From the NCBI RefSeq assembly GCF_023197165.1, contig NZ_JALPRD010000005.1, positions 62,001-126,000 on the forward strand: a stretch of DNA of 64,000 nucleotides. Direction: 5' to 3'. Source of the stretch: Sphingopyxis sp. MSC1_008 (lineage in GTDB: Bacteria; Pseudomonadota; Alphaproteobacteria; Sphingomonadales; Sphingomonadaceae). Below are positions 1 through 64,000 of the stretch, in pieces; positions within the stretch are counted from its first letter, which is position 1; each line of letters begins with the position of its first letter. Both the position numbers and the translations under genes were made by a program. Below the pieces are notes generated by a model. That model searched no databases and had not been told where the DNA came from. It saw only the letters and a program-made list of their open reading frames with translations.

Positions 1-542
1 TGAGCGCGAAATCGGGGATCCCGGTCTCGACGCTGTCAAAGGTCGAACACGACCGGTTGACGCTGAGCTATGACAAGTTGCAGCAGCTCAGCCAGCGGCT
101 GAACCTCCGCATGTCCGACCTGTTCGCCGAGGACGAGGAGGACACGACGCCCCGCGTGACGGGGCGCCGGAGCATCGGGACGATCGAACGCGCGGCGCGC
201 GTGACGACCGACAATTACGACTATCATTATCTCTGTACCGACCTGCGTCAGAAGCGGATGATCCCGATCATCACGCGCATCCGCGCCCATAGCGCGCGCG
301 AGTTCGGCGAGCTCGTTCACCATCAGGGCGAAGAGTTCATCTACGTCCTTGAAGGCCGGATCGAGGTGCACAGCGAATTCTACGACCCCGTTACGCTCGA
401 GGTCGGCCAGGGCATCTACATCGATTCGTCGATGGGCCACGCCTATGTCGTCGCCGAAGGCTTTGAGGAGGCGCTGGTGCTCGGCGTCTGTTCGAGCGCC
501 GACGACGGGCTGATGGACAGCCTGATGAGCCTGCACGGCTAA
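1..542 (+). CDS. Xre-family regulator with C-terminal cupin domain (5' partial)
   Basis: The frame is already open at the window edge, so the true N-terminus lies outside; the first complete in-frame codon is at base 3. The visible part begins inside a Cro/C1-type helix-turn-helix (SGIPVSTLSKVEHDRL, then a helix ending NLRMSDLF). A charged linker follows, then a cupin barrel with the motif HHQGEEFIYVLEG and a second strand pair near GQGIYIDSSMGH. This domain order is typical of small-ligand sensing repressors that control neighbouring catabolic genes. The gene ends 24 bp before the D-aminoacylase-like gene on the same strand, so it may control or be co-transcribed with it. A TTG at 57 is in frame but would remove part of the DNA-binding domain, so I do not take it as the start. 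Ligand and targets are unknown. Confidence 0.85.
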   Translation, partial: SAKSGIPVSTLSKVEHDRLTLSYDKLQQLSQRLNLRMSDLFAEDEEDTTPRVTGRRSIGTIERAARVTTDNYDYHYLCTDLRQKRMIPIITRIRAHSAREFGELVHHQGEEFIYVLEGRIEVHSEFYDPVTLEVGQGIYIDSSMGHAYVVAEGFEEALVLGVCSSADDGLMDSLMSLHG

Positions 543-566
543 ATCCCCTCATCCGCGGAGAAACAG

Positions 567-2264
567 ATGATACTGCGTCGGTCGTTCGCCCCTTCCCTGT
601 TGCTGCTGTGCAGTTCGGCGCTGCTGTCGGCGTCGGTTGCGGCGCAAGCGCCTGCCTATGATCTGATCATCCGCGGCGGGACGATCTACGACGGGTCGGG
701 CAAGGCGCCCGTCGTCGGCGATGTCGCGATCAAGGACGACCGCATCGTCGCGATCGGCAAGGTCAATGGCACCGCGAAGACCGAGGTCGCGGCCAAGGGC
801 ATGGCGGTCGCGCCTGGTTTCATCAACATGCTGAGCTGGGCGACCGAGTCGCTGATCGTCGATCCGAAAAGCCAGAGCGATATTCGCCAGGGCGTGACGC
901 TGGAAGTGATGGGCGAAGGCTGGTCGATGGGGCCGATGAACGCCACGATGAAGGCGCTGGAAACCGAGCGACAGGGCGACATCAAATATCCGATCGAGTG
1001 GACGAGCCTCGGCGATTATTTCGGCTGGCTGGAAAAGCGCGGGATATCGACCAATGTTGCAAGCTTCGTTGGTGCGGCAACCGTACGCGTCCATGAACTG
1101 GGCGAAGGAGACGTCGATCCGACACCCGAGCAGCTCGCCCGTATGCGCGGTCTGGTGAAGCAGGCGATGAATGAAGGCGCGATGGGTGTCGGCAGTTCGA
1201 TCATCTATGCGCCCGGCTCCTATGCCGAGACCGACGAGCTCGTTGCGCTCACCAGCGAGGCCGCAAAGTGCGGTGGCATGTATATCAGCCATATGCGCTC
1301 CGAAGGCGACCGGATCGAGGAAGCCGTCGACGAGTTGATCGACATCTCGCGCCGCTCGGGCGCGCCCGCCGAAATCTATCACCTCAAGATGGCGGGGCGG
1401 AGCAATTGGGGCAAGCTCGACACGATCGTAAAGAAGATCGAGGACGCGCGCGCCGAGGGGCTGAAGATCACGACCGATATGTACACCTATACCGCGGGCG
1501 CCACCGGGCTCGACGCGGCGATGCCGACGTGGGTGCAGGCGGGTGGGCTCGAGGAGTGGATCAAGCGGCTGAAAGACCCCGCGATCCGCGCGCGCGTCGC
1601 CGCCGAGATGAAGCAGCCGGGCAGCGACTGGGAAAATCTCTTTTTCGGCGCCGGCGCCGACAAGATGATCCTGTCGGGGTTCAAGAATGACGCGCTGAAG
1701 CCGCTGACCGGCAAGACGCTCGCCGAGGTCGCCGCGATGCGCGGCAAAAGCCCCGAAGAAACCGCGATGGACCTCGTCGTCGAGGACGGCTCGCGCGTCG
1801 GCACGGTCTATTTCCTGATGTCCGAGGACAATGTCCGCAAGCAGGTCCAGCTGCCGTGGATGAGCTTCGGCTCGGACGCCGCATCGCAAGCGACCGAGGG
1901 CGTCTTCCTGAAGTCGGGCGCACACCCGCGCACCTATGGCAATTTCTCACGCCTGCTCGGCCGCTATGTCCGCGACGAAAAGCTGATTTCGCTCGAACAG
2001 GCTGTGTACCGGCTCACCACCCTGCCCGCGACCAATCTGGGCATCAAGGATCGCGGCGCGCTGAAGCCCGGCTATTACGCCGATGTCGTCGTCTTCGATC
2101 CCGCGACGATCGGTGATCGTTCGACCTTTGAGAAGCCACACCAATATTCGGTTGGCATGCGCGACGTTTTCGTCAACGGCGTCGGCGTGTTGCGGAACGG
2201 CGAGCATAGCGGCGCGACGCCTGGGCGCGCGGTGCGCGGCGCAGGCTTTAATCGCTGCAGCTAG
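567..2264 (+). CDS. D-aminoacylase-like amidohydrolase, exported, atypical metal site
   Basis: A 565-residue protein with an N-terminal signal peptide (hydrophobic LLLLCSSALL, cleavage probably after AQA near residue 28). It has the composite beta-sandwich/TIM-barrel fold of the N-acyl-D-amino-acid amidohydrolase family: YDLIIRGGTIYDGSG at the N-terminus, YISHMRSEG near 239, IYHLKMAGRSNWG near 270 and FGSDAAS near 434. These supply the family's later histidines and the barrel aspartate (about D437). The normal first metal motif HxH after PGF is absent: residues 83-91 read PGFINMLSW. Activity may therefore rely on a mononuclear site or a different chemistry. Family members cleave N-acyl-D-amino acids or related amides, here probably in the periplasm. 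The gene is convergent with the MpaB-like gene and their stop codons overlap (CTAG). Confidence 0.85.
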   Translation: MILRRSFAPSLLLLCSSALLSASVAAQAPAYDLIIRGGTIYDGSGKAPVVGDVAIKDDRIVAIGKVNGTAKTEVAAKGMAVAPGFINMLSWATESLIVDPKSQSDIRQGVTLEVMGEGWSMGPMNATMKALETERQGDIKYPIEWTSLGDYFGWLEKRGISTNVASFVGAATVRVHELGEGDVDPTPEQLARMRGLVKQAMNEGAMGVGSSIIYAPGSYAETDELVALTSEAAKCGGMYISHMRSEGDRIEEAVDELIDISRRSGAPAEIYHLKMAGRSNWGKLDTIVKKIEDARAEGLKITTDMYTYTAGATGLDAAMPTWVQAGGLEEWIKRLKDPAIRARVAAEMKQPGSDWENLFFGAGADKMILSGFKNDALKPLTGKTLAEVAAMRGKSPEETAMDLVVEDGSRVGTVYFLMSEDNVRKQVQLPWMSFGSDAASQATEGVFLKSGAHPRTYGNFSRLLGRYVRDEKLISLEQAVYRLTTLPATNLGIKDRGALKPGYYADVVVFDPATIGDRSTFEKPHQYSVGMRDVFVNGVGVLRNGEHSGATPGRAVRGAGFNRCS

Positions 2265-3157
2265 GCGGCGAGCAAGCGCCGCTGCTCGGCGGGTGATTTG
2301 AACAGGAAATCATATGGCAGGCCGAGGCGAACGCTGGCCTGACAATGCGGGGCGGCGCGATCGACATGGCGGTCGGCGAGCCGGCCGGCGATCCGCAGCG
2401 CGGTGCGGTCGAGCCGCGTCAGATCATAACGCGGGCCGAGTTCCAGCTTGCGCCGGATATGGCCCGGAAGCAGCGACACCGACGCTCGCGCGATCGCGCG
2501 GTGAAGGAAGAGCGGTACGCCCGGAGCGGCCTGCCCCGACTGGATAATATCGAGGAATTCAAAGATGATCGGGTGCGGCTCGAAGCGCGGTTCGAGCTCG
2601 ACCATCATTGCCATGAACGCATCGATCGTCGGCGGTGTATGCCGCGCACCGAACTCGCGCCCGATCGCGTCGCCATCGACCATAAAGCGGTCCTTGTCGA
2701 CATCGCTCAGCCGATGGACGAAACTGTCATACGCCATCAGGAAACCATAGGAGGCTGTTGCCGCGACCCAATCGAGCAGCACGGGGTCCATCGCGCGATA
2801 GGCATCCCCTGCCGGGGTTTCGCCCTTCACCTTGCCGTGCATCCGGTTCACCTGCCCGATCACCTGCCTCGCCGTACTGGCGGGACCGTAGCAGGCGAGC
2901 ATTGCAACCAGCCCGGTACGGCGCGAGCGGCCGATCGGGTCGGCTTTATAGGTCGAATGATCCCACACCCCCGACCGGATGCGCGGCTCGGCGAATTCGA
3001 GCAGCACCGCCGCGATCCCGCCAATGCCGAGCGCGATCGGGTTTTTGTAGATCCTCCACTGGACGCTGTCGGGCGCCAGCAGTGCGGGCTCGCCGAGGGG
3101 CTCGGCGAAATCGATCGCCGTCCCGAGATATTCATTCTGCATCGGCAAGCGCGCCAC
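2261..3157 (-). CDS. MpaB/DUF2236-type oxygenase family protein
   Basis: A 298-residue protein of the DUF2236 (MpaB, latex-clearing-protein-like) family. Supporting segments are IALGIGGIAAVLLEFAEPRIRSGVWDHSTYK near the N-terminal third (read as two blocks), RTGLVAMLACYGP, and the conserved core VAATASYGFLMAYDSF followed by DRFMVDGDAIGREFGA. Family members bind haem b through conserved histidine and carry out oxidative cleavage or oxygenation, but the substrate here cannot be read. No signal peptide is visible, so it is probably cytoplasmic. The chosen start is a GTG at 3157 behind the ribosome-binding sequence GGGAGAAGA. An internal ATG five codons later is possible. It lies 13 bp downstream of a TonB-dependent receptor gene on the same strand and is probably co-transcribed with it, which suggests it acts on the imported compound. 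Confidence 0.8.
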   Translation of the reverse strand: MARLPMQNEYLGTAIDFAEPLGEPALLAPDSVQWRIYKNPIALGIGGIAAVLLEFAEPRIRSGVWDHSTYKADPIGRSRRTGLVAMLACYGPASTARQVIGQVNRMHGKVKGETPAGDAYRAMDPVLLDWVAATASYGFLMAYDSFVHRLSDVDKDRFMVDGDAIGREFGARHTPPTIDAFMAMMVELEPRFEPHPIIFEFLDIIQSGQAAPGVPLFLHRAIARASVSLLPGHIRRKLELGPRYDLTRLDRTALRIAGRLADRHVDRAAPHCQASVRLGLPYDFLFKSPAEQRRLLAA

Positions 3158-3170
3158 TCGGCTCTTCTCC

Positions 3171-5621
3171 CTAGAAGTCGTAACCCACGGTCAGGCCATA
3201 GGTTCGCGGCTGGTTGGCGAAACGCACGACGACATTGGCATTGATCGCGACCGCCGACCAATAATATTTGTCGAACAGGTTCTTCGCCCACAACGACACC
3301 GACCAGCCGCTTTCGTCTTTCAGGCCAAGGCTCGCGTTGACGGTGCCATAGGCATCGACCTTGTAGAGATCGAGATCCTCAAAGATTGTGTTCGACTTGC
3401 TTTGATAGCGCGCGCTGACTGCGCCGGTCAGGTTGACGGTGTCGGTGACCGGCGTGTCATAGGCGAGCGTCAGACTGCCCTGGAATTTTGGGCTATAGAT
3501 GAACTCGGCGCCATCGAAATTCTCGGGCTGGCCGGCCGCATTGGTGCCGTTGTAGTCATTGATCCGCGTCTTCAGATAGAGCGCATTGGCCGCGATCGTC
3601 AGCCCGGTCGCCGGGCGGATCGTGAGCTCGCCCTCGACGCCATATGCCTCGCTGTCGGGGACATTATCGAGGCGCGATAGCGCGGTGTAGATCGGATCGG
3701 CGAAATAGGTGCTGATCTGCTTGTCGCGATAATCGTAATAGAAGGCCGAGAGATTGGCCTGCACCAGCCGGTCGGCGAGCGTCGCCTTCACGCCGACTTC
3801 GTAAGCGGTCAATTTCTCCTGTTTCACCGGCGCATTCTGGCGTGCGAGGTTCGCCGCGTTGATCGGCGTTGTGCCCGATTTATAGCCGCGCGAGATCGAA
3901 GCGTAGAGCAAGGTGTCGTCGTTCGGCGACCAGTCGAGCGCAACGCGCCAGGCGACATTATCTTCCTTGAGCAGCGACTGCACCTCCCCGAAGGTCCCCG
4001 TCGCGGGATCGAAGGTGTTGCACTGACCTTGCGAAATCTGCGGCGCGAGCACGCCATAGGTTTGCAGGTATAACGCGCGGTTCACGACATTGACGTTGGG
4101 CAACATATTGCCGTTGAAGTCGCGCGAGCAGCCGTTGTAGCGCTGCTTGTCCTCGGTGTACCGCACACCGACGGTCAGCTTGAGCTGGTCGGTCAGCTCG
4201 GCATCGGCGTTGCCGAACACGCTCCACGTCTTCGTGCGGATGCGGCCGAAATCTTCGTATGTGCGGAAAGCCTGCGAAAGCTGAAGCGGGGTATAGCCAC
4301 CCGAGTTGAAGATCGGACTCGCGAGCAGCGGTGCGCCCGCCGCGCGGATCAGCCCGACGTTGGCGTTCTGGCCGAGCATCGTCCGGTTGGAATCGATGAT
4401 GCGGTCGTTCGCATAATAGGCACCGACCAGCCAGTTCACCGCCCCCGTCTCGCCTTCGACATGCAGTTCCTGCGCAAAGCTCTTGATCCGTCCGACCGTA
4501 TTCTGGAGCAGTATCTCGAACGGTGCGCCGCTCCAGTCCGACAGCGCGTTGCGCTTGAAGTCGTTGTAGCTGGTGAGCGACACAAGCTTCATCGTCTCGC
4601 CCAGATCCTGATCCCAGCGCAGCTTCAGCCCCCAGAAGCGATTGTCCTCGGCCAGCGGACCATCGAGGCCAAGCCCGGTGCCGATATCGGCCGAGCGCGA
4701 TGCTTCGGGCGCCCAATCGGCCTGGCTCGCCTTGGTCGGAAAATTGTTCGCCAGATAAGCGGCAAGCCCCGGCGCGTTGAAGAAGCGCGAGTTGCTGGTG
4801 CCGCTGACCGGGTTGGTCGCGGGGGTGAAGCCGATCCCCTGCCCCGCGACGGTGTCCGACTTGTTGCGCCAATATGTGACCGACAGGTCGAAATGCGTGC
4901 CCGGCGCCGGATCGATCGCGAGCGCGCCGCGGACACCCAATTTCTCGACCTCGCCGAGCCGCTCGCCCCGCGTGTTGCTGACCTGCCAGCCCTTGTCGCT
5001 ATTCTCGCTGCGGAACGCGATGCGCGCGGCGATGCCCTCGCCGAGCGGACCCGAGATATGGCCGCCGATATTATACGTCTGATAATTGCCGAGATCGGCC
5101 TTGATGCTGGCATCGAAGCTGTCGGTCGGCTTCGCGGTGATGAAGTTGATCAGGCCCGCGGTCGTGTTGCGGCCATAGAGCGTGCCTTGCGGCCCCTTCA
5201 GCACTTCGACGCGCTCGAGGTCCATCACCGGACCGGTGTTCATGATCGGATAGGCGTAGGCGACCTCGTCGACATAAGTACCGACGGTCGAGGTCGACGA
5301 GAGGTTGATCGTGTTGAAGCCGATGCCGCGCAGCGTATAGGTTGGCACGCCCTGATAGCTTTGCGAGACGGTGAAGCTCGGGGCGACCGTGGTCAGGTCG
5401 CGCATGTCGGTGACGCGGAGGCTTTCGAGCGTCGCGCCATCCACCGCCTGAATCGCCATGCCGACGTCGTTCATCGATTCGGCGCGGCGCTGCGCGGTGA
5501 CGATGATGTCGCCTTCCGCCGCGACCGCATCGGCGGGCGCTTCCTCGGCGGCGAACGCAGGCGCCGCCAGCGCGAGGCCCATCGCGGAACCCGCGGCCAG
5601 GAAAATACGCATTGCCTTCAT
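3171..5621 (-). CDS. TonB-dependent outer-membrane receptor
   Basis: An 816-residue outer-membrane transporter. It has a signal peptide (MKAMRIFLAAGS to AFAAEE), then the TonB-box/plug entry DIIVTAQRRAES, the plug landmarks LRGIGFNTINLS and VEVLKGPQGTLYGRNTTAG, and a long beta-barrel ending in the aromatic C-terminus RTYGLTVGYDF. Such receptors bring bulky or scarce nutrients across the outer membrane using TonB energy. In sphingomonads this subgroup usually handles organic substrates rather than siderophores; the ligand here is unknown. ATG at 5621 is preferred because GGAGG lies seven bases upstream; a GTG directly before it is also in frame. The gene is divergent from a LuxR-type regulator and is followed by the MpaB-like oxygenase. 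Confidence 0.93.
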   Translation of the reverse strand: MKAMRIFLAAGSAMGLALAAPAFAAEEAPADAVAAEGDIIVTAQRRAESMNDVGMAIQAVDGATLESLRVTDMRDLTTVAPSFTVSQSYQGVPTYTLRGIGFNTINLSSTSTVGTYVDEVAYAYPIMNTGPVMDLERVEVLKGPQGTLYGRNTTAGLINFITAKPTDSFDASIKADLGNYQTYNIGGHISGPLGEGIAARIAFRSENSDKGWQVSNTRGERLGEVEKLGVRGALAIDPAPGTHFDLSVTYWRNKSDTVAGQGIGFTPATNPVSGTSNSRFFNAPGLAAYLANNFPTKASQADWAPEASRSADIGTGLGLDGPLAEDNRFWGLKLRWDQDLGETMKLVSLTSYNDFKRNALSDWSGAPFEILLQNTVGRIKSFAQELHVEGETGAVNWLVGAYYANDRIIDSNRTMLGQNANVGLIRAAGAPLLASPIFNSGGYTPLQLSQAFRTYEDFGRIRTKTWSVFGNADAELTDQLKLTVGVRYTEDKQRYNGCSRDFNGNMLPNVNVVNRALYLQTYGVLAPQISQGQCNTFDPATGTFGEVQSLLKEDNVAWRVALDWSPNDDTLLYASISRGYKSGTTPINAANLARQNAPVKQEKLTAYEVGVKATLADRLVQANLSAFYYDYRDKQISTYFADPIYTALSRLDNVPDSEAYGVEGELTIRPATGLTIAANALYLKTRINDYNGTNAAGQPENFDGAEFIYSPKFQGSLTLAYDTPVTDTVNLTGAVSARYQSKSNTIFEDLDLYKVDAYGTVNASLGLKDESGWSVSLWAKNLFDKYYWSAVAINANVVVRFANQPRTYGLTVGYDF

Positions 5622-5724
5622 CACTCATCCTCCCTCAAACGCCTTGTCGCCGGGCCCGTCTTTGTGCGAGCGTCGTGCGAAACCGGACCGTGACAAAACA
5701 GAGGATTGCGGCCGGGCGAACAAG

Positions 5725-5740
5725 CTGACACCTGTGTCAG
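5725..5740. promoter_or_regulatory. Perfect 16-bp palindrome upstream of the LuxR-type gene
   Basis: CTGACAC-CT-GTGTCAG has arms of 7 bp with a 2-bp centre. It lies 23 bp before the LuxR-type start codon, in the divergent promoter region shared with the TonB receptor. Its size and position fit a lux-box-like operator for the adjacent regulator, though binding is only inferred. Confidence 0.5.
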
Positions 5741-5763
5741 GATAGCGGAGGGAAAAGCGGAGC

Positions 5764-6510
5764 ATGGATCATCAGCGCGAATCCTGGGCCGAAATGCCCG
5801 CGCTGATTGCGGCGGTGCAGGCGGCGGGCGACAAGATCGGCCTGCCCTTTGTCGCGGCGCAGGCCGACCTTGGCGACCCCGAACCGATGAGCGACGAGGC
5901 GGGTCGTCCCTATGCCGAAACCAGCTTTCGCTGGGTCGACCCGAACTATGCCTATTGGCGCGACCGCAAGCTGGCGTTGCAACTGGCTTTCCTGACCGCC
6001 GCGCGGCTTGTCGCCGAGCCCTTCTACTACAGCGAGGGACATCTCGGAACATGGCGGCCGACGCACCTGCTCGATGAGGTGGACTGCTCGCAGGCGAAGA
6101 ACACGCCCAATTTCGGCGAAGCGATCATCGCGCCGGTGCATCTGCCGCGCGGGCTTGTCGGCGCGGTCTTCTGGTGCTCGCGCGAACCCGTCGGGGTCGA
6201 GGCGCTGTTCGCAAAACACGCCAGCGACCTGCACAATCTCGCGCTCAAGCTCGTCGCGACGCACAATGAAGCGCGCGACCGGCCGCGCAACGCCACTGTG
6301 CCGCAAACGCTGACCCGCCGCGAGGTCCAGTGCCTGCGCTGGGCCGCGGCAGGCAAGACCGACGGCGAGATCGGAATCATCCTGTCGCTGTCGGTGTCAA
6401 CGGTGCGCTTTCACCTGCGCAACGCTGCCGGGAAGCTCGGCGCGACCGGACGTGCGCAATCGATCCAGATCGCGGCGGGGCTCGGCTTCGTCGGCGCGCG
6501 CGCGGCCTGA
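5764..6510 (+). CDS. LuxR-family transcriptional regulator (orphan)
   Basis: A 248-residue protein with an N-terminal sensor domain (about 1-165) and a C-terminal LuxR/FixJ-type helix-turn-helix (about 182-243: LTRREVQCLRWAAAGKT, then SVSTVRFHLRNAAGKLG). The layout matches autoinducer-binding LuxR proteins, and FRWVDPNYAYWRDRK is in the right region for the ligand pocket, but the invariant Trp/Tyr/Asp pattern is not clearly conserved. It may bind a non-AHL ligand. No luxI-type synthase is present in the window, so it is an orphan. A perfect palindrome lies just upstream. The divergent TonB receptor operon is the obvious candidate target. Confidence 0.85.
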   Translation: MDHQRESWAEMPALIAAVQAAGDKIGLPFVAAQADLGDPEPMSDEAGRPYAETSFRWVDPNYAYWRDRKLALQLAFLTAARLVAEPFYYSEGHLGTWRPTHLLDEVDCSQAKNTPNFGEAIIAPVHLPRGLVGAVFWCSREPVGVEALFAKHASDLHNLALKLVATHNEARDRPRNATVPQTLTRREVQCLRWAAAGKTDGEIGIILSLSVSTVRFHLRNAAGKLGATGRAQSIQIAAGLGFVGARAA

Positions 6511-6559
6511 TGCAGGTGCCAGCTTGGCCGGGCATAGCACAAAGTCTTAAGCGGGGCGC

Positions 6560-7690
6560 ATGGACATGCTGAACGACCCGGCGCTGGCGGTTTTTCGCGA
6601 AGAGGTTCGCGGCTTTCTTACGGCGCATCTGCCCGATGACATCCGCCGCGCGGCGGCGCGTGCAACAAGCGTTTTCATCGACCCTGCGGTGTCGTTGCCC
6701 TGGCAGCGAAGCCTTCACGCACGCGGCTGGGCGGCGCCCGACTGGCCGGCCGAGTTCGGCGGTCCGGGCTGGAGCGAGATCGAGCGCTATGTCTTTGCCG
6801 CCGAATGCGCGCAGGCCGGCGCGCCCAACCTCGCGCCGATGGGGCTGAAGATGGTCGCCCCGGTGATCATGCATTATGGCAGCCCCGAACAGCGCGCCCA
6901 TTATCTGCCGCGTATATTGTCGGGCGAGGATTATTGGTGCCAGGGTTTTTCGGAGCCCGGCGCCGGCTCCGACCTCGCCGCGCTGCAACTGCGCGCTGTT
7001 CTCGATGGCGACGATTATGTGCTCAACGGATCGAAGATCTGGACCACCCACGCGCATTTTGCGAACCGCATGTTCGCGCTTGTCCGCACGTCGAACGAGG
7101 GCAAGCCGCAGGCGGGAATCAGCTTCCTGCTGCTCGACATGGCGACGCAGGGAATCACGGTCGAGCCGATCCGCACGCTCGCGGGCGACCATGAATTCAA
7201 CCAGGTGTTTTTCGACGATGTCCGCGTCCCACAAGCGAACCGGCTCGGCGGCGAGAATGAGGGCTGGTCGGTCGCGAAGCATCTGCTGACCTTCGAGCGC
7301 GGCGGCAAATACGCGCCGGGGCTGATCGGGCGCCTCGAACGGCTGCGCACCCGCGATGACATCGATCCGGTGCTGCGTGCGCAGCTTGACCGTGAGGCGG
7401 TGACGCTGAAAGCGCTGCAGGCGCTCGAGCTTAAGGCGATGCGCGGCGTCGGCGGCAGCGCGGCGCTCTATGCATCGGCGCTGAAGATCCTCGGCACCGA
7501 AACCGCGCAACGCATCGACACGCTGGCGTGCGAGGTTGCCGGCCATGCCGCGTGGGCCGATGCCGACGGCCAGACGCCCGCCGACCTTGCGATCGCGGTG
7601 CCCCGCTATCTCAACGACCGCGCGGCAAGCATTTACGCGGGGTCAAACGAGATCCAGCGCGACCTGATCGCAAGGACGATGCTGGGTTAG
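6560..7690 (+). CDS. Acyl-CoA dehydrogenase (catalytic-type subunit)
   Basis: A 376-residue flavoprotein of the acyl-CoA dehydrogenase family: N-terminal helical domain, central beta domain with YWCQGFSEPGAGSDLA and LNGSKIWTTHA (FAD/substrate contacts), and a C-terminal helical domain ending RAASIYAGSNEIQRDLIART, which holds the usual catalytic glutamate. It introduces an alpha,beta double bond into an acyl-CoA, passing electrons to ETF. It is convergent with a second, shorter ACAD-like gene, the two stop codons overlapping by 4 bp. Pairs of one complete and one reduced ACAD are known to form heteromers on bulky, steroid-like acyl-CoAs; that is a possible reading here. The start is ATG 6560; a second ATG two codons in is equally possible. 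Confidence 0.9.
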   Translation: MDMLNDPALAVFREEVRGFLTAHLPDDIRRAAARATSVFIDPAVSLPWQRSLHARGWAAPDWPAEFGGPGWSEIERYVFAAECAQAGAPNLAPMGLKMVAPVIMHYGSPEQRAHYLPRILSGEDYWCQGFSEPGAGSDLAALQLRAVLDGDDYVLNGSKIWTTHAHFANRMFALVRTSNEGKPQAGISFLLLDMATQGITVEPIRTLAGDHEFNQVFFDDVRVPQANRLGGENEGWSVAKHLLTFERGGKYAPGLIGRLERLRTRDDIDPVLRAQLDREAVTLKALQALELKAMRGVGGSAALYASALKILGTETAQRIDTLACEVAGHAAWADADGQTPADLAIAVPRYLNDRAASIYAGSNEIQRDLIARTMLG

Positions 7691-8709
7691 TCCGGCGCCT
7701 CGGCAAAGCGCGTGAGATGACCGGCGCGCGGACCGAACCCCGCCGCGATCGCGAGCGCGCGCTTGAAATGTCCGCCAAGGCTGAGCTCCTCGGTCAGCCC
7801 CATCGCGCCGTGAATCTGCACTGCGCTCTCGCCGACCAAGCGCACCGCATCGCCGACCTCTATGCAGGCGGCGCTGACCGCCTGGGCTCGATCGACGCGC
7901 CCCCCATCGACCGCGAGGATTGCCGCCTCGGCGAGCGCGGCCGCCTTCATCGCCGCCAGCTGCATGTCGGCGGCGCGGTGGCGGAGCGACTGGAAGCGGC
8001 CGATCGCGGTGCCGAATTGTTTGCGCTGACCAAGATAGTCGGTGCTGTCGGCGATCATGCGCTGCATCAGCCCGACTGCCTCGGCGCAGCGCGCCGCGAG
8101 GATCAGGTCGTTCGCATAGTCGGCGTATCCACGCGCTTCGGGGCCCGCCGCGAGCATCTCGCCATCGCCCGCTTTCAAGGTGAAGCCAAGGTCGGCCGAC
8201 ACGCTTCCGTCGTGCATGATGCGATGACGCTGCTCGACCTTGGCGCCATCGGCGGCAAAGAGAAGCAGCAAGTCGCGGTCGGCGAGCAGGAACAGATCAG
8301 CTTCGGCCCCTCCGGCCACCAGCTCCGCGCTGCCGCGAACCGTCACGGCATCGACAATCGGCATAGCCGCCGTCGACGCGGCACAGACAATCGCGATGCG
8401 CTTGCTGCCCGCCGCAAGGTCTCGCAGTGCGGGATGGCCGGGCGCCGCCTCTGCAAGCAGCGCCGTAGCCGCGGCGTGCGAGAGCCAGTCGGCGCCAGCG
8501 AGCGTAGGTCCGAGTTCGGCCACGACAAGCGCGATGTCGATCGCGCCGCCGCCGAAACCACCGGCACTCTCGGGCAATGCGATGCCCGCAAGACCGAGCG
8601 ATTCCGAAAGGTCGCGCCAACCCGGTCGTGCGTTGTCGACGAGGAAGCGCTGCACACTGTCGCGCAGCATCCGTTGTTCTTCGCGAAGCGGCAGGTCAAG
8701 TTCAGCCAT
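7687..8709 (-). CDS. Acyl-CoA dehydrogenase family protein, reduced second subunit
   Basis: A 340-residue ACAD-fold protein. The N-terminal helical domain (LPLREEQRMLRDSVQRFL, then GLAGIALPESAGGFGGG) and the C-terminal helical domain (YLGQRKQFGTAIGRFQSLRHR, then QIHGAMGLTEE) are clear. The middle beta domain is degenerate, and the C-terminal segment after GLTEE reads LSLGGHFKRALA, with no glutamate at the usual catalytic position. That fits the non-catalytic partner of a heteromeric ACAD, most simply with the convergent 376-residue ACAD next door. The alternative is an ACAD with its base elsewhere. It is divergent from the EamA transporter gene, with a possible half-operator of the island motif between them. 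Confidence 0.83.
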   Translation of the reverse strand: MAELDLPLREEQRMLRDSVQRFLVDNARPGWRDLSESLGLAGIALPESAGGFGGGAIDIALVVAELGPTLAGADWLSHAAATALLAEAAPGHPALRDLAAGSKRIAIVCAASTAAMPIVDAVTVRGSAELVAGGAEADLFLLADRDLLLLFAADGAKVEQRHRIMHDGSVSADLGFTLKAGDGEMLAAGPEARGYADYANDLILAARCAEAVGLMQRMIADSTDYLGQRKQFGTAIGRFQSLRHRAADMQLAAMKAAALAEAAILAVDGGRVDRAQAVSAACIEVGDAVRLVGESAVQIHGAMGLTEELSLGGHFKRALAIAAGFGPRAGHLTRFAEAPD

Positions 8710-8860
8710 GCCGGTTCACCGACACGCGGGCCCGACGCGTAGGCACGCCCCATTCCGGTTCTGGAAAATCATAGGTCACTTCGGCTCTCCCGCACCTTTC
8801 CTGCGGCATCGCTTCCCTGCGGTCTAGCTGATTGGTGTGTCAGGTCGAACGCGGGCGCTC

Positions 8861-8886
8861 CATATACTTAGCAATAAAACTATTGC
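8861..8886. promoter_or_regulatory. Possible island-operator half-site plus 6-4-6 inverted repeat
   Basis: Bases 8865-8871 read TACTTAG, matching the half-site and flank seen at other island operators (for instance TACTTAG on the reverse strand at 10803-10820). The second half is not conserved. Overlapping it, GCAATA-AAAC-TATTGC (8871-8886) is a perfect inverted repeat. It lies between the divergent ACAD and EamA genes. Weak evidence compared with the other operator sites. Confidence 0.3.
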
Positions 8887-8946
8887 ATGGGGCCGCATGC
8901 ACAGTGCGATTCGAGTCGAAAATCACATGCACGGGCGGCGAGCGGC

Positions 8947-9858
8947 ATGAATCCGATCTGGCTTCCCGCGTCGCTGTTCGGCGGTCTGTTCCAGGCATGG
9001 CGCACCGCACTCCAGCAACGCCTGCGCGCAGAACTCAGCGTCAGTGGCGCGGGGTTGGTGCGTTATCTGTATGGCCTTCCCTTCGCGCTGGTCTTCGCCG
9101 CGATCTGGTTGACGATCCAGGGCGATGCGATCCCGGCATTCGGGACTGCCTTCGCGGGGTTCGCGGTCGCCGGGGCTATTACGCAGATGGCGGGGACGAT
9201 CCTGCTCATCATGGCGTTCGGGCATCGGGGGTTCGTCGTCGGCACCGCATTTTCGAAGACCGAAGCGGTGCAGGCGGCGCTCGTCACGGCGCTGTTCCTC
9301 GGCGAGCGATTGCCGCTGCTTGCATGGATCGGGATCGTCGCGGGGGTTGCGGGAGTGCTGGTGCTCGCGCTCGCCGGACGCGGCGTATCGGTGCGCGAGA
9401 TATGGCGCGCGCTCGGCCAGCCCGCCGCGCTCTGCGGGCTCGGAGCGGGGTCGATGTTCGCGCTCGCGGCGATTGCGGTGAAGCTTGCGACCGCCGAGCT
9501 CGCTGGCGTCGACCTGATCGGCTCGGCACTCGTCACGCTCGTTGTCGTGATGGCGATCCAGACCGGGCTGCACCTCGCGTGGGTTTTGCTGCGTGACCGC
9601 GATACTGCGCGCGCTGTTTGCCGCACATGGCGGAACTCGAGCCAGGTCGGGCTGCTCTCTGCGCTCGGTTCGGCCTGCTGGTACATCGGCTTCGCGGCGG
9701 CCCCGGCGGCACTGGTGCGGATCGTCGGGCAGGTCGAGGTCGTCTTCACGATCGGCTTCGCGCATTTCTATCTGCGCGAGCCGGTGCGCTGGCACGAGAT
9801 CGTCGGGCTGCTCCTTGTCGTCGCCGGCGTGATGATGGCGCTGCTAGCGACCTTTTAG
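8947..9858 (+). CDS. EamA/DMT-superfamily transporter
   Basis: A 303-residue membrane protein with about ten transmembrane helices arranged as two EamA repeats, rich in Gly/Ala and with short loops (for example GAITQMAGTILLIMAFGHRG and FTIGFAHFYLREPVRWHE near the ends of the repeats). DMT carriers move small metabolites, often as exporters; the substrate cannot be told. The start is ATG 8947 because the protein begins at once with a membrane segment (MNPIWLPASLFGGLF). An upstream in-frame ATG would add a hydrophilic, unlikely leader. Convergent with the HMG-CoA-lyase-like gene, the two stops overlapping in TTAG. Confidence 0.85.
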   Translation: MNPIWLPASLFGGLFQAWRTALQQRLRAELSVSGAGLVRYLYGLPFALVFAAIWLTIQGDAIPAFGTAFAGFAVAGAITQMAGTILLIMAFGHRGFVVGTAFSKTEAVQAALVTALFLGERLPLLAWIGIVAGVAGVLVLALAGRGVSVREIWRALGQPAALCGLGAGSMFALAAIAVKLATAELAGVDLIGSALVTLVVVMAIQTGLHLAWVLLRDRDTARAVCRTWRNSSQVGLLSALGSACWYIGFAAAPAALVRIVGQVEVVFTIGFAHFYLREPVRWHEIVGLLLVVAGVMMALLATF

Positions 9859-10757
9859 GGAAAAGCGGGCGCCTTGCTGACCATCGCCGGCAAGGGACGC
9901 GCCATGACACCCGCCAGCCATCCGGCTGCATCGACGACCTGCGGTAGCATCACGCCCGTCCGGACGCCGCTCTGTTCGAGCATATAGATCACATCCTCGG
10001 TCGCGACATTGCCCGCCGCGCCGGGCGCGAAGGGACAGCCGCCGAGCCCGCCGAGTGAGGCATCGACGGTCGCGGCGCCTTCGTTCACCGAGGCCCAGAC
10101 ATTGGCGATGCCGGTTCCGCGCGTGTTGTGGAAATGGACGCGCACCGGCAGGTCGCCGACCGCCTCGCGCACGCGCCCCACCATCTCGGACACTTGCGCC
10201 GGGACGCCGACGCCGATCGTATCGGCGAGCGCGATTTCGCGCGGGGCGGCATCGGCGGCGCGTTTCGCCATCTCGACGACGCGATCGATCGCGACGCGCC
10301 CCTCGAACGGGCAACCAAAGGCGGTCGCGATGGTGATCTGGCCGCTGCGCCCCGCTTCTTTCGCGAGCGCGACGATCTCCATCGCGGCGGCGAGCGATTC
10401 GTCCGAACTCTGCCCCTGGTTGCGGATGCCGAAACTGTCGCTCGTCACGCATACGGCGCCGAGTTCGTCGATCCGCCCGGTGGCTAGAGCGCGCTCGGCG
10501 CCGCGGCGGTTGAGGACGAGGCCGATCCAGGTGACATCGTCGCGGTCGGGCAGCATCGCCACCAGTTCCTCGGCATCGGCGAGCTGCGGTACTTTCTTGG
10601 GATTGACGAAGCTCGTCACCTCGATACGGCGCATACCATAGTCGATCGCGCGGCGGATCAGCTGGAGCTTGTCAGCGGTCGATACGATCGCCGCCTCGTT
10701 CTGCAGGCCGTCGCGCGGCCCGACCTCGACCATTTCCACTGTCCGGTTTTTCAACAT
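9855..10757 (-). CDS. Hydroxymethylglutaryl-CoA lyase family protein
   Basis: A 300-residue TIM-barrel lyase of the HMGL-like family. It has the substrate/metal motif VEVGPRDGLQNE near the N-terminus, the metal-binding VHFHNTRGTG near 210, and the lyase signature GLGGCPFAPGAAGN with the active-site cysteine. Family members cleave 3-hydroxy-3-methylglutaryl-CoA or similar 3-hydroxyacyl-CoAs by retro-aldol reaction, giving acetyl-CoA and a ketone or ketoacid. No leucine-degradation genes (mccA/B, ivd set) are next to it; it is divergent from a class III CoA-transferase across an operator of the island motif. A role in the island's own pathway, perhaps on a larger branched CoA ester, is therefore more likely than leucine catabolism. 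Confidence 0.88.
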   Translation of the reverse strand: MLKNRTVEMVEVGPRDGLQNEAAIVSTADKLQLIRRAIDYGMRRIEVTSFVNPKKVPQLADAEELVAMLPDRDDVTWIGLVLNRRGAERALATGRIDELGAVCVTSDSFGIRNQGQSSDESLAAAMEIVALAKEAGRSGQITIATAFGCPFEGRVAIDRVVEMAKRAADAAPREIALADTIGVGVPAQVSEMVGRVREAVGDLPVRVHFHNTRGTGIANVWASVNEGAATVDASLGGLGGCPFAPGAAGNVATEDVIYMLEQSGVRTGVMLPQVVDAAGWLAGVMARPLPAMVSKAPAFP

Positions 10758-10802
10758 CTTGCGTCCCGATTATCGCGAGTCATTTAGCAGGTTGAAAATT
10801 AC

Positions 10803-10815
10803 ATAGCATTCTAAG
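10803..10815. promoter_or_regulatory. Island operator site (ATAG-CATT-CTAA)
   Basis: ATAGCATTCTAAG, one mismatch from the palindrome TTAG-NNNN-CTAA. It sits in the divergent promoter between the HMG-CoA-lyase-like gene and the CoA-transferase gene. It is one of eight clear copies in the 10-40 kb island. Confidence 0.6.
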
Positions 10816-10876
10816 TATACAAAGGCCATGGGCGAGGCAGGCCGTCTCTAGCAGAGTCGGCCGCGAAAGGAATGAT

Positions 10877-12040
10877 ATGAGCGAGACGAGCAGCGGGGGC
10901 GCGCTGGAAGGCATCAGGGTCGTCGAGATGGGGCAGCTGATCGCGGGTCCATTCTGCGGCCAGTTGCTCGGTGACATGGGCGCCGAGATCGTCAAGCTCG
11001 AACCGCCCGTCACCGGCGACCAGATGCGCAACTGGGGCCAGGGCGATAAGCCCAGCTGGTGGCGCGTGATCGCGCGCAACAAATATTCGGTCGCGGCCGA
11101 TTTGCGGTCGGAAGAAGGCCAGCAGCTGGCGCGCGAGTTGATCGCGAAGGCCGACATATTGATCGAGAATTTCCGGCCCGGAACGCTTGAGAAATGGAAC
11201 CTCGACCCGGCCGAACTGCGAAAGACCAACCCGGGGCTGATCGTCGTGCGCGTGTCGGGCTATGGCCAGACCGGCCCCTATTCGGCTCGCGCCGGTTTCG
11301 GCGGCATCGGTGAGGCGATGGGCGGATGGCGCGGTATAGTCGGCTACCCCGACCTGCCGCCCGCGCGCATGGGCGTATCGATCGGCGACACGCTCGCCGC
11401 TACTTACGGTTGCATGGGCGCGCTCGCCGCGCTCCACCATCGCAGCAAGACGGGCGAAGGCCAGATCGTCGATTCCGCGCTTTACGAGGCGGTGCTGCAG
11501 GTGATGGAATCGACCGTGTCGGACTATTCGGCGAGCGGCACCAAGCGCCGGCGTACCGGATCGACCCTGCCCGGCATAGCGCCGTCGAACGTCTATCCGT
11601 GCAAGGACGGCGAATATCTGATCGGCGCCAATCAGGACGGCGTCTTCGCGCGCCTCGCCGCCGCGATGAGGCGACCCGAGCTCGCTAGCGACGAGCGCTA
11701 CGCTACCCACCGCGCGCGCGGCGTCCGGCAGGAGGAGCTCGACATGCTGATCGGCGAATGGACCGCGACGCTTACGATCGCCGAATTGGAAGCAAAGATG
11801 GTCGAATCCGGCGTCCCCGCGGGACGCGTTTTCGACGCCGAGGATATGCTGGCCGACCCGCATTTCGCCGCGCGCGACGCGCTGGTGAAGGTCGCAGACG
11901 AGGAGTTCGGCGAGATCACGATGCAGGGCGTCTTCCCCAAGATGTCGGCGACGCCGGGCAGCGTGCGCCGCCCTGCCCCGCTGGCGGTCGGACAGGATAG
12001 CGCCGAGGTGCTGAAACGCTGGCTTGGACGGGAGGCTTGA
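10877..12040 (+). CDS. CaiB/BaiF-type (class III) CoA-transferase
   Basis: A 387-residue protein of the formyl-CoA transferase/alpha-methylacyl-CoA racemase family. The N-terminus GIRVVEMGQLIAGPFCGQLL and LGDMGAEIVKLEPP are diagnostic; the catalytic aspartate is expected in MGVSIGDTLAATYG. These enzymes move CoA between carboxylic acids without free energy cost, or epimerise 2-methylacyl-CoAs. AAAGGA lies seven bases before the ATG. The gene is followed 4 bp later by a GST gene on the same strand, so the two are co-transcribed. A CoA-transferase beside GSTs recalls the isoprene pathway (IsoG with IsoI/IsoJ), where the acid is a glutathione conjugate; this is an analogy only. Confidence 0.9.
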   Translation: MSETSSGGALEGIRVVEMGQLIAGPFCGQLLGDMGAEIVKLEPPVTGDQMRNWGQGDKPSWWRVIARNKYSVAADLRSEEGQQLARELIAKADILIENFRPGTLEKWNLDPAELRKTNPGLIVVRVSGYGQTGPYSARAGFGGIGEAMGGWRGIVGYPDLPPARMGVSIGDTLAATYGCMGALAALHHRSKTGEGQIVDSALYEAVLQVMESTVSDYSASGTKRRRTGSTLPGIAPSNVYPCKDGEYLIGANQDGVFARLAAAMRRPELASDERYATHRARGVRQEELDMLIGEWTATLTIAELEAKMVESGVPAGRVFDAEDMLADPHFAARDALVKVADEEFGEITMQGVFPKMSATPGSVRRPAPLAVGQDSAEVLKRWLGREA

Positions 12041-12044
12041 TCCG

Positions 12045-12749
12045 ATGATCACCCTATATGGCGGCCCCACCCCCAACGCGCGCAAGATCGCGATCGCGCT
12101 CCTCGAAATGGGGCTCGAATGGCGGCTCGACTATATCGACATCCTCGCTGGCGATCAGCTCACGCCCGAATTCCTCGCGCTCAACCCGAACAACAAGACT
12201 CCGGTGATCGTCGATGACGAGGGCCCGGGCGCCGAGCGGTTCGTGCTTTGGGAAACGGGCGCGATCCTGCTCTACCTCGCCGAGAAGACCGGGCGCTTCC
12301 TGCCTGCCGATCCGGTGAAGAGGGCAATCTGCTGGCAATGGCTGATGTTCCAAGTGTCGGGCGTCGGTCCGATGTTCGGGCAGGAGGCGCATTTCACCCA
12401 TTATGCCAAGGACCGGCACGAATACGCCATCGATCGCTACAGCCGCGAGGTCGACCGGCTGATGATGGTGATCGACAAACGTTTGGGCGAAGCCGAATGG
12501 CTCGCGGGCGACGACTATACCATCGCCGACATGGCGACCCTGCCCTATCTGCGCCGCCAGCTGACCGAAAAAGCCGGCCGTTTCCCAAATGTCGACCGCT
12601 GGGGCACAGCGATGCTCGAACGCCCCGCCGTCGCCGAGGGGATGACAGTCGGCGTCGCGCGCGCCGAAACGATTGAAGGCGGCCTGACCGGCTTCACCGA
12701 CGAGCATCGCGCGATCCTGTGGGGCGACCGCCAACACGCCAAGCGATGA
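12045..12749 (+). CDS. Glutathione S-transferase family protein (copy 1)
   Basis: A 234-residue GST. The thioredoxin-like N-domain starts at once with MITLYGGPTPNARKIAIAL; the glutathione-contact turn LWETGAILLYLAEK carries the conserved Glu/Thr pair. The helical C-domain ends near residue 205 and a charged tail follows (DEHRAILWGDRQHAKR). The TPNxxK start is typical of the YfcG/YghU (Nu-like) group, which bind two glutathiones or act as disulfide-bond reductases and thiol lyases. Start ATG 12045 lies 4 bp after the CoA-transferase stop. It is convergent with copy 2, with 3 bp between their stops. Confidence 0.9.
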   Translation: MITLYGGPTPNARKIAIALLEMGLEWRLDYIDILAGDQLTPEFLALNPNNKTPVIVDDEGPGAERFVLWETGAILLYLAEKTGRFLPADPVKRAICWQWLMFQVSGVGPMFGQEAHFTHYAKDRHEYAIDRYSREVDRLMMVIDKRLGEAEWLAGDDYTIADMATLPYLRRQLTEKAGRFPNVDRWGTAMLERPAVAEGMTVGVARAETIEGGLTGFTDEHRAILWGDRQHAKR

Positions 12750-12752
12750 CCC

Positions 12753-13478
12753 TCAATCCTTCGCGACAGCCGCATGGTTGGCGTCGCCGAACATGTTCGA
12801 CCATTCCTTGTCGTCGAGCGTCTGGTGACGGCCAACATATTTCGCCGGCGCCTTCAGGTCGTCCCGCGCCATTGCGCGTGCAACAGCCGGGCGCTCACGG
12901 ATCCGTTCGAACCACGCGTGCATCGCGGGCCATTCGTCGAGCCCCATGCCCATCACGAACGCCGAGGCGCGGCCGGGCCAGATTGCCATGTCGGCGATCG
13001 TATAATCGTCGCCAGCAACGTAAGCGCTCTTCTCCAGTCGCTTTTCGAGCACGGTAAGCAGGCGTTTGAGTTCCTTCGTATAACGTTCGACGGCATAATC
13101 CTGCCCCGCTGGGGCATAGCGCAGGAAATGGCTCGCCTGCCCGCCCATCGGCCCCAGCCCCGCGACCTGCCAGGTCAACCACGACAGCGTCGCCGCGCGC
13201 GCCGCGCCCGATGCGGGCAGGAAGCGCCCGCTCTTCTCAGCGAGATATTGCAGGATCGCGCCGGATTCGAACACCGTCACCGGATCGCCGCCTCCTTCGA
13301 GGTCCTGATCGACGATCGCGGGCAGCTTGTGGTTCGGATTGATCCGCCCGAACTCGGACGTCAGTTGGTCGCCGTCGAAGATGTCATAGGGGATGACGCG
13401 GTGCGGCTCCCCAATCTCCTCAAGCATGATCGCAATTTTCTGCCCGTTCGGGGTCGCCGAATAATGGAGATCGATCAT
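12753..13478 (-). CDS. Glutathione S-transferase family protein (copy 2)
   Basis: A 241-residue GST of the same TPNG subgroup as copies 1 and 3: MIDLHYSATPNGQKIAIML, then VFESGAILQYLAEK for glutathione contact and a helical domain with DYTIADMAIWP. The C-terminus carries the extension KEWSNMFGDANHAAVAKD, closely matching the end of copy 3 (EEQWSNLFGKNMLEAP), so these two are recent relatives. The start is the ATG at 13478, one base after the stop of the DUF3237 gene, indicating translational coupling. An in-frame ATG at 13493 would overlap that gene and add residues that precede the conserved first strand. Confidence 0.9.
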   Translation of the reverse strand: MIDLHYSATPNGQKIAIMLEEIGEPHRVIPYDIFDGDQLTSEFGRINPNHKLPAIVDQDLEGGGDPVTVFESGAILQYLAEKSGRFLPASGAARAATLSWLTWQVAGLGPMGGQASHFLRYAPAGQDYAVERYTKELKRLLTVLEKRLEKSAYVAGDDYTIADMAIWPGRASAFVMGMGLDEWPAMHAWFERIRERPAVARAMARDDLKAPAKYVGRHQTLDDKEWSNMFGDANHAAVAKD

Positions 13479-13479
13479 C

Positions 13480-13986
13480 TCACAGCACCTCATGGATCAC
13501 ATGGCGCACTCCGAAATCGGTGCGCTCGCCGACGCCCACCGCGAGCACGCCGTTCAGCCAGCCATATTTCGCGCTCGCGGTTTCGAACACCGGAGCGATT
13601 CGCAGATAGTAGCGCGATGGGTTGGCATCGGGGACGGCGGGATCGATGAAGGTCGCGCGCACATCGTCGGGGATGATGTTGCGCCCGGTGTAGCTCAGAT
13701 AGATGAGCTCGCCGTCATCGGTCTGCCACACCGCACGGGCATCGAACGTGCCGACCGAAGCGTCGCCCCCCAGCCGCCCGCTGCGCGACCAGTTGCCACC
13801 ACCGGGCAAAACTATGCCATTGATCCGCGGCCCGAAAAACCGGCCGCCGCTGATATAGCCGAGCCGCTGATCGCCAAAGGGCGACGCGCCGATAGCAATG
13901 ATCCCGCCGCCTACCTCGAACTCGACGGTGCAAAGATGGCGCGTTGCCAGCGCGGCCGGTGCCGTCTGCGTATTTTCTTCGTTCAT
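13480..13986 (-). CDS. DUF3237 family protein
   Basis: A 168-residue protein of the DUF3237 beta-barrel family, recognised by FEVGGGIIAIGASPFGDQRLGYISGG (two blocks around residues 22-47), GRFFGPRINGIVLPGGGNW and ATFDARAVWQTDDGELIYLSYTG-like strands. The function is not established; members often sit with aromatic or acyl-CoA catabolic genes. ATG 13986 is preferred because GGAAGAGGA lies in front of it; a longer frame begins upstream at 14046 but crosses the operator. It is the first gene of an operon with GST copy 2 and is divergent from a TonB receptor across a perfect island operator. Confidence 0.8.
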   Translation of the reverse strand: MNEENTQTAPAALATRHLCTVEFEVGGGIIAIGASPFGDQRLGYISGGRFFGPRINGIVLPGGGNWSRSGRLGGDASVGTFDARAVWQTDDGELIYLSYTGRNIIPDDVRATFIDPAVPDANPSRYYLRIAPVFETASAKYGWLNGVLAVGVGERTDFGVRHVIHEVL

Positions 13987-14027
13987 GATGCGAATCCTCT
14001 TCCTGCCTATGGACAAGCATAAAACCA

Positions 14028-14039
14028 TTAGTATACTAA
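14028..14039. promoter_or_regulatory. Island operator site (TTAG-TATA-CTAA, perfect palindrome)
   Basis: TTAGTATACTAA is a fully self-complementary 12-mer in the divergent promoter between the DUF3237-GST operon and the TonB receptor gene. It is the best single match to the island consensus. Confidence 0.7.
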
Positions 14040-14041
14040 GG

Positions 14042-14056
14042 GTCAATCAGATTGAC
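14042..14056. promoter_or_regulatory. Inverted repeat GTCAAT-CAG-ATTGAC
   Basis: A perfect 6-3-6 inverted repeat directly beside the island operator, about 50 bp before the TonB receptor start. The core resembles GTCAAC-TAA-GTTGAC in the hairpin at 22333-22347. It could be a second operator or a leader hairpin. Confidence 0.4.
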
Positions 14057-14108
14057 GGATCGGAAGGCTTTCCGGGACCGCGACGATAAGCTCTATGGGA
14101 GGGTGAAG

Positions 14109-16373
14109 ATGAAGGCGCATAACCAGTTCCTGCTGTCCGGCGTGGCGGCGATCGCGATGCTTGCCAATGCCGCACCGGCGATGGCGCAGGCAGCCCCTGC
14201 CGACACGGCGGACGTCGACGACAGCAATAGCAACGAAATCATCGTCACCGCCCAAAAGCGCGAGCAGAATCTGCAGAACGTGCCGATTTCGATGGAAGTC
14301 GTCAGCGGCGCGAAGCTCGCCGAATTCAACACCAGCGACATCAAGGCGGTGATGAACTACACCCCGAACGTCTTTGTCCAGTCTACCGCGGGCAACGACG
14401 TCATCTATATCCGCGGTTTCGGTTCGCCGCCGGCGAACTTCGCCTTCGACCAGTCGGTCTCGCTCTATGTCGACGGCATCTACGCCGGCCGCAACCGTCA
14501 GGCGCAGGCGCCCTTCTTCGACCTCGCGCGCGTCGAAGTGCTGCGCGGGCCGCAGGGCGCGCTGTTCGGCAAGAACACCGCGGCGGGCGCGGTCAGCGTC
14601 GTATCGGCGGGTCCGACGAAGGATTTCGAAGGCGCGATCACCGGCCTTTATAACTTCGACCATAAGGGCACCGATTTCTCGGGCTATCTGTCGGGGCCGA
14701 TCAGCGACACGCTCGGCGCGCGCTTTGCGTACAAGATCGTCAATCAGGACGGTTATATCTACAACCGCGCGACCGATCACGACGATCCCGAAATCAAGTC
14801 GCAGTTGCTGCGCCTGACCGTGAAGTGGGAACCCTCGGCCAATTTCGATTACACCGCGAAGGTCGAGTACGGAAACCGCGAAGTCATCGGCGGCATCACC
14901 GTGTCGAGCCCGCTGACCAGTGGCCAGGACCCGCAGACCACGCGCTATCTCGAACGCTCGGCGCTTGGCGACGAGGGCAATAAAAACAAGTCGGTGATGG
15001 TCTCGGGCGTCGGCAATCTCGCGCTCGGCGATTTCACCCTGACCTCGGTCACCGGTTACAGCTGGTTCAAGTCGAAGATCGTGAACGGCTTCGACCAGAC
15101 GATCCCGAACAGCGGCGGCGCGGTCGTTCCCAACTCGGTGTACAACGCCTTCCCCGAACGTTTCGACCAGATTTCGCAGGAAATCCGCATCCTGTCGCCG
15201 ACTGGCAAGACCTTCGAGTTCATCGCGGGTGCCTATTACGACAAGTCGGATTATACGCTGGAACAATTTCAGGGCTTCAACATCGCCAGCCTGAATTATT
15301 TCGGCCGCATCGACAGCATCTTCCGGCAGAAGGCCGAATCCTGGTCGGTCTTTGGCCAGGCGACGTTCAACATCAGCGACGCGTTCCGCGCGATCGGCAG
15401 CCTGCGTTACAGCCACACCAAGAAGGACGGCGCTTTCGCTTCGCGGCTTGTCTACGGCCCCTTCGCGCTGCGTCCGATCTCGAGCGCGACGGGCTCGATC
15501 AGCGAAGGCAATGTCGACCCGTCGGTGACGCTGCAATATGACATTGCGCCGCGCATCATGGTCTATGCGACGTGGGGCCGCGGCTCGAAATCGGGTGGCT
15601 TCGTGTCGAACACACTCGGCACGACCAGCGCGACCTTCACCTTCGAACCCGAACAGTCGGAGAATTTCGAGGCCGGCATCAAATCGACGCTGTTCGACGG
15701 CAAGGTCGTCGCGAACCTCTCGGCCTATCACACGAAGTTCAAGGACCTGCAGGTTTCGGTGTATCAGCCCGCAATCTCGAGCTATCTGACCGGCAATGCC
15801 GCCGCGGCAACGTCGAAGGGCCTCGAAGGATCGCTCAGCATCTTCCCGATCCCCAATTTCGACATCAGCGCGTCGGCCGCCTATTCGGATATCAAATATG
15901 ACAACTATCCCGGCGCGGCTTGCCTCGCCAGCCAGCCGTTGTCGGTTTGCAATCCCGCACAGACCGATCGGACGCAACCGAACCACGTCGCGAACAATAA
16001 CCTGGCCGGTTACCCTGTTGCCTATTCGTCGAAATATACGGGAAGCGTGACGGCGCACGCGCGGTTCGACCTGTCGAGTGATTTGAAGTTCGACATCACC
16101 GGCGTTGCATCGGCACGGTCGAAATATTTCAACTCGGATAACCAGAGCCCGATCTTCGGCGTCCAGGGCGGTTATGCGAAGCTCGACCTTCGCGTCCAGC
16201 TGGCCGACCAGGACGACCGCTGGCACGTCGCGCTCGTCGGCAAAAACCTGACCAACGAGAAGACGATCGGCAGCGCGTTCAACCTGCCGGCGCCGATCAC
16301 CGCGGCGCCGCGCGCGATCCTCTATCTCGAACCCACGCGCAACATTTCGGTCGAGGCCGGAATCAAGTTCTAG
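14109..16373 (+). CDS. TonB-dependent outer-membrane receptor
   Basis: A 754-residue receptor. The signal peptide runs MKAHNQFLLSGVAAIAML to AMAQA; the plug starts with EIIVTAQKREQNLQNVP and contains YIRGFGSPPANFAFDQS and VEVLRGPQGALFGKNTAAG. The barrel ends with the aromatic-type C-terminus ISVEAGIKF. It belongs to the same large sphingomonad group as the 3.2 kb receptor and probably imports the growth substrate of the catabolic island, since its promoter holds the island operator. ATG 14109 follows GGGAGGGTGAAG; an upstream in-frame start would precede the signal peptide with a charged stretch. GST copy 3 follows 100 bp downstream on the same strand. Confidence 0.93.
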   Translation: MKAHNQFLLSGVAAIAMLANAAPAMAQAAPADTADVDDSNSNEIIVTAQKREQNLQNVPISMEVVSGAKLAEFNTSDIKAVMNYTPNVFVQSTAGNDVIYIRGFGSPPANFAFDQSVSLYVDGIYAGRNRQAQAPFFDLARVEVLRGPQGALFGKNTAAGAVSVVSAGPTKDFEGAITGLYNFDHKGTDFSGYLSGPISDTLGARFAYKIVNQDGYIYNRATDHDDPEIKSQLLRLTVKWEPSANFDYTAKVEYGNREVIGGITVSSPLTSGQDPQTTRYLERSALGDEGNKNKSVMVSGVGNLALGDFTLTSVTGYSWFKSKIVNGFDQTIPNSGGAVVPNSVYNAFPERFDQISQEIRILSPTGKTFEFIAGAYYDKSDYTLEQFQGFNIASLNYFGRIDSIFRQKAESWSVFGQATFNISDAFRAIGSLRYSHTKKDGAFASRLVYGPFALRPISSATGSISEGNVDPSVTLQYDIAPRIMVYATWGRGSKSGGFVSNTLGTTSATFTFEPEQSENFEAGIKSTLFDGKVVANLSAYHTKFKDLQVSVYQPAISSYLTGNAAAATSKGLEGSLSIFPIPNFDISASAAYSDIKYDNYPGAACLASQPLSVCNPAQTDRTQPNHVANNNLAGYPVAYSSKYTGSVTAHARFDLSSDLKFDITGVASARSKYFNSDNQSPIFGVQGGYAKLDLRVQLADQDDRWHVALVGKNLTNEKTIGSAFNLPAPITAAPRAILYLEPTRNISVEAGIKF

Positions 16374-16473
16374 GTTCGAATTCGATGTCCCAGGGATCGG
16401 CCGCGATCGAAGCTTTCCGCGACAGGGAAGCCGCGATCGCGGTCGTGACCTGTATGAAGGGGTGAACCGCGAC

Positions 16474-17184
16474 ATGATCGACGTCTATTTCACGCCCACG
16501 CCGAACGGCCATAAAGTCTCGATCATGCTCGAAGAGGTCGGGCTGCCGCACCAGTTGCTCGCGATGAACATGCTCGAAGGGGATCATTTGACCCCCGAAT
16601 ATCGCCGCATCAATCCCAACGGCCGCCTGCCCGCGATCGTCGATCATGAGCCCATAGGCGGCGGTGCGCCGCTGCCGGTGTTCGAGAGCGGTGCGATCCT
16701 GCTCTATCTCGCCGAGAAGAGCAGGCGGTTGCTTCCCGAAAGTCCGCGCCGCCGCAGCCAGGCGCAGCAATGGCTGATGTGGCAGATGGCGAGCTTCGGC
16801 CCGATGCAGGGACAGGCGCACCACTTCATCCGCTATGCGCCCGAGGGCCAGACCTATCCGATCGAGCGCTATCGCAACGAGACGCTGCGGCTGCTCCACG
16901 TCCTCAACGGCCGGCTGAGCGAGGCGGATTATCTCGCTGAGGAATATAGCATAGCCGACATCGCGGCGTGGCCGTGGACGCGTGCGATCCGCGCGATCGG
17001 GCTGACGCTCGATGACTATCCCGCGGTCGCCGACTGGTTCGCGCGCGTCGGCGAACGGCCCGCGGTAATGGCAGGCACCGACGTCAAGAACGCCGCGAAC
17101 CTGTCGAGCGCGCGCCCGGTGCTGACAGAGGAGCAATGGTCGAACCTGTTCGGCAAGAATATGCTGGAAGCGCCGACGCGGTGA
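16474..17184 (+). CDS. Glutathione S-transferase family protein (copy 3)
   Basis: A 236-residue GST of the TPNG subgroup: MIDVYFTPTPNGHKVSIML, glutathione-contact VFESGAILLYLAEK, and a helical domain with EEYSIADIAAWPWTRAI. Its C-terminal WSNLFGKN tail matches copy 2. Start ATG 16474 is in line with the other copies; an in-frame ATG four codons upstream is possible. It probably belongs to the transcription unit of the TonB receptor just upstream. A palindromic repeat follows the gene and may end transcription. Confidence 0.9.
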   Translation: MIDVYFTPTPNGHKVSIMLEEVGLPHQLLAMNMLEGDHLTPEYRRINPNGRLPAIVDHEPIGGGAPLPVFESGAILLYLAEKSRRLLPESPRRRSQAQQWLMWQMASFGPMQGQAHHFIRYAPEGQTYPIERYRNETLRLLHVLNGRLSEADYLAEEYSIADIAAWPWTRAIRAIGLTLDDYPAVADWFARVGERPAVMAGTDVKNAANLSSARPVLTEEQWSNLFGKNMLEAPTR

Positions 17185-17194
17185 ACTTTTTACT

Positions 17195-17309
17195 CCCCTC
17201 CCGCAGGCGGGAGGGGTTGGGGGTGGGCAGCAACGTTGCGATAGCCCACCCCGCTGCGACTAGCGAGCAAGCTCGCAAGTCTCGCTGCCCCTCCCGCCTG
17301 CGGGAGGGG
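17195..17309. repeat. Palindromic repeat element (CCCCTCCCGC type)
   Basis: Two near-identical hairpins, CCCCTCCCGC-AG-GCGGGAGGGG (17195-17216) and CCCCTCCCGC-CT-GCGGGAGGGG (17288-17309), border a spacer that itself folds back (GGGGTGGGC against GCCCACCCC). The element fills the space between the convergent GST copy 3 and SDR genes. It has the form of a REP/BIME-like intergenic repeat and may act as a two-way terminator. Confidence 0.75.
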
Positions 17310-17310
17310 A

Positions 17311-18078
17311 TTACAAAGTGTCGGCGTGCCCCCATTGATATTCGACTTGGCCGTTCAACCGCCGCACGGCAACCCAGTCGCCGCCCGCGAGGCTGTCATC
17401 CTCAATCAACGCCGCGACGCCACCCGCGATATCCTCGGGCCGACACGCCTCGTTATTCGCAAGCACCGCCTTCATCCACTCGGACTTGCCGCCCGCCCCC
17501 GTCGTGTCGAGGATCGGCGTGTCGACCAGTCCGGGCAGCATGCCCGCGACGCGGACGTTGCATTCGTCCTTCAGCGGCGCACAGCAGCGCGTGAACATCA
17601 TCACCGCCGCCTTGGTCGTCGCATACATCGCGTCGTAAAAGCCGGTGCCGAGCGCAACCGTCGACACGGTGTTGACGATAACGCCGCCCCCGCGCTGCTT
17701 CATCGCCTGCACTGCGATCTGCGTCGCCGCGACGAGCGAGGTGATGTTGACGTCGATGATCCAGCGGATGCGCGCCGCGTCAACATCCGGAAACTGCGGC
17801 AGGCCCGACACAACTCCGGCATTATTGTGCAGGATGTCGACATCGCCATGCGCGCGGAACCACGCTTCGGTCGCGGGAATGTCCGACAGGTCGAGTGGGT
17901 GGATGCTCGCCCGCGCACCCTCTGCCTCGACCAGCCGCGCGGTGTCGGCGAGCCCCGCTTCGTTGACGTCAACGAGCGCGATCTCTGCTGCGCCGCGGCT
18001 GGCCAGCATCACCGCGGTCGCGCGGCCGATGCCGCCCGCCGAGCCCGTGACAATGGCGCTTTTGCCGTTGATATCCAT
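17311..18078 (-). CDS. Short-chain dehydrogenase/reductase (SDR) 1
   Basis: A 255-residue classical SDR: NAD(P)-binding TGSAGGIGRA at residues 11-20, an Asp after strand 2 (ALVDVNEAG) that favours NAD, the NNAGV motif, and the catalytic Ser/Tyr/Lys in NTVSTVALGTGFYDAMYATTK (Y and K spaced as YxxxK). These enzymes oxidise or reduce alcohols and ketones. The ATG at 18078 follows GGAGAGA. It is divergent from the MFS-led operon, with an island operator between them. Its natural partner may be one of the GST-linked steps, as SDRs oxidise glutathione-adduct alcohols in the isoprene pathway, but no direct evidence shows this. Confidence 0.9.
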   Translation of the reverse strand: MDINGKSAIVTGSAGGIGRATAVMLASRGAAEIALVDVNEAGLADTARLVEAEGARASIHPLDLSDIPATEAWFRAHGDVDILHNNAGVVSGLPQFPDVDAARIRWIIDVNITSLVAATQIAVQAMKQRGGGVIVNTVSTVALGTGFYDAMYATTKAAVMMFTRCCAPLKDECNVRVAGMLPGLVDTPILDTTGAGGKSEWMKAVLANNEACRPEDIAGGVAALIEDDSLAGGDWVAVRRLNGQVEYQWGHADTL

Positions 18079-18131
18079 CTCTTCTCTCCCGCCAATTTTG
18101 CCATTACCGTAAAGCACATTGACAGATAAAC

Positions 18132-18143
18132 TTAAATACCTAA
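18132..18143. promoter_or_regulatory. Island operator site, variant (TTAA-ATAC-CTAA)
   Basis: TTAAATACCTAA keeps the outer TTA and CTAA of the island motif with one arm change (G to A). It is followed by GTATTTT, the same flank as at 33437-33443. It also forms AAATAC-CTAA-GTATTT. It lies between the divergent SDR 1 and MFS operon. Confidence 0.5.
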
Positions 18144-18186
18144 GTATTTTTGGAACGGGAAGACTCGTGCGTTTTTGGAGAGTGTG

Positions 18187-19482
18187 ATGACAGAGGCTAC
18201 AGCCCTCGATGGAGGCGCCGCAGCGTCCGACAGCGGCCTTGCGCTGCGTCGCAACGTCGCGCTCGTGATGCTGTTCGTGGTCGGGACGATCAACTTCGTC
18301 GACCGCCAATTGCTGTCGGTGCTCGTCGAACCGATCCGCGCCGAAATGGATTTCAGCGATACGCAGTTCGGGCTGCTCACCGGCTTGGCCTTCGCACTTT
18401 TCTATGCCGCGATGGGGGTGCCCGTCGCGATGATCGCCGACCGCTGGAACCGCGTCAAGCTGATCGGCATCGCGTGCGTCGTGTGGAGCGGGTTCACCGC
18501 CGCGTGCGGCTTCGCGTCGAATTTCTGGCAGCTCGCCCTGATGCGCTTCGGCGTCGGTGCGGGCGAAGCCGGCGGCACCGCGCCGTCGCTGTCGGTCATC
18601 GCCGACTATTATCCGCCCGCCCAGCGCCCCCTCGCGATCGGCCTTTTCACGCTCAATGGCCCGTTCGGCGTTTTCGTCGGCGCGACCTTCGGCGCCTGGG
18701 CCGCGGCGAACATCGGCTGGCGCAACGCCTTCCTCCTGATCGGCATCGTCGGCATCATCGTCGCCCCGATCCTGATCTGGCTCGTCCGTGAACCCGCGCG
18801 CGGGCAGATGGACACACAAAAGACGGCCGATGAAGCCCTGCCCTTTAGCCAGAGCCTCGCGATGTTCTGGCGCCGCCCGTCGCTGCGCATGGTGATGATC
18901 GGCAGCGGCCTTGCCGCCTTTACCAGCTATGGCATGCTCAACTGGATTCCGGCGTTCCTGATGCGGACGCAGAAGATGCCGCTCGAAGCGATGGCGACAT
19001 ATTTCGGCCCCGCGGCCGGCATCACCTTTGGCATCGGCATCCTCGGTGGCGGCTGGCTCGTCAGCCACCGCGCGAAAGTGTCGGCGCGCGCTTATGGCAC
19101 CATCCCGGCGCTCGCGACCGCCGTTCTGATCCCGACCTTCATCGCTGCGCTGCTCGTCGATACCTGGCAGCTCTCGCTTGCACTGATGCTGATCCCGATG
19201 GCGGCATGTACCGCCTATGTCGCGCCTGCCCTCGCGCTGGTGCAGAATTTGACTCCCCCGCGCAGCCGCGCGACCGCCGCCGCCGTGCTGATGCTTATGT
19301 TCAACATCATCGGCCTCGGGCTCGGCCCGCTGTTCGCCGGGATCGTAAGCGACAGCCTGAAGCCCGAATATGGCGACGGCAGCCTCAGATGGGCACTGAT
19401 GGCGCTGATGCCCTTCGCCGCCGCGGCGGGCATCGCGCAGTATCGCATGACGCGCTATCTCGAAAAGGATTTCGCCGAATGA
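18187..19482 (+). CDS. MFS transporter, Spns-like
   Basis: A 431-residue protein with twelve predicted transmembrane helices. The first helix region reads GTINFVDRQLLSVLVEPI, then LTGLAFALFYAAMGVPVAMIAD (two blocks), with the MFS A-motif region near ADRWNRVKLI; this pattern is typical of the spinster-like carriers common in sphingomonads. It probably imports an organic acid or aromatic metabolite across the inner membrane. ATG 18187 follows GGAG at eight bases. It is the first gene of a run of seven same-strand genes (to 23618), and its stop overlaps the next start in ATGA. Confidence 0.9.
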   Translation: MTEATALDGGAAASDSGLALRRNVALVMLFVVGTINFVDRQLLSVLVEPIRAEMDFSDTQFGLLTGLAFALFYAAMGVPVAMIADRWNRVKLIGIACVVWSGFTAACGFASNFWQLALMRFGVGAGEAGGTAPSLSVIADYYPPAQRPLAIGLFTLNGPFGVFVGATFGAWAAANIGWRNAFLLIGIVGIIVAPILIWLVREPARGQMDTQKTADEALPFSQSLAMFWRRPSLRMVMIGSGLAAFTSYGMLNWIPAFLMRTQKMPLEAMATYFGPAAGITFGIGILGGGWLVSHRAKVSARAYGTIPALATAVLIPTFIAALLVDTWQLSLALMLIPMAACTAYVAPALALVQNLTPPRSRATAAAVLMLMFNIIGLGLGPLFAGIVSDSLKPEYGDGSLRWALMALMPFAAAAGIAQYRMTRYLEKDFAE

Positions 19483-20366
19483 CCGATGTCGCGGGCAAGA
19501 CTGCTTTCATCACCGGCGGTGCGAGCGGGCTCGGGCTCGCCACCGCCAAGGCGCTCGCCGCGAAGGGGGCATCGGTGATCCTCGCCGATATCGACGCGGC
19601 GGGTGCCGAAAATGCGGCTGCGGGATTGCGCAGCGATGGCGCAAACGCGCTCGGCCTCCAGCTCGACGTCACCAGCGAGGACAGCTGGGCCGACGCCGGC
19701 GCGAAGGCGCGCGAATTCGGGCCGGTATGCATCCTGTTCAGCAACGCCGGGGTCGGCGGCGGATCGGGGCCGTTCGAGCAATATGACACCGACGTGTGGC
19801 GCTGGAACTATGCGGTCAACGCGCACGCGCACCTCTATGCCTGCCGCACCTTCCTCGGGGACATGAAGGCGAGCGGCGAAGCCAGCCACCTCGTCTTCAC
19901 CTCGTCGATGGTCGCGATCGTGCCGCCGCCGATCTCGGTCGCCTACATCAGCTCGAAATATGCGACGCTCGGCATCGCGATGGCACTGCGCAACGAACTC
20001 GCCGGGACCTGCGTCGATATTTCGGTGCTGATGCCCGGCATGTCGGCGACGCGGATCGTCGAGACGACGCGCGACCTGCGCCCCGTGGAAGTAGAGGTCG
20101 GCAAGGCCGCCGCGACGAGCCAGGCGATGCAGGGCGTGCTCGCGGGCGGCATGTCGCCAGACAAGATCGGCGCGCGCGTCGTGCAGGCGATCGAGGCCGG
20201 CGAATACTGGATCTTCACCCACCCCGAATGGAAGGCGATGGCCGAACTGGTGACGCGGGACATGCTGGCGTCCTTCGGTCCTTCGGCCGATCCCGCATAC
20301 AAGGGCGACGACATCGACGGGCTGATCGCCGCCAATGGCGGCCGCATGTTCGGCGCGAAAGCTTAA
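19479..20366 (+). CDS. Short-chain dehydrogenase/reductase (SDR) 2
   Basis: A 295-residue classical SDR with TGGASGLGLA (cofactor), ILADIDAAG (Asp, NAD preference), FSNAGVGGG and the catalytic SSMVAIVPPPISVAYISSK, giving Ser and YxxxK. The C-terminal 60 residues are longer than in minimal SDRs. ATG 19479 overlaps the MFS stop codon by four bases (ATGA). It is a catabolic alcohol dehydrogenase or reductase by context; the substrate is unknown. Confidence 0.9.
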   Translation: MTDVAGKTAFITGGASGLGLATAKALAAKGASVILADIDAAGAENAAAGLRSDGANALGLQLDVTSEDSWADAGAKAREFGPVCILFSNAGVGGGSGPFEQYDTDVWRWNYAVNAHAHLYACRTFLGDMKASGEASHLVFTSSMVAIVPPPISVAYISSKYATLGIAMALRNELAGTCVDISVLMPGMSATRIVETTRDLRPVEVEVGKAAATSQAMQGVLAGGMSPDKIGARVVQAIEAGEYWIFTHPEWKAMAELVTRDMLASFGPSADPAYKGDDIDGLIAANGGRMFGAKA

Positions 20367-20376
20367 GGAGACTATC

Positions 20377-20772
20377 ATGGCAGAGCAGGACGACATCCGC
20401 GCAATGGCGCAGCGCTTTTTCGACGCGATCGAGGCGGGCGACATCGAAACGATGCAAGGCAGCTTCACCCCCGATGCCGAGATCTGGCACAATACCGACG
20501 AACTGATCGTTTCCCCCGCGCAGACCGCGCAGACGCTGACGGGCATGGTCGCGCGGATCAAGGACCGCGAATATGCCGACCGCCGGCTCACCACCTTCCC
20601 CGGCGGCTTCGTCCAGCAGCATGTTTTAAAGGGCGTGCGCGTCCACGACGACGGCGCGGTCCGCCTGCCCTGCGCGATCGTCTGCAAGGTCGAAAATGGC
20701 AAGATCACGCGCCTCGACGAATATTTCGACAGCGCGCATGTTGCAGAATTCCGCAAATTCGCGAACGCCTGA
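20377..20772 (+). CDS. NTF2/SnoaL-like protein
   Basis: A 131-residue alpha+beta-barrel protein of the NTF2-like fold: helix AMAQRFFDAIEAGDIETM, then FTPDAEIWHNTDE, and strands ending ITRLDEYFDSAHVAEF. Members are small isomerases, hydrolases, lyases or binding proteins; no specific reaction can be given. ATG 20377 follows AAGGAG at seven bases, and the gene lies ten bases after SDR 2. It is part of the seven-gene operon. Confidence 0.85.
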   Translation: MAEQDDIRAMAQRFFDAIEAGDIETMQGSFTPDAEIWHNTDELIVSPAQTAQTLTGMVARIKDREYADRRLTTFPGGFVQQHVLKGVRVHDDGAVRLPCAIVCKVENGKITRLDEYFDSAHVAEFRKFANA

Positions 20773-20782
20773 GGAGTTAGCC

Positions 20783-21430
20783 ATGCCCGTTCTGCGCCAG
20801 GTTCCCCGCTCGGAAGTCACCGACGAGACCGTCCTCGCCTATTACAATCGCCTGTTCGGCGAGCGCGATCCCGTCTCCGAGCCCGGAACCGCGACGGGCA
20901 CGCCCGGAGATTGGTGGACGGTCTTCGCGCTGTCTCCCGACATCTTCGAACATGCGGTCAAAGGCTTCGCCGTCTATCGCAATCCGGCGCGCACGATCGA
21001 TCCTGTGCTCCGCGAGCTCGGCCAGACGCGCGCCGGATGGGTCAAGGGCAGCCAGTTCGTCTTTTCGCAGCATTGCAAGTCGCTCCGCGGCCTCGGCGTC
21101 AGCGAGGAGAAGATCGCCGCCATAGCGCACTGGCAGGTCGCCGATTGCTATGACGAGCGGGAGCGCACCGTTCTCGCCTACGCCGACTGCCTCGCGCAGG
21201 CCGGCGGGCGCGTTCCGCTCGAGGTGTTCGATAAATTGAAGACCTTCTGGAACGATGAGCAGATTTTCGAATTCACCTACATCACCTGTCTTTACGACAT
21301 GCACGCGGTGATCACCCGTGCGCTGCGCATGGAATATGACGCGCGCGAAGACCCGATCGTCGAGGTCGCGGCGCCCGAAGGCTTCAGCGCCGCCGACTTC
21401 CTCAGCGCGCCGCGTCCAGCGGGCGGATGA
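20783..21430 (+). CDS. Carboxymuconolactone decarboxylase (AhpD-like) family protein
   Basis: A 215-residue all-helical protein. The family core KGSQFVFSQHCKSLRGLGVSEEKI has the usual His and a single Cys in place of a CxxC redox pair, so a peroxiredoxin-reductase role is unlikely and a decarboxylase or lactone-ring role is open. A second conserved block is DERERTVLAYADCLAQ. Start ATG 20783 follows GAGGAG. The stop overlaps the SMP-30 start in ATGA, so translation is coupled. Pairing with SMP-30 (a lactonase fold) hints at a lactone or enol-lactone intermediate. Confidence 0.87.
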   Translation: MPVLRQVPRSEVTDETVLAYYNRLFGERDPVSEPGTATGTPGDWWTVFALSPDIFEHAVKGFAVYRNPARTIDPVLRELGQTRAGWVKGSQFVFSQHCKSLRGLGVSEEKIAAIAHWQVADCYDERERTVLAYADCLAQAGGRVPLEVFDKLKTFWNDEQIFEFTYITCLYDMHAVITRALRMEYDAREDPIVEVAAPEGFSAADFLSAPRPAGG

Positions 21431-22341
21431 GCGGTTACGGCGTTCCCGAGGTCGTCGCGACTGGCCTTCGTTTCCCCGAAGGTCCCGTTGCGATGCCCGA
21501 CGGGTCGGTACTGCTGGTCGAGATCGCGCGCGGCACGCTGACGCGCATCGCGCCTGACGGCGGCCTGTCGGTGGTCGCCGAGCTTGGCGGCGGGCCGAAC
21601 GGGCTCGCGATTGGGCCCGACGGCGCGGCCTATGTCTGCAACAATGGCGGGTTTGAGTGGATCGAGGCGGGCAGCCTGCTGTTCCCCGGTCACGCCGCGA
21701 ATGCCGAAGCCTGCGGCTCGATACAACGCGTCGACCTGACCACCGGCGCGGTGACGACGCTCTACGACAGCTTCGAGAGCGAACGGCTGAAGGGGCCGAA
21801 CGATATCGTGTTCGACACCACGGGCGGTTTCTGGTTCACCGACCATGGCCAGGTGCGCGACACCGGCCGCGACCATGGCGCAGTTTACTACGCCACCGCC
21901 GACGGGTCGAAGATCAGCCGCCAGCGCGCCGACATGATGGGACCGAACGGCATCGGTCTCTCGCCCGACCGCAACACGCTCTACGTCAGCGAAACGATGA
22001 CCGCGCGCGTATGGGCGATGGATGTCGTCGCGCCGGGGGAGCTGGCGCCGCCACCACCGTGGGCGCCCGGTCACTTCGTCGGCACCCCGCCCGCCTTCCG
22101 CCTGCTCGACAGCATGGCGATCGAGAAGAGTGGGCGCATTTGTGTCGGCACGATGGTCGAGGGCGGGATCACGATTTTCGACCCCGACAGCGGCGGGTCG
22201 GAATTCGTGCCGCTGCCCGATGTCGGGATCACCAATATCGCGTTCGGCGGCGCCGACCAGCGCGATGCCTATATTACGGCGTCGACGACAGGGACGCTCT
22301 ATCGCGTCCGTTGGCCGCGCCCGGGATTAATCGTCAACTAA
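21427..22341 (+). CDS. SMP-30/gluconolactonase-like beta-propeller
   Basis: A 304-residue six-bladed propeller of the SMP-30/LRE family: LRFPEGPVAMPDGSVLLVE with the metal-binding Glu, GGGPNGLAIGPDGAAYVCNN, GPNDIVFDTTGGFWFTDHG with Asn/Asp ligands, and MGPNGIGLSPDRNTLYVSE. These are the blade-end metal ligands of a calcium- or zinc-dependent lactonase. It probably opens a lactone. The coding sequence ends inside a strong hairpin whose three-base loop is its TAA stop codon (see 22322-22358). Confidence 0.9.
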   Translation: MSGYGVPEVVATGLRFPEGPVAMPDGSVLLVEIARGTLTRIAPDGGLSVVAELGGGPNGLAIGPDGAAYVCNNGGFEWIEAGSLLFPGHAANAEACGSIQRVDLTTGAVTTLYDSFESERLKGPNDIVFDTTGGFWFTDHGQVRDTGRDHGAVYYATADGSKISRQRADMMGPNGIGLSPDRNTLYVSETMTARVWAMDVVAPGELAPPPPWAPGHFVGTPPAFRLLDSMAIEKSGRICVGTMVEGGITIFDPDSGGSEFVPLPDVGITNIAFGGADQRDAYITASTTGTLYRVRWPRPGLIVN

Positions 22342-22358
22342 GTTGACGGTTAATCCCG
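22322..22358 (+). other. 17-bp inverted repeat with a stop codon as its loop
   Basis: Left arm 22322-22338 and right arm 22342-22358 pair over 17 positions with a single G-U-type mismatch; the loop is TAA, the stop codon of the SMP-30 gene. The inner part, GTCAAC-TAA-GTTGAC, resembles the repeat at 14042-14056. No T-run follows, so it is not a normal terminator. It may stabilise or process the operon mRNA between SMP-30 and GST copy 4, or be a protein-binding site. Confidence 0.6.
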
Positions 22359-22388
22359 AAAATGATAAAAGGACGGGGAGAGGACAGA

Positions 22389-23006
22389 ATGAAATTCTAT
22401 AATAGCGTCGGCCCGAACCCGCGCGTCGTGAAGCTTTTCATGGCCGAAAAGGGTATCGAGATTCCCGAGGTCAGCATCGACCTGCGCGGCGGCGAGAACC
22501 GGCGCGCGCCTTATAATGTCGATGTGAACCCCGCCGGTCAGACACCCGCGCTCGAACTCGACGACGGTAGCTTTGTCGGCGAAATCACCGCGATCTGCGA
22601 ATATCTCGACGAGCGTTTTCCCGAGCCGACGCTGATCGGCTCGACGCCCGAAGAGCGCGCCATGACGCGCATGTGGACGCGCCGCGTCGACCTCAAGATT
22701 TGCGAGCCGCTGACCAACGGCTTCCGCTTTGCCGAAGGCCTGCCGCTGTTTGAATCGCGGCTGCGCTGCCTGCCCGAAGCCGCGGCAGGGCTGAAAGCCA
22801 CCGCGCAGGACGGGATCAAGTGGCTCGACGGGCAGATCGCCGGGCGCGAATTCATCGCGGACGACGCATTCAGCCTCGCGGACATCATGCTGTTCGCATT
22901 TCTCGATTTCGGCGCGACGGTCGGCCAGCCGATCGATCCCGCCTTCACCAATATCGTGCGCTGGTACGAGCGGATGAAAAGCCGCCCCAGCGTCAACGCA
23001 AACTGA
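22389..23006 (+). CDS. Glutathione S-transferase family protein (copy 4)
   Basis: A 205-residue GST distinct from copies 1-3: it begins MKFYNSVGPNPRVVKLFMAEKG and has the cis-Pro region NPAGQTPALEL and glutathione contact FVGEITAICEYLDE. The helical domain contains FSLADIMLFAFLDFG. It lacks the TPNG start and the WSN tail, and fits the broader Theta/Beta-like bacterial group. GGAGAGGA precedes ATG 22389. It is followed 18 bp later by a VOC-family gene. A GST next to a glyoxalase-fold protein suggests handling of a glutathione adduct. Confidence 0.9.
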   Translation: MKFYNSVGPNPRVVKLFMAEKGIEIPEVSIDLRGGENRRAPYNVDVNPAGQTPALELDDGSFVGEITAICEYLDERFPEPTLIGSTPEERAMTRMWTRRVDLKICEPLTNGFRFAEGLPLFESRLRCLPEAAAGLKATAQDGIKWLDGQIAGREFIADDAFSLADIMLFAFLDFGATVGQPIDPAFTNIVRWYERMKSRPSVNAN

Positions 23007-23024
23007 ACCACAAGGAGACGGATC

Positions 23025-23618
23025 ATGGCTGCAGCAAATAGCGAATTCGAATTCTGCGGGGTCAATCACCTCGCACTCGTGTGCAAGGATATGGCAAGAA
23101 CGGTCGAATTCTACCGCGACACGCTCGGCATGCCGCTGACCAAGACGATCGACCTGCCCGGCGGGCGCGGCCAGCATTTCTTCTTCGACATCGGCAATGG
23201 CGATAGCCTCGCCTTCTTCTGGTTCCCCGAAGCGCCCGAAGCGGTGCCCGGCATCTCGGCCCCCGCCGCGCTGCCGACGCAGGGCAGCTTCGTGTCGGCG
23301 CACGGGTCGATGAACCATATCGCGATCAACATCCGCGCCGACAAGTTCGACGACTATTACCAGCGATTGGTCGACAAGGGGATCAACGTCAGCAAGGTGC
23401 TGAACCACGACGACAGCCCGATGCAGTCGACCGACGAACTACACCCCGGCGTGTTCGTCCGCTCGGTCTATTTCTTCGACCCCGACGGCGTCTGCCTCGA
23501 GTTCGCAGCCTGGACGAAAGAGTTCGACGAAAGCGACGTCGCGCACGACCCTGTGCAGGCCGACGGCACGAAGCGCGAAGGCTTCATCGTGGGCCGCACG
23601 CCGGTGCCCGCCGAATAG
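23025..23618 (+). CDS. VOC-family (glyoxalase/dioxygenase fold) protein
   Basis: A 197-residue protein with two betaalphabetabetabeta modules. Likely metal ligands are His in GVNHLALVCKD (about residue 15), His in SMNHIAINIRAD and Glu in GVCLEFAAWTKE. The fold serves glyoxalases, ring-cleavage dioxygenases, epimerases and thiol transferases such as fosfomycin-resistance enzymes. Its place after a GST favours glutathione-linked isomerisation or hydrolysis over ring cleavage. It is the last gene of the 18.2-23.6 kb operon, and a clear terminator follows. Confidence 0.87.
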   Translation: MAAANSEFEFCGVNHLALVCKDMARTVEFYRDTLGMPLTKTIDLPGGRGQHFFFDIGNGDSLAFFWFPEAPEAVPGISAPAALPTQGSFVSAHGSMNHIAINIRADKFDDYYQRLVDKGINVSKVLNHDDSPMQSTDELHPGVFVRSVYFFDPDGVCLEFAAWTKEFDESDVAHDPVQADGTKREGFIVGRTPVPAE

Positions 23619-23656
23619 AAATTCCCAAAATATTACCCTTTGGGAACTCCTCCTGG

Positions 23657-23683
23657 ACCCGGCCTTTGGCCGGGTTCTTTTTT
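23657..23683 (+). terminator. Rho-independent terminator
   Basis: ACCCGGCC-TTT-GGCCGGGT (23657-23675) is a perfect 8-bp stem with a 3-base loop, followed by TCTTTTTT. It lies 38 bp after the VOC gene and ends the operon that begins with the MFS gene. Confidence 0.88.
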
Positions 23684-23720
23684 GGGTCTGTAAGCGACCG
23701 GTTGCGACCATTCTCTATCA

Positions 23721-23796
23721 TCGTCACCCCGGACTTGATCCGGGGTCCACAGCTACCGTTGCGCCAATGGATCCCGGATCAAGTCCGGGATGACGA
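23721..23796. repeat. Palindromic repeat (CCCGGACTTGATCCGGG type), copy 1
   Basis: Two inverted 29-base arms (23721-23749 and 23768-23796), each containing the core CCGGACTTGATCCGG or its complement, with an 18-base spacer. It is between the operon terminator and the convergent acyl-CoA ligase. A second copy lies at 31679-31744. Confidence 0.8.
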
Positions 23797-23839
23797 AAGG
23801 AGGAAGTGTCCGCTTCCCACACCAAAGCCGACATCGCAA

Positions 23840-25405
23840 TTATCCGACGGCGCGGTCACGCCCTTCCCAATAAGGCGCACGCAATTCGCGGCGCAGCACC
23901 TTGCCCGACGGATTCCGCGGCAGCGCCTCGATGAACTCGATGCTCTTCGGCACCTTGTAAGCCGCGATCCGCTCGCGCGCCCAGCCGATGATGTCGGCAG
24001 GGTCGATCGTCGCGGCCACGGCGGGCACGATCAGCGCCTTCACCCCCTCGCCCCATTTGTCGTCAGGAACCCCGATCACCGCGACGTCGGCGACGCCGGG
24101 GCAGCCCATGATCGCGCTCTCGACCTCGGCCGGATAGACATTCTCGCCGCCCGACACGATCATGTCCTTGATGCGGTCGTGGACGTAATAGAAGCCGTCG
24201 GCATCGCGGTATCCGACGTCGCCGGTGTGGAGCCAGCCGCCGGCGAGCGTCTCTTCGGTCGCCGCGGCGCGATTCCAATATTCCTTCATCACAATGCCGC
24301 CGCGGATCGCGATCTCGCCGATCTCGCCCTCGCCCAGCTCACGGCCATCGCCGCCGAGGATCGCCATCGCGGCGCCCGGCCACGGCTTTCCGCACGAGGT
24401 CAGCTTGCCCGGCAGGTCATGCGCACTCGGCGACAGGTATGAGCCGCCGCCAGCGGACTCGGTCATGCCGTAAAATTGCACGAAGTCGCAGCCAAACGTC
24501 GCACGCGCGCGGCGCAGCACATCCTCTGCGATCGGCGACGCGCCATAAGCGATCGACTTGAGCGCTGGATAGGCGCGACTGTTCGCGTCGGGCTGGAGCA
24601 GCATCATCTGGATCATCGCGGGCGCGAGAAAGGCGTGCGCGACATCCTCCTCGCGCATCATGCGCACCGCGTCGGCCGCGGTGAAATCCTTGACGAGCAC
24701 GAGCCGCCCGCCCTGCGCGAGCCCCGAAAAGCTGACGTTGGTGCCTGCGACGTGAAACAGCGGCATGACGATCATCACCGTCTCGTCCTCGCCATAGGCA
24801 AAGCCGTCGACTTCGGTCGCGGCTTCGAGGAAGGTGCGGTAATTGGCGTTGGTGAGCACGACGCCCTTGGGCAGACCCGTTGTGCCGCTGGTATACAGCT
24901 GGAGCACATCGTCGGTAAGCTGCGGCGCGTTGGCGAGCGGGGCGTCGGATGCATCGCCTAGCCACGCGTCGAATGGCTCGAACGCCGGATGCTCGCCGTA
25001 GAGCGCGATCAATCGCGGCGGCGCCGCGAGGTCGGCGACCGCAGCGAGCGCGCAGTCGAAAAAATCCTCGCCGACGAACAGCAGTTTTGGACCCGCATCG
25101 CCCAGGATGAAGCCGATCTCGGCGGGCGCGAGACGGCAGTTGATCGGCGCGAAACAGGCGCGCGCACGCGCGGTGCCGAAGAAGAGCGGATACCAGCTGT
25201 CGTGATTCTTGGTCAGCGCCGAGACGCGATCGCCGGGTGCCAGTCCCGCCGCGATCAGCGCATGCGCGACGCGGTTCGACCGCGCGTCGAGTTCGGAGAA
25301 ACTCGTCTCGCGCTCCCCGAATTTCACCGCAGTCGCCTGCCCCCGCACGCGTGCCTGCGCCGCCGGAATATCCGCCAGCGTCCGGATGGCCTCCAGATCG
25401 ATCAT
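23840..25405 (-). CDS. AMP-dependent acyl-CoA synthetase/ligase 1
   Basis: A 521-residue ANL-family ligase with the ATP-binding LYTSGTTGLPKGVVLTNAN, MPLFHVAGTN, the AMP-binding GWLHTGDVGYRDADGFYYV (hinge Asp), HDRIKDMIVSGGENVYPAEVE, and the C-terminal catalytic lysine in NPSGKVLRREL. It activates a carboxylic acid as the adenylate and then the CoA thioester in the cytoplasm. Length is normal. Start ATG 25405 follows GGGAGAGC. It is divergent from the MetE-like gene with an island operator between them, so it is probably induced with the island. The substrate (fatty, aromatic or terpenoid acid) cannot be told. Confidence 0.92.
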   Translation of the reverse strand: MIDLEAIRTLADIPAAQARVRGQATAVKFGERETSFSELDARSNRVAHALIAAGLAPGDRVSALTKNHDSWYPLFFGTARARACFAPINCRLAPAEIGFILGDAGPKLLFVGEDFFDCALAAVADLAAPPRLIALYGEHPAFEPFDAWLGDASDAPLANAPQLTDDVLQLYTSGTTGLPKGVVLTNANYRTFLEAATEVDGFAYGEDETVMIVMPLFHVAGTNVSFSGLAQGGRLVLVKDFTAADAVRMMREEDVAHAFLAPAMIQMMLLQPDANSRAYPALKSIAYGASPIAEDVLRRARATFGCDFVQFYGMTESAGGGSYLSPSAHDLPGKLTSCGKPWPGAAMAILGGDGRELGEGEIGEIAIRGGIVMKEYWNRAAATEETLAGGWLHTGDVGYRDADGFYYVHDRIKDMIVSGGENVYPAEVESAIMGCPGVADVAVIGVPDDKWGEGVKALIVPAVAATIDPADIIGWARERIAAYKVPKSIEFIEALPRNPSGKVLRRELRAPYWEGRDRAVG

Positions 25406-25440
25406 TTTGCTCTCCCAACCGTCGTTTCGACTTGAATTAG

Positions 25441-25453
25441 ATAGAATACTAAG
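25441..25453. promoter_or_regulatory. Island operator site (ATAG-AATA-CTAA)
   Basis: ATAGAATACTAAG, one mismatch from TTAG-NNNN-CTAA, between the divergent acyl-CoA ligase 1 and MetE-like genes, 23 bp before the latter's first ATG. Confidence 0.6.
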
Positions 25454-25475
25454 CAAATGCTTGGCCAGCCCAAAA

Positions 25476-26543
25476 ATGAGAGGAATGGCCTTGTTCGACC
25501 ACCCTATATTGCCGACGACGATCGTCGGAAGCTACCCCCAGCCCGACTGGCTGATCGACCGCGAGCGGCTGAAGGCCAGCCTGCCTCCGCGCGTGCGCGC
25601 CGAGACATTATGGCGCATCCCCGAACCCTGGCTCGCCGACGCGCAGGAAGCGGCCACCTTGATGGCGATCCGCGATCAGGAAGAGGTCGGCATCGACATC
25701 GTCGGCGACGGCGAAATGCGCCGCGAAAGCTATTCGAACCGCCTTGCGACCGCGCTGTCGGGGATCGACCGCGAAAAGCATGGCACCGCGGTCGACCGCA
25801 CCGGCAATGCGAACCCGGTGCCGCTCGTCTCGGGCCCGATCCGCCGCGTCGCGCCGATCGAAGCGCAGGATGCCGCCTTCCTCCGCCGTCATTCGACCAA
25901 GCCGGTGAAGCTCACGCTGCCCGGTCCGTTCACAATGACGCAGCAGGCTGAGAACGGCTACTATCCCGACGCGAGGGCACTCGCGATGGACTATGCCGAC
26001 GCGGTCAATGCCGAGGTTAAGGATCTGTTCGCGGCCGGCGTCGACGTCGTCCAGCTCGATGAACCCTATCTGCAGGCGCGCGCCGCCGAGGCGAACAGCT
26101 ACGCGATCGAGGCGATCAACCGCGCGCTCGATGGCGTCGGCGGCACGACCGCGCTCCATATCTGCTTCGGCTATGCAATGGTGCATCATGGCGCGGGCGC
26201 GACGGGACCGAAACCCAAAGCCTATGACTTCCTCGCCGAGCTCGAGGCATCAGCAATCGACGTCATCTCGATCGAGGCCGCGCAGCCGGGGCTCGATCCC
26301 GCGATCCTCGCCGAGCTGCCGACCAAAACGATCATGTATGGCGTGCTCGACCTGTCGATCCCCGAGGTCGAAACGCCCGAGGTCGTCGCGGGCCGCATCC
26401 GCGAGGCGCTGCGCTATGTCGACGCCGAGCGGCTTTGGATCGCGCCCGATTGCGGGATGAAATACCATAGCCGCGAGCATTCGCAGGCAAAGCTGAAGGC
26501 GATGGTCGATGGGACCGCGCTGGTCAGAGCGGAGCTACGCTAA
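25476..26543 (+). CDS. MetE C-terminal-domain family protein (methionine synthase II / epoxyalkane:CoM-transferase-like)
   Basis: A 355-residue TIM-barrel matching the catalytic half of cobalamin-independent methionine synthase. It has LPTTIVGSYPQPDWLID near the start, KLTLPGPFTMTQQAEN, DVVQLDEPYLQ, and the zinc ligands His and Cys in LHICFGYA, Glu in ISIEAAQPG and Cys in APDCGMKY. Zinc in this fold activates a thiol. Stand-alone proteins of this size include methyltransferases and the epoxyalkane:coenzyme M transferase of alkene pathways. In a GST-rich island, a thiol transfer (to or from a glutathione or another thiol adduct) is a better guess than methionine synthesis. Two ATGs (25476 and 25485) are possible. 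A perfect palindromic repeat follows. Confidence 0.85.
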   Translation: MRGMALFDHPILPTTIVGSYPQPDWLIDRERLKASLPPRVRAETLWRIPEPWLADAQEAATLMAIRDQEEVGIDIVGDGEMRRESYSNRLATALSGIDREKHGTAVDRTGNANPVPLVSGPIRRVAPIEAQDAAFLRRHSTKPVKLTLPGPFTMTQQAENGYYPDARALAMDYADAVNAEVKDLFAAGVDVVQLDEPYLQARAAEANSYAIEAINRALDGVGGTTALHICFGYAMVHHGAGATGPKPKAYDFLAELEASAIDVISIEAAQPGLDPAILAELPTKTIMYGVLDLSIPEVETPEVVAGRIREALRYVDAERLWIAPDCGMKYHSREHSQAKLKAMVDGTALVRAELR

Positions 26544-26545
26544 AT

Positions 26546-26619
26546 TCGTCATTCCCGCGAAAGCGGGAACCCAGTTGCAACGGTAGCTCGCTGGGTTCCC
26601 GCTTTCGCGGGAATGACGA
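26546..26619. repeat. Perfect 29-bp inverted repeat (TTCCCGCGAAAGCGGGAA type)
   Basis: Arms 26546-26574 and 26591-26619 are exact complements; each also contains the self-complementary core TTCCCGC-GAAA-GCGGGAA. It fills the gap between two convergent genes (MetE-like and hydrolase), so it may stop transcription from both sides. It is a third repeat family in the window. Confidence 0.85.
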
Positions 26620-26623
26620 GGGT

Positions 26624-27316
26624 TTATTGGTCGACGAACTCGGTCAGCAGCGGCAGGACCACTTCGGGCGCCTCGACCGTCGGCAAATGCCCCGCGCCTG
26701 CCACGACTTCGAGCCGCGCCCCCGGGATCGCGTCCAGAATCTCGTCATGATGCGCGCGGCTGGTGATGCCGTCCTTCTCGCCCCAGATCAGCAAGGTCGG
26801 CACCGCGATCTCGCCGAGCCGCGGGCGGCTGTCGATACGTGCCATGATCGCGCGCTGCTGGGCCAAGAAGGTGTCGGCGCCGGTGTCGGCCGCCATCTGC
26901 CGCGCGATACCGAGTAGACGCGCGTCGCCGCGCTTCTCTTCGGGGAAGAGGATCGGGATGCGTTCTTCGACGACCTGATCGAACTGCCCCTTTTCGACGA
27001 GATCGATATAGCCCTGCCGCCGCGCGGTCTGCGCGGGGCCATCGGCCGACGCCAGCGTCGAAATGAGCGCAAGCTTCGCCACACGCCCGGGCGCGCGCCG
27101 CATCACCTCGAAGGCGACGAAGCCGCCCATCGCGTGCGCGATCAGAATGAACTTCGGCGGCGCTTCGTCCAGCAAGCGCTGCGCGAAACCCTCGATCGTG
27201 TCGTCGCTACGGTTGTCGGCAACGATCACCTCGCGGTCACCCCACGCATCAAGCAACGGCTGCCACACGGCGTCGGTCAAAAGCTGGCCGGTAATCAGAA
27301 CGATAGGAAGAGACAT
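26624..27316 (-). CDS. Alpha/beta-hydrolase-fold protein lacking the nucleophile Ser
   Basis: A 230-residue alpha/beta-hydrolase: oxyanion strand PIVLITGQLLT, cap region, catalytic-acid strand TLLIWGEKDGIT and catalytic His in VVAGAGHLPTVEAPE. The nucleophile elbow, normally GxSxG, reads A60-H61-A62-M63-G64-G65, so the serine is replaced by alanine. The rest of the fold is intact, so this looks like a deliberate change (a lyase, a cofactor-independent enzyme or a pseudo-enzyme) rather than decay. Its start overlaps the stop of the hydroxyacid dehydrogenase gene by one base (TAATG), so it is the last gene of the kinase-enolase operon. Confidence 0.85.
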   Translation of the reverse strand: MSLPIVLITGQLLTDAVWQPLLDAWGDREVIVADNRSDDTIEGFAQRLLDEAPPKFILIAHAMGGFVAFEVMRRAPGRVAKLALISTLASADGPAQTARRQGYIDLVEKGQFDQVVEERIPILFPEEKRGDARLLGIARQMAADTGADTFLAQQRAIMARIDSRPRLGEIAVPTLLIWGEKDGITSRAHHDEILDAIPGARLEVVAGAGHLPTVEAPEVVLPLLTEFVDQ

Positions 27317-28236
27317 TAGACCACCTGATGAAGAAGGGTTTCGCCTGCCGCGAGGCGGCGGCAATTTTCTTGCGCAACCGTGAGGCTACGCACGAGCGTC
27401 TCGGGCGTCAGCCACGCGATATGCGGCGCGAGCACAATATTGGACAAGCCGAGCAGCGGATTACTGCGTGGCAGCGGTTCTTGTGCGAAAACATCGAGCC
27501 CGGCGCCGCGCAGATGGCCCGCGGTCAGCGCCTCGACCAGCCGCGCCTGATCGACCAGTTCACCGCGCGCCGTATTCACGAGCACCGCGCCCTTCTTCAT
27601 CGCAAACGGATCGACGCTTGCGCGCGTCTCGTCGGTGAGCGGAATGTGCAGCGAAACGATATCGGCTTCGGCGATCAAGTCTTTGAAAGAGCGATATTCA
27701 TACGGGCAGTCGCGTCGATTGCGCGCGGTATAGACGACCTTCGCCCCGAGCGCCGCCAGGACCGGCGCGAGCAGCTGCGCCGAATGGCCGAAACCCACCA
27801 GCCCGACTGTCCGGCCCGCAACCTCCCCCACGCTGTCGAGTTCGGACGGATCGGCCGTCCATCCCTCGCCCGCGCGGGTGCGCGCGTCGAAGAAGCAAGT
27901 GCGGCGGAGCACCGCCATCATCAGCGACAGCGCCATTTCGGCGACCGCCTGGCTGTTCGTGCCGGGCATATTACAGACCGCGACGCCGTGATCGCGCGCG
28001 GCGTCGAGTGCGATCGTGTTCACGCCGACGCCCAGCTTCTGGATCAGCTTGAGCTTCGGCGCCGAGGCGATGAAGTCGGGTGTCACGGGGGTCAGGACGT
28101 GGAGCAGCGCGGTGATTTCCGGCGCCACCTCGTCGAGCGGCGCGGCCTCGTCGACATGCACCACGACGCCGGGGCCGAAGATCGCATCGACGGCCTCGCG
28201 AAATCCCGGGCTCGGGCGGGCGTGAAGGACGATCAT
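27316..28236 (-). CDS. D-2-hydroxyacid dehydrogenase (NAD-dependent)
   Basis: A 306-residue protein of the D-isomer-specific 2-hydroxyacid dehydrogenase family. The substrate loop contains KLGVGVNTIALDAARDHGVAV; the Rossmann cofactor site is TVGLVGFGHSAQLLAPVLAAL; the catalytic residues are Arg in VNTARGELVD, Glu in DVFAQEPLP and His in VLAPHIAW. It interconverts 2-oxoacids and D-2-hydroxyacids. The motif GFGHSA differs from GxGxxG only at the last glycine. ATG 28236 overlaps the enolase stop by four bases. With the kinase and enolase it forms a set that mirrors hydroxypyruvate reductase, glycerate kinase and enolase of the serine cycle. Confidence 0.9.
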   Translation of the reverse strand: MIVLHARPSPGFREAVDAIFGPGVVVHVDEAAPLDEVAPEITALLHVLTPVTPDFIASAPKLKLIQKLGVGVNTIALDAARDHGVAVCNMPGTNSQAVAEMALSLMMAVLRRTCFFDARTRAGEGWTADPSELDSVGEVAGRTVGLVGFGHSAQLLAPVLAALGAKVVYTARNRRDCPYEYRSFKDLIAEADIVSLHIPLTDETRASVDPFAMKKGAVLVNTARGELVDQARLVEALTAGHLRGAGLDVFAQEPLPRSNPLLGLSNIVLAPHIAWLTPETLVRSLTVAQENCRRLAAGETLLHQVV

Positions 28237-29531
28237 GCCGCCACCCGGCCAATCGACCCTGCAAAGGCCGAAAAGCCCGCAAATTCGGCATCGCGGCCCA
28301 TCGCTTCCTCGATCCGCAGCATCTCGTTCCATTTCGCCATGCGTTCGGAGCGCGTGAAGCTGCCGACCTTCAATTGCCCGGCGTCCCAGCCCGTCGCGAG
28401 ATGCGCGATAGTGACGTCCTCGCTCTCGCCCGAGCGCGCCGAGACGATCGCGCCCCATCCGCGCGCGACGGCGGCGTCGAGCGCCGCCTTGGCTTCGGTC
28501 ACGGTGCCGACCTGATTGACCTTGATCAGCGCCGCGTTGCATACCGCCGCGTCGCCCGCGCGTTCGACGCGTGCCGCGTTGGTGACGAGCACATCGTCGC
28601 CGATGATCTGGACCCGCTCGCCGATCGCTGCGGTCACCGCCGCCATCGTCGTCCAGTCGTCCTGCCCCGCTGGATCCTCGATCGACAGGATCGGATAGCG
28701 CTTCGCCCAGTCGATAATGCGCGCCGCCATCGCCTCGCCCGACAAGCGTCCGTCGTCGAGCGCGAGATTATAGCCGTCGGCATCGCCGAGTTCGTTCGCG
28801 GCGATATCGAGCGAGATAAACACGTCCTCGCCTGCGCGGTGCCCGCTCGCCTCGATCGCCTTTGTCAGCGTATCGAGCGCATCCTCGTTCGACGCGAAAT
28901 TGGGCCACCAGCCGCCTTCGTCGGCGACCCCCGACAACGGCCCCTTCGCCTCCATCAGCTTGCCCGCAGCGCGGTAAACATCGTCGGTGATCTCGAGCGC
29001 ACGGCGGAAGCTGCCTGCCTTCGGACACATCACCATGAAGTCCTGCACGTCGGTGCGCCGCCCCGCATGCGCACCGCCGCCGAAAATCTGGATTTCGGGG
29101 AGCGGAATGCGCACCTTTTGCCCGCCCGCGAGATAGCGCCACAGTGGTTCGCGCGCATCCGCCGCGGAGGCGTGGAGCACCGCCATTGACACCGCGACGA
29201 CAGCATTCGCGCCAAGCCGCGCCTTGTTGGGCGTATTGTCGAGCGTGCAGAGCGCCGTATCGATGGCGGCCTGATCGCGCGCATCCATGCCCGTGATCGC
29301 GCCCGCAATCTCCGATCCGATTCCCGCTACCGCGCGATTGACGCCATAACCACCGAACGCCGCACCGCCGTCGCGCAGGTCGATCGCTTCATGCGCGCCG
29401 CGCGAGGCACCCGCGGGGGCGATAGCCCGGCCGACCGCACCCGATTCCAGCACGACTTCGGCCTCAACGGTGGGCCGGCCGCGCGAATCCCAAATCTGGC
29501 GACCGGTGACGGAGGCGATACGCGAAGTCAT
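28233..29531 (-). CDS. Enolase-family enzyme, divergent from housekeeping enolase
   Basis: A 432-residue enolase. Most catalytic residues are present by position: H155 in GGAHAG, E205 in VADEGGWWP, metal ligands D242, E285 and D312, base K337 in LIKVNQVGT, R366/S367 and K388. Three changes stand out against ordinary enolase: the Glu of QEFM is Asp (QDFM, D164), the His of SHRSGE is Ala (SARSGE, A365), and the mobile loop GASTG is GASRG. The phosphate and metal sites are kept while the region around the distal end of the substrate is altered, so a substituted 2-phosphoglycerate is a plausible substrate. It sits between a kinase and a hydroxyacid dehydrogenase with four-base overlaps on both sides. 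It is unlikely to be the glycolytic enolase, which would normally lie elsewhere. Confidence 0.9.
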   Translation of the reverse strand: MTSRIASVTGRQIWDSRGRPTVEAEVVLESGAVGRAIAPAGASRGAHEAIDLRDGGAAFGGYGVNRAVAGIGSEIAGAITGMDARDQAAIDTALCTLDNTPNKARLGANAVVAVSMAVLHASAADAREPLWRYLAGGQKVRIPLPEIQIFGGGAHAGRRTDVQDFMVMCPKAGSFRRALEITDDVYRAAGKLMEAKGPLSGVADEGGWWPNFASNEDALDTLTKAIEASGHRAGEDVFISLDIAANELGDADGYNLALDDGRLSGEAMAARIIDWAKRYPILSIEDPAGQDDWTTMAAVTAAIGERVQIIGDDVLVTNAARVERAGDAAVCNAALIKVNQVGTVTEAKAALDAAVARGWGAIVSARSGESEDVTIAHLATGWDAGQLKVGSFTRSERMAKWNEMLRIEEAMGRDAEFAGFSAFAGSIGRVAA

Positions 29532-30505
29532 GCAAGGTTCCTTTTCCAGTTGGCGACGAGCGTGTCGATCGGCGACGGTGCCCGGATCAACGCGCGTGCC
29601 TGATCGCGCACGATGCGCTGATGTTCGAGGTCGGTGAGATAGGGCGCGGGGGATTTACCCTCGACGCGCGCGAGGAGCAGCGCGGCGGCGAGCTTTCCGG
29701 CGCGGAGCAGGACTGCGTTCGCATCTTCCCAATCAATCCCGATGCGATAGGCCGCAACGAGCGCACCCGCCGCTTCGGTCAGCCGGGCATCGCCCGACCA
29801 CACCGCCTTAAGCAGCAGATGCGTCGTGCAAAAGGCAAGGTCGAACGCCGGGTCGCCATAAACGGCGCATTCGGCATCGAGAAATACTGGGCCGTCGCTG
29901 CTGACGAGGATGTTCTTTGGACTGACGTCGCCATGGACGAGCGCGATCTTGCGCGATGAGAGGTCGTCGGCGAGTGCTCGCAACAGCGGCGCGAGTTCGG
30001 CGTCATGGTCGGCGACGAAAAGCAGGAACGGATCGACACGCAACGCGCGAAACATCGCGTCGTTCGGAAAGGCATCGCGGTCGGCCGAATTGTTCGCTGT
30101 CGCGGCGTGGACAGCAGCAATCCCCCGGCCCACCGCCGCGGCAAAGCCGGCATCGACCCGCCCGGCCATCAGCTCGTCCTTCCATACCGGAGCGCCGGGA
30201 AGGAAGCGCATCGCGAAGCCATAGCCGGGCAGTTCGGCGAGCACCTCGGGCGCCGAACGTGTATCGACCCCGCGTGCGCGCCGAAGCCAGCGCACCTCGC
30301 TCTGGCCGCGTTCGATCGGCGCGTGCCATTCGGCGGCGACGCGGAGCTGTTCGAGCGGGCGCTTGACGACGATCGGTCCCGCCGGCGTCTCGACCTTCCA
30401 GACGTCGCACGACACGCCGCCGGTCAACGGTTCGAGCACGACATCGCCCTCGCCAACCAGCCCGGCGTCGCGCAATCCGTCGATGATGTCGGCGTCGGCC
30501 GTCAC
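29528..30505 (-). CDS. APH-family small-molecule kinase
   Basis: A 325-residue aminoglycoside-phosphotransferase/choline-kinase-fold protein. ATP-site Lys lies in GPIVVKRPLE, the Brenner motif is ALVHGDVSPKNILV (H191-D193), and the metal Asp is in VFLDAECAVYGDPAFDLAF (D210). Such kinases phosphorylate hydroxyls on small metabolites. It overlaps the enolase start by four bases, so the simplest idea is that it makes the phospho-substrate of that enolase. The start is a GTG at 30505, one base after the stop of the upstream hydrolase. An antibiotic-resistance role is not supported by context. Confidence 0.87.
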   Translation of the reverse strand: MTADADIIDGLRDAGLVGEGDVVLEPLTGGVSCDVWKVETPAGPIVVKRPLEQLRVAAEWHAPIERGQSEVRWLRRARGVDTRSAPEVLAELPGYGFAMRFLPGAPVWKDELMAGRVDAGFAAAVGRGIAAVHAATANNSADRDAFPNDAMFRALRVDPFLLFVADHDAELAPLLRALADDLSSRKIALVHGDVSPKNILVSSDGPVFLDAECAVYGDPAFDLAFCTTHLLLKAVWSGDARLTEAAGALVAAYRIGIDWEDANAVLLRAGKLAAALLLARVEGKSPAPYLTDLEHQRIVRDQARALIRAPSPIDTLVANWKRNLA

Positions 30506-30506
30506 G

Positions 30507-31637
30507 TCACAGCTTCTCCCGAATCCACGCGCCGACTAGGTCGGCGGCGTTCTGCCGTTCTTCGATCGAGTCCTCGAAATAATGCGCGCCGGGGATCAAT
30601 TCGAGCTTCTTGTCGGTGGAGCCGAGGAAATCGAAGATCTTGCGCGCGTCGCTCGGGAATACGCCCGTGTCGGCGGTTCCCTGCACGACCAGCGCGGGCG
30701 TGTCGTGCTTGGCGAGGTGCGGCTGCCCCTGGCACGGCGAGGTTTCAAGGCTCCACATATTGAGCCAGGTCTTGATCGTGTTCGCCCGGCCGATGCTCGG
30801 CGTACGGTTCGCGGTCGCGGGGTCGCCGCGATAGCACCAGTTGGGCTTGCGGTCCGACGGGTCGATCGCGGGATCGACGCAGCGGATGTCGCCCCAGCAG
30901 CGGAACATCGGGAAGATGCGGTCGGGAATGCCGGCATCATTGAGCCGCTTCAACTCGGCTTTTGCCCAGTCGGTGATGCGCTGGTTGCGCGCGCGCTGCG
31001 CGGCGCGATATTTGCCGATGAAAGCGTCCGAATAGGGCGGCCCGTTGTCGGGGTTGAACGGATCGAGTTCGGGGTCGGTCAGCGTCGGATCATTCTCGTC
31101 GATCACCGACGCGTCCATCCAGTCGGTGAGCACTTCGGGACGTCCCTGATGCGCGTTGAAGCTGATGTAGAGGTCGCCCTTGATCAGCGACGCCAGCGCA
31201 TCCTGCCCCACCGAAGGAAGGCGGTCGGTCAGTGTTGGCGCGATCGCCTCAGCCTGATAGGCGCCCATCAGCGACCCGCCGCCCGAGTTGCCCAGAATAA
31301 CGATCTGCTCGACCCCGGCCTCTTCTTTCAGCCACTTCATACCCACGCCGATGTCGAGCACGGCATGTTCGAGAAGGAACTGGTCCTCGACCCCGCGATA
31401 GCGCGTGTTCCAGCCAAGGAAGCCGAAGCCCTGCCGCGCAAACCAGGGAGCGATATAATGTTCTGAAAAATCGACATTATAGTGGGTCGCGATGATCGCG
31501 ACCTTCGGCCGCTTGCCGCTTTGCGTCCAATAAATGCCCTGACACGGATGCCCGCCCGCCTGAATGCGCGGCGCCGTCGGCGACACCAGCCCGATAAATT
31601 GCGCGTCCAGTCCCTCGATCCCGTTCGGGTCCATCAT
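30507..31637 (-). CDS. Alpha/beta hydrolase
   Basis: A 376-residue alpha/beta-hydrolase with a complete nucleophile elbow (VILGNSGGGSLMGAYQ), an Asp in LVVQGTADTGVFPSDARK and His in ELIPGAHYFEDS. A large insertion (about residues 150-280) with several Cys/Trp residues (FRCWGDIRCVDP) covers the active site. The N-terminus has no signal peptide. It probably hydrolyses an ester, thioester or amide. It begins the run of five tightly spaced genes ending at 26624. Either of two adjacent ATGs behind GGAGAGA can be the start. Confidence 0.85.
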   Translation of the reverse strand: MMDPNGIEGLDAQFIGLVSPTAPRIQAGGHPCQGIYWTQSGKRPKVAIIATHYNVDFSEHYIAPWFARQGFGFLGWNTRYRGVEDQFLLEHAVLDIGVGMKWLKEEAGVEQIVILGNSGGGSLMGAYQAEAIAPTLTDRLPSVGQDALASLIKGDLYISFNAHQGRPEVLTDWMDASVIDENDPTLTDPELDPFNPDNGPPYSDAFIGKYRAAQRARNQRITDWAKAELKRLNDAGIPDRIFPMFRCWGDIRCVDPAIDPSDRKPNWCYRGDPATANRTPSIGRANTIKTWLNMWSLETSPCQGQPHLAKHDTPALVVQGTADTGVFPSDARKIFDFLGSTDKKLELIPGAHYFEDSIEERQNAADLVGAWIREKL

Positions 31638-31678
31638 CGTCTCTCCTGAATATGGTTTTTGTCAGCAGGTAACTATTA

Positions 31679-31744
31679 TCGTCAGCCCGGACTTGATCCG
31701 GGGTCCATGCGGCGATGGATGCCGGATCAAGTCCGGGCTGACGA
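31679..31744. repeat. Palindromic repeat (CCCGGACTTGATCCGGG type), copy 2
   Basis: Arms 31679-31707 and 31716-31744 are near-perfect complements and match the element at 23721-23796 apart from a few bases and a shorter spacer. It lies between acyl-CoA ligase 2 and the hydrolase gene, both on the minus strand, so it may lower rather than stop read-through. Confidence 0.8.
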
Positions 31745-31759
31745 AGAAAGAGGACGCCA

Positions 31760-33394
31760 TCAGCGGCTAACCTCGAAAGGCAATTGATACCCCTCCAGCC
31801 CGGCGCGGATCGCCTTCTTGTCGATCTTGCCCGTCGGGCCGAGCGGGATTTCGTCGACGAACAGCACGTCGTCGGGCATCCACCAACGTGCGATCTTTCC
31901 GTCCAGATAGGCTTTCAGATCATCGGCAGAGGCGCTCGCCCCATCCTTGAGCTGGCACAGCAGGATCGGCCGCTCGTCCCACTTCGGATGCGCGACGCCG
32001 ACGACCGCGGCATTCGCCACCGCATCATGCCCCATCGCGATATTCTCGATCTCGATCGAACTGATCCATTCGCCGCCCGATTTCACGACATCCTTCGCGC
32101 GATCGGTGATCTGCATATAGCCTTCGGCATCGATCGTGCTGACGTCGCCGGTGTCGAAAAACCCCTCGGCGTCGAGCACATCGCCGCCCTCGCCGCCATA
32201 ATAGGCACCCGCGATTGTCGGCCCCTTCACCATCAGCCGCCCCGGCGTCTTGCCGTCATGCGGCAGGCGCGCCCCCGCATCGTCGACCAGCTTCATTTCG
32301 AGCCCGCAGAGCAACCGGCCCTGCTTGAGCTTGTACGCCATTTGCTCATCGCCCGATTTGGCCGCGACCGCGGCATTGGGCACCGACACCGTGCCGAGCG
32401 GCGAGGTTTCGGTCATGCCCCAGCCCTGAATGACGTCGACGCCATAATCGTCGCGGAAGGTCCGGATGATAGACTCGGGGCACGCCGACCCACCGATCGT
32501 GACGCGCTCGAGCGTCGTGAAGCGCTTTCCGTTTTCCTGCATATATTGCAGCAACATCTGCCACACTGTTGGCACAGCAGCCGAATAGGTCACGCCCTCC
32601 GCCTCGATCAGATTATAGATCGATTCGCCGTCCATCCGCTGCCCCGGCAGGACGAGTTTCGCGCCAACCGCGGGCGCCGCATAGACGACGCCCCACGCAT
32701 TGGCGTGATACATGGGTACGACAAGCAGCACGGTGTCGCGCGCCGACAAGGCGAGCGCGTCGCGCTGCAAGGTCATCAGCGCGTGGATGTAATTGGAGCG
32801 GTGCGAATAGAGCACGCCCTTGGGGTTGCCCGTCGTGCCGCTGGTATAGCAAAGCCCGCACGCGGCGTTCTCGTCGAACCCACCCCAGACATATTCGGCC
32901 GAATGCCCGGCAATCCAGTCGTCGAAAGCGACCGCGGCAAAGCTGGTTTCGGGGAGCGAGGCGCGGTCGCAGAAGAAGATCACCTTCTCGATCGACGGCG
33001 CCTGCGGCAGCAATTCCTCGACGAGGTCGGCGGTCGCCGGGTCGGCGATCAGCAGCCGGTCGCCCGCATGATTCGCGATATAGGCGATCTGTTCGAGAAA
33101 CAGTCGCGGGTTGAGCGTGTGGAGCACCGCCCCCATCCCCGCCGCGCCATACCAGGCCGCCAAATGCCGCGCGCCGTTCCATGCCATCGTCGCAACGCGG
33201 TCGCCGGGTTTGACCCCCTCGGCCGCCAGCGCGTTCGACACGCGCTTCGCGTCGGCATGAACATCGGCCCAGGTCGAACGGGTGACGCGCCCCTCGGCAT
33301 CGCGCGATACGATTTCGCGCGCGCCGTGCCAGTTCGCCGCGTGGTCGATGATCCGGTCGACCGTCAGCGGCACATTCTGCATCAACCCGTCCAT
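31760..33394 (-). CDS. AMP-dependent acyl-CoA synthetase/ligase 2
   Basis: A 544-residue ANL ligase of the medium/long-chain acyl-CoA synthetase group: LCYTSGTTGNPKGVLYSH, VPMYHANAWG, GWGMTETSPLGTV, FFDTGDVSTIDAEGYMQI, TDRAKDVVKSGGEWISSIE and the catalytic Lys in GPTGKIDKKAIR. It differs clearly from ligase 1, so the island can activate two different acids, or one acid and one intermediate. The ATG at 33394 follows GGAGAGAGG. It is divergent from a MarR regulator with an island operator between them; the kinase-enolase genes lie downstream on the same strand. Confidence 0.93.
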   Translation of the reverse strand: MDGLMQNVPLTVDRIIDHAANWHGAREIVSRDAEGRVTRSTWADVHADAKRVSNALAAEGVKPGDRVATMAWNGARHLAAWYGAAGMGAVLHTLNPRLFLEQIAYIANHAGDRLLIADPATADLVEELLPQAPSIEKVIFFCDRASLPETSFAAVAFDDWIAGHSAEYVWGGFDENAACGLCYTSGTTGNPKGVLYSHRSNYIHALMTLQRDALALSARDTVLLVVPMYHANAWGVVYAAPAVGAKLVLPGQRMDGESIYNLIEAEGVTYSAAVPTVWQMLLQYMQENGKRFTTLERVTIGGSACPESIIRTFRDDYGVDVIQGWGMTETSPLGTVSVPNAAVAAKSGDEQMAYKLKQGRLLCGLEMKLVDDAGARLPHDGKTPGRLMVKGPTIAGAYYGGEGGDVLDAEGFFDTGDVSTIDAEGYMQITDRAKDVVKSGGEWISSIEIENIAMGHDAVANAAVVGVAHPKWDERPILLCQLKDGASASADDLKAYLDGKIARWWMPDDVLFVDEIPLGPTGKIDKKAIRAGLEGYQLPFEVSR

Positions 33395-33424
33395 GCGGCC
33401 CTCTCTCCGTTCTCGTTACAATAG

Positions 33425-33437
33425 ATAGTATACTAAG
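33425..33437. promoter_or_regulatory. Island operator site (ATAG-TATA-CTAA)
   Basis: ATAGTATACTAAG contains the perfect palindrome TAGTATACTA and is followed by TATTTT as at 18144-18150. It lies 31 bp before ligase 2 and about 100 bp before the MarR 1 start. Confidence 0.65.
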
Positions 33438-33540
33438 TATTTTGCCTTTGCAACGCCGCTCTGCCTTGCTTCGTCCGCTTCGCTCTTCTAGCTTGATGGC
33501 GTCGGCACTCCGCTGGCAACAGGGGCATATCATAGCGTCC

Positions 33541-33990
33541 ATGCGCACCAACCAGCTTATCATCGCGCTTTTTCAGCGCTTCTGCTGGCTCGACGAAGGG
33601 CTTCAGGCGCGCCTCCACGATCATGGCTGGCCCGACGTCAATCGCCCGCAATCGATGGTGATGACGAATATCGTCAGCGGTATCGTGCGCCCGTCGGACA
33701 TCGCACGCAACCTGGGCGTATCGCGGCAGGCGATCCACAGCACGATCAACCAGATGGTGAAGCTCGGCATCGTGCAGATGGAGGTCGATCCCGCGGACCG
33801 CCGTCACATGATCGTGTCGCTGACCGACCTCGGCGCGCGCATGCGCAAGGATGCGCAGCGTTCGATGGACGCGCTCACCGCACAGATCGCCGCCAGGCTG
33901 GGGCAGGACAAGTTCGACGCGCTGCTCGCGGCGCTCGAGGCCGACTGGGGCGACAATATCGAACCCGCCCCCTCGCGCCGCGGCACCTAG
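33541..33990 (+). CDS. MarR-family transcriptional regulator 1
   Basis: A 149-residue winged-helix protein: helix-turn-helix VRPSDIARNLGVSRQAIHST, recognition into INQMVKLGIVQMEVD, wing PADRRHMIVSLTDLGARMR, then a long C-terminal dimerisation helix (LTAQIAARLGQDKFDALLAAL). It is a likely repressor relieved by an aromatic acid or CoA ester. ATG 33541 is taken because it opens the conserved N-terminal helix; upstream in-frame starts exist. An island operator lies in its divergent promoter, so autoregulation is likely. It is convergent with the FMN reductase, their stops overlapping in CTAG. Confidence 0.87.
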   Translation: MRTNQLIIALFQRFCWLDEGLQARLHDHGWPDVNRPQSMVMTNIVSGIVRPSDIARNLGVSRQAIHSTINQMVKLGIVQMEVDPADRRHMIVSLTDLGARMRKDAQRSMDALTAQIAARLGQDKFDALLAALEADWGDNIEPAPSRRGT

Positions 33991-34562
33991 GCCGACAGCG
34001 CCTTCGCGACCGCAATCAGCCGTCCGGCGGTCGTCTCGACGAGCGAGGCCGGCAGCGGCTCCTTCAAACTGCCATCCTCGGCAAAGGCCGCGTGCGCGTT
34101 CGGCACCAGCACCTGTTCGGGGATTACCAGCATCTGGATCGTCGACAATATCTGGCGCAGATGCATCAGCCCGCGGAGCCCGCCGAACGGGCTGATCGAC
34201 GCCGACATGATCGCCGCTGCCTTGCCGCGATAGGCGGTGAGCGCGACAAGACTCTCATCGCCGGTCGGGCGGGAGGCCCAGTCGATCGCATTCTTGAGCA
34301 GGGGCGGCAGCGAGCCATTATATTCGGGCGACACGAACAGCAGGCCGTCCTGCGCGACGAAGAGCGCTTTGAGCTTCAGCGCGTCGGGCGGAAACGCGCC
34401 GGCCTCCAGCGCCGCCGAATAGAGCGGCAGGTCGAACGCTGCGAGGTCGATGCGCGTCACGCTTGCGCCCTGCGCTTCGAGGCTGGCGGCCGCCAGTTCG
34501 CCCAAGGCGCGATTAAAGGACCCCTCGCGGGTGCTTCCAACGATAATAGCGATGTTGGTCAT
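33987..34562 (-). CDS. NAD(P)H-dependent FMN reductase
   Basis: A 191-residue flavodoxin-fold reductase: IAIIVGSTREGSFNRALGEL (FMN phosphate loop), VSPEYNGSLPPLLKNAIDWA (flavin contact) and ASISPFGGLRGLMHLR. Family members reduce FMN, quinones, azo compounds or chromate. In a catabolic island it may supply reduced flavin to an oxygenase or reduce a quinone-like intermediate, but no two-component flavin monooxygenase is visible nearby. Its promoter holds an island operator nested in a larger palindrome. Confidence 0.9.
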   Translation of the reverse strand: MTNIAIIVGSTREGSFNRALGELAAASLEAQGASVTRIDLAAFDLPLYSAALEAGAFPPDALKLKALFVAQDGLLFVSPEYNGSLPPLLKNAIDWASRPTGDESLVALTAYRGKAAAIMSASISPFGGLRGLMHLRQILSTIQMLVIPEQVLVPNAHAAFAEDGSLKEPLPASLVETTAGRLIAVAKALSA

Positions 34563-34570
34563 TTATCCTC

Positions 34571-34607
34571 CCGGACAATATAGTTAGTATTCTAACCTAT
34601 TGTCCGG
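34571..34607. promoter_or_regulatory. Island operator (TTAG-TATT-CTAA) nested in a larger palindrome
   Basis: The core GTTAG-TATT-CTAAC (34583-34596) is enclosed by CCGGACAATA (34571-34580) and TATTGTCCGG (34598-34607), a perfect 10-bp pair. It lies just upstream of the FMN reductase and just downstream of MarR 2, both on the minus strand, so it could serve as operator for one and terminator for the other. Confidence 0.65.
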
Positions 34608-34628
34608 ACGCACGGCAAATGCAAGCGA

Positions 34629-35135
34629 TCAAGCCTTGATGTCGGACAGCACCGCGAGCTTGCGCGTTTCATCGCCAAGATTGTCGATGACGCGGCGCAT
34701 CAGCCCCTGCAGAACCTCGACCTCTTCGTCGGTCATGCCCTTGGTCGCGATCTCGTGGATCTCGGCGTTCATCGGCGCGAGGATCAGTTCGAGCTTCTTC
34801 GCGTGCGGGGTCAGGTGAATGAAGGTCTTGCGCCGGTCGTCGGCGGTCTTCTTGCGCGTGATCAATCCCGCCTTTTCCAGCCCCTTGAGCGCGACGACCG
34901 TCGTCGGTTCGCGCATTCCGACGCGTTCGCTGAGCTCGCGCTGGGTGATGCCATCCTCGCGCCACAGCTGGCGCAGGAACCGCCACTGCCCCGCCGAGAC
35001 GTCATGTGTCAGCGTGCGGCGTTCGAGCAGCCGCGAAAAGGAGCGAAAGACGACACGCGCCAGATAGCCGATACTGTTTTCAGGATCGGTGTAATATTCG
35101 GCGGGATGCCGGTAATCCTGTGTTTTCTTTGCCAA
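34629..35135 (-). CDS. MarR-family transcriptional regulator 2
   Basis: A 168-residue winged-helix regulator: N-terminal helix ENSIGYLARVVFRSFSRLLE, helix-turn-helix TQRELSERVGMREPTTVVAL, KGLEKAGLITRKKTADDRRK (wing), and C-terminal dimer helices. I take the TTG at 35135 as start (product begins MAKKTQDYRHP) since GGGGAGCAGGA lies before it; an ATG at 35246 would add 37 unusual Arg/Gly-rich residues. It is divergent from leuD across an island operator and lies between two copies of that motif, making it the first candidate for the regulator of the island. Confidence 0.85.
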   Translation of the reverse strand: MAKKTQDYRHPAEYYTDPENSIGYLARVVFRSFSRLLERRTLTHDVSAGQWRFLRQLWREDGITQRELSERVGMREPTTVVALKGLEKAGLITRKKTADDRRKTFIHLTPHAKKLELILAPMNAEIHEIATKGMTDEEVEVLQGLMRRVIDNLGDETRKLAVLSDIKA

Positions 35136-35297
35136 AATCCTGCTCCCCTGTCGCGGTCCCCGGCGGCGAGCGCCGCCCCGCGCAAGCGCGAACCTTAGAA
35201 CGCGAAGATTCACCCGGCAACCATCTTCATCGCCATCTTGCGCCACATCGCCCTTCCAACCTCTCGATAAAGTTGGACAAGATCGGTCGATCCATTT

Positions 35298-35313
35298 ACT
35301 TAGAATGCTAAGT
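35298..35313. promoter_or_regulatory. Island operator site (ACTTAG-AATG-CTAAGT)
   Basis: A 6-4-6 perfect inverted repeat containing TTAG-AATG-CTAA, the longest-armed copy of the motif. It lies 13 bp before the leuD start and upstream of MarR 2. Confidence 0.7.
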
Positions 35314-35326
35314 TAATGGAGGCGAT

Positions 35327-35911
35327 GTGCAAAAATTCATCCGGATGAAAGCGATCGCAGCGCCGCTGCCGTTCGCCAATGTTGACACCGACATGATCAT
35401 CACCGCGCAATATATGAAGGCGCTGACCCGCACGGGCCTCGGCAAGCATCTCTTCCGCGAATTGCGGTTCGCGGAAGATGGCGGCGAACGCGGCGACTTT
35501 ATTCTGAATCAGCCGACATGTCGTGGCGCGCAGGTCATAGTTGCCGACCGCAATTTCGGCTGCGGCTCGTCGCGCGAACATGCTGTGTGGGCGCTCACCG
35601 ACTTCGGCATCCGCTGCGTCGTCGCGCCAAGCTTCGGCGATATCTTTGCCGGGAACGCCCGCAAGAACGGCCTGCTGCTGATCCGCCTGCCCGACGAAAG
35701 CTGCGCACGGCTGCGCGAGGAAATTGCGCTCGCGCAATATGCCCCGATCGAAGTCGATCTGGAAGCGCAGCGGATCGGGCTCGCGTCGGGCGAGGCGATC
35801 GATTTCGAGATCGATCCCGATGACCGCCGCATCCTGATGGAAGGACTCGACGATATCGCCCGTACGCTGCGTCACGCCGACGCGATCGCGCGGTTCGAAG
35901 CGGCGCTCTAA
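35327..35911 (+). CDS. leuD: 3-isopropylmalate dehydratase small subunit (LeuD-type)
   Basis: A 194-residue swivel-domain subunit of the aconitase-family isomerases: FANVDTDMIITAQYMK, the substrate-binding GCGSSREHAVWAL and FGDIFAGNARKNGLL. With LeuC it moves a hydroxyl between neighbouring carbons of a 2- or 3-substituted malate. The start is a GTG at 35327 behind AATGGAGG. Unlike the usual leuC-leuD operon it faces its large subunit tail to tail, and its promoter carries the island operator. This suggests an inducible catabolic paralogue acting on a different malate, such as citramalate- or dimethylmalate-like acids, rather than leucine synthesis. Confidence 0.9.
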   Translation: MQKFIRMKAIAAPLPFANVDTDMIITAQYMKALTRTGLGKHLFRELRFAEDGGERGDFILNQPTCRGAQVIVADRNFGCGSSREHAVWALTDFGIRCVVAPSFGDIFAGNARKNGLLLIRLPDESCARLREEIALAQYAPIEVDLEAQRIGLASGEAIDFEIDPDDRRILMEGLDDIARTLRHADAIARFEAAL

Positions 35912-35921
35912 GGGCCAGACC

Positions 35922-37334
35922 CTATCCCGGCATCTCGGGCGCCGCGATGCAGCCCGCAATCGCACTGGCTGCCGCCAGCGCGGGGCTCATCAGGTGGGTG
36001 CGCCCGCCGCGTCCCTGCCGATTCTCGAAATTGCGGTTCGACGTCGCGGCGCAGCGTTCGCCGGGCTGCAGCCGGTCGGCGTTCATGCCAACGCACATCG
36101 AACAGCCGGGTTCGCGCCAGTCGAACCCCGCGTCGCGCAGGACGCGGTCGATGCCCTCCACCTCGGCCTGCCTTTTGACCAGCCCCGACCCCGGCACGAC
36201 CATCGCGCGAACATGCGGCGCGACGCGGCGGCCGTGCACAACTTCGGCGACGAGGCGCAGGTCCTCGATCCGGCTGTTGGTGCAGCTGCCGATGAACACG
36301 CGGTCGAGCCGCAATCCGGCGATCGGCGTGCCCGGCGTCAGATCCATATAGGCGAGCGCGCGCGTCGCTGCCGCACGCGCTTCGGCGCTCGTCAGCGCGG
36401 CCGGAACGGGAACCAGCCCGTCGATCGCGACAACCTGCGCCGGGTTCGTGCCCCAGCTCACCATCGGCCGGACATCGCGCGCATCGATCCGCAGCTCGCG
36501 ATCGAATATCGCCGCATCATCGCTTGCGAGGGTCGCCCAGCGCGCTTGCGCGCCACCCCACGCCTGCCCCGTCGGCGCCGCGGGCCGACCCGCCAGATAG
36601 GCGAAGGTCGTCGCATCGGGCGCTACCAGCCCCGCGCGCGCGCCCATTTCGATGCTGAGATTGCACAGCGTCATCCGCCCCTCCATCGACAGCGCGCGGA
36701 CGGCTTCGCCGGCATATTCGATGACATGCCCTCCCGCCCCGTCGACCCCGATCACGCCGAGCAGGTGGAGCGCGAGATCCTTGGCATGGACGTGCGGCGC
36801 GAGCATGCCGTCGACCGTCACGCGCATGTTGCGCGACCGGCGTTGGCGGATCGTCTGCGTCGCGAGCACATGTTCGACCTCCGACGTGCCAATGCCGAAC
36901 GCGAGCGCGCCGAACGCGCCATGCGTCGAGGTGTGGCTGTCGCCGCACACGATCGTCATCCCCGGCTGCGAACGCCCCTGTTCAGGTCCAACGACATGGA
37001 CGATTCCGCCGCGCGGATCGCCCATCGGGAAATTCTCGATGCCGAAATGGCGCGTGTTGTCGACCAGCGCTTCGAGCTGCGCGCGCGCTTCGGCATCGGC
37101 AACCCCGGCGGGCCCCGCCGCCTGCCCCGCCGTCGGCACATTATGATCGGACAAGGCGAGCGCGCGCTCGGGGCGCCGCACCGCCCGGCCTGCCGCCGCC
37201 AGCCCGGCGAAGGCCTGCGGCGAGGTTACCTCATGAAGCAGGTGGAGGTCGATATAGAGCAAAGTCTCGCCATCATCCTCGGCGACGGCGTGCGCGTCCC
37301 ATATCTTGTCGTAGAGCGTGCGGGGCGGGTTCAC
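35922..37334 (-). CDS. leuC: 3-isopropylmalate dehydratase large subunit (LeuC-type)
   Basis: A 470-residue catalytic subunit with the [4Fe-4S] cluster ligands in [13 protein letters not shown] and GCSMCVGMN, active-site segments [20 protein letters not shown] and [17 protein letters not shown]. Length equals that of ordinary LeuC. The start is a GTG at 37334 that overlaps the stop of the upstream acyl-CoA dehydrogenase (GTGA), so the two are translated together. It therefore belongs to a kinase-ACAD-LeuC operon reading toward leuD, with only ten bases between the two stop codons. The substrate is probably a malate-type intermediate of the island. Confidence 0.92.
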
Positions 37335-38626
37335 AGTGTCCCGATCGTTTCGCGTCGCGGCCCCATATACCCGAACAGATAAGCGGCGACCTTCCGCATC
37401 TGGATTTCCTCGGCGCCTTCGGTGATGCGATATCTTCGGTGGTGGCGATAGATATGTTCGAACGGCTTGTGGCGCGAGTAGCCGATGCCGCCATGGACCT
37501 GCATCGCGCGGTCGGCGGCTTCGCAGACGAGGCGGTTCGCCCAGTAATTGCACATGCTGACCTTGTCGGAGAGGGTGCGTTCGACCTCCTTGTGCGGCGT
37601 GTTGTCCATGTCCCACGCGGTCTTGCGGATCAGCAGCCGCAGCATCTCGGCCTGCGTCGCGAGCTCGACGAGCGGGAACTGGATCGCCTGGTTCTTCGCC
37701 AGCGCCTCGCCGAACGGCTTGCGCTCGCGCGCATATTTGACCGACTCCTCGATGCAATAGACCGCGGCGCCCAGCGAGCTTGCCGCCTGGCGGATGCGGT
37801 TCTGGTGGACGAAGCTCTGCGCGATCGAGAGGCCGCCGCCTTCGGGGCCTAATCGCGCCTCGTCGGGCACCCACACATCGGTGAACGTCATCCTTGGATG
37901 GTCGGTCGGCATGTTGAACGTCCACATATATTCATCGACGGTCATGCCGGGGGTCCCGGTCGGCACGAGCAGGCAGGTGATGCCTTTCGCATCGCCATCG
38001 CTTCCGCTCGTGCGGCAGAAGGTCGCGCAATGCGTCGCTGTATGCATCCCGGTGATCCACATCTTGCGCCCGTCGATCCGCCAGCCGTCGATGCCGTCGC
38101 GCGTTTCGCGCACCGCGCGCGTCTCCATATGCGTCGCGTCCGACCCGTGATCGGGCTCGGTCAGCCCGAACGCGGTGCGCCTTTTGCCCTCGAACCCGCC
38201 GAGGATGAACTCGGCCTTCTGCTCCTCGCTGGTGCCGAACTGCTCGAACATCTCGACGAACGGGAAGTTGCCGACGATGCTATGCTCGTTCTGAAGATCG
38301 TTGTGGAGGCCGAGGCCCTTCGCCGCGAAGTGCTCGCGGATCACCGCCATCGCGAGGTTCGAGCCGTCCTTGCCGCCGTACTTCTTCGGCGCCGAGAAGC
38401 GCCAGTGGCCCGCGGCGTCGGCCTTGCGGGTGGCCTGGCGCAACAGCGCTTCCCACTCGTGGCGCGGCAAGCCCTGATTGTCCCAGTCGGTGCGTGCATG
38501 CTCGCGGCGGTGGTCGAAGAAGCGGATATTGTCGTCCGCCAGTTCGAGCGGTTTGATCTCGGCGTCGATAAACGCGTCGAGTTCGCCCAGATACGCCTGC
38601 AAGTCGGCGGGCATCGCAAAATCCAT
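37331..38626 (-). CDS. Acyl-CoA dehydrogenase, ACAD10/11-like
   Basis: A 431-residue ACAD with an unusually rich N-terminal domain ([28 protein letters not shown]) and central [37 protein letters not shown]. The C-terminal domain includes [21 protein letters not shown] and the catalytic Glu region [15 protein letters not shown]. This subgroup resembles ACAD10/ACAD11 and LvaC-type enzymes, which act after a kinase on 4-hydroxyacyl-CoAs. The upstream gene is exactly such a kinase. Start ATG 38626 follows GGGAGAGA. Confidence 0.9.
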
Positions 38627-38645
38627 GTCTCTCTCCCTTTTGTCT

Positions 38646-39977
38646 TTAGCCGCGCCAGTCGGCGCGCGCCGCGGCGAGCGCGGCATATTTGGGGCTGTCG
38701 ATCGCGCATTTATCGAGCACATCGCGCCGCAGCTCCGCGAGCAGGCCCGGTTCGGCGAGGGTCGTGGTTCCCGACAGCAAGGCTTCGGCCAGCGCCGTAT
38801 TCTCGGCGCGCACGCCGACATCGAGGTCGCGCAGCACGATGCCGAGCGCGTTCATCGCAACCACCGCTTCGAACTTGGCATGCCCCTCGGCCTGCGGCTT
38901 GATCGATCCCTCGATCCAGTCGCGCACCGCCTGCACGATCTCGCGGTTCGTCGGCTCGCCGGTCGGTGCGGACGCGGCATCCGGCGAAGGCGGTAAGGCC
39001 CGCGCGCGCTCGGCCTCGGGCGCCTCGTCTTCGAGCAAGCGCACGAGATCAAGCTCCTGCTCGGCGGTCCGCCGGCCGATGACGACACGCTCGACCGTCG
39101 GGTCGGCACCACTTCGCCACATCTGCCCCATCTGCAGGCAGCCGAGTGCCCACCACAAGGTGCGGTAGATCAGCCAGAAGCGGAAGCGGCCGCGGTCGAC
39201 CTTCGCACCGCCCGCCGCCTCATAGGCAGCAAAATACTCGTCAAGGCGGCCGACCCCGAACGCCGGCTTGTCGAGCATGCCGAAGCGCCACACGGTCATG
39301 CAGCCGAACGCCAGATCCTCATGCGCATCGCCGCGGTGCGCAAGCTCCCAGTCGAGCACGACGGCCAGCCCGTCCGCATCGACCATGATGTTGCCCATGC
39401 GGTAGTCGCCGTGGACGAGCACCGGCGCCGCGGGGTCGGGCAGATGATCCTCGCACCACCGGATCGCCAGCGCGATCGCCGGCCGGTCGCCGCCATACGA
39501 CAGGAAGCGCGCACGAAGCTCGGCCAGCGCCGCCGCCGTGTCCATCAGCGGGATCGCAGCGGGCACGCGGTCCAGCGGGATCCTATGGATGCGCGCCAGC
39601 TCACGGCCGAGGTCGCCGAGCAGCGATGGCGGCGGATCGGCAAGGATCTTCGCCGGCGCCACCTCCGCCATCACCCGCCGCATCACATAGCCCGTGCCTA
39701 GACCGTCAGCGTCTGTCAGCACGCCGACCACCTCAGGCGCCTTCACCCCCGCATCAAACGCCGCCATTACCAGCGCCGCCTCGTCGACATGACCGAATGG
39801 GCGGTCCGCCATATAATCCGCCGACGGCGCACGCCGCAGCACATAGGCCTCCCCCGCCCAGTCGAACGCAAAACTCTCCATGTTCGCACCACCCGACAAC
39901 CGCGTCAGGCCCGACAAAACACCGGGGCCCGCAATCCGGGTCATCAGCGCAAGGAGCAAGGCGGCAACGTCGGTCAT
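38646..39977 (-). CDS. APH-family kinase with C-terminal DUF6285 domain (ACAD10/LvaA-like)
   Basis: A 443-residue protein. Residues 1-300 form an APH kinase with SGGANMESFAFDW, LVHGDYRMGNIMVD (189-201) and VVLDWELAHRGDAHEDLAFG; residues about 345-443 match DUF6285 (NREIVQAVRDWIEG, VAMNALGIVLRDL). Kinases of this type next to an ACAD are known from bacterial levulinate catabolism (LvaA with LvaC) and from the animal ACAD10/11 proteins, where the 4-hydroxyl of an acyl-CoA is phosphorylated and then eliminated. It is the first gene of the kinase-ACAD-LeuC operon, behind an island operator. Confidence 0.88.
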   Translation of the reverse strand: MTDVAALLLALMTRIAGPGVLSGLTRLSGGANMESFAFDWAGEAYVLRRAPSADYMADRPFGHVDEAALVMAAFDAGVKAPEVVGVLTDADGLGTGYVMRRVMAEVAPAKILADPPPSLLGDLGRELARIHRIPLDRVPAAIPLMDTAAALAELRARFLSYGGDRPAIALAIRWCEDHLPDPAAPVLVHGDYRMGNIMVDADGLAVVLDWELAHRGDAHEDLAFGCMTVWRFGMLDKPAFGVGRLDEYFAAYEAAGGAKVDRGRFRFWLIYRTLWWALGCLQMGQMWRSGADPTVERVVIGRRTAEQELDLVRLLEDEAPEAERARALPPSPDAASAPTGEPTNREIVQAVRDWIEGSIKPQAEGHAKFEAVVAMNALGIVLRDLDVGVRAENTALAEALLSGTTTLAEPGLLAELRRDVLDKCAIDSPKYAALAAARADWRG

Positions 39978-40061
39978 GCGAACGGCGTCCCGCGCACGGA
40001 AAATCTCATGATATTAGGCATTCCACACCCGCATCGCCCGCACCTTCTCGCTCGCCAATTA

Positions 40062-40075
40062 CTTAGTATTCTAAC
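40062..40075. promoter_or_regulatory. Island operator site (CTTAG-TATT-CTAAC)
   Basis: TTAG-TATT-CTAA at 40063-40074, same core as the site at 34584-34595. It lies between the kinase-ACAD-LeuC operon (minus) and the cupin gene (plus). It is the last copy I see; none appears in the gaps from 40.6 to 64 kb. Confidence 0.65.
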
Positions 40076-40179
40076 TATATGCGATGAATCCTTTTGCGGC
40101 AAGTAACCTTCGGGGCTGCGACGGCGAAACCCACTCCAAGCGCCAGAACCGTCTTCCCAGCCGCGCCATGGAGGCCATC

Positions 40180-40593
40180 ATGACCCGACATATCCGTACC
40201 CTGCTCACCGCCGCGCTTCTGCTCGCGAGCCCCGCCATCGCGGCGATGCCCGCGCCCGAAGGCGTCAGCCGCACCGACCTTCAACGCCACGACCTCTCGG
40301 CGCCCGGCCGCGAGACGGTCCAGGCGCGCATCGACCTAGCGCCCGGCACGGTCGCGCCCTGGCACCGCCATTCGGGCGAAGAGGTGATCTACGTCATCGA
40401 AGGAACGCTCGAATATCAGCTCGAAGGGCAGGCGCCCGTCGCGCTGAAGGCCGGAGAAGTGCTGTTCGTGCCGGCGGGCGTCGCCCACAAGGCACGCAAT
40501 CGCACCGCCACCAACGGCGCCGAACTCGCAACCTATATCGTCGAGAAGGGCAAGCCTTTGCTCGTCCCGGCCGAGGTCGTCGAGGCGCGCTGA
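40180..40593 (+). CDS. Exported cupin-domain protein
   Basis: A 137-residue small cupin with an N-terminal signal peptide (IRTLLTAALLLASPAIA, cleavage near residue 20). The metal-binding cupin motif 1 is PWHRHSGEEVIYVIEGTLEY with two His and a Glu; motif 2 is GEVLFVPAGVAHKARN with the third His. It is a probable periplasmic metal-dependent enzyme or ligand-binding protein. ATG 40180 is chosen because GGAGG stands before it and the signal peptide starts there. An island operator lies about 105 bp upstream, so it may be the last member of the regulon. Confidence 0.82.
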   Translation: MTRHIRTLLTAALLLASPAIAAMPAPEGVSRTDLQRHDLSAPGRETVQARIDLAPGTVAPWHRHSGEEVIYVIEGTLEYQLEGQAPVALKAGEVLFVPAGVAHKARNRTATNGAELATYIVEKGKPLLVPAEVVEAR

Positions 40594-40670
40594 TGCGACT
40601 ACCAACCACCCAATAAGGCAATCTTTAGAATTGAGAGGCAAAAGACGGGCGGGGACCAGGGAGAGCATGC

Positions 40671-43016
40671 ATGTTCAGCGTCCTCGAGTGCGTCGTCTAT
40701 CAGCACGATCTGCGATTTGTCCTGATTGCCGCGCTCGTCTGTATCCTCGGGAATATCAGCCTTTTTGTCATCTTGGGCCGCTCGACGCACTGCGTCGACG
40801 CCCGTCGGCGTCACTGGCTCATGGTCGCGGCGGTGGCCGAGGGCGTCGGCGTATGGGCGACCCATTTCGTCGCCATGCTCGCCTATCGTGGTTCGATGCC
40901 GATCCGATTCGACGTCGGCCTCACGATTTTGTCGGTCGCGATCGCGATCGGCTTCTTCTGGTGCAGCTTTCGATTGCTCGGCAAGGCGCCGGGCGCGAGA
41001 CGCTGCGCCGCCGCTGCGACCGGCGCGGCCATCGGCGTCGCGGCGATGCATTTCACCGGCATGGCGTCGATCATCGCTCCGGCCCGCGTGACTTATGACT
41101 GGGCGCCGATCCTCGTCTCGCTGCTGCTGTCGGGGCTGTGCTTTTTCGCCGCTTTCCTCGCCTTCGCGCGAACAAAAGGCTGGAAGAAGATCGTCCTGCC
41201 CGCAGGGTTCGCGGTGCTCGCCATCGTCGTCATGCATTTCACGGCGATGTCGGCGACCACACTCGTCCCCGATCCGACGCGCGGCGACATATTGGGGACC
41301 GCGAGCAGCCGCGACTGGCTCGTCCCGGCGATCGTGCTTGCCAATGTCGCGCTGGTCGCGCTGGCCCTCACCGGTTCGCTCGTCGACCGCTGGCTCACCG
41401 ACGCGCATGGTCTTGCCGATGCGACGCTTGAGGCGCTCGCGATCACCTATGACGGGCGCATCATCGAGGTGAATGCGCGGCTTTGCGCCCTGCTTGGCGT
41501 CAGCAGCGGCGCGATTGTCGGCAGCACACCCTCCGACTGGTTCGTCGCAGGCGATGGCGGTTCGTTCGAGGCGCCGGGCGGCCATTCCGCCGAGGCGCGC
41601 GTCCGCAGCAGCTTCGACGAAGATCATATCCTCGAGATTGCGACCCAGACGATCGAATATCGCGGGCGAAGCTGCCAGGTCCTGGCGATCCGCGACCTGT
41701 CCGACCGGAAACGCGCGCAGCGGGCGATCGAGCATCTGGCGTCGCACGATGCGCTGACCGATCTGTCTAACCGCGCCCACTTCGCACGCGCGCTCGACGC
41801 CGCGATCGACGCGAAGACGCCCTTCGCCCTGCTCGCGCTCGACCTTGACCGCTTCAAGGCGGTGAATGACATATTCGGCCATGGCGCAGGCGACGAAATC
41901 CTGTGCCGCATCGCCGACATTCTGCGGTCGTCGGTGCGCGCCGACGACGTTGTCGCGCGCATCGGCGGCGACGAATTCCTCGTCATCCAGACGGGCGTTT
42001 CGGGGGCCGAGGAGGCGCGCAAGCTTTCGGCGCGCATCCTCGATACGCTGGCGATCGAAATGGACGTCGCGCGCGATCCGATGGCGGTCGGGGTCAGCAT
42101 CGGCGTCGCGCTCTTTCCGCAGGACGGCACCAATGCCGAGGTGCTGCAGCGCAACGCCGACACGGCGCTCTATCGCGCGAAGAATAACGGACGGGGCAAT
42201 GCCGCCTTCTTCGATCAGGAGATGGACGAGCTGGCGCAGGAACGCCGCGCGCTCGAACATGATCTGCGGCACGCTATCGCGCGTGAGCAGCTGTATGTCG
42301 TGTACCAGCCGCTCGTCGCAACCGCCTTTGCTTCGGTGATCGGTTACGAAGCCTTGCTCCGCTGGAACCATCCCGAACGCGGGGAGATCGCGCCCGACGA
42401 TTTCATTCCTGTCGCCGAGGAAATCGGCGCCATCGTTCCGATCGGCGAATGGGTACTGCGCGAGGCGTGCCGCGCGGCGGCGGGCTGGCCCAAGAATGTC
42501 TCGATCGCCGTCAATGTGTCGACGATCCAGTTTCAGGTCCCGAACCTGCCCGCCGTCGTTCGCGACGCGCTGTCGCAATCGGGGCTGGAGGCACATCGGC
42601 TCGAGCTGGAAATCACCGAGACGGCCTTCCTGCGCAACCGGCATACCGCGCTGAAGGCGCTCCACGAAATCCGCGCGCTCGGCGTGCGGATCGCGATGGA
42701 CGATTTCGGCACCGGCTATTCGTCGCTGAGCAACCTCAAGGCCTTCCCGTTCGACAAGATCAAGATCGACAAGAGCTTCGTCGCCTCGATTTCGGACGAT
42801 GAGGCGGCGCGATCGATCGTTCGCGCGATCATCGGGCTCGGCCGCAGTTTCAACATGCCGATCGTCGCCGAAGGGGTCGAAACGCAGGAACAGCGCCAGA
42901 TGCTGCTCGACGAGGGCTGCCCGCAGGCGCAAGGCTATTATTTCGGCCGCCCCGCCGCCGACCCCTTCCAGACGGAGCCTTGGCCCGACCTGGAAAAGCG
43001 CGACGCCGAGGGCTGA
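40671..43016 (+). CDS. Membrane diguanylate cyclase/phosphodiesterase with MHYT sensor
   Basis: A 781-residue protein. Residues 1-235 hold seven membrane helices with the repeated MHYT signatures ATHFVAM, AMHFTGM and VMHFTAM, proposed to bind copper and sense a gas or redox state. A PAS-like segment (about 240-335) follows. The GGDEF domain has an intact active site (RIGGDEFLV, near 430) and the EAL domain has YEALLRW (near 559), DDFGTGYSSL and EGVETQ. Both catalytic sites look functional, so it can in principle make and break cyclic di-GMP. It stands alone on the plus strand after the cupin gene. Confidence 0.95.
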   Translation: MFSVLECVVYQHDLRFVLIAALVCILGNISLFVILGRSTHCVDARRRHWLMVAAVAEGVGVWATHFVAMLAYRGSMPIRFDVGLTILSVAIAIGFFWCSFRLLGKAPGARRCAAAATGAAIGVAAMHFTGMASIIAPARVTYDWAPILVSLLLSGLCFFAAFLAFARTKGWKKIVLPAGFAVLAIVVMHFTAMSATTLVPDPTRGDILGTASSRDWLVPAIVLANVALVALALTGSLVDRWLTDAHGLADATLEALAITYDGRIIEVNARLCALLGVSSGAIVGSTPSDWFVAGDGGSFEAPGGHSAEARVRSSFDEDHILEIATQTIEYRGRSCQVLAIRDLSDRKRAQRAIEHLASHDALTDLSNRAHFARALDAAIDAKTPFALLALDLDRFKAVNDIFGHGAGDEILCRIADILRSSVRADDVVARIGGDEFLVIQTGVSGAEEARKLSARILDTLAIEMDVARDPMAVGVSIGVALFPQDGTNAEVLQRNADTALYRAKNNGRGNAAFFDQEMDELAQERRALEHDLRHAIAREQLYVVYQPLVATAFASVIGYEALLRWNHPERGEIAPDDFIPVAEEIGAIVPIGEWVLREACRAAAGWPKNVSIAVNVSTIQFQVPNLPAVVRDALSQSGLEAHRLELEITETAFLRNRHTALKALHEIRALGVRIAMDDFGTGYSSLSNLKAFPFDKIKIDKSFVASISDDEAARSIVRAIIGLGRSFNMPIVAEGVETQEQRQMLLDEGCPQAQGYYFGRPAADPFQTEPWPDLEKRDAEG

Positions 43017-43180
43017 GCTCCCGAAAGTCAGCGATAGCCTTCATGCGGCGAATGAGGCACAACTCATCGCGATGGCAGGATGCGGGGGATCAATTTGGCC
43101 GGTGAGGGACCTTCGGTCCGCCGGCACACCTGATTCCGGAGCCGAATATCGTCGGCGCGCAGTGCGCGTGCGAGGCTGAT

Positions 43181-43717
43181 ATGGCCGGCGCCGAAGAACC
43201 CGATATCCTCGCAGCAGCGATCGCGGGCGACCGCGACGCTTTCGAAACATTGCTGCGGCACCACTATGACCGCATCCACGGCCTCGCATGGCAATTGACC
43301 GGATCGCGCGCCGATGCCGACGATATTGCGCAGGACGTCTGTTGCATCCTCGCCGAAAAGCTCTCCGCCTTTCGCGGCGACGCTAAATTCACGACCTGGC
43401 TGTGCAGCATCGTCTATAACGCCTGCCGCGATTTCCATCGGCGGCGGTCAGCCTTTACGCGCTTCACCGGGCGGCTGAGTATCATGGCTGGGCTGGCGCG
43501 GGGTCCAGACGGCCGCGACCTGTATGACGCACTCTGGATCGAAAGCGCGATCGCACGGCTGAAACCCGACCTGCGCGACACCGCCGTCCTGATCGCCGGG
43601 CAGCAGCTGTCGCACGCCGAAGCCGCGCAGATTCTGGGGATCGCCGAAGCGACCGTGTCGTGGCGGATGCACGAAATCCGGCGCCAGCTGGCGGCGAATC
43701 CCCGCCCCGGCGACTGA
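43181..43717 (+). CDS. ECF-type RNA polymerase sigma factor
   Basis: A 178-residue sigma-70 family protein with only regions 2 and 4. Region 2 is [20 protein letters not shown], then [20 protein letters not shown] and [20 protein letters not shown]; region 4 is [20 protein letters not shown] followed by the recognition helix [16 protein letters not shown]. It directs polymerase to a small regulon, likely in response to an envelope signal. It heads a three-gene plus-strand set with the vWA lipoprotein and the membrane TPR protein, which are its probable partners. No standard anti-sigma zinc-finger domain is visible, so the TPR protein with its short cytoplasmic N-terminus is the best anti-sigma candidate. 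Confidence 0.9.
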
Positions 43718-43828
43718 CCGCGCGGCGCCGTGGAAATTTTTTAGCAAAGGCCGCCAAGGATTTCCCGCGCCCGCGCGTCCCAGGGACATGCGGGCGATTG
43801 TGCGCCGCTGTTGCCAGGGAGACATATC

Positions 43829-45598
43829 ATGTCCCGTTTCCATCTGATGCTTACCGCGGGTCTCTCGATCACGCTCGTCACCGCCTGCTCGCAATCGAAT
43901 GAACCCGACATTGCATCCCCGTCGTCGGAAGCTTCCACGCCGGCACCAAAGGCCGAGCTGGAAGAATATGCTTCGGACATCGTCGTCACCGGCCAGCGGA
44001 TAGACGCACGCGTGATGGACGCGCCGGTGGCAATGTCTGTGATCGGTTCGCAACATATTGCATCGCCGCCGCCTCCGCCGGCGCAGGCCCGCAAAATGGT
44101 CGTGACTGGCAGCGCCGTTCGCTCGCCCTACCCCGATCGGATGATGCCCTATTATCAGGACGTCGGCCGCGACAAATTCACTTCGACGCAGGAAAATGTC
44201 TTCAAGATCGCACGCGACGAACCCGTGTCGACCTTTTCGATCGATGTCGACACCGCCTCCTATTCCTTTGTCCGCGCGTCGCTGAACAACAATGCGCTGC
44301 CACAGCCTGCCGCGGTGCGGACCGAGGAATTGGTCAATTATTTCCCCTATGATTATGCCGCGCCGCGCAGCGCGCAGCAGCCCTTCTCGTCGAATGTCGC
44401 GGTTTTTCCGAGCCCGTTCACGGCGGGCCGCAAGCTCGTTCGCATCGGGATCAAGGGCTATGCGATCGAACGCGCGACGCGGCCGCGCGCGAACCTCGTA
44501 TTCCTGATCGACACGTCGGGGTCGATGCATGCGCCGAACAAGCTGCCGCTGGTCAAGAGGTCGCTCGGCCTGCTCCTCGACCAGCTCGATCGCAACGACC
44601 GCGTCGCGATCGTGACCTATGCGGGCAGCGCGGGCACCGCGCTCGAGCCGACATCGGCGAGCCAGAAGGACAAGATCCTCGCGGTGATCGACCAGCTTGG
44701 TGCGGGCGGCAGCACCGCGGGCGCCGAAGGCATCCGCCAAGCCTATGCGCTGGCCGAGCGCAATCTCGACCCGAATGGTGTGAACCGCGTCGTCCTCGCC
44801 ACCGACGGCGATTTCAACGTCGGCATCACCAATCAGGATGAGCTGAAAGGATATATCGAGCGCGAGCGCGGCAAGGGTATTTTCCTCTCCGTCCTCGGTT
44901 TTGGCATGGGCAATTACAACGATGCGCTGATGCAGACGCTCGCCCAGAACGGCAATGGCGCCGCGGCCTATATCGACACGCTGGGCGAAGCGCGCAAAAC
45001 GCTGGTCGACGAGGCGACATCGACGCTCTTCCCGATCGCGAAGGATGTGAAGATTCAGGTCGAATTCAACCCGGCCACCGTCGCCGAATATCGGCTCATC
45101 GGCTATGAAACGCGGATGCTCAATCGCGACGATTTCGACAATGACAAGGTCGATGCGGGCGATGTCGGGTCGGGCCAGACGGTCACCGCGATTTACGAGA
45201 TCGTCCCCGTCGGCGGGCCGCGCACGATGGGCGACCTGCGCTACAGCAAGCCCGCCCCGCGGGCCCTCGCGGCACCGTCGAGCGAATATGGCTTTGTGAA
45301 AATCCGCTACAAACTGCCGAAGTCGGATCGCAGCCAGCTGATTTCGACGCCGATCGATCGCCGCGTCGAATTCGCCCGCTTCGCCGACGCGCCGCAGGAT
45401 GCGCGCTTCGCGACCGGGGTCGCGGCCTTTGCCGAACTGCTCCGCGGCGGACGCTACAGCGGATCGATGACCTATGACGATGTGCTGCAGATCGTCGGCG
45501 CCGCGCGCGGCACCGACGATTTCGGATATCGCATGGAACTGGTCCAGATGGTCCGCGCCGCCAAGACGGCGGGATCGATGGCAAAGCTGGAACGCTAA
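43829..45598 (+). CDS. vWA-domain lipoprotein (YfbK-like) with TonB-receptor-like motifs
   Basis: A 589-residue lipoprotein: signal peptide and lipobox LVTAC (Cys20). Residues 50-73 read like the start of a TonB receptor plug (IVVTGQR, then VMDAPVAMSVIG), and MVVTG recurs near 90. After this comes the YfbK-type region (ENVFKIARDEPVSTFSIDVD, SYSFVRASLNNNALP), a von Willebrand A domain with the MIDAS motif LVFLIDTSGSM, and the C-terminal region with YGFVKIRYKLP and TYDDVLQIVGAARG. ATG 43829 is used because the lipoprotein signal begins there; a TTG lies upstream. It is envelope-anchored, and probably a metal-dependent binding partner in a signalling complex with the ECF sigma and TPR genes. Confidence 0.9.
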   Translation: MSRFHLMLTAGLSITLVTACSQSNEPDIASPSSEASTPAPKAELEEYASDIVVTGQRIDARVMDAPVAMSVIGSQHIASPPPPPAQARKMVVTGSAVRSPYPDRMMPYYQDVGRDKFTSTQENVFKIARDEPVSTFSIDVDTASYSFVRASLNNNALPQPAAVRTEELVNYFPYDYAAPRSAQQPFSSNVAVFPSPFTAGRKLVRIGIKGYAIERATRPRANLVFLIDTSGSMHAPNKLPLVKRSLGLLLDQLDRNDRVAIVTYAGSAGTALEPTSASQKDKILAVIDQLGAGGSTAGAEGIRQAYALAERNLDPNGVNRVVLATDGDFNVGITNQDELKGYIERERGKGIFLSVLGFGMGNYNDALMQTLAQNGNGAAAYIDTLGEARKTLVDEATSTLFPIAKDVKIQVEFNPATVAEYRLIGYETRMLNRDDFDNDKVDAGDVGSGQTVTAIYEIVPVGGPRTMGDLRYSKPAPRALAAPSSEYGFVKIRYKLPKSDRSQLISTPIDRRVEFARFADAPQDARFATGVAAFAELLRGGRYSGSMTYDDVLQIVGAARGTDDFGYRMELVQMVRAAKTAGSMAKLER

Positions 45599-45783
45599 TA
45601 TGGTGCGGCGGCGGTTCCTGCGAAGCGCCGCCGCATCTTGCCCGTTTCGGCCGGTCGATCGAGATATTCGACCGCCGCGATATTGTGCGTATAAGGCCAG
45701 ACGATGCCCATGCCCCTTCTCTCGCGCCTGCTGTCTCGATCTGGTTCGAAATCGTACCGGGCCACCTCGGAGACACCGCGGTC

Positions 45784-46851
45784 ATGACGGGCGATGACGA
45801 GCTGAAAGCCTTTCTGCCCGAACCGCCGCCGCCCGCGCCGAAGCGGCGCGAGGCGGCGATTGCCGGCGCGCTTGCCCGCTTCGACGGCGCCTCCGCACCT
45901 GAGGTCGCGCCTCGACCGGCGAGAGCATCCTGGTGGACCAATCTTCGGCGTCCGCAGGCCGGGCTGTTCGCGACCGCCGCGCTGGTCGCCGCGATCAGCC
46001 TGCCCTTCGCCTGGACGGCATTGGATTCGGGCGCGCCGGCGGCCGACGAACAGATTACGCGCGAGACGGGTGAGCCGGCACGAACGGTCGTGGACAACCA
46101 GGTCGAAGTGCCTGCTCCGGTCGCGATCGCGGCACCGCCACCCGCAAAGAACAGCCCCGCTGCCGAGCAAGTGGCGGTGGCGTCCCCCGCGGTTTCCGCG
46201 CCAGCGGCGAAGCGCGTCGAAGTGGCGCAGGCGCCTCCCGCCGCACCCGCCGCAAAAGCCGAGGAACGCGAGGCGATCATCGTCTCGGCCCAGCGCGCGG
46301 CGCGCCCTGTGCAGGACGCACCGTCCGCCATTTCGGCGTTTTCATCCAGCGACGTAGCCGAAGATTCGGTCGTCGTCACGGGAACGCGCATCGCGCCGCG
46401 CGGTGCCCCGAGGCGCGGCGACTGGAACGCCTGCACGTTGAACGATCCGAGCCGCGCCTTGTCACGGTGCAAGAAGCTGGCGAACAGCGGCGCGAAAACC
46501 GTTCGGGCGCAAGCCGACGCGCATCTTTCCGATGGACTGAAACAGGCGTGGGAGGGCGACCTCGATGGCGCGATTACCGCCTTCGACAAGGCGATCGCCG
46601 TCGCGCCCGATCTTTCGGTTGCCTATCTCAACCGCGGCCTCGCTTACGACCGTCAGGGCGAAAGCGCGCGCGCGATCGCCGATCTCGACCGGGCGGTCCG
46701 GCATGCGCCGCAGTCGGCCCGCGCTTATTATAATCGCAGCCTTCTCTTGCGAAAACAGGGCGATACGAAGCGCGCCGAGGTCGACGAACAACGCGCGATC
46801 AACCTCGACGCCCGATATCAGGCGGTACGGCAGCCGCGCGAGCGCGATTAA
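45784..46851 (+). CDS. Single-pass membrane TPR protein with TonB-receptor-like motifs; possible anti-sigma partner
   Basis: A 355-residue protein. Residues 1-58 are cytoplasmic (DDELKAFLPEPPPPAPKRRE and a helix), residues about 60-80 form one membrane helix, and a Pro/Ala/Val-rich periplasmic linker follows. At 165-171 stands IIVSAQR, continuing as PVQDAPSAISAF, and at 196-202 VVVTGTR; both copy the N-terminal signature of sphingomonad TonB receptors. From about 245 to 345 there are two to three TPR repeats (GDLDGAITAFDKAIAVAPDL, AYLNRGLAYDRQG). The topology resembles FecR-like anti-sigma proteins, but no FecR domain is seen. Start ATG 45784 follows GGAG. It is convergent with the XdhC-type gene, stops overlapping by four bases. 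Confidence 0.82.
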   Translation: MTGDDELKAFLPEPPPPAPKRREAAIAGALARFDGASAPEVAPRPARASWWTNLRRPQAGLFATAALVAAISLPFAWTALDSGAPAADEQITRETGEPARTVVDNQVEVPAPVAIAAPPPAKNSPAAEQVAVASPAVSAPAAKRVEVAQAPPAAPAAKAEEREAIIVSAQRAARPVQDAPSAISAFSSSDVAEDSVVVTGTRIAPRGAPRRGDWNACTLNDPSRALSRCKKLANSGAKTVRAQADAHLSDGLKQAWEGDLDGAITAFDKAIAVAPDLSVAYLNRGLAYDRQGESARAIADLDRAVRHAPQSARAYYNRSLLLRKQGDTKRAEVDEQRAINLDARYQAVRQPRERD

Positions 46852-47843
46852 ACGGGGCTGGTCAGACTGCGAACCATCTGCGGGCCGTCAACACCTGCGT
46901 CCGCAACGCCAAGCCGGTGATAATCCTGCACAATCTGCGACAGCGCCGACAGCGCCAGTGTCGCCGGGTCGCGCGTCGCCGGGATCAGGCCTACCGATGT
47001 GCGGAGCTTTTCCCGAAGGTCCTCGCGCACGCCCGCGTCGCGCAAGGCGGTCCGCCGGGCATCCTGCGTCCGCTGGCTCCCGATCGCCCCGACGTAAAAA
47101 GAAGGAAGCTGGAGCGCGAGCGGCAGCAACTCCTCTTCCCAGTCGCGGTCGTGGAAAACCGAAATGATCGCGGTCCATGGATCGGTGACGAGCGGCGGCA
47201 GGTTCGTGCGCGACGTCAGCCGGAGGGTGTCGAAACCCTCGGCATCCAGATCGCCGAGCGCCCGTTCGTCGGGAGAAAGCACGCTGACCTCGGCCCCGAA
47301 GGCAGCGGCGAGACGCGCCAGCGCGGTGAGTTCCTCGCCCTGCCCCATCGCAACGATACGGAGCTTCGGCGCATAACCGAGGCGAAAGCTTCCCTCGTCC
47401 CAGCCGGCGATCGTGTGCGCGCCGGTGACCGTATCGGAATGCACGCCATCGTCGGCAAGCCGTAGCGCCGCGATCTGCCGGCGATCATGCTGCGCCAGCG
47501 CCTGTGCGATCGCATGGGGATCGGGTCGCGGATTGAACAGCAGGTCGATCCCGCCGCCGCACGGAAGCCGGATGTCGAGATAGGGCGACCCCGCGCCGAA
47601 CCGCACGAGCTTCGCGCGCCCGTCGATGAGCGTCCCGATCGCCTCGGCGACGACCGCTGCCTCGATGCAGCCGCCCGAGAAGGAGCCCGCATATTGCCCG
47701 TCCTCGGCGACCGCCATCTGGGCGCCGATCGCCCGCGGCGACGATCCCTCGATCGCGGTGAGCGTGACGAGGATCGTCCCGGCACCCTCAGCGGTACGCG
47801 CCAGAACAAAGCGTAATATGTCGGCCGGCGTGGTTGCTATCAT
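46848..47843 (-). CDS. XdhC/CoxI-family molybdoenzyme maturation protein
   Basis: A 331-residue protein with the N-terminal XdhC_CoxI domain (TLTAIEGSSPRAIGAQMAV and the conserved Cys in GSFSGGCIEAAVVAEA) and a C-terminal Rossmann domain (RIVAMGQGEELTALARLAAA). XdhC-like proteins bind and sulfurate the molybdenum cofactor and deliver it to xanthine-dehydrogenase-type enzymes. The pao-like aldehyde oxidase genes lie 0.6 kb away, so it probably plays the role of PaoD. It is divergent from the MocA-like gene with 57 bp between starts. Confidence 0.92.
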   Translation of the reverse strand: MIATTPADILRFVLARTAEGAGTILVTLTAIEGSSPRAIGAQMAVAEDGQYAGSFSGGCIEAAVVAEAIGTLIDGRAKLVRFGAGSPYLDIRLPCGGGIDLLFNPRPDPHAIAQALAQHDRRQIAALRLADDGVHSDTVTGAHTIAGWDEGSFRLGYAPKLRIVAMGQGEELTALARLAAAFGAEVSVLSPDERALGDLDAEGFDTLRLTSRTNLPPLVTDPWTAIISVFHDRDWEEELLPLALQLPSFYVGAIGSQRTQDARRTALRDAGVREDLREKLRTSVGLIPATRDPATLALSALSQIVQDYHRLGVADAGVDGPQMVRSLTSPV

Positions 47844-47900
47844 CTGCGATTTGCTTTGAAGTCAGCCGACGCGCAAAGCGCGGCGGAAGGAACGAGAGCC

Positions 47901-48476
47901 ATGGCCGAAGCCGCGAACATCGCCGCCATCCTGCTCGCCGCGGGCACGTCGCAACGGTTCGGCTCCGACGACAAGCTGCTGGCGCACCTCGCGGGCGAAC
48001 CGCTGGCGCTGCACGCGGCAAGGCGCATCGTCGAACTGGCGCCGCGGCGGCGCATCGCCGTCTGCCGTGACGACCATGGCGCGCTCGCACGATTGCTGGC
48101 GGCGCACGGCTTCGAGATCGTCGCCAATCCGCATCCCGAACACGGACTGTCGCGATCCTTGGCGTGCGGCATTGCCGAGGCGGCGCGGGGGCCCGACGTG
48201 GCGGCAATGGTCTGCCTCGCCGACATGCCTTTCGTCGGCACCGGCCATCTGCGCAAACTCATAGCCCGGTTCGACCCGGTGGCGGCGCCCGTGGTGGCGT
48301 CGACGAATGGCGATGCGACGATGCCCCCGGCGCTGTTCGCCCGCGCGCTGTTTGAAACGCTGCGCAGCGGCGAAGGCGACCACGGCGGCAAGGCCCTGCT
48401 GATGGGCGCTACACTCGTCCCCGCCCCGGCCGGTGAACTGGTGGACATCGACCGGCCGAGCGATTTACCCAAATGA
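47901..48476 (+). CDS. mocA: MocA-like molybdenum cofactor cytidylyltransferase
   Basis: A 191-residue nucleotidyltransferase with the NTP-binding signature ILLAAGTSQRFGSDDKLLA, and MVCLADMPFVG and DIDRPSDL near the metal site. MocA couples CMP to molybdopterin, giving the cofactor form used by xanthine-oxidase-family enzymes such as PaoABC. ATG 47901 follows GGAACGAGAG; an upstream in-frame ATG would precede the first strand by 15 residues. The context, between an XdhC-type factor and a molybdoenzyme subunit, supports this role over MobA (GMP transfer). Confidence 0.85.
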   Translation: MAEAANIAAILLAAGTSQRFGSDDKLLAHLAGEPLALHAARRIVELAPRRRIAVCRDDHGALARLLAAHGFEIVANPHPEHGLSRSLACGIAEAARGPDVAAMVCLADMPFVGTGHLRKLIARFDPVAAPVVASTNGDATMPPALFARALFETLRSGEGDHGGKALLMGATLVPAPAGELVDIDRPSDLPK

Positions 48477-48498
48477 AACCCCGCTCTCACCCCGGCGA

Positions 48499-50700
48499 TC
48501 ACACCATGTCCGGCAGCTTGCCCAGCAGCTTGTCGAGCGTGATCGGATAATTGCGGACGCGCACGCCGGTCGCGTTGTAGACCGCGTTGGCGACCGCCGC
48601 CGCGACACCGCAGATGCCGAGTTCGCCGACGCCCTTTGCCTTCATCGGCGACGTCGTCGGGTCGGCCTCGTCGAGGAAGATGACATCCTGATGCGGAATG
48701 TCGGCATGGACGGGGACTTCATAACCGGCGAGATCGTGATTGACGAAAAAGCCGAAGCGTTTGTCGACCGCAAGCTCCTCCATCAACGCTGCGCCCGCAC
48801 CCATCGTCATCGCACCGATCACCTGGCTTCGCGCCGCCTTGGGATTGAGGATGCGCCCCGCGGCGCACACCGCGAGCATGCGGCGGACGCGGACTTCGCC
48901 CGTCATCGCATCGACGCCAACCTCGACGAAATGCGCGCCAAAGGTCGATTGCTGAAATTTCTCGGCGAGGTCGCCATATTCCATCTTATCCTCGGCGACG
49001 AGTTCGCCGTCGGTCGCCGCATCGCCGAGCGCAACGCTGCGCCGTCCGGCTTTGACCTTGCCGTCCGCAAAGACCGCGTCTGACGCGAGGCCGAGCTTCT
49101 GCACCACCGCCTCGCGCAGCTTGACGCAGGCGGCGTAGACCCCGGCGGTCGAGCTGTTGGCGCCCCACTGCCCGCCCGATCCCGCCGATACCGGAAAGGC
49201 CGAATCGCCGAGCTTCACGACGACCTTGTCGAGCGGCACCCCCATCATTTCGGCGGCGGTCTGCGCGACGATCGTATAGGTGCCGGTGCCGATATCGGTC
49301 ATATCGGTCTCGACCGTCACGACCCCCGATTTGGCGAGGCGCACGCGCGCCGCCGACGGTCCGTTGAGGTTGTTGCGGAACGCCGCGGCGACCCCCATTC
49401 CGACCAGCCAGCGCCCGTCGCGCGTGGCGCCGGGCTTGGCACGTTTGCTCCAGCCGAACTTGGCGGCGCCGGTCTCGAGACATTTGTTGAGCTGGCGCTG
49501 CGAAAAAGGGCGGCTCGGCTTTTCGGGGTCGACTTGCGTGTCGTTCAGAACACGCAACGCGATCGGATCCATACCCAGCTTTTCGGCCAGTTCGTCGACC
49601 GCGATCTCGAGTGCCATCAGCCCCGGCGCTTCGCCCGGCGCGCGCATCGCATTGCCTTCGGGCAGGTCGAGCACCGCAAGGCGCATCGCGGTCATGCGAT
49701 TTTCGCCGGCATAGAGCAGGCGTGTCTGCGCCACCGCGGTTTCGGGGCCGCCACCGGGCAGATCGCCCGACCAGCTTTCGTGGCCGATCGCGGTCAGCTT
49801 GCCATCGGCGGTCGCGCCGAGCCGAACGCGCTGGATCGTCGCCGGGCGGTGCGTGGTATTGTTGATCATCAGCGGCCGCGGCAGCGCGACCTTGACCGGC
49901 CGCTTCGCCGCCTTCGCCCCCAGCGCGGCGAGCAGCACATCGGCGCGATTGAACAATTTCCCGCCGAACCCGCCGCCGATATAAGGCGAGTCGAAGCGGA
50001 TATTCTCCTTCGGAATGCCGAGCGTCTTGGCCATGTCGCCGACCGACCAGGCGATCATCTGGTTCGACGTCCAGACGGTCAGCTTGTCGCCCTCCCACGC
50101 AGCGATCGTCGCGTGGGGCTCCATCATCGCGTGGCTGTGATCGGGGGTCGTGTAGCGCGCATCGAGCTGCACCGGCGCCGCGGCGAAGGCGGCGGCGAAA
50201 TTGCCGACGGCGGTGTCGGGCTCGGTTCCGAACGATGCTTTCGGCTTGATCGCCGTATCGATCGCGGCCGCCAGATCGAAAGCGCCCTTTTCGCGCGCAT
50301 ATTCGACACGAACGAGCGAGGCGGCGGCGCGCGCCTGTTCGAAACTGTCGGCGACGACGAGCGCGATCGCCTGATGATAATGTTCGATATCGGGGCCGCC
50401 GAGCAATTTGGCGGTGTTGAAATCGCCCTTCGCCAGCTTGCCCGCATTGTCCGCGGTGACGATCGCGATGACGCCCGGTGCCGCCCTTGCTGCGTCGAGG
50501 TTCATCGACGCGATCCGCCCCTTGGCGATCGCCGATCCGACGACATAGCCATAAGCCTGGTTCGCCGCGACATCGTGCCGTTCATAGGCATAGGGCGCGG
50601 TGCCCGTCGTCTTGAGCGGCCCTTCGATGCGGTTGGTGGGTTTGCCGACGATCTTCATCTGATCGATCGGATTGGTGGTGGCGGGCGTGTCGAATTTCAT
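48499..50700 (-). CDS. paoC: Aldehyde oxidase, molybdenum-binding subunit (PaoC/YagR-like)
   Basis: A 733-residue large subunit of a xanthine-oxidase-family enzyme: substrate-funnel segment PYIGGGFGGKLFNRADVLL, molybdopterin contacts VGMGVAAAFRNNLNGPSA and GSGGQWGANSSTAG, and the catalytic Glu in KGVGELGICG near residue 693. It oxidises aldehydes to acids with water as oxygen source. Length and motif spacing match E. coli PaoC. The start is ATG 50700, three bases after the paoB-like stop. The enzyme is likely exported folded, carried by the Tat signal on the iron-sulfur subunit. Confidence 0.93.
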   Translation of the reverse strand: MKFDTPATTNPIDQMKIVGKPTNRIEGPLKTTGTAPYAYERHDVAANQAYGYVVGSAIAKGRIASMNLDAARAAPGVIAIVTADNAGKLAKGDFNTAKLLGGPDIEHYHQAIALVVADSFEQARAAASLVRVEYAREKGAFDLAAAIDTAIKPKASFGTEPDTAVGNFAAAFAAAPVQLDARYTTPDHSHAMMEPHATIAAWEGDKLTVWTSNQMIAWSVGDMAKTLGIPKENIRFDSPYIGGGFGGKLFNRADVLLAALGAKAAKRPVKVALPRPLMINNTTHRPATIQRVRLGATADGKLTAIGHESWSGDLPGGGPETAVAQTRLLYAGENRMTAMRLAVLDLPEGNAMRAPGEAPGLMALEIAVDELAEKLGMDPIALRVLNDTQVDPEKPSRPFSQRQLNKCLETGAAKFGWSKRAKPGATRDGRWLVGMGVAAAFRNNLNGPSAARVRLAKSGVVTVETDMTDIGTGTYTIVAQTAAEMMGVPLDKVVVKLGDSAFPVSAGSGGQWGANSSTAGVYAACVKLREAVVQKLGLASDAVFADGKVKAGRRSVALGDAATDGELVAEDKMEYGDLAEKFQQSTFGAHFVEVGVDAMTGEVRVRRMLAVCAAGRILNPKAARSQVIGAMTMGAGAALMEELAVDKRFGFFVNHDLAGYEVPVHADIPHQDVIFLDEADPTTSPMKAKGVGELGICGVAAAVANAVYNATGVRVRNYPITLDKLLGKLPDMV

Positions 50701-50703
50701 GGT

Positions 50704-51654
50704 TCAGCCCTTCGCTTGCGCCAGCACCCCGGCGAGCGTGCGCTCGACGAGGGGCAGCTTATAGGCGTTTTCGTGCGTGGTCTTGGCGCCCGCGAGCAGG
50801 CCGTCGGCGACACCCTTCGCGCCGCGCGGCAGCGCCGCCTCGGCCGCTTCGACGCGCCACGGCTTGTAGCCGACCCCGCCGAGTGCCACCCGGCCGGTTC
50901 CGTCGCGCTGGACGATCACGCCGACCGCGATCAGCGCAAAGGCATAGGACGCGCGGTCGCGGACCTTGTGATAGATATGCGTACCGCCGACGGGTTTTGG
51001 CAATGTGACCGCGGTGATCAACTCGCCCGGCGCCAGCACCGTTTCCAGATGCGGCGTCTTGCCCGGCGCGCGATAGAATTCGGCGATGGGGATCGCCCGC
51101 GCCTTGCCCGCCGCGTCGACCGTCTCGATCGCCGCATCGAGCGCGCGCATCGCCACCGCCATATCGCTGGGGTGCGTCGCGATACAGGCGTCGCTGGCAC
51201 CGACAACCGCGTGCAGCCGGTTGAAGCCGCCGATCGCGGCGCAGCCGCTGCCGGGCTTGCGTTTGTTGCACGGCTGGTTGGTGTCGTAAAAATAGGGGCA
51301 GCGCGTCCGCTGGAGCAGATTGCCCGCAGTCGTCGCCTTGTTGCGCAGCTGCCCCGATGCCCCCGCGACCAGCGCGCGGGTCAAAAGCCCATAATCGCGC
51401 CGCACGCGCGCGTCGCTCGCGAGGTCGGTGTTGCGCACCATCGCGCCGATCCGCAGCCCACCCTCTGCCGTCGCCTCGATCTTGTCGAGCGCGAGACGGC
51501 TGACATCGATCAAATGCTGCGGCGTTTCGATCTCGAGCTTCATCAGGTCGAGCAGGTTCGTGCCGCCCGCGATGAACCGCGCGCCGGGCATCCGGGCGAA
51601 GGCCGCGGTCGCTGCCGCCGCGCTGTCGACGCGTTCATAGGTGAAGCTTTTCAT
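50704..51654 (-). CDS. paoB: Aldehyde oxidase, FAD-binding subunit (PaoB/YagS-like)
   Basis: A 316-residue flavoprotein: FAD site [17 protein letters not shown] and GNLLQRTRC. The extra Cys-rich loop [20 protein letters not shown] is characteristic of the PaoB type, which holds a [4Fe-4S] cluster not found in ordinary xanthine dehydrogenases. It passes electrons from the molybdenum centre. ATG 51654 overlaps the stop of the iron-sulfur subunit gene by four bases. Confidence 0.93.
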
Positions 51655-52292
51655 GCCTTCACTCCCGCCACATCGGTGATCGCATCGATGATGTTCGAAT
51701 AGGCGCCGCAGCGGCAGATATTGCCGCTCATCCGCTCGCGCAGCTCGACCTTCGTCACCGCCGGTGCGGCGCCGAGGTCGGCGGTGACATGGCTCGGGAT
51801 ACCAGCCTTGATCTCGTCGAGAACCGCGACCGCCGAGCAGATCTGCCCCGGGGTGCAATAGCCGCATTGATAGCCGTCGTGCGTCACGAACGCGTCCTGC
51901 ATCGCGTGCATCTTGTCGGGGGTGCCCAGCCCTTCGATCGTGGTGATCTTGTCGCCCTCGTGCATCACCGCCAGCGTGAGGCAGCTGTTGATCCGCCGCC
52001 CGTCGACGATCACGGTGCAGGCGCCGCACTGGCCGTGGTCGCAGCCCTTCTTGGTCCCGGTCAGGTGCAGATGCTCGCGCAGTGCATCGAGCAGCGACGT
52101 TCGCGTGTCGAGCTCCAGTTCGCGCTTCTTGCCGTTCACCTCGAACGCCACTTTGGCCGTCGGCGGAGATTTGGCCGCCGGGGCGGCCGCCGCTGCCGTC
52201 CCGATCGGGACCAATGTCACCGTCGCGACCGAGGCCGCGCCGCCCGCGAGCACGCCGCGTCGCGACAGCTCAAATTCTTCGGAAGTCTGCAT
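51651..52292 (-). CDS. paoA: Aldehyde oxidase, [2Fe-2S] subunit with Tat signal (PaoA/YagT-like)
   Basis: A 213-residue subunit. A twin-arginine signal ([10 protein letters not shown] followed by a hydrophobic stretch to AAAAAP) directs the complex to the periplasm. The two [2Fe-2S] clusters are bound by [10 protein letters not shown] plus a following NSC, and by QCGYCTPGQ plus NICRCG. It is the first gene of the paoABC-like operon. Start ATG 52292 precedes the Tat signal by eight codons; a longer frame has no fitting leader. Confidence 0.93.
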
Positions 52293-52716
52293 AGCGTTCG
52301 TCCGTTTCTGTTCTGTTTGCCAATGAGCGCCGAGGCCCACGGGAAGGTTCAGGCAGTCGATACCGCGCGGCTTATGGGATCGCGTCGGCACAGAAAATTT
52401 CGGATTCTTGATGCAGGGATATCATAATAATGTGCAGCGGAACAAGCGTCGCGCCGGATGATGCGAAGCGCGTGGCCCGGCGCCGCAGGCGCGGCTCAAG
52501 CGCCTCTAAAGCACTATAATATAAGCGAAATCGTGGCAGTCCTCGACAATGCGAAGGGGCGCATCGCCGCCACCTCCTGCGATTATATGTGGTCCGAACG
52601 AAAGCGCTCGGCCGCCAACGCCCACAAAAAAGCCGTCATCCCATGTTGCAAATGCGAGTTACTCTCATTAGTGGCGCATCGCCGGCACGGCCCGTCGGCC
52701 GAAAAAGGGGATAAAG
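52293..52716. other. 424-bp divergent promoter region
   Basis: The gap between the paoABC-like operon and the siderophore receptor. It holds a moderately AT-rich stretch with a TATAAT-like hexamer (near 52514), and a Fur-like palindrome at 52651-52669. I see no convincing gene here: short open frames overlap the receptor start and have no ribosome-binding site. Confidence 0.6.
52651..52669. promoter_or_regulatory. Fur-like 19-bp palindrome
   Basis: AATGCGAGT-T-ACTCTCATT pairs at eight of nine positions. Length and symmetry equal the 19-bp Fur box, and it lies 47 bp before a siderophore-type receptor gene. Iron control is therefore likely but inferred. Confidence 0.5.
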
Positions 52717-54855
52717 ATGCGCCGTTCAATTCGCTTGCTGCTGACCGGATCGGCGCTTCTGTGCGCATCGACATTTGCGCAGGCGCAGCAAGAGACGCGC
52801 CCGACGGCAGCGGACGACGAGCCCGGCGATGCCATCGTCGTGACCGGCTATGGCCGGACCGATCAGCCCACCGCCGCGACGGGACTCCCGCTCTCCCCGC
52901 TTGAAACGCCGCAAACGATCAGCGTCATCACGCGCCAGCAGATCGAGGACCAGGGGTTCAACACGATCAACGAGGCGCTCGACTTCACCGTCGGCATTTC
53001 CAAGAAGGACATCGACCGCGGACGCAGCGCGATCACCGCGCGCGGGTTCGAGGTCCAGAATTTCCAGCTCGACGACGCGCCGTTCGAAAATGGCAATGTC
53101 GGGTTTGGCGAGACGAGCACCGCGCAATATGAGCGTGTCGACCTGGTGCGCGGCGCCGCGGGCCTGATGCAGGGCGCCGGCGATCCGTCGGCGGTCGTCA
53201 ACCTGATCCGCAAACATGCGACCGAGCTCGAATTTGCCGGCGACATCAGCATCGAGGCCGGATCGTGGGATCGTTTTGCCGCGACGCTCGACGTCCAGTC
53301 GCCGCTCAACGCCGCGGGCACGGTGCGCGCCCGCGCCGTCGCTCAGGCCTATACGCAGGACAGCTTCGTCGATCTGGAAAAGAAGAAGGGCCTCCTGCTC
53401 TATGGCGTGATCGACGCCGATCTGGGCGATCGCACGACGCTGTCCATCGGCGCAAGCTATCAGCGCGACGAGCGCGACGGGATCATGTGGGCGCAATTGC
53501 CCTATTGGTATAGCGACGGCACGCGCACCGACTGGCCCCGGTCCAAGACCACGGGCGCCGACTGGGGGCTCTGGAATACGACCGAGATTTCAGCATTTGC
53601 CACGCTCACGCGCAAACTGGGCGGCGACTGGCAGGTTCGCGGCGATCTCGGCTATCACAAGGGGCTTGAAAATTCGAAGCTGCTGTGGCTCGACGGCCTG
53701 CCCGACCGCGTTACGGGTGCGGACGTGGGCACATATGGCTATTGGTACAAGGCCGATCCCGAACAATGGCACGGCAGCATCCAGGCGAATGGCAGCTTCA
53801 CCCTGCTGGGCGGCCAGCACGACCTCGCGTTCGGCGCGATGGCGAGCCGCGTCAACAACGGCTGGACGAACCGCGATCCGGTTGCGATCGACCCGATCGC
53901 CGACTTCAACAGCTTCGACGGCCGGCTCGCCGAGCCCGAATGGGGCGCGCGTTACGACATGTCCGGATTCGGCAACACGACGCAGGCGGCGGTCTATGCC
54001 TCGACGCGGATCAGCCTGATCGGGGGACTCAAGCTCATCGGCGGCGGGCGCGTCAGCTATTACAAACGCAATGAGCATGAAAGCCTGTACAGTCCTTCGC
54101 CCTACAGCCTGTCGTACAAGGGCCAGATCACGCCCTATGTCGGGCTGGTCTATAACCTGACGGCCAATCTGTCGGCCTATGCGAGCTACACCAATATCTT
54201 CAAGCCGCAGGGCGACCTGCGCGACCGGAACAACCAGCTGATCGATCCGCTGGAAGGCACCAATTATGAAGCCGGTCTGAAAGCGCTGCTGCTCGATGGC
54301 CAGTTGCTGGCGACGGCCTCGGTCTACCGCATCGAGCAGGATAATCTGGCGGTTGCCGACGGGTTGATCCCCGGCACCCCGATCCAGGCATATCGCGGCG
54401 CGAAGGGAACCGTCGCGAAGGGCTATGAACTCGAAATCGTCGGCAAGATCACCCCGCAGTGGGACGTCAGCGCCGGATGGAGCGATTACAGCGCAAAGGA
54501 CGCCGAGGGCGCGCACGTGCTCGCGCATCAGCCGCGCCGCGTGTTCAACTTTGCGACCCGCTACGACTTTACCGGAATGCTCGACGGCCTGAGTGTCGGC
54601 GGCGCGGTGAAATGGGAAAGCCGGCCGCCGGTCACCGCCGTCAACCCCGGCTCGAATGTCGAGGAGCGGATCGGCCAGCCCGCCTATGCCATCGCCAATA
54701 TCATGGCACGCTATGACCTGACTGAAGCCCTGTCGTTGCAGGCGAATGTCGACAATCTCTTCGACAAGCGTTTTTTCAGCGGCAACGTCTGGTTCCCGGG
54801 CTTCGTCTATGGCGAGCCGCGAAATGCGCGAGTGACGCTGAAATACGCTTTCTGA
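52717..54855 (+). CDS. TonB-dependent siderophore-type receptor
   Basis: A 712-residue receptor: signal peptide MRRSIRLLLTGSALLCAS to AQAQQ, TonB box AIVVTGYGR, plug segments ETPQTISVITRQQIEDQG and ITARGFEVQNFQLDD, VDLVRGAAGLMQGAGDPSA, and a barrel ending ARVTLKYAF. The TPQTISVITRQQI pattern and short plug are typical of ferric-siderophore receptors (FhuE/FpvA/FoxA-like). It is preceded by a Fur-like palindrome. The next genes on the same strand are an amidohydrolase, a dipeptidase-like protein and an ornithine-cyclodeaminase-like enzyme, perhaps for use of a peptide-type chelator. Confidence 0.93.
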   Translation: MRRSIRLLLTGSALLCASTFAQAQQETRPTAADDEPGDAIVVTGYGRTDQPTAATGLPLSPLETPQTISVITRQQIEDQGFNTINEALDFTVGISKKDIDRGRSAITARGFEVQNFQLDDAPFENGNVGFGETSTAQYERVDLVRGAAGLMQGAGDPSAVVNLIRKHATELEFAGDISIEAGSWDRFAATLDVQSPLNAAGTVRARAVAQAYTQDSFVDLEKKKGLLLYGVIDADLGDRTTLSIGASYQRDERDGIMWAQLPYWYSDGTRTDWPRSKTTGADWGLWNTTEISAFATLTRKLGGDWQVRGDLGYHKGLENSKLLWLDGLPDRVTGADVGTYGYWYKADPEQWHGSIQANGSFTLLGGQHDLAFGAMASRVNNGWTNRDPVAIDPIADFNSFDGRLAEPEWGARYDMSGFGNTTQAAVYASTRISLIGGLKLIGGGRVSYYKRNEHESLYSPSPYSLSYKGQITPYVGLVYNLTANLSAYASYTNIFKPQGDLRDRNNQLIDPLEGTNYEAGLKALLLDGQLLATASVYRIEQDNLAVADGLIPGTPIQAYRGAKGTVAKGYELEIVGKITPQWDVSAGWSDYSAKDAEGAHVLAHQPRRVFNFATRYDFTGMLDGLSVGGAVKWESRPPVTAVNPGSNVEERIGQPAYAIANIMARYDLTEALSLQANVDNLFDKRFFSGNVWFPGFVYGEPRNARVTLKYAF

Positions 54856-54867
54856 GAAAAGAGCGAT

Positions 54868-54901
54868 CGGGTGGCCGCTTTTCGCCGATAGCGGCCGCCC
54901 G
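54868..54901 (+). terminator. Hairpin after the siderophore receptor (possible terminator)
   Basis: Arms 54868-54878 and 54891-54901 pair over 11 positions with one G-U pair; no T-run follows. It may protect the receptor mRNA end or cause partial termination before the amidohydrolase gene. Confidence 0.35.
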
Positions 54902-54940
54902 GCGATTGCGGACATGAAATGAGGGCGCTAGCGACGAGCC

Positions 54941-56320
54941 ATGACATCGGTTCGTTCACGCCCGCCGGCGCTTGTCGCTGCCCTTCAGTCGCTTGGCCTC
55001 GCCGCATCGCTGATGGCGGCGGCGCCCGCGCACGCGGCCGAACAGATACTTTACACCAATGTGTCGGTGATCGACGGCACCGGCGGACCCGCGCGCGCGG
55101 GGCAGGATATTTTGATCGAGGGCGAACGGATCGTCGCGGTCGGCGCGCATGACACGCTGGCACCGCGCGCGGGAACGGCGCGCCGCGTCGACCTGTCCGG
55201 GCGCTTCGTCATCCCCGGATTGATCGACAGCCACGTCCATCTCGCCACGCCGCCAAACCGCGCGCGTGCCGAAGCGATCCTGCGCCGCCAGCTCTATGGC
55301 GGCGTCACCGCAGTGCGCGACATGGCCGACGATCTGCGCGCGGTGGGCGAGCTTGCGCGCGCGTCGCTGGTCGGCGAAATTCCCGCGCCCGACATCTATT
55401 ACGCCGCATTGATGGCGGGGCCGTCCTTTTTCGAGGATCCCCGCGTCCTTGCGGTGAGCCGCGGCTTCACGCCGGGCACCGCGCCGTGGATGCAGGCGAT
55501 CGACAAAAAGACCGACCTGCGCACCGCAGTCACGCTGGCGCGCGGCACGTCGGCGAGCGCGATCAAGATCTACGCCAACCTGCCCGCCGAACGCGTCGCC
55601 GCGATCACTGCCGAAGCGCACCGCCAGAAGCTGATGATCTGGGCGCACAGCGCGGTCTTCCCAGCCCGCCCCGCCGAGGTGATCGCGGCGGGCGTCGATT
55701 CGGTCAGCCATGTCTGTTATCTCGGCTATGAGGCGCAGCCCGAAATGCTCGCCTCCTATCAGGACCGCACCCCCGTCGACGAAGCGCGCCTTGCACCAAC
55801 GGGCGACGATCCGGTCGTCGCGCGCCTCTTCGACGCGATGCGGAAGCGCGGCACGATCCTCGACGCGACCGGCAGCCTGTTCGTGAAGTTCGAGGCCCCG
55901 CGCAAAGCCGATCCGAAAGCCAAACCGCTGCGTTGCGGCGGCGCCCGCACGATCCGGCTGACCCAGCAGGCGTGGCGCGCGGGCCTGCCGATTTCGACCG
56001 GGACCGACTTCGTCAACCCCGCCGGCGACGCCTGGCCCGAGGTCCACGCCGAGCTTCGTTACCTGGCGAAGGACGTCGGCATGCCGCCGCTCGAGGTCAT
56101 CCACTCGGCAACGCTCGTCGGCGCGCGCGCTGCGGGGCAGGACAAGGATATGGGATCGATCGAGCCCGGCAAGCTCGCGAATTTCGTCATACTGACGGCG
56201 GACCCGCTCGCCGACATCGGCAATATCGAAAAGATCGAAATGACGGTGAAGCGCGGCCGCGAATATCGGCGCGCCGACTATATCGCGCCGACCGCGAAGG
56301 AGCTTGGAAATGACGATTGA
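54941..56320 (+). CDS. Exported amidohydrolase (imidazolonepropionase/prolidase-like)
   Basis: A 459-residue metal-dependent amidohydrolase with an N-terminal signal peptide (ALQSLGLAASLMAAAPAHA). The metal site looks complete: HVH in LIDSHVHLATP, the lysine for carbamylation in AIKIYANL, His in MIWAHSAVF and DSVSHVCY, and Asp in STGTDFVNPAG. The C-terminus carries the usual GSIEPGKLANFVILTADPL. Enzymes of this subgroup hydrolyse Xaa-Pro or cyclic amide bonds in the periplasm. It overlaps the dipeptidase-like gene by eleven bases. Confidence 0.9.
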   Translation: MTSVRSRPPALVAALQSLGLAASLMAAAPAHAAEQILYTNVSVIDGTGGPARAGQDILIEGERIVAVGAHDTLAPRAGTARRVDLSGRFVIPGLIDSHVHLATPPNRARAEAILRRQLYGGVTAVRDMADDLRAVGELARASLVGEIPAPDIYYAALMAGPSFFEDPRVLAVSRGFTPGTAPWMQAIDKKTDLRTAVTLARGTSASAIKIYANLPAERVAAITAEAHRQKLMIWAHSAVFPARPAEVIAAGVDSVSHVCYLGYEAQPEMLASYQDRTPVDEARLAPTGDDPVVARLFDAMRKRGTILDATGSLFVKFEAPRKADPKAKPLRCGGARTIRLTQQAWRAGLPISTGTDFVNPAGDAWPEVHAELRYLAKDVGMPPLEVIHSATLVGARAAGQDKDMGSIEPGKLANFVILTADPLADIGNIEKIEMTVKRGREYRRADYIAPTAKELGNDD

Positions 56321-57431
56321 CCGGCGCGCGATGCTTGCGGGGGCGGCGGGCATGGCCGCGACATCGCTGCTGCCGGGAGTTGCCCGTGCTGCGGCACCCG
56401 ACGACCGCAAATGGGTGATCGTCAATGCGCTCGGCGGGCTCGCCGATCCGAATATACAGGACGCCGCCGACCCCTTTTCGCCGCGCGTGCTGGCCGAGGC
56501 GCATGCGTCGGGGGTCACCGCGATCAACTGCACGCTCGGCTATGTCGCGGGCCCGGCCGAACCGTTCGAAAAGAGCGTCGCCGACGTCGCCGAAATGGAC
56601 ATGCTGCTGCGCCGCTATCCGCGCGACCTCGTCAAGATATTGAGCGCCGCCGACATCCGCCGCGCCAAGGCCGAAAAGAAGATCGGGATCATCTACGGTT
56701 TCCAGAACGGCGCGATGATGGGAAAGGACGCGGGTCGCGTCGACATCTTCGCCAACATGGGCGTACGCATCTTCCAGCTCACCTATAATCCGGCGAACCA
56801 GCTTGGCGACGGGTCGATGGCGCCGGGCAATCGCGGGCTGACGCCGTTCGGGCGCGAGGTGATCGAACGGCTCAATGCGCAAAAGATGATCGTCGACCTG
56901 TCGCACAGCGGCGAGAAGACCTGCCTCGAAGCCGCGCGCGCGTCGAAGGCACCGATCTCGATCAACCACACCGGCTGCCGCGCGGTCACCGACCTGCCGC
57001 GTAACAAGACCGACGCCGAATTACGGCTGGTCGCCGAAAAGGGCGGTTTCGTCGGCATCTATTTCATGCCTTTCCTCAACATCTCGGGCCACGCCCGCGC
57101 CGAGGATGTCGTGGCGCATATCGACCATGCGGTGAATATCTGCGGCGAGGATCATGTCGGGATCGGCACCGACGGCACGGTGGGCCAGATCGATGACCTG
57201 CAGGCGTATGAAGCGGTGCTCGCGAAGGAGATCGCCGAGCGCCGCGCCGCGGGGATCAGCGCCGCGGGCGAGCGCCCCGACACCTATCCCTTCGTCGTCG
57301 ACCTGCGCGGTCCCGACCAGTTTCGCAAACTTATCGGCCTCCTCTCCGCGCGCGGCTATTCGAGTGGCCGGATCGAGAAGATCATGGGGCTCAATTTCCT
57401 CCGCCACGCCGAAGGCGTCTGGGGTGGCTGA
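56310..57431 (+). CDS. Membrane dipeptidase (M19) family protein, incomplete metal site
   Basis: A 373-residue Tat-type exported protein (DRRAMLAGAAGMAATSLLPG). It has the M19 renal-dipeptidase barrel: RIFQLTYNPANQLGDGSM, IVDLSHSGEKT (H199), ISINHTGCRAV (H220), GIGTDGTVG and LRGPDQFRKLIGLLSARGYS. Two metal positions differ: the N-terminal HxD motif is missing (residues 36-43 read VIVNALGG), and the bridging Glu of GxEGG is Gln (GFQNG, Q132). A normal two-zinc dipeptidase centre is thus unlikely; a single-metal or altered function is possible. ATG 56310 is preferred over a TTG six bases earlier. It overlaps the next gene by eight bases. Confidence 0.85.
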   Translation: MTIDRRAMLAGAAGMAATSLLPGVARAAAPDDRKWVIVNALGGLADPNIQDAADPFSPRVLAEAHASGVTAINCTLGYVAGPAEPFEKSVADVAEMDMLLRRYPRDLVKILSAADIRRAKAEKKIGIIYGFQNGAMMGKDAGRVDIFANMGVRIFQLTYNPANQLGDGSMAPGNRGLTPFGREVIERLNAQKMIVDLSHSGEKTCLEAARASKAPISINHTGCRAVTDLPRNKTDAELRLVAEKGGFVGIYFMPFLNISGHARAEDVVAHIDHAVNICGEDHVGIGTDGTVGQIDDLQAYEAVLAKEIAERRAAGISAAGERPDTYPFVVDLRGPDQFRKLIGLLSARGYSSGRIEKIMGLNFLRHAEGVWGG

Positions 57432-58392
57432 TCCGATCCGCTTCATCGACGCGGCCGAAGTCCGCACCCGGCTCGATCATGCAACCTGTATCGATCTGAT
57501 GCGGAGCGCAATGATCGCGCTCGCCGAAGGACGGAGCCGCCAATTGCTGCGCGGCATCATCGACCTCGACGGCGGCGACCTGTTCGGCGTCATGCCCGGC
57601 GCGCTCGACGGCGCGGGCTTCGGCGCGAAGATCATCAGCATCTTTCCCGCCGCCGCCGCGCACGGCAGCTCGCATCAGGGCATCATCATCCTGTTCGACC
57701 GCGCCAGCGGGGCGCCTGTCTGCGTGATCGATGCCAGCGAGGTCACCGCGATCCGCACCGCCGCCGCCTCGGCAGCCGCGACCGATGCGCTCGCCCGCCC
57801 CGACGCCCGCCGCCTCGCGATCATGGGGACGGGCGAGCAGGCATGGCACCATGTCGCCGCCGTCCGCCATGTGCGGCCGCTCACAGAGGTACGAATTTGG
57901 GGTCGCACGCCCGAAAAAGCGGAGGCGCTTGCCGGCCGGATCGCCGACGATTTCGGTCTTGTCGCACGGACGACAGCTTCGGCTGCCGAGGCGGCGGAGG
58001 ACGCTCACATCATCTGCACGCTGACCGGCGCGGCCGAGCCCTTCCTGCTCGACGCGCATGTCGCGGACGGGGCGCATATCAACGCCGTCGGTTCAAGCCG
58101 CGCCGGCCCGTCCGAAATCGACGAGGCGCTTGTCGTGCGCGCGCGTTTCGTGCCCGATCATCGCGAAGGGGTGCTGGCGCAGGGCGCCGAATATCTGCGC
58201 GCATCGGGCGCGGGGCTGATCACCGAAACGCATGTCCTGCCCGAGATCGGGCATGTCTTTTCGGGCTCCGCGCCGGGCCGCCTCGCGGCATCGGATGTCA
58301 CCATCTATAAATCGCTGGGCTCGATCGTACAGGATCTCGCCTGCGCCGCCTGGCTTTGGAATACGCACCGCGATCGCGTACCGGCGGCATAA
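57424..58392 (+). CDS. Ornithine cyclodeaminase/mu-crystallin family protein
   Basis: A 322-residue NAD(P)-dependent enzyme: dimer domain with GAKIISIFPAAAAHGSSHQG and VCVIDASEVTAIRTAAASA, Rossmann motif LAIMGTGEQAWHHVAAVRH, and AHINAVGSSRAGPSEIDEAL. Relatives include ornithine cyclodeaminase, ketimine reductase, L-alanine dehydrogenase and opine-type enzymes such as SbnB. The start is a GTG at 57424 inside the dipeptidase-like gene, giving tight coupling. Together with two hydrolases and a siderophore receptor it may finish the breakdown of an amino-acid-based molecule. Confidence 0.88.
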   Translation: MADPIRFIDAAEVRTRLDHATCIDLMRSAMIALAEGRSRQLLRGIIDLDGGDLFGVMPGALDGAGFGAKIISIFPAAAAHGSSHQGIIILFDRASGAPVCVIDASEVTAIRTAAASAAATDALARPDARRLAIMGTGEQAWHHVAAVRHVRPLTEVRIWGRTPEKAEALAGRIADDFGLVARTTASAAEAAEDAHIICTLTGAAEPFLLDAHVADGAHINAVGSSRAGPSEIDEALVVRARFVPDHREGVLAQGAEYLRASGAGLITETHVLPEIGHVFSGSAPGRLAASDVTIYKSLGSIVQDLACAAWLWNTHRDRVPAA

Positions 58393-58423
58393 CCCGCCGC
58401 CTCTATGCCCGCGTCGCGGGTTT

Positions 58424-58441
58424 CCTATTCCTCCGAATAGG
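58424..58441. promoter_or_regulatory. Inverted repeat CCTATTC-CTCC-GAATAGG
   Basis: A perfect 7-4-7 repeat 101 bp before the efflux operon and 32 bp after the cyclodeaminase-like gene. It is a candidate operator for the pump genes, whose regulator is not in the window. A role as a weak transcription stop is the alternative. Confidence 0.35.
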
Positions 58442-58541
58442 CTGCATGCCCCCCGGCGATGCGGTAAGGAAAATCATGATTATCGAACCGACTCGCTCCG
58501 CTCGTGGCGCGTCCATGACCGCGAAGCGGGCCTGACCCGCC

Positions 58542-60200
58542 GTGGCGGATTATGTCTTCAAGCCCCATGAGCGGCCGACGCTTCCGGGATCGCCCGCCAA
58601 TCCCGATCATCCGACCGCGCGCATGGTGCGCCATTTCCTCATCGGCTGCCTGATCGGGATCACCGGCGGGCTCGGCAACGCGCTCGTCACGGTAAACCTC
58701 AACTTCGCGCAGGGGACGCTGGGGCTCAACAGCGACGAAGCCGCGTGGCTGACCGCCGCCTATTTCATGACCAACGTCACCGCGAACCTGCTGCTCGTCA
58801 AATATCGCCAGCAGTTCGGGCTCCAGCCGTTCATCCGCTACACGCTCGTCGCCTATGCCGTGACGACGCTGATGCACCTGTTCATCCACGATTTCTGGAC
58901 GTCGGTCGCGGTGCGGGCGATGAGCGGGATCGCGGCGAGCGGCCTCTCGACGCTCACCATCCTCTATTTCTTCCAGTCGCTTCCGGCGTCGAAGCGGCTT
59001 GCCGCGGTGATGATCGGCATCTGTATTCCGCAGATCGCGACGCCGCTCGCGCGCGTGCTGTCGCCGGGGCTGCTCATCTGGGGCGACTGGCACAATCTCT
59101 ATTGGTTCGAATTCGGGCTCGCGCTCGCGACACTCGCCGCGGTGATGGCGCAGCCGCTGCCGCCGAGCGAGCGCGAAAAAGTGTTCGAACCGCTCGACTT
59201 CCTGACCTTTGGCCTCCTGGCGCCGGGATTATGGCTGCTGATCGCCGTGCTGTCGCAGGGGCGGATTCAGTGGTGGACAGAGCGGCCGTGGATCGGCTGG
59301 TCGCTGGCCGCCAGCGTCGCGCTGATCGCCGCCGCGATCCTTGTCGAACATCATCGCCGGAACCCGCTGATCAACACGCGCTGGCTCGGCACGCGCGAGA
59401 TGCTGCGGCTGATCGCGGTTGCGGCATCGGTCCGCATCCTGCTCTCCGAACAGGCGTTCGGCTCGGTCGGATTTCTGGGCACCGTGGGCATGATCAACGA
59501 TCAGATGGTCACGCTGAACCTGATCGTCGTCTTCGCGTCGATCGCCGGTCTTGCCACCGCGGTGCTGACCTTTCGCCCCGACAATCTGACGCGGCCGATC
59601 CTCATCGCAGTCGTGCTAATCGTGATCGCATCGTTCATGGATGCCAATACGACCAACCTCACCCGGCCGAGCCATTTCTACCTCAGCCAGGCGCTGATCG
59701 GCTTCGCCTCATTGCTCTTCCTCGCGCAGGCGATGGTGATCGGCATCGCGCGGACATTGCTGGCGGGTGGGAAGAATTTCATCAGCTTCGTCGTGCTGTT
59801 CAGCATGAGCCAGAGCATCGGCGGTCTCGCCGGCGGCACCCTGCTCGGGACGTTCCAGACGGTCCGCGAGAAATATCATTCGCACGAACTGGTCCAGAAT
59901 ATCGTGGCGAGCGACCCGCTGGTCGCGGCGCGGCTGGGCGCGGGCAGCCGCGTCGTAGCCGGGACGGTCGGCGATCCGGTGCTGCGCAATGCCGAGGGCG
60001 CCGCATTGCTCAGCCGGCAAGTCACGCGTGAGGCGCATATCCTTGCGTATAATGAAGTTTTTATGCTGGTCGGCGTGCTTGCAATCCTGACCACGATATG
60101 GGGCTTTATGATCACCCGGGCGATCCGCCGGCGGAACGAGCCGTCGCCGGTGATATTATTGGTACAGCGCCTTCAGGCGCAGGCGCAGCAGGGGCAATGA
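58542..60200 (+). CDS. MFS drug/metabolite exporter, DHA2 (EmrB-like)
   Basis: A 552-residue protein with about fourteen membrane helices, starting MVRHFLIGCLIGITGGLGNA after a hydrophilic lead, with NSDEAAWLTAAYFMTN and WFEFGLALATLAAVMAQP. A periplasmic-loop-rich section lies near the C-terminus. It is the inner-membrane pump of a tripartite system. The start is GTG 58542 in the absence of a nearer ATG with a good ribosome-binding site. It is followed by the membrane-fusion gene after one base. Confidence 0.88.
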   Translation: MADYVFKPHERPTLPGSPANPDHPTARMVRHFLIGCLIGITGGLGNALVTVNLNFAQGTLGLNSDEAAWLTAAYFMTNVTANLLLVKYRQQFGLQPFIRYTLVAYAVTTLMHLFIHDFWTSVAVRAMSGIAASGLSTLTILYFFQSLPASKRLAAVMIGICIPQIATPLARVLSPGLLIWGDWHNLYWFEFGLALATLAAVMAQPLPPSEREKVFEPLDFLTFGLLAPGLWLLIAVLSQGRIQWWTERPWIGWSLAASVALIAAAILVEHHRRNPLINTRWLGTREMLRLIAVAASVRILLSEQAFGSVGFLGTVGMINDQMVTLNLIVVFASIAGLATAVLTFRPDNLTRPILIAVVLIVIASFMDANTTNLTRPSHFYLSQALIGFASLLFLAQAMVIGIARTLLAGGKNFISFVVLFSMSQSIGGLAGGTLLGTFQTVREKYHSHELVQNIVASDPLVAARLGAGSRVVAGTVGDPVLRNAEGAALLSRQVTREAHILAYNEVFMLVGVLAILTTIWGFMITRAIRRRNEPSPVILLVQRLQAQAQQGQ

Positions 60201-60201
60201 G

Positions 60202-61365
60202 ATGAGCGACGAGCCCAAGGCGAAAACGCCGAAACCCGAACCCGCAGCGGCGGCTCTGCCACCCGAAACCGCACCGCCGGCCGATCCGCAGGTCGACGCG
60301 CCGCCGTCGGCGTGGCGCCCCCCGGATAAGACGCGCACGACGGTGATCGTCATCATCGTCGCCGCGCTGCTCGCGATCCTCGGGATCCTCTACTCATGGC
60401 AGCTCCCGCCCTTCGCCGGCGCCCTGGAAAAGACCGACAACGCCTATGTGCGCGGGCGCGTGACGATCATCAGCCCGCAGGTCAGCGGCTATGTCACGCG
60501 CGTGCCCGCGCAGGATTTCGCCGAGGTCAAGGCGGGCCAGATCCTCGCGACGATCGACGACCGCATCTATCGCGCGCGTGTGGCACAAGCCGAAGCGAAT
60601 GTCGCGGCGCAGCAGGCCGCGCTCGCCAATTCGGCGCAGGCGCAGCGCTCGCGCGAGGTCGCGACCGACAGCCAGAATGCGGGGATCGCCAACGCGCAGG
60701 CGCAACTGACCAGGGCCGACGCCGACATGCGCCGCGCCCGCGCGCTCGTTGCCGACGGCTCAATCTCGACGCGCGAATATGACCAGACGCGCGCAGCGCT
60801 GCTCGCGGCGCAAGCCGCGCTGCAACAGGCGCGCGCCAGCCGGGCGATCGGGACGCAGGACGTCCGCACCGTCGTCGTCGGGCGTGCCGGGCTCGAAGCC
60901 GCGGTCGAATCGGCGAAAGCGCAGCTTCGCCTCGCGCAGATCGATCTCGACAACACGATCATCCGCGCCCCTGCCGACGGGCAGCTGTCCGAAATCGGGG
61001 TGCGCGTGGGCGCCTATGTCACCGCCGGGACGCAATTGCTGTCGGTCGTTCCGCACCATGTCTGGGTCATCGCGAACTTCAAGGAAGCGCAGACCGGCAA
61101 CATGGCGATCGGCCAGCGCGCGCGGTTCAGCGTCGATGCGCTGGGCGGCGCCGAACTGACCGGACGGATCGAGAATCTGTCGCCGGCGGCAGGGTCCGAA
61201 TTCGCCGTGCTCAAGGCCGACAACGCCACCGGCAATTTCGTCAAGGTGGCGCAGCGCATCGCGGTACGGATCAAGATCGACGACAAGCAACCGGTGGCGG
61301 CGCGGTTGCGGCCCGGAATGTCGGTCGAGGTCCGCGTCGACACACGCGGCGGATCGACGCGATGA
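60202..61365 (+). CDS. HlyD/EmrA-family membrane fusion protein
   Basis: A 387-residue periplasmic adaptor. A Pro-rich cytoplasmic lead is followed by one membrane helix (TTVIVIIVAALLAILGIL), a lipoyl half-motif (DNAYVRGRVTIISPQVSGYV), a long alpha-helical hairpin (QAEANVAAQQAALANSAQAQ onward), the second lipoyl half (NTIIRAPADGQLSEIGVRVG) and a beta-barrel domain. It links the MFS pump to the outer-membrane channel. It overlaps the next start by four bases (ATGA). Confidence 0.92.
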   Translation: MSDEPKAKTPKPEPAAAALPPETAPPADPQVDAPPSAWRPPDKTRTTVIVIIVAALLAILGILYSWQLPPFAGALEKTDNAYVRGRVTIISPQVSGYVTRVPAQDFAEVKAGQILATIDDRIYRARVAQAEANVAAQQAALANSAQAQRSREVATDSQNAGIANAQAQLTRADADMRRARALVADGSISTREYDQTRAALLAAQAALQQARASRAIGTQDVRTVVVGRAGLEAAVESAKAQLRLAQIDLDNTIIRAPADGQLSEIGVRVGAYVTAGTQLLSVVPHHVWVIANFKEAQTGNMAIGQRARFSVDALGGAELTGRIENLSPAAGSEFAVLKADNATGNFVKVAQRIAVRIKIDDKQPVAARLRPGMSVEVRVDTRGGSTR

Positions 61366-62768
61366 AAGTCGCGCAGCTCGCGCTGGCGGCCGGGCTGGCG
61401 GCGGGGCTCGCCGCCTGCGCCGGTCCGAACGTCGCGACGACCAGTGTGGCGCCCGTCGCACCGCCGGTGGCATGGCGCACCGATGCCGATCCCGCCGCGC
61501 CGCTGCAACGCGACTGGTGGCGGTCGTTTGGCGATCCGACCCTGACCGCGCTGGTCGACAAGGCGCTGTCCAACAACAGCGACATCGGCGTCGCGGCGGC
61601 GCGTGTTCGCGAAGCGCGCGCCAATTTCGCGCTCGCGCGGGCGCAGACGCTGCCGACGATCGATGCGGCGATCAGCGCCGGGCGCTCGCGCTCGGTCAGC
61701 GCGTTCGGCCAGCCGTCGGAGCAGAATTTCGCGCAGCCGCAAGTCCAGGTCGCCTATGAAGTCGATCTGTTCGGCCGCCTCGCCGACCAGAAGTCGGCGG
61801 CGCGCGACAGCTGGTTCGCGAGCGAAGCGGCGCGCGATGCCGTGCAACTGTCGATCGCCGCCACGGTGGCGAGCAACTATGTCACGCTGCGCAGCCTCGA
61901 TGCGCGGCTGGAGGTCGCGCGCGAAACGGTGCGCGCGCGATCGGAATCGCTGCGGATTGCGAAATCGCGCGTCGGGCGCGGCTATTCGCCCAGGCTCGAG
62001 CTTCAGCAGGCGCAGGCCGAATATGACGCGACGGCGCAGATCGTGCCGCAGATCGAACTCGCCATCGCGCGAACCGAGGATGGTTTGAGCGTGCTGGTCG
62101 GCGACACACCGCGCGCGATCGACCGCGGTACGGCGCTCGACGGCCTCACCGTTCCCGGGATCCCCGATGGCCTACCATCCGAACTGCTGCGCCGCCGCCC
62201 CGACGTCGCGCAGGCCGAATATCAGCTTGCGGCATCGGACAAGAATCTCGCCGCGGCGCGCAAGCGGTTCTTACCGCAAGTACGCCTGACTTCGGCGGCA
62301 GGTGCGGCCTTTTCGACGCTGATCGGCGACCCGATTTCGATCTGGTCGGTCGGCGGCAGCATCCTCGCCCCAATCTTTCAGGGCGGCAGGCTGACCGCGC
62401 AGGCCGAAGCCGCGGGCGCGCAGCGCGATCAGGCGGCTTTCGCCTATCGGCGAACGGCATTGACCGCATTTCGCGAAGTCGAGGACGCGCTCGCCGCGGT
62501 CAGCCGGATCGACGCGCAGATCGCGTTCGCGAAGTCGCAGCGCGATGCGCTGGCGGAGGGGCTGCGGCTCGCGACCAATCGCTACCGCGAAGGCTATTCG
62601 CCCTATCTCGAACAGCTCGACGCCCAGCGCGGGCTGCTCGGCGCCGAACTGTCGCTGATCCAGCTCCGCGCTGACGCGCTCGCTGCGCGAATCCAGCTGT
62701 TTCAGGCGATGGGCGGCGGTTGGACGAACTGCACGGCGTCCGAAGCCCCATGCGCTCCAGCGCCTTGA
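61362..62768 (+). CDS. Outer-membrane efflux lipoprotein (OprM/NodT-like)
   Basis: A 468-residue TolC-family channel. The signal peptide ends in the lipobox LAAC (Cys20). Two OEP repeats are seen: DWWRSFGDPTLTALVDKALS and IGVAAARVREARANFALARA in the first, RRRPDVAQAEYQLAASDKNL and AFREVEDALAAVSRIDAQIA in the second. It completes the three-gene efflux system. The substrate is unknown; solvents, phenolics or pathway products are possible. Confidence 0.92.
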   Translation: MKVAQLALAAGLAAGLAACAGPNVATTSVAPVAPPVAWRTDADPAAPLQRDWWRSFGDPTLTALVDKALSNNSDIGVAAARVREARANFALARAQTLPTIDAAISAGRSRSVSAFGQPSEQNFAQPQVQVAYEVDLFGRLADQKSAARDSWFASEAARDAVQLSIAATVASNYVTLRSLDARLEVARETVRARSESLRIAKSRVGRGYSPRLELQQAQAEYDATAQIVPQIELAIARTEDGLSVLVGDTPRAIDRGTALDGLTVPGIPDGLPSELLRRRPDVAQAEYQLAASDKNLAAARKRFLPQVRLTSAAGAAFSTLIGDPISIWSVGGSILAPIFQGGRLTAQAEAAGAQRDQAAFAYRRTALTAFREVEDALAAVSRIDAQIAFAKSQRDALAEGLRLATNRYREGYSPYLEQLDAQRGLLGAELSLIQLRADALAARIQLFQAMGGGWTNCTASEAPCAPAP

Positions 62769-63148
62769 CGCCGCGCCTCGCTTGAATCGAAATGGCCATT
62801 AACAGCCGCGCGCCGTGCGGTGGCGCGGCGCCCCCGTCGCTCGCCCGCATGCGGGAGCAGCGAGATCGGACCATTGAACTCCCGAAAAGATGCCGGTTGA
62901 TGAATCCGGATTTTTGAAACATGGATTTTGGTTCAAAAACGCGCTGATTCATAGGATTATCGACCCAAGTTGCTAGACTTTCCGACGGCATATTTTCAAT
63001 AGTTGAAAATCATGTCTTGATTAGGGTTGATTTTTCAAAAAAATCCGACTTTATAGAAAATCGCAAACCAGAGGATCGCAGGAGCCTCGGGATAAACATA
63101 AGCGAGCACCGGACAGCGACATGCCGTCCACAGGCGAAGGGGATAATT
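62769..63148. other. 380-bp AT-rich intergenic region
   Basis: No gene is visible. The second half (about 62915-63070) is the most AT-rich stretch of the window and contains a perfect inverted repeat at 62992-63010. It is the likely promoter region of the next TonB receptor. Confidence 0.6.
62992..63010. promoter_or_regulatory. Inverted repeat ATTTTCAA-TAG-TTGAAAAT
   Basis: A perfect 8-3-8 repeat in AT-rich DNA, 138 bp before a TonB receptor start. It may be an operator; no regulator gene is next to it in the window. Confidence 0.4.
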
Positions 63149-64000
63149 ATGAAGTTCGTTCAATCCGGCTTGTATGCGGGCACCGCCCTGTCGATGCTGG
63201 TCAGCCTGAACCCGGCCTATGCGCAGTCCGCCGACGCCGCGACCGACCTGATTTCGGACGAGGAAATCGTCGTCAGCGGATCGCGCATTCAGCGCGAAGG
63301 TTTCGATGCGCCGACCCCGACCACGGTTATCGGCGAGGCCGAACTGGCGCTGGGCAACCGCCCGAGCATCGCGCAGGTATTGAACGACGCCCCGCAATTT
63401 CGCGCGACGTCGACGCCGTCGACGACCCCGGGCAACACCAGCAGCGGCGTCTCGACCGCCGACATGCGCGGCCTCGGGTCGGTCCGCACCCTCACCCTGC
63501 TCAACGGGCACCGCTTTGCCGGCGCCAACGATCTCAACATCGTGCCGCAAAGCCTGGTCAAGCGTATCGACGTCGTCACCGGCGGCGCATCGGCCGCCTG
63601 GGGCTCGGGCGCGGTCGCGGGCGTCGTCAACATCATCCTCGACGATGACTTCACCGGCTGGCGCATGGGCGTCCAGAGCGGCATCTCGTCGCGCGGCGAC
63701 GCGGCGCGTTATGGCGCCGACATTGCGTGGGGCACCGATTTCGCGGGCGGGCGCGGCCATTTCATGGTCGCGGGCGAATATATGAACGAACGCGGCGCGC
63801 TCAGCCGCGACGACCGCCCCAATCTGGAAGCCGGGCTGTTCCAGCGCGCCGACAACAAGCTCGAACTGGTGCGCGACCCGAATTCAACCCAGCTTTACAA
63901 CGGCGGTTCGATCCTCGGCCTCACCGGCGCGCCCCGCAACCTGGTATTCAATCCCGACGGCAACATCGGCGCCTTCCCGCTCGGCAGCGTGACGAACGGC
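63149..64000 (+). CDS. TonB-dependent receptor (3' partial)
   Basis: The frame is open to the window end (284 codons seen). The signal peptide is FVQSGLYAGTALSMLVSLNP to AYAQS, the TonB box EEIVVSGSRIQREGFDAP, and the plug contains RPSIAQVLNDAPQFRAT, DMRGLGSVRTLTLLNGHRF and KRIDVVTGGASAAWGSGAVAG. LLNGHRF and VTGGASAAWGSGA place it in the large sphingomonad/xanthomonad receptor group often linked to oligosaccharide or peptide uptake. ATG 63149 follows AGGGG at seven bases. Confidence 0.93.
   Translation, partial: MKFVQSGLYAGTALSMLVSLNPAYAQSADAATDLISDEEIVVSGSRIQREGFDAPTPTTVIGEAELALGNRPSIAQVLNDAPQFRATSTPSTTPGNTSSGVSTADMRGLGSVRTLTLLNGHRFAGANDLNIVPQSLVKRIDVVTGGASAAWGSGAVAGVVNIILDDDFTGWRMGVQSGISSRGDAARYGADIAWGTDFAGGRGHFMVAGEYMNERGALSRDDRPNLEAGLFQRADNKLELVRDPNSTQLYNGGSILGLTGAPRNLVFNPDGNIGAFPLGSVTNG

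Follow-up and report, generated by a model that had tools for sequence, protein, structure and literature searches.

The operators of SlyA and RovA are 12-bp palindromes with TTAG and CTAA arms, and the SlyA consensus is TTAGCAAGCTAA (PMC5797941). CouR of R. jostii (PDB 3FM5/5CYV) is a MarR protein whose regulon is marked by one inverted repeat at divergent promoters, overlapping promoter boxes; PMC4737184 gives the CouR operator as ATTGA-N5-TCAAT and equates the base-contacting Ser62, Val64 and Arg65 of SlyA with Asp65, Ser67 and Gln68 of CouR. The sphingomonad MarR regulators DesR and Saro_0803, which act in aromatic catabolism, also have inverted-repeat sites at promoters, given as GTTTGTGTCACATAC and GCAATA-N6-TATTGC in PMC6888825 and PMC10046596.

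The 30-kb catabolic island of Sphingopyxis analyzed here shares the promoter arrangement of the CouR regulon but carries a different motif, TTAG-N4-CTAA, which also differs from the DesR and Saro_0803 sites. It is of the SlyA/RovA type (PMC5797941), with the TTAN6TAA core and, in exact sites, identical arms; it departs from that type in that its centre is mostly NATN and that eight sites are concentrated on one catabolic island. We propose, with a probability of roughly 0.6, that TTAG-NATN-CTAA is a shared conserved promoter element of one Sphingopyxis catabolic gene set and likely the operator of a repressor, MarR1. Among the open-access literature matches listed, there is no relevant paper on regulation of the island or on the motif.

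In the window, that is, the whole stretch of 64,000 nucleotides analyzed, there are 10 matches to TTAGNNNNCTAA if up to one change in the arms is allowed, while 2.1 are expected and none of 100 shuffles reaches 10. The preliminary description had judged this density not to be due to chance, and the counts agree. All eight copies that it named are present by pattern match; seven of them, including the one at 18132 (whose left gene is a short-chain dehydrogenase on the minus strand), lie in divergent intergenic regions, and the eighth, at 34584, precedes the FMN reductase gene, as had been described. The flanks, which were said to lack the motif, do lack it: all matches in the window fall between 10.8 kb and 40.1 kb. 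Each of the eight sites marks a separate promoter region, and together these regions serve about 15 gene groups. These features are given below, with retention of each operator counted in ortholog upstreams (hits of at least 55% identity, full 250-bp upstream, unique upstream sequences only).

9855..10757, minus strand: HMG-CoA-lyase-like protein (PF00682; NF004283, 297.8 bits, cut-off 246)
10803..10814: operator A, ATAGCATTCTAA, between the HMG-CoA-lyase-like gene (minus) and the family III CoA transferase gene (plus); retained in 19/20 and 20/21 upstreams, respectively
10877..12749, plus strand: family III CoA transferase and glutathione S-transferase
12753..14046, minus strand: glutathione S-transferase and DUF3237 protein, the open frame of which overruns operator B (true start left of the operator)
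14028..14039: operator B, TTAGTATACTAA, between the DUF3237 gene (minus) and the TonB-dependent receptor gene (plus); retained in 16/16 and 15/15 upstreams, with identical sequence in every one
14052..17184, plus strand: TonB-dependent receptor and glutathione S-transferase
17311..18078, minus strand: short-chain dehydrogenase, SDR (PF00106; wobble pattern on the minus strand)
18132..18143: operator C, TTAAATACCTAA, between the SDR gene (minus) and the MFS transporter operon (plus); retained in 15/15 MFS upstreams, invariably as TTAAATA[C/T]CTAA
18175..23618, plus strand: operon of MFS, SDR, CMD-family protein, SMP-30, glutathione S-transferase and glyoxalase
23840..25456, minus strand: AMP-binding CoA ligase 1, the open frame of which overruns operator D (true start likely left of the operator)
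25441..25452: operator D, ATAGAATACTAA, between the CoA ligase 1 gene (minus) and the MetE-like gene (plus); retained in 42/45 and 45/46 upstreams
25503..26543 (start approximate), plus strand: MetE C-terminal-domain-like protein (PF01717; under NCBIfam cut-offs)
26624..33394, minus strand: operon of CoA ligase 2, hydrolase (Hydr4), APH kinase, enolase paralog, 2-hydroxyacid dehydrogenase and alpha/beta hydrolase
33425..33436: operator E, ATAGTATACTAA, between the CoA ligase 2 operon (minus) and MarR1 (plus); retained in 56/57 and 58/60 upstreams
33541..33990, plus strand: MarR1, 149 aa, the likely reader (Pfam MarR_2, PF12802, 37.2 bits, cut-off 27)
33987..34562, minus strand: NADPH-dependent FMN reductase (PF03358)
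34584..34595: operator F, TTAGTATTCTAA, upstream of the FMN reductase gene (minus); retained in 53/55 upstreams
34629..35135 (TTG start at 35135), minus strand: MarR2, the second MarR protein (Pfam MarR, PF01047, 54.2 bits, cut-off 24.6)
35192..35220, minus strand: predicted MarR2 promoter, TTGCCG-17-TAAGGT (alignment of 70 unique upstreams)
35300..35311: operator G, TTAGAATGCTAA, between MarR2 (minus) and the LeuD-like small subunit gene (plus); retained in 49/49 LeuD-like upstreams and, after removal of two −10 look-alikes, in 55/70 MarR2 upstreams
35327..35911, plus strand: LeuD-like isomerase small subunit (NF002458, 246.8 bits, cut-off 167)
35922..39977, minus strand: APH2 kinase (DUF6285), acyl-CoA dehydrogenase and LeuC-like large subunit
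40063..40074: operator H, TTAGTATTCTAA, between the APH2/acyl-CoA dehydrogenase/LeuC-like operon (minus) and the cupin gene (plus); retained in 10/10 APH2 upstreams and 1/1 cupin upstream
40084..40593, plus strand: cupin (PF07883), the final gene of the regulon within the window

Several other candidates were rejected. The match at 37841 is inside a coding sequence. The one-mismatch match at 35195 exists because the predicted −10 of the MarR2 promoter lies there, upstream of the true start (which was re-set by alignment of upstreams), and it was therefore not taken as a second MarR2 operator. A half-site near 8865, included in the preliminary description, is not supported as a boundary operator, since it is not conserved: in relatives, a site within one change is found in 1/7 ACAD_b upstreams and in 1/7 EamA upstreams with the window's arrangement, the same L202 site in both cases. 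A co-directional, plus-strand gene to the left of operator C was also discarded, as substitutions fall at the minus-strand wobble position and the minus-strand protein is an SDR.

Across the whole genome (4.75 Mb), exact TTAGNNNNCTAA occurs at 8 sites, four of which are inside the island's 29 kb (binomial P = 1e−7), while the reversed control has 17. A sharper pattern, WTAGNATNCTAW, picked after the sites had been seen, occurs at 9 sites, seven of them inside the same 29 kb (reversed control, 0). The loose set, with one change anywhere, has no genome-wide enrichment (100 sites versus 863 for the reversed pattern). Clustering of the island sites by chance is excluded, and the rest of the genome does not carry the exact motif at the same frequency, the comparison on which the earlier reading had been staked together with that of orthologous islands.

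Those islands have not lost the motif. Each promoter keeps its site, often as its own imperfect variant, and sites also persist in islands that have been broken up or reordered, for example where the blocks are 1.76 Mb apart (G016) or in three places (G050). In rearranged islands, the HMG-CoA-lyase-like gene adjoining MarR1 carries a site; the other eight EamA upstreams, with EamA adjoining aconitase-like genes or APH2, all have an exact site; and Hydr4 has a site in nine islands, in six of which CoA ligase 2 does not directly precede it. The sites stand at the heads of the island's gene groups, and internal genes of the window have none in front of them. Within one change, no site was found in ortholog upstreams of GST1, GST2, GST3, SDR, CMD, SMP-30, GST4, glyoxalase, AbHyd, 2HaDH, enolase, APH1, Acn and ACAD_c, and the genes after MFS in its operon have no site upstream. 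Much of the island is also lost in most of the no-site loci. The reversed-pattern control in ortholog upstreams gave 12/15 for the TonB-dependent receptor and 13/16 for DUF3237 (one shared conserved sequence), 11/16 for SMP-30, 9/70 for MarR2, 9/49 for AcnC, 3/15 for CMD, 3/50 for Hydr4 and at most 2 for the others; this control is not zero, which shows that a single chance match can be inherited by orthologs.

Among 80 genomes of the genus, which are related and hence do not provide independent events, exact TTAGNATNCTAA is present in 60/60 with both MarR orthologs versus 2/18 with neither, so that 60 of the 80 hold both MarR genes and the motif. Exact sites were also found in 18 of 20 further genomes, in counts that are not free of background and do not tell the MarR1 reading from the MarR2 reading.

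At several promoters, the site shares bases with the −10 hexamer or occupies the −35/−10 spacer, and repression is therefore the likely mode. TTG boxes stand about one promoter spacing from the site at FMN reductase, AcnC and APH2 (for operator F, 23 nt ahead of the site in 72% of 53 FMN reductase orthologs). For HMGL, the TonB receptor, MarR1, MarR2, EamA and Hydr4, no TTG box was common to at least half of the orthologs. These TTG boxes, together with −10-like hexamers within the palindrome on both strands (TAGNAT/ATNCTA), would fit a bidirectional −10, in which case the palindrome would be core promoter sequence instead of a repressor operator. We regard this as very improbable, because the site is in the spacer and not at the −10 at MFS, CoA transferase and DUF3237, because the motif is restricted genome-wide to the regulon except for two sites, and because it follows the MarR genes across genomes. 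Clustering in the genome, conservation promoter by promoter, presence and absence with the MarR genes and overlap with promoter elements all support the single regulon operator that the preliminary description had proposed.

The likely reader of the palindrome is one of the island's own MarR proteins. Both MarR1 and MarR2 exceed the curated cut-off for a winged-helix MarR domain and have the MarR fold, and both are associated, by sequence only, with the palindrome at promoters including their own. MarR1 homologs are mostly 149 to 152 aa among the matches listed, and the Arg-Gln that opens the recognition helix is invariant in 41/41 aligned MarR1-type proteins. Under the repressor reading, MarR1 is predicted to bind the palindrome and to block RNA polymerase; a pathway metabolite, perhaps a CoA thioester made by an island ligase, would release it and switch the island on. 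MarR2 would be a target or partner, and the conserved imperfect variants may provide graded operator strength.

Which of the two proteins is the reader can be approached from loci with both genes and full upstreams (n = 56), where the site is present at MarR1 in 55 and at MarR2 in 50 (MarR1 only, 6; MarR2 only, 1; both, 49). That MarR2 is the main reader, with MarR1 as a target or helper, is unlikely, despite its strong conservation (orthologs in the genus of up to 98%), its closer sequence similarity to SlyA (3q5f at 1.4e−8), the own-promoter site in 55/70 upstreams, and two loci with MarR2-like but no MarR1-like genes that have an exact site about 0.6 kb (L188) or 4.8 kb (L186) away. The six islands that keep the MarR1 site without one at the MarR2 promoter speak against it; all are from the Sphingomonas/Sphingosinicella group and may reflect one event. 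So do nine MarR2 upstreams from loci without a counted MarR1 (one of which, L101, does hold MarR1 near a contig end): they have no site beyond two −10 look-alikes. The recognition helix, moreover, varies among MarR2 homologs of motif-bearing paralogous islands. At L092, the MarR2 site is ATAGTATTCTAA, 92 bp upstream.

Rather unlikely, too, is a palindrome read by both proteins, which would compete or form a heterodimer, one repressing and the other tuning or bringing a second signal. It would suit the 49/56 loci with a site at both genes and the eleven paralogous loci (L128-L137, L147) in which MarR1-like and MarR2-like genes occur together with such sites (exact TTAGNNNNCTAA in 10/11, a one-change site only in L136), but not the loci that have a MarR1-like gene and exact sites with no MarR2-like gene in the stretch (L140, L141, L173, L174 and L178; L140 and L173 seem to be orthologous and to represent a single locus). 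Because MarR1 and MarR2 mostly travel together, presence and absence cannot cleanly separate them; MarR2 without an intact MarR1 is found in only two genus genomes, with zero exact sites in G026 and one in G034. Outside the main island, MarR1-only and MarR2-only loci are too few and mixed to tell the two apart. Among the MarR1-like loci there, five (L139, L175, L176, L182 and L185) have no site within one change, and several have one-change sites only. A relocated MarR1 (L145, in G038) has no site. Recognition-helix identity between paralogous islands is not above that of the rest of the protein (0.37 versus 0.38 for MarR1, 0.47 versus 0.47 for MarR2). As a whole, the comparative evidence makes MarR1 (33541-33990) the likelier reader.

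MarR1's best PDB sequence match is CouR (1e−5), a weak similarity, and there is no SlyA among the five PDB chains matched. The CouR regulon includes a CoA ligase. The weak similarity and the two CoA ligases in the island's regulon suggest by analogy that the repressor may be CoA-thioester-responsive, as CouR-type repressors are. The CouR contact positions align with Ser94, Gln96 and Ala97 of MarR1 (182-aa reading), which by this alignment has only one (Ser) of the three base-contacting residues of SlyA (PMC4737184).

If the operator reading is correct, about 30 unlinked-looking genes become one likely pathway with one signal. GST1 to GST3 match YfcG-like structures, which we take to be Nu-class, and GST4 weakly matches LigF among others; these matches are not decisive as a clue to the pathway substrate. 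We tentatively suggest, as a possibility at less than even odds, that one SlyA-like operator code is common to a family of twin-MarR, TonB-receptor regulons of sphingomonads, in which an imperfect variant, fixed at each promoter and maintained by selection, would set the order of induction, and genes brought to the head of an operon by rearrangement would carry the operator too. Three kinds of locus would belong to this family: the main island, as a glutathione-, CoA- and phosphate-activating pathway not described before; paralogous islands, each with a MarR pair of its own and in many cases a sulfatase; and TonB receptor-sulfatase operons that stand alone. The operator would offer a route to the inducer, to how the regulon stays coherent while its operons shuffle and split, and, directly, to missing pathway genes genome-wide; a remote TonB receptor-sulfatase operon at C2:324 kb, headed by the motif, has already been found in this way.

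The window spans positions 62001-126000 of a 290-kb contig in a 4.75-Mb Sphingopyxis assembly. Profile searches of its ORFs showed that the stretch from 9.8 to 40.6 kb holds about 30 genes; these form roughly 15 gene groups, with operons grouped by our interpretation of gene order. This island encodes an HMG-CoA-lyase-like protein, a family III CoA transferase, four glutathione transferases, DUF3237, and a TonB-dependent receptor; an MFS transporter, SDRs, a CMD-family protein, SMP-30, and a glyoxalase; two CoA ligases, a MetE-like protein, and two hydrolases; an enolase paralog grouped with an APH-type kinase and a 2-hydroxyacid dehydrogenase; two MarR proteins and an FMN reductase; and a LeuC/LeuD-like isomerase, an acyl-CoA dehydrogenase with a second APH kinase (APH2), and a cupin. 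The features needed here are as follows.

10803, 14028, 18132, 25441, 33425, 34584, 35300, 40063: operators A to H, palindromes of the TTAG-N4-CTAA type
28233-30505: full-length enolase paralog, adjoining the APH-type kinase and 2-hydroxyacid dehydrogenase within a catabolic operon
33541..33990 (+): MarR1, 149 aa
34629..35135 (-): MarR2

The set at 28233-30505 suggests phosphorylation followed by enolase-type elimination on a substrate of the pathway.

All eight palindromes of the preliminary description were found at their positions, and the motif is genuine and restricted in its distribution. The 4.75-Mb genome has 8 copies of exact TTAGNNNNCTAA and 17 of its reversed control; rather than being equally common elsewhere, 4 of the 8 exact copies fall within the 29.3-kb stretch of the island (binomial, 1e-7). 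Seven of the eight island sites have an AT centre (NATN). The pattern WTAGNATNCTAW has 9 genomic matches, 7 of them in the island, and 0 for its reversed control; its probability calls for caution because the pattern was shaped on the observed sites. Loose matches with one change anywhere (100 genome-wide versus 863 for the reversed control) are common and uninformative.

To compare the island promoters in relatives, orthologous loci were collected around MarR2 from named and further genus genomes. A gene was counted if its identity was 55% or higher and its upstream sequence covered 250 bp, and a site was allowed at most one arm change.

Upstream regions with a site, by orthologous gene
HMG-CoA-lyase-like: 19/20
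CoA transferase: 20/21
DUF3237: 16/16
TonB receptor: 15/15
MFS: 15/15
CoA ligase 1: 42/45
MetE-like: 45/46
CoA ligase 2: 56/57
MarR1: 58/60
FMN reductase: 53/55
MarR2: 57/70 (55/70 once two -10 look-alikes are removed)
LeuD-like: 49/49
APH2: 10/10
Cupin: 1/1

Orthologous islands thus keep the sites promoter by promoter. No site was found in the ortholog upstreams of 14 internal genes (GST1-4, SDR, CMD, SMP-30, glyoxalase, AbHyd, 2HaDH, enolase, APH1, Acn, and ACAD_c) or in the 4 upstreams each of the neighbours LuxR and ACAD_a, and ACAD_b has one in 1 of 7. Among intermediate cases, 9 of 50 upstreams of Hydr4, the hydrolase gene of the CoA ligase 2 operon, contain a site; six of these belong to islands in which CoA ligase 2 does not immediately precede Hydr4. 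For EamA the count is 9 of 15, with eight of the nine genes lying beside Acn or APH2. The site variant tends to be promoter-specific across orthologs: it is always TTAGTATACTAA at the TonB receptor, always TTAAATA[C/T]CTAA at the MFS operon, and ATAGAATACTAA in 41 of 46 MetE-like/CoA ligase 1 promoters. Broken-up islands also keep their sites, both in G016, where the receptor block lies 1.76 Mb from the MarR block, and in G050, where island genes are in three places. Beyond the genus, sites are present in islands of shuffled gene order in Novosphingobium, Sphingomonas, Sandaracinobacteroides, Polymorphobacter, and Phenylobacterium (MarR2 identity of 57-60% in the last). Beside operator B, the consensus of the DUF3237/TonB receptor promoter region contains a second, almost fully conserved inverted repeat, GTCAATC-A-GATTGAC (14042-14056), perhaps the site of another regulator.

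TTG boxes were called from the consensus of aligned promoters when at least half of the orthologs shared them; for CoA ligase 1 the usable rows were too few. At FMN reductase, LeuD-like, and APH2, the box precedes the site by 23, 27, and 28 nt, respectively, so that a -10 hexamer would overlap the site. At DUF3237, MetE-like, CoA transferase, and MFS the distance is 7-13 nt, and the site would fill the spacer; at CoA ligase 2 it is 17 nt. The aligned ortholog promoters of the HMG-CoA-lyase-like gene, TonB receptor, MarR1, MarR2, EamA, and Hydr4 have no common TTG box. At MarR2, a predicted promoter, TTGCCG-17-TAAGGT, is well conserved, and the site lies ~100 bp upstream of it. These positions would suit a repressor acting by blockage of RNA polymerase.

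The motif goes with the MarR genes. Among 80 genus genomes, whose counts are non-independent because the genomes are related, exact TTAGNATNCTAA was found in 60/60 with both MarR orthologs (mean of 3.4 sites), 1/2 with MarR2 but without intact MarR1, and 2/18 with neither (reversed control: 21/60, 0/2, and 7/18). Both proteins are MarR proteins by domain match, MarR1 also by fold. In 56 loci with both genes, the site is present at both in 49, at MarR1 only in 6 (L099, L100, L102, L103, L106, and L107), and at MarR2 only in L070, which seems to be a start-mapping miss because a site adjoins its CoA ligase 2. Nine further MarR2 upstreams without a counted MarR1 (L142, L143, L144, L088, L097, L098, L104, L105, and L101) have no site except the -10 look-alikes in L088 and L142. 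MarR2 therefore looks more like a target whose site is lost when MarR1 is absent, a reading qualified by the island being mostly gone too where MarR1 is gone. In L101, MarR1 and its site are present at the contig end; in the genomes of L088, L098, L104, and L105, no match to MarR1 is better than E 2.8e-5. Arg-Gln begins the predicted recognition helix in 41/41 aligned MarR1-type proteins, and overall identity of this helix favours neither protein. From these sequence comparisons, we suggest that MarR1 is the reader of the operator, with a probability of about 0.6.

The motif arms are identical to the published SlyA consensus TTAGCAAGCTAA (PMC5797941), and therefore the operator type is already known. 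Two of three base-contacting residues of SlyA differ in MarR1 by alignment, and membership of MarR1 in the SlyA lineage is unsupported. The operator sequences described for the sphingomonad MarR regulators DesR and Saro_0803 differ from the island motif. Among the open-access papers listed in searches for the motif strings or the island, none deals with it. We regard it as a MarR-type regulon that is large and well conserved and is centred on an uncharacterised pathway.

Outside the island, WTAGNATNCTAW matches the island's own genome only at C2:324015 and C3:96135. The former, far from the island, stands before the genes for a TonB receptor and a sulfatase (operator ATAGTATTCTAA; L046:10016-14137), and site and sulfatase are kept in 9/9 genus loci, its own included (receptor identity, 82-100%). 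The latter (L048:5136) reads TTAGAATTCTAA and lies ~150 bp ahead of a different TonB receptor, within a longer, partly palindromic context. Eleven paralogous genus loci (L128-L137 and L147) combine MarR1-like and MarR2-like genes, TonB receptors, and TTAG-N4-CTAA-type sites; ten of the loci have exact sites, and L136 has only one-change sites. A sulfatase related to that of the receptor-sulfatase operon is present in six of the loci (L128-L132 and L147), and L128 also has an acyl-CoA-dehydrogenase-type protein. From these hints, we speculate that the regulons deal with sulfated or sulfur-containing compounds. Outside the regulon, the window encodes an MPAB/Lcp catalytic-domain protein of the rubber oxygenase-like family (2261-3157).
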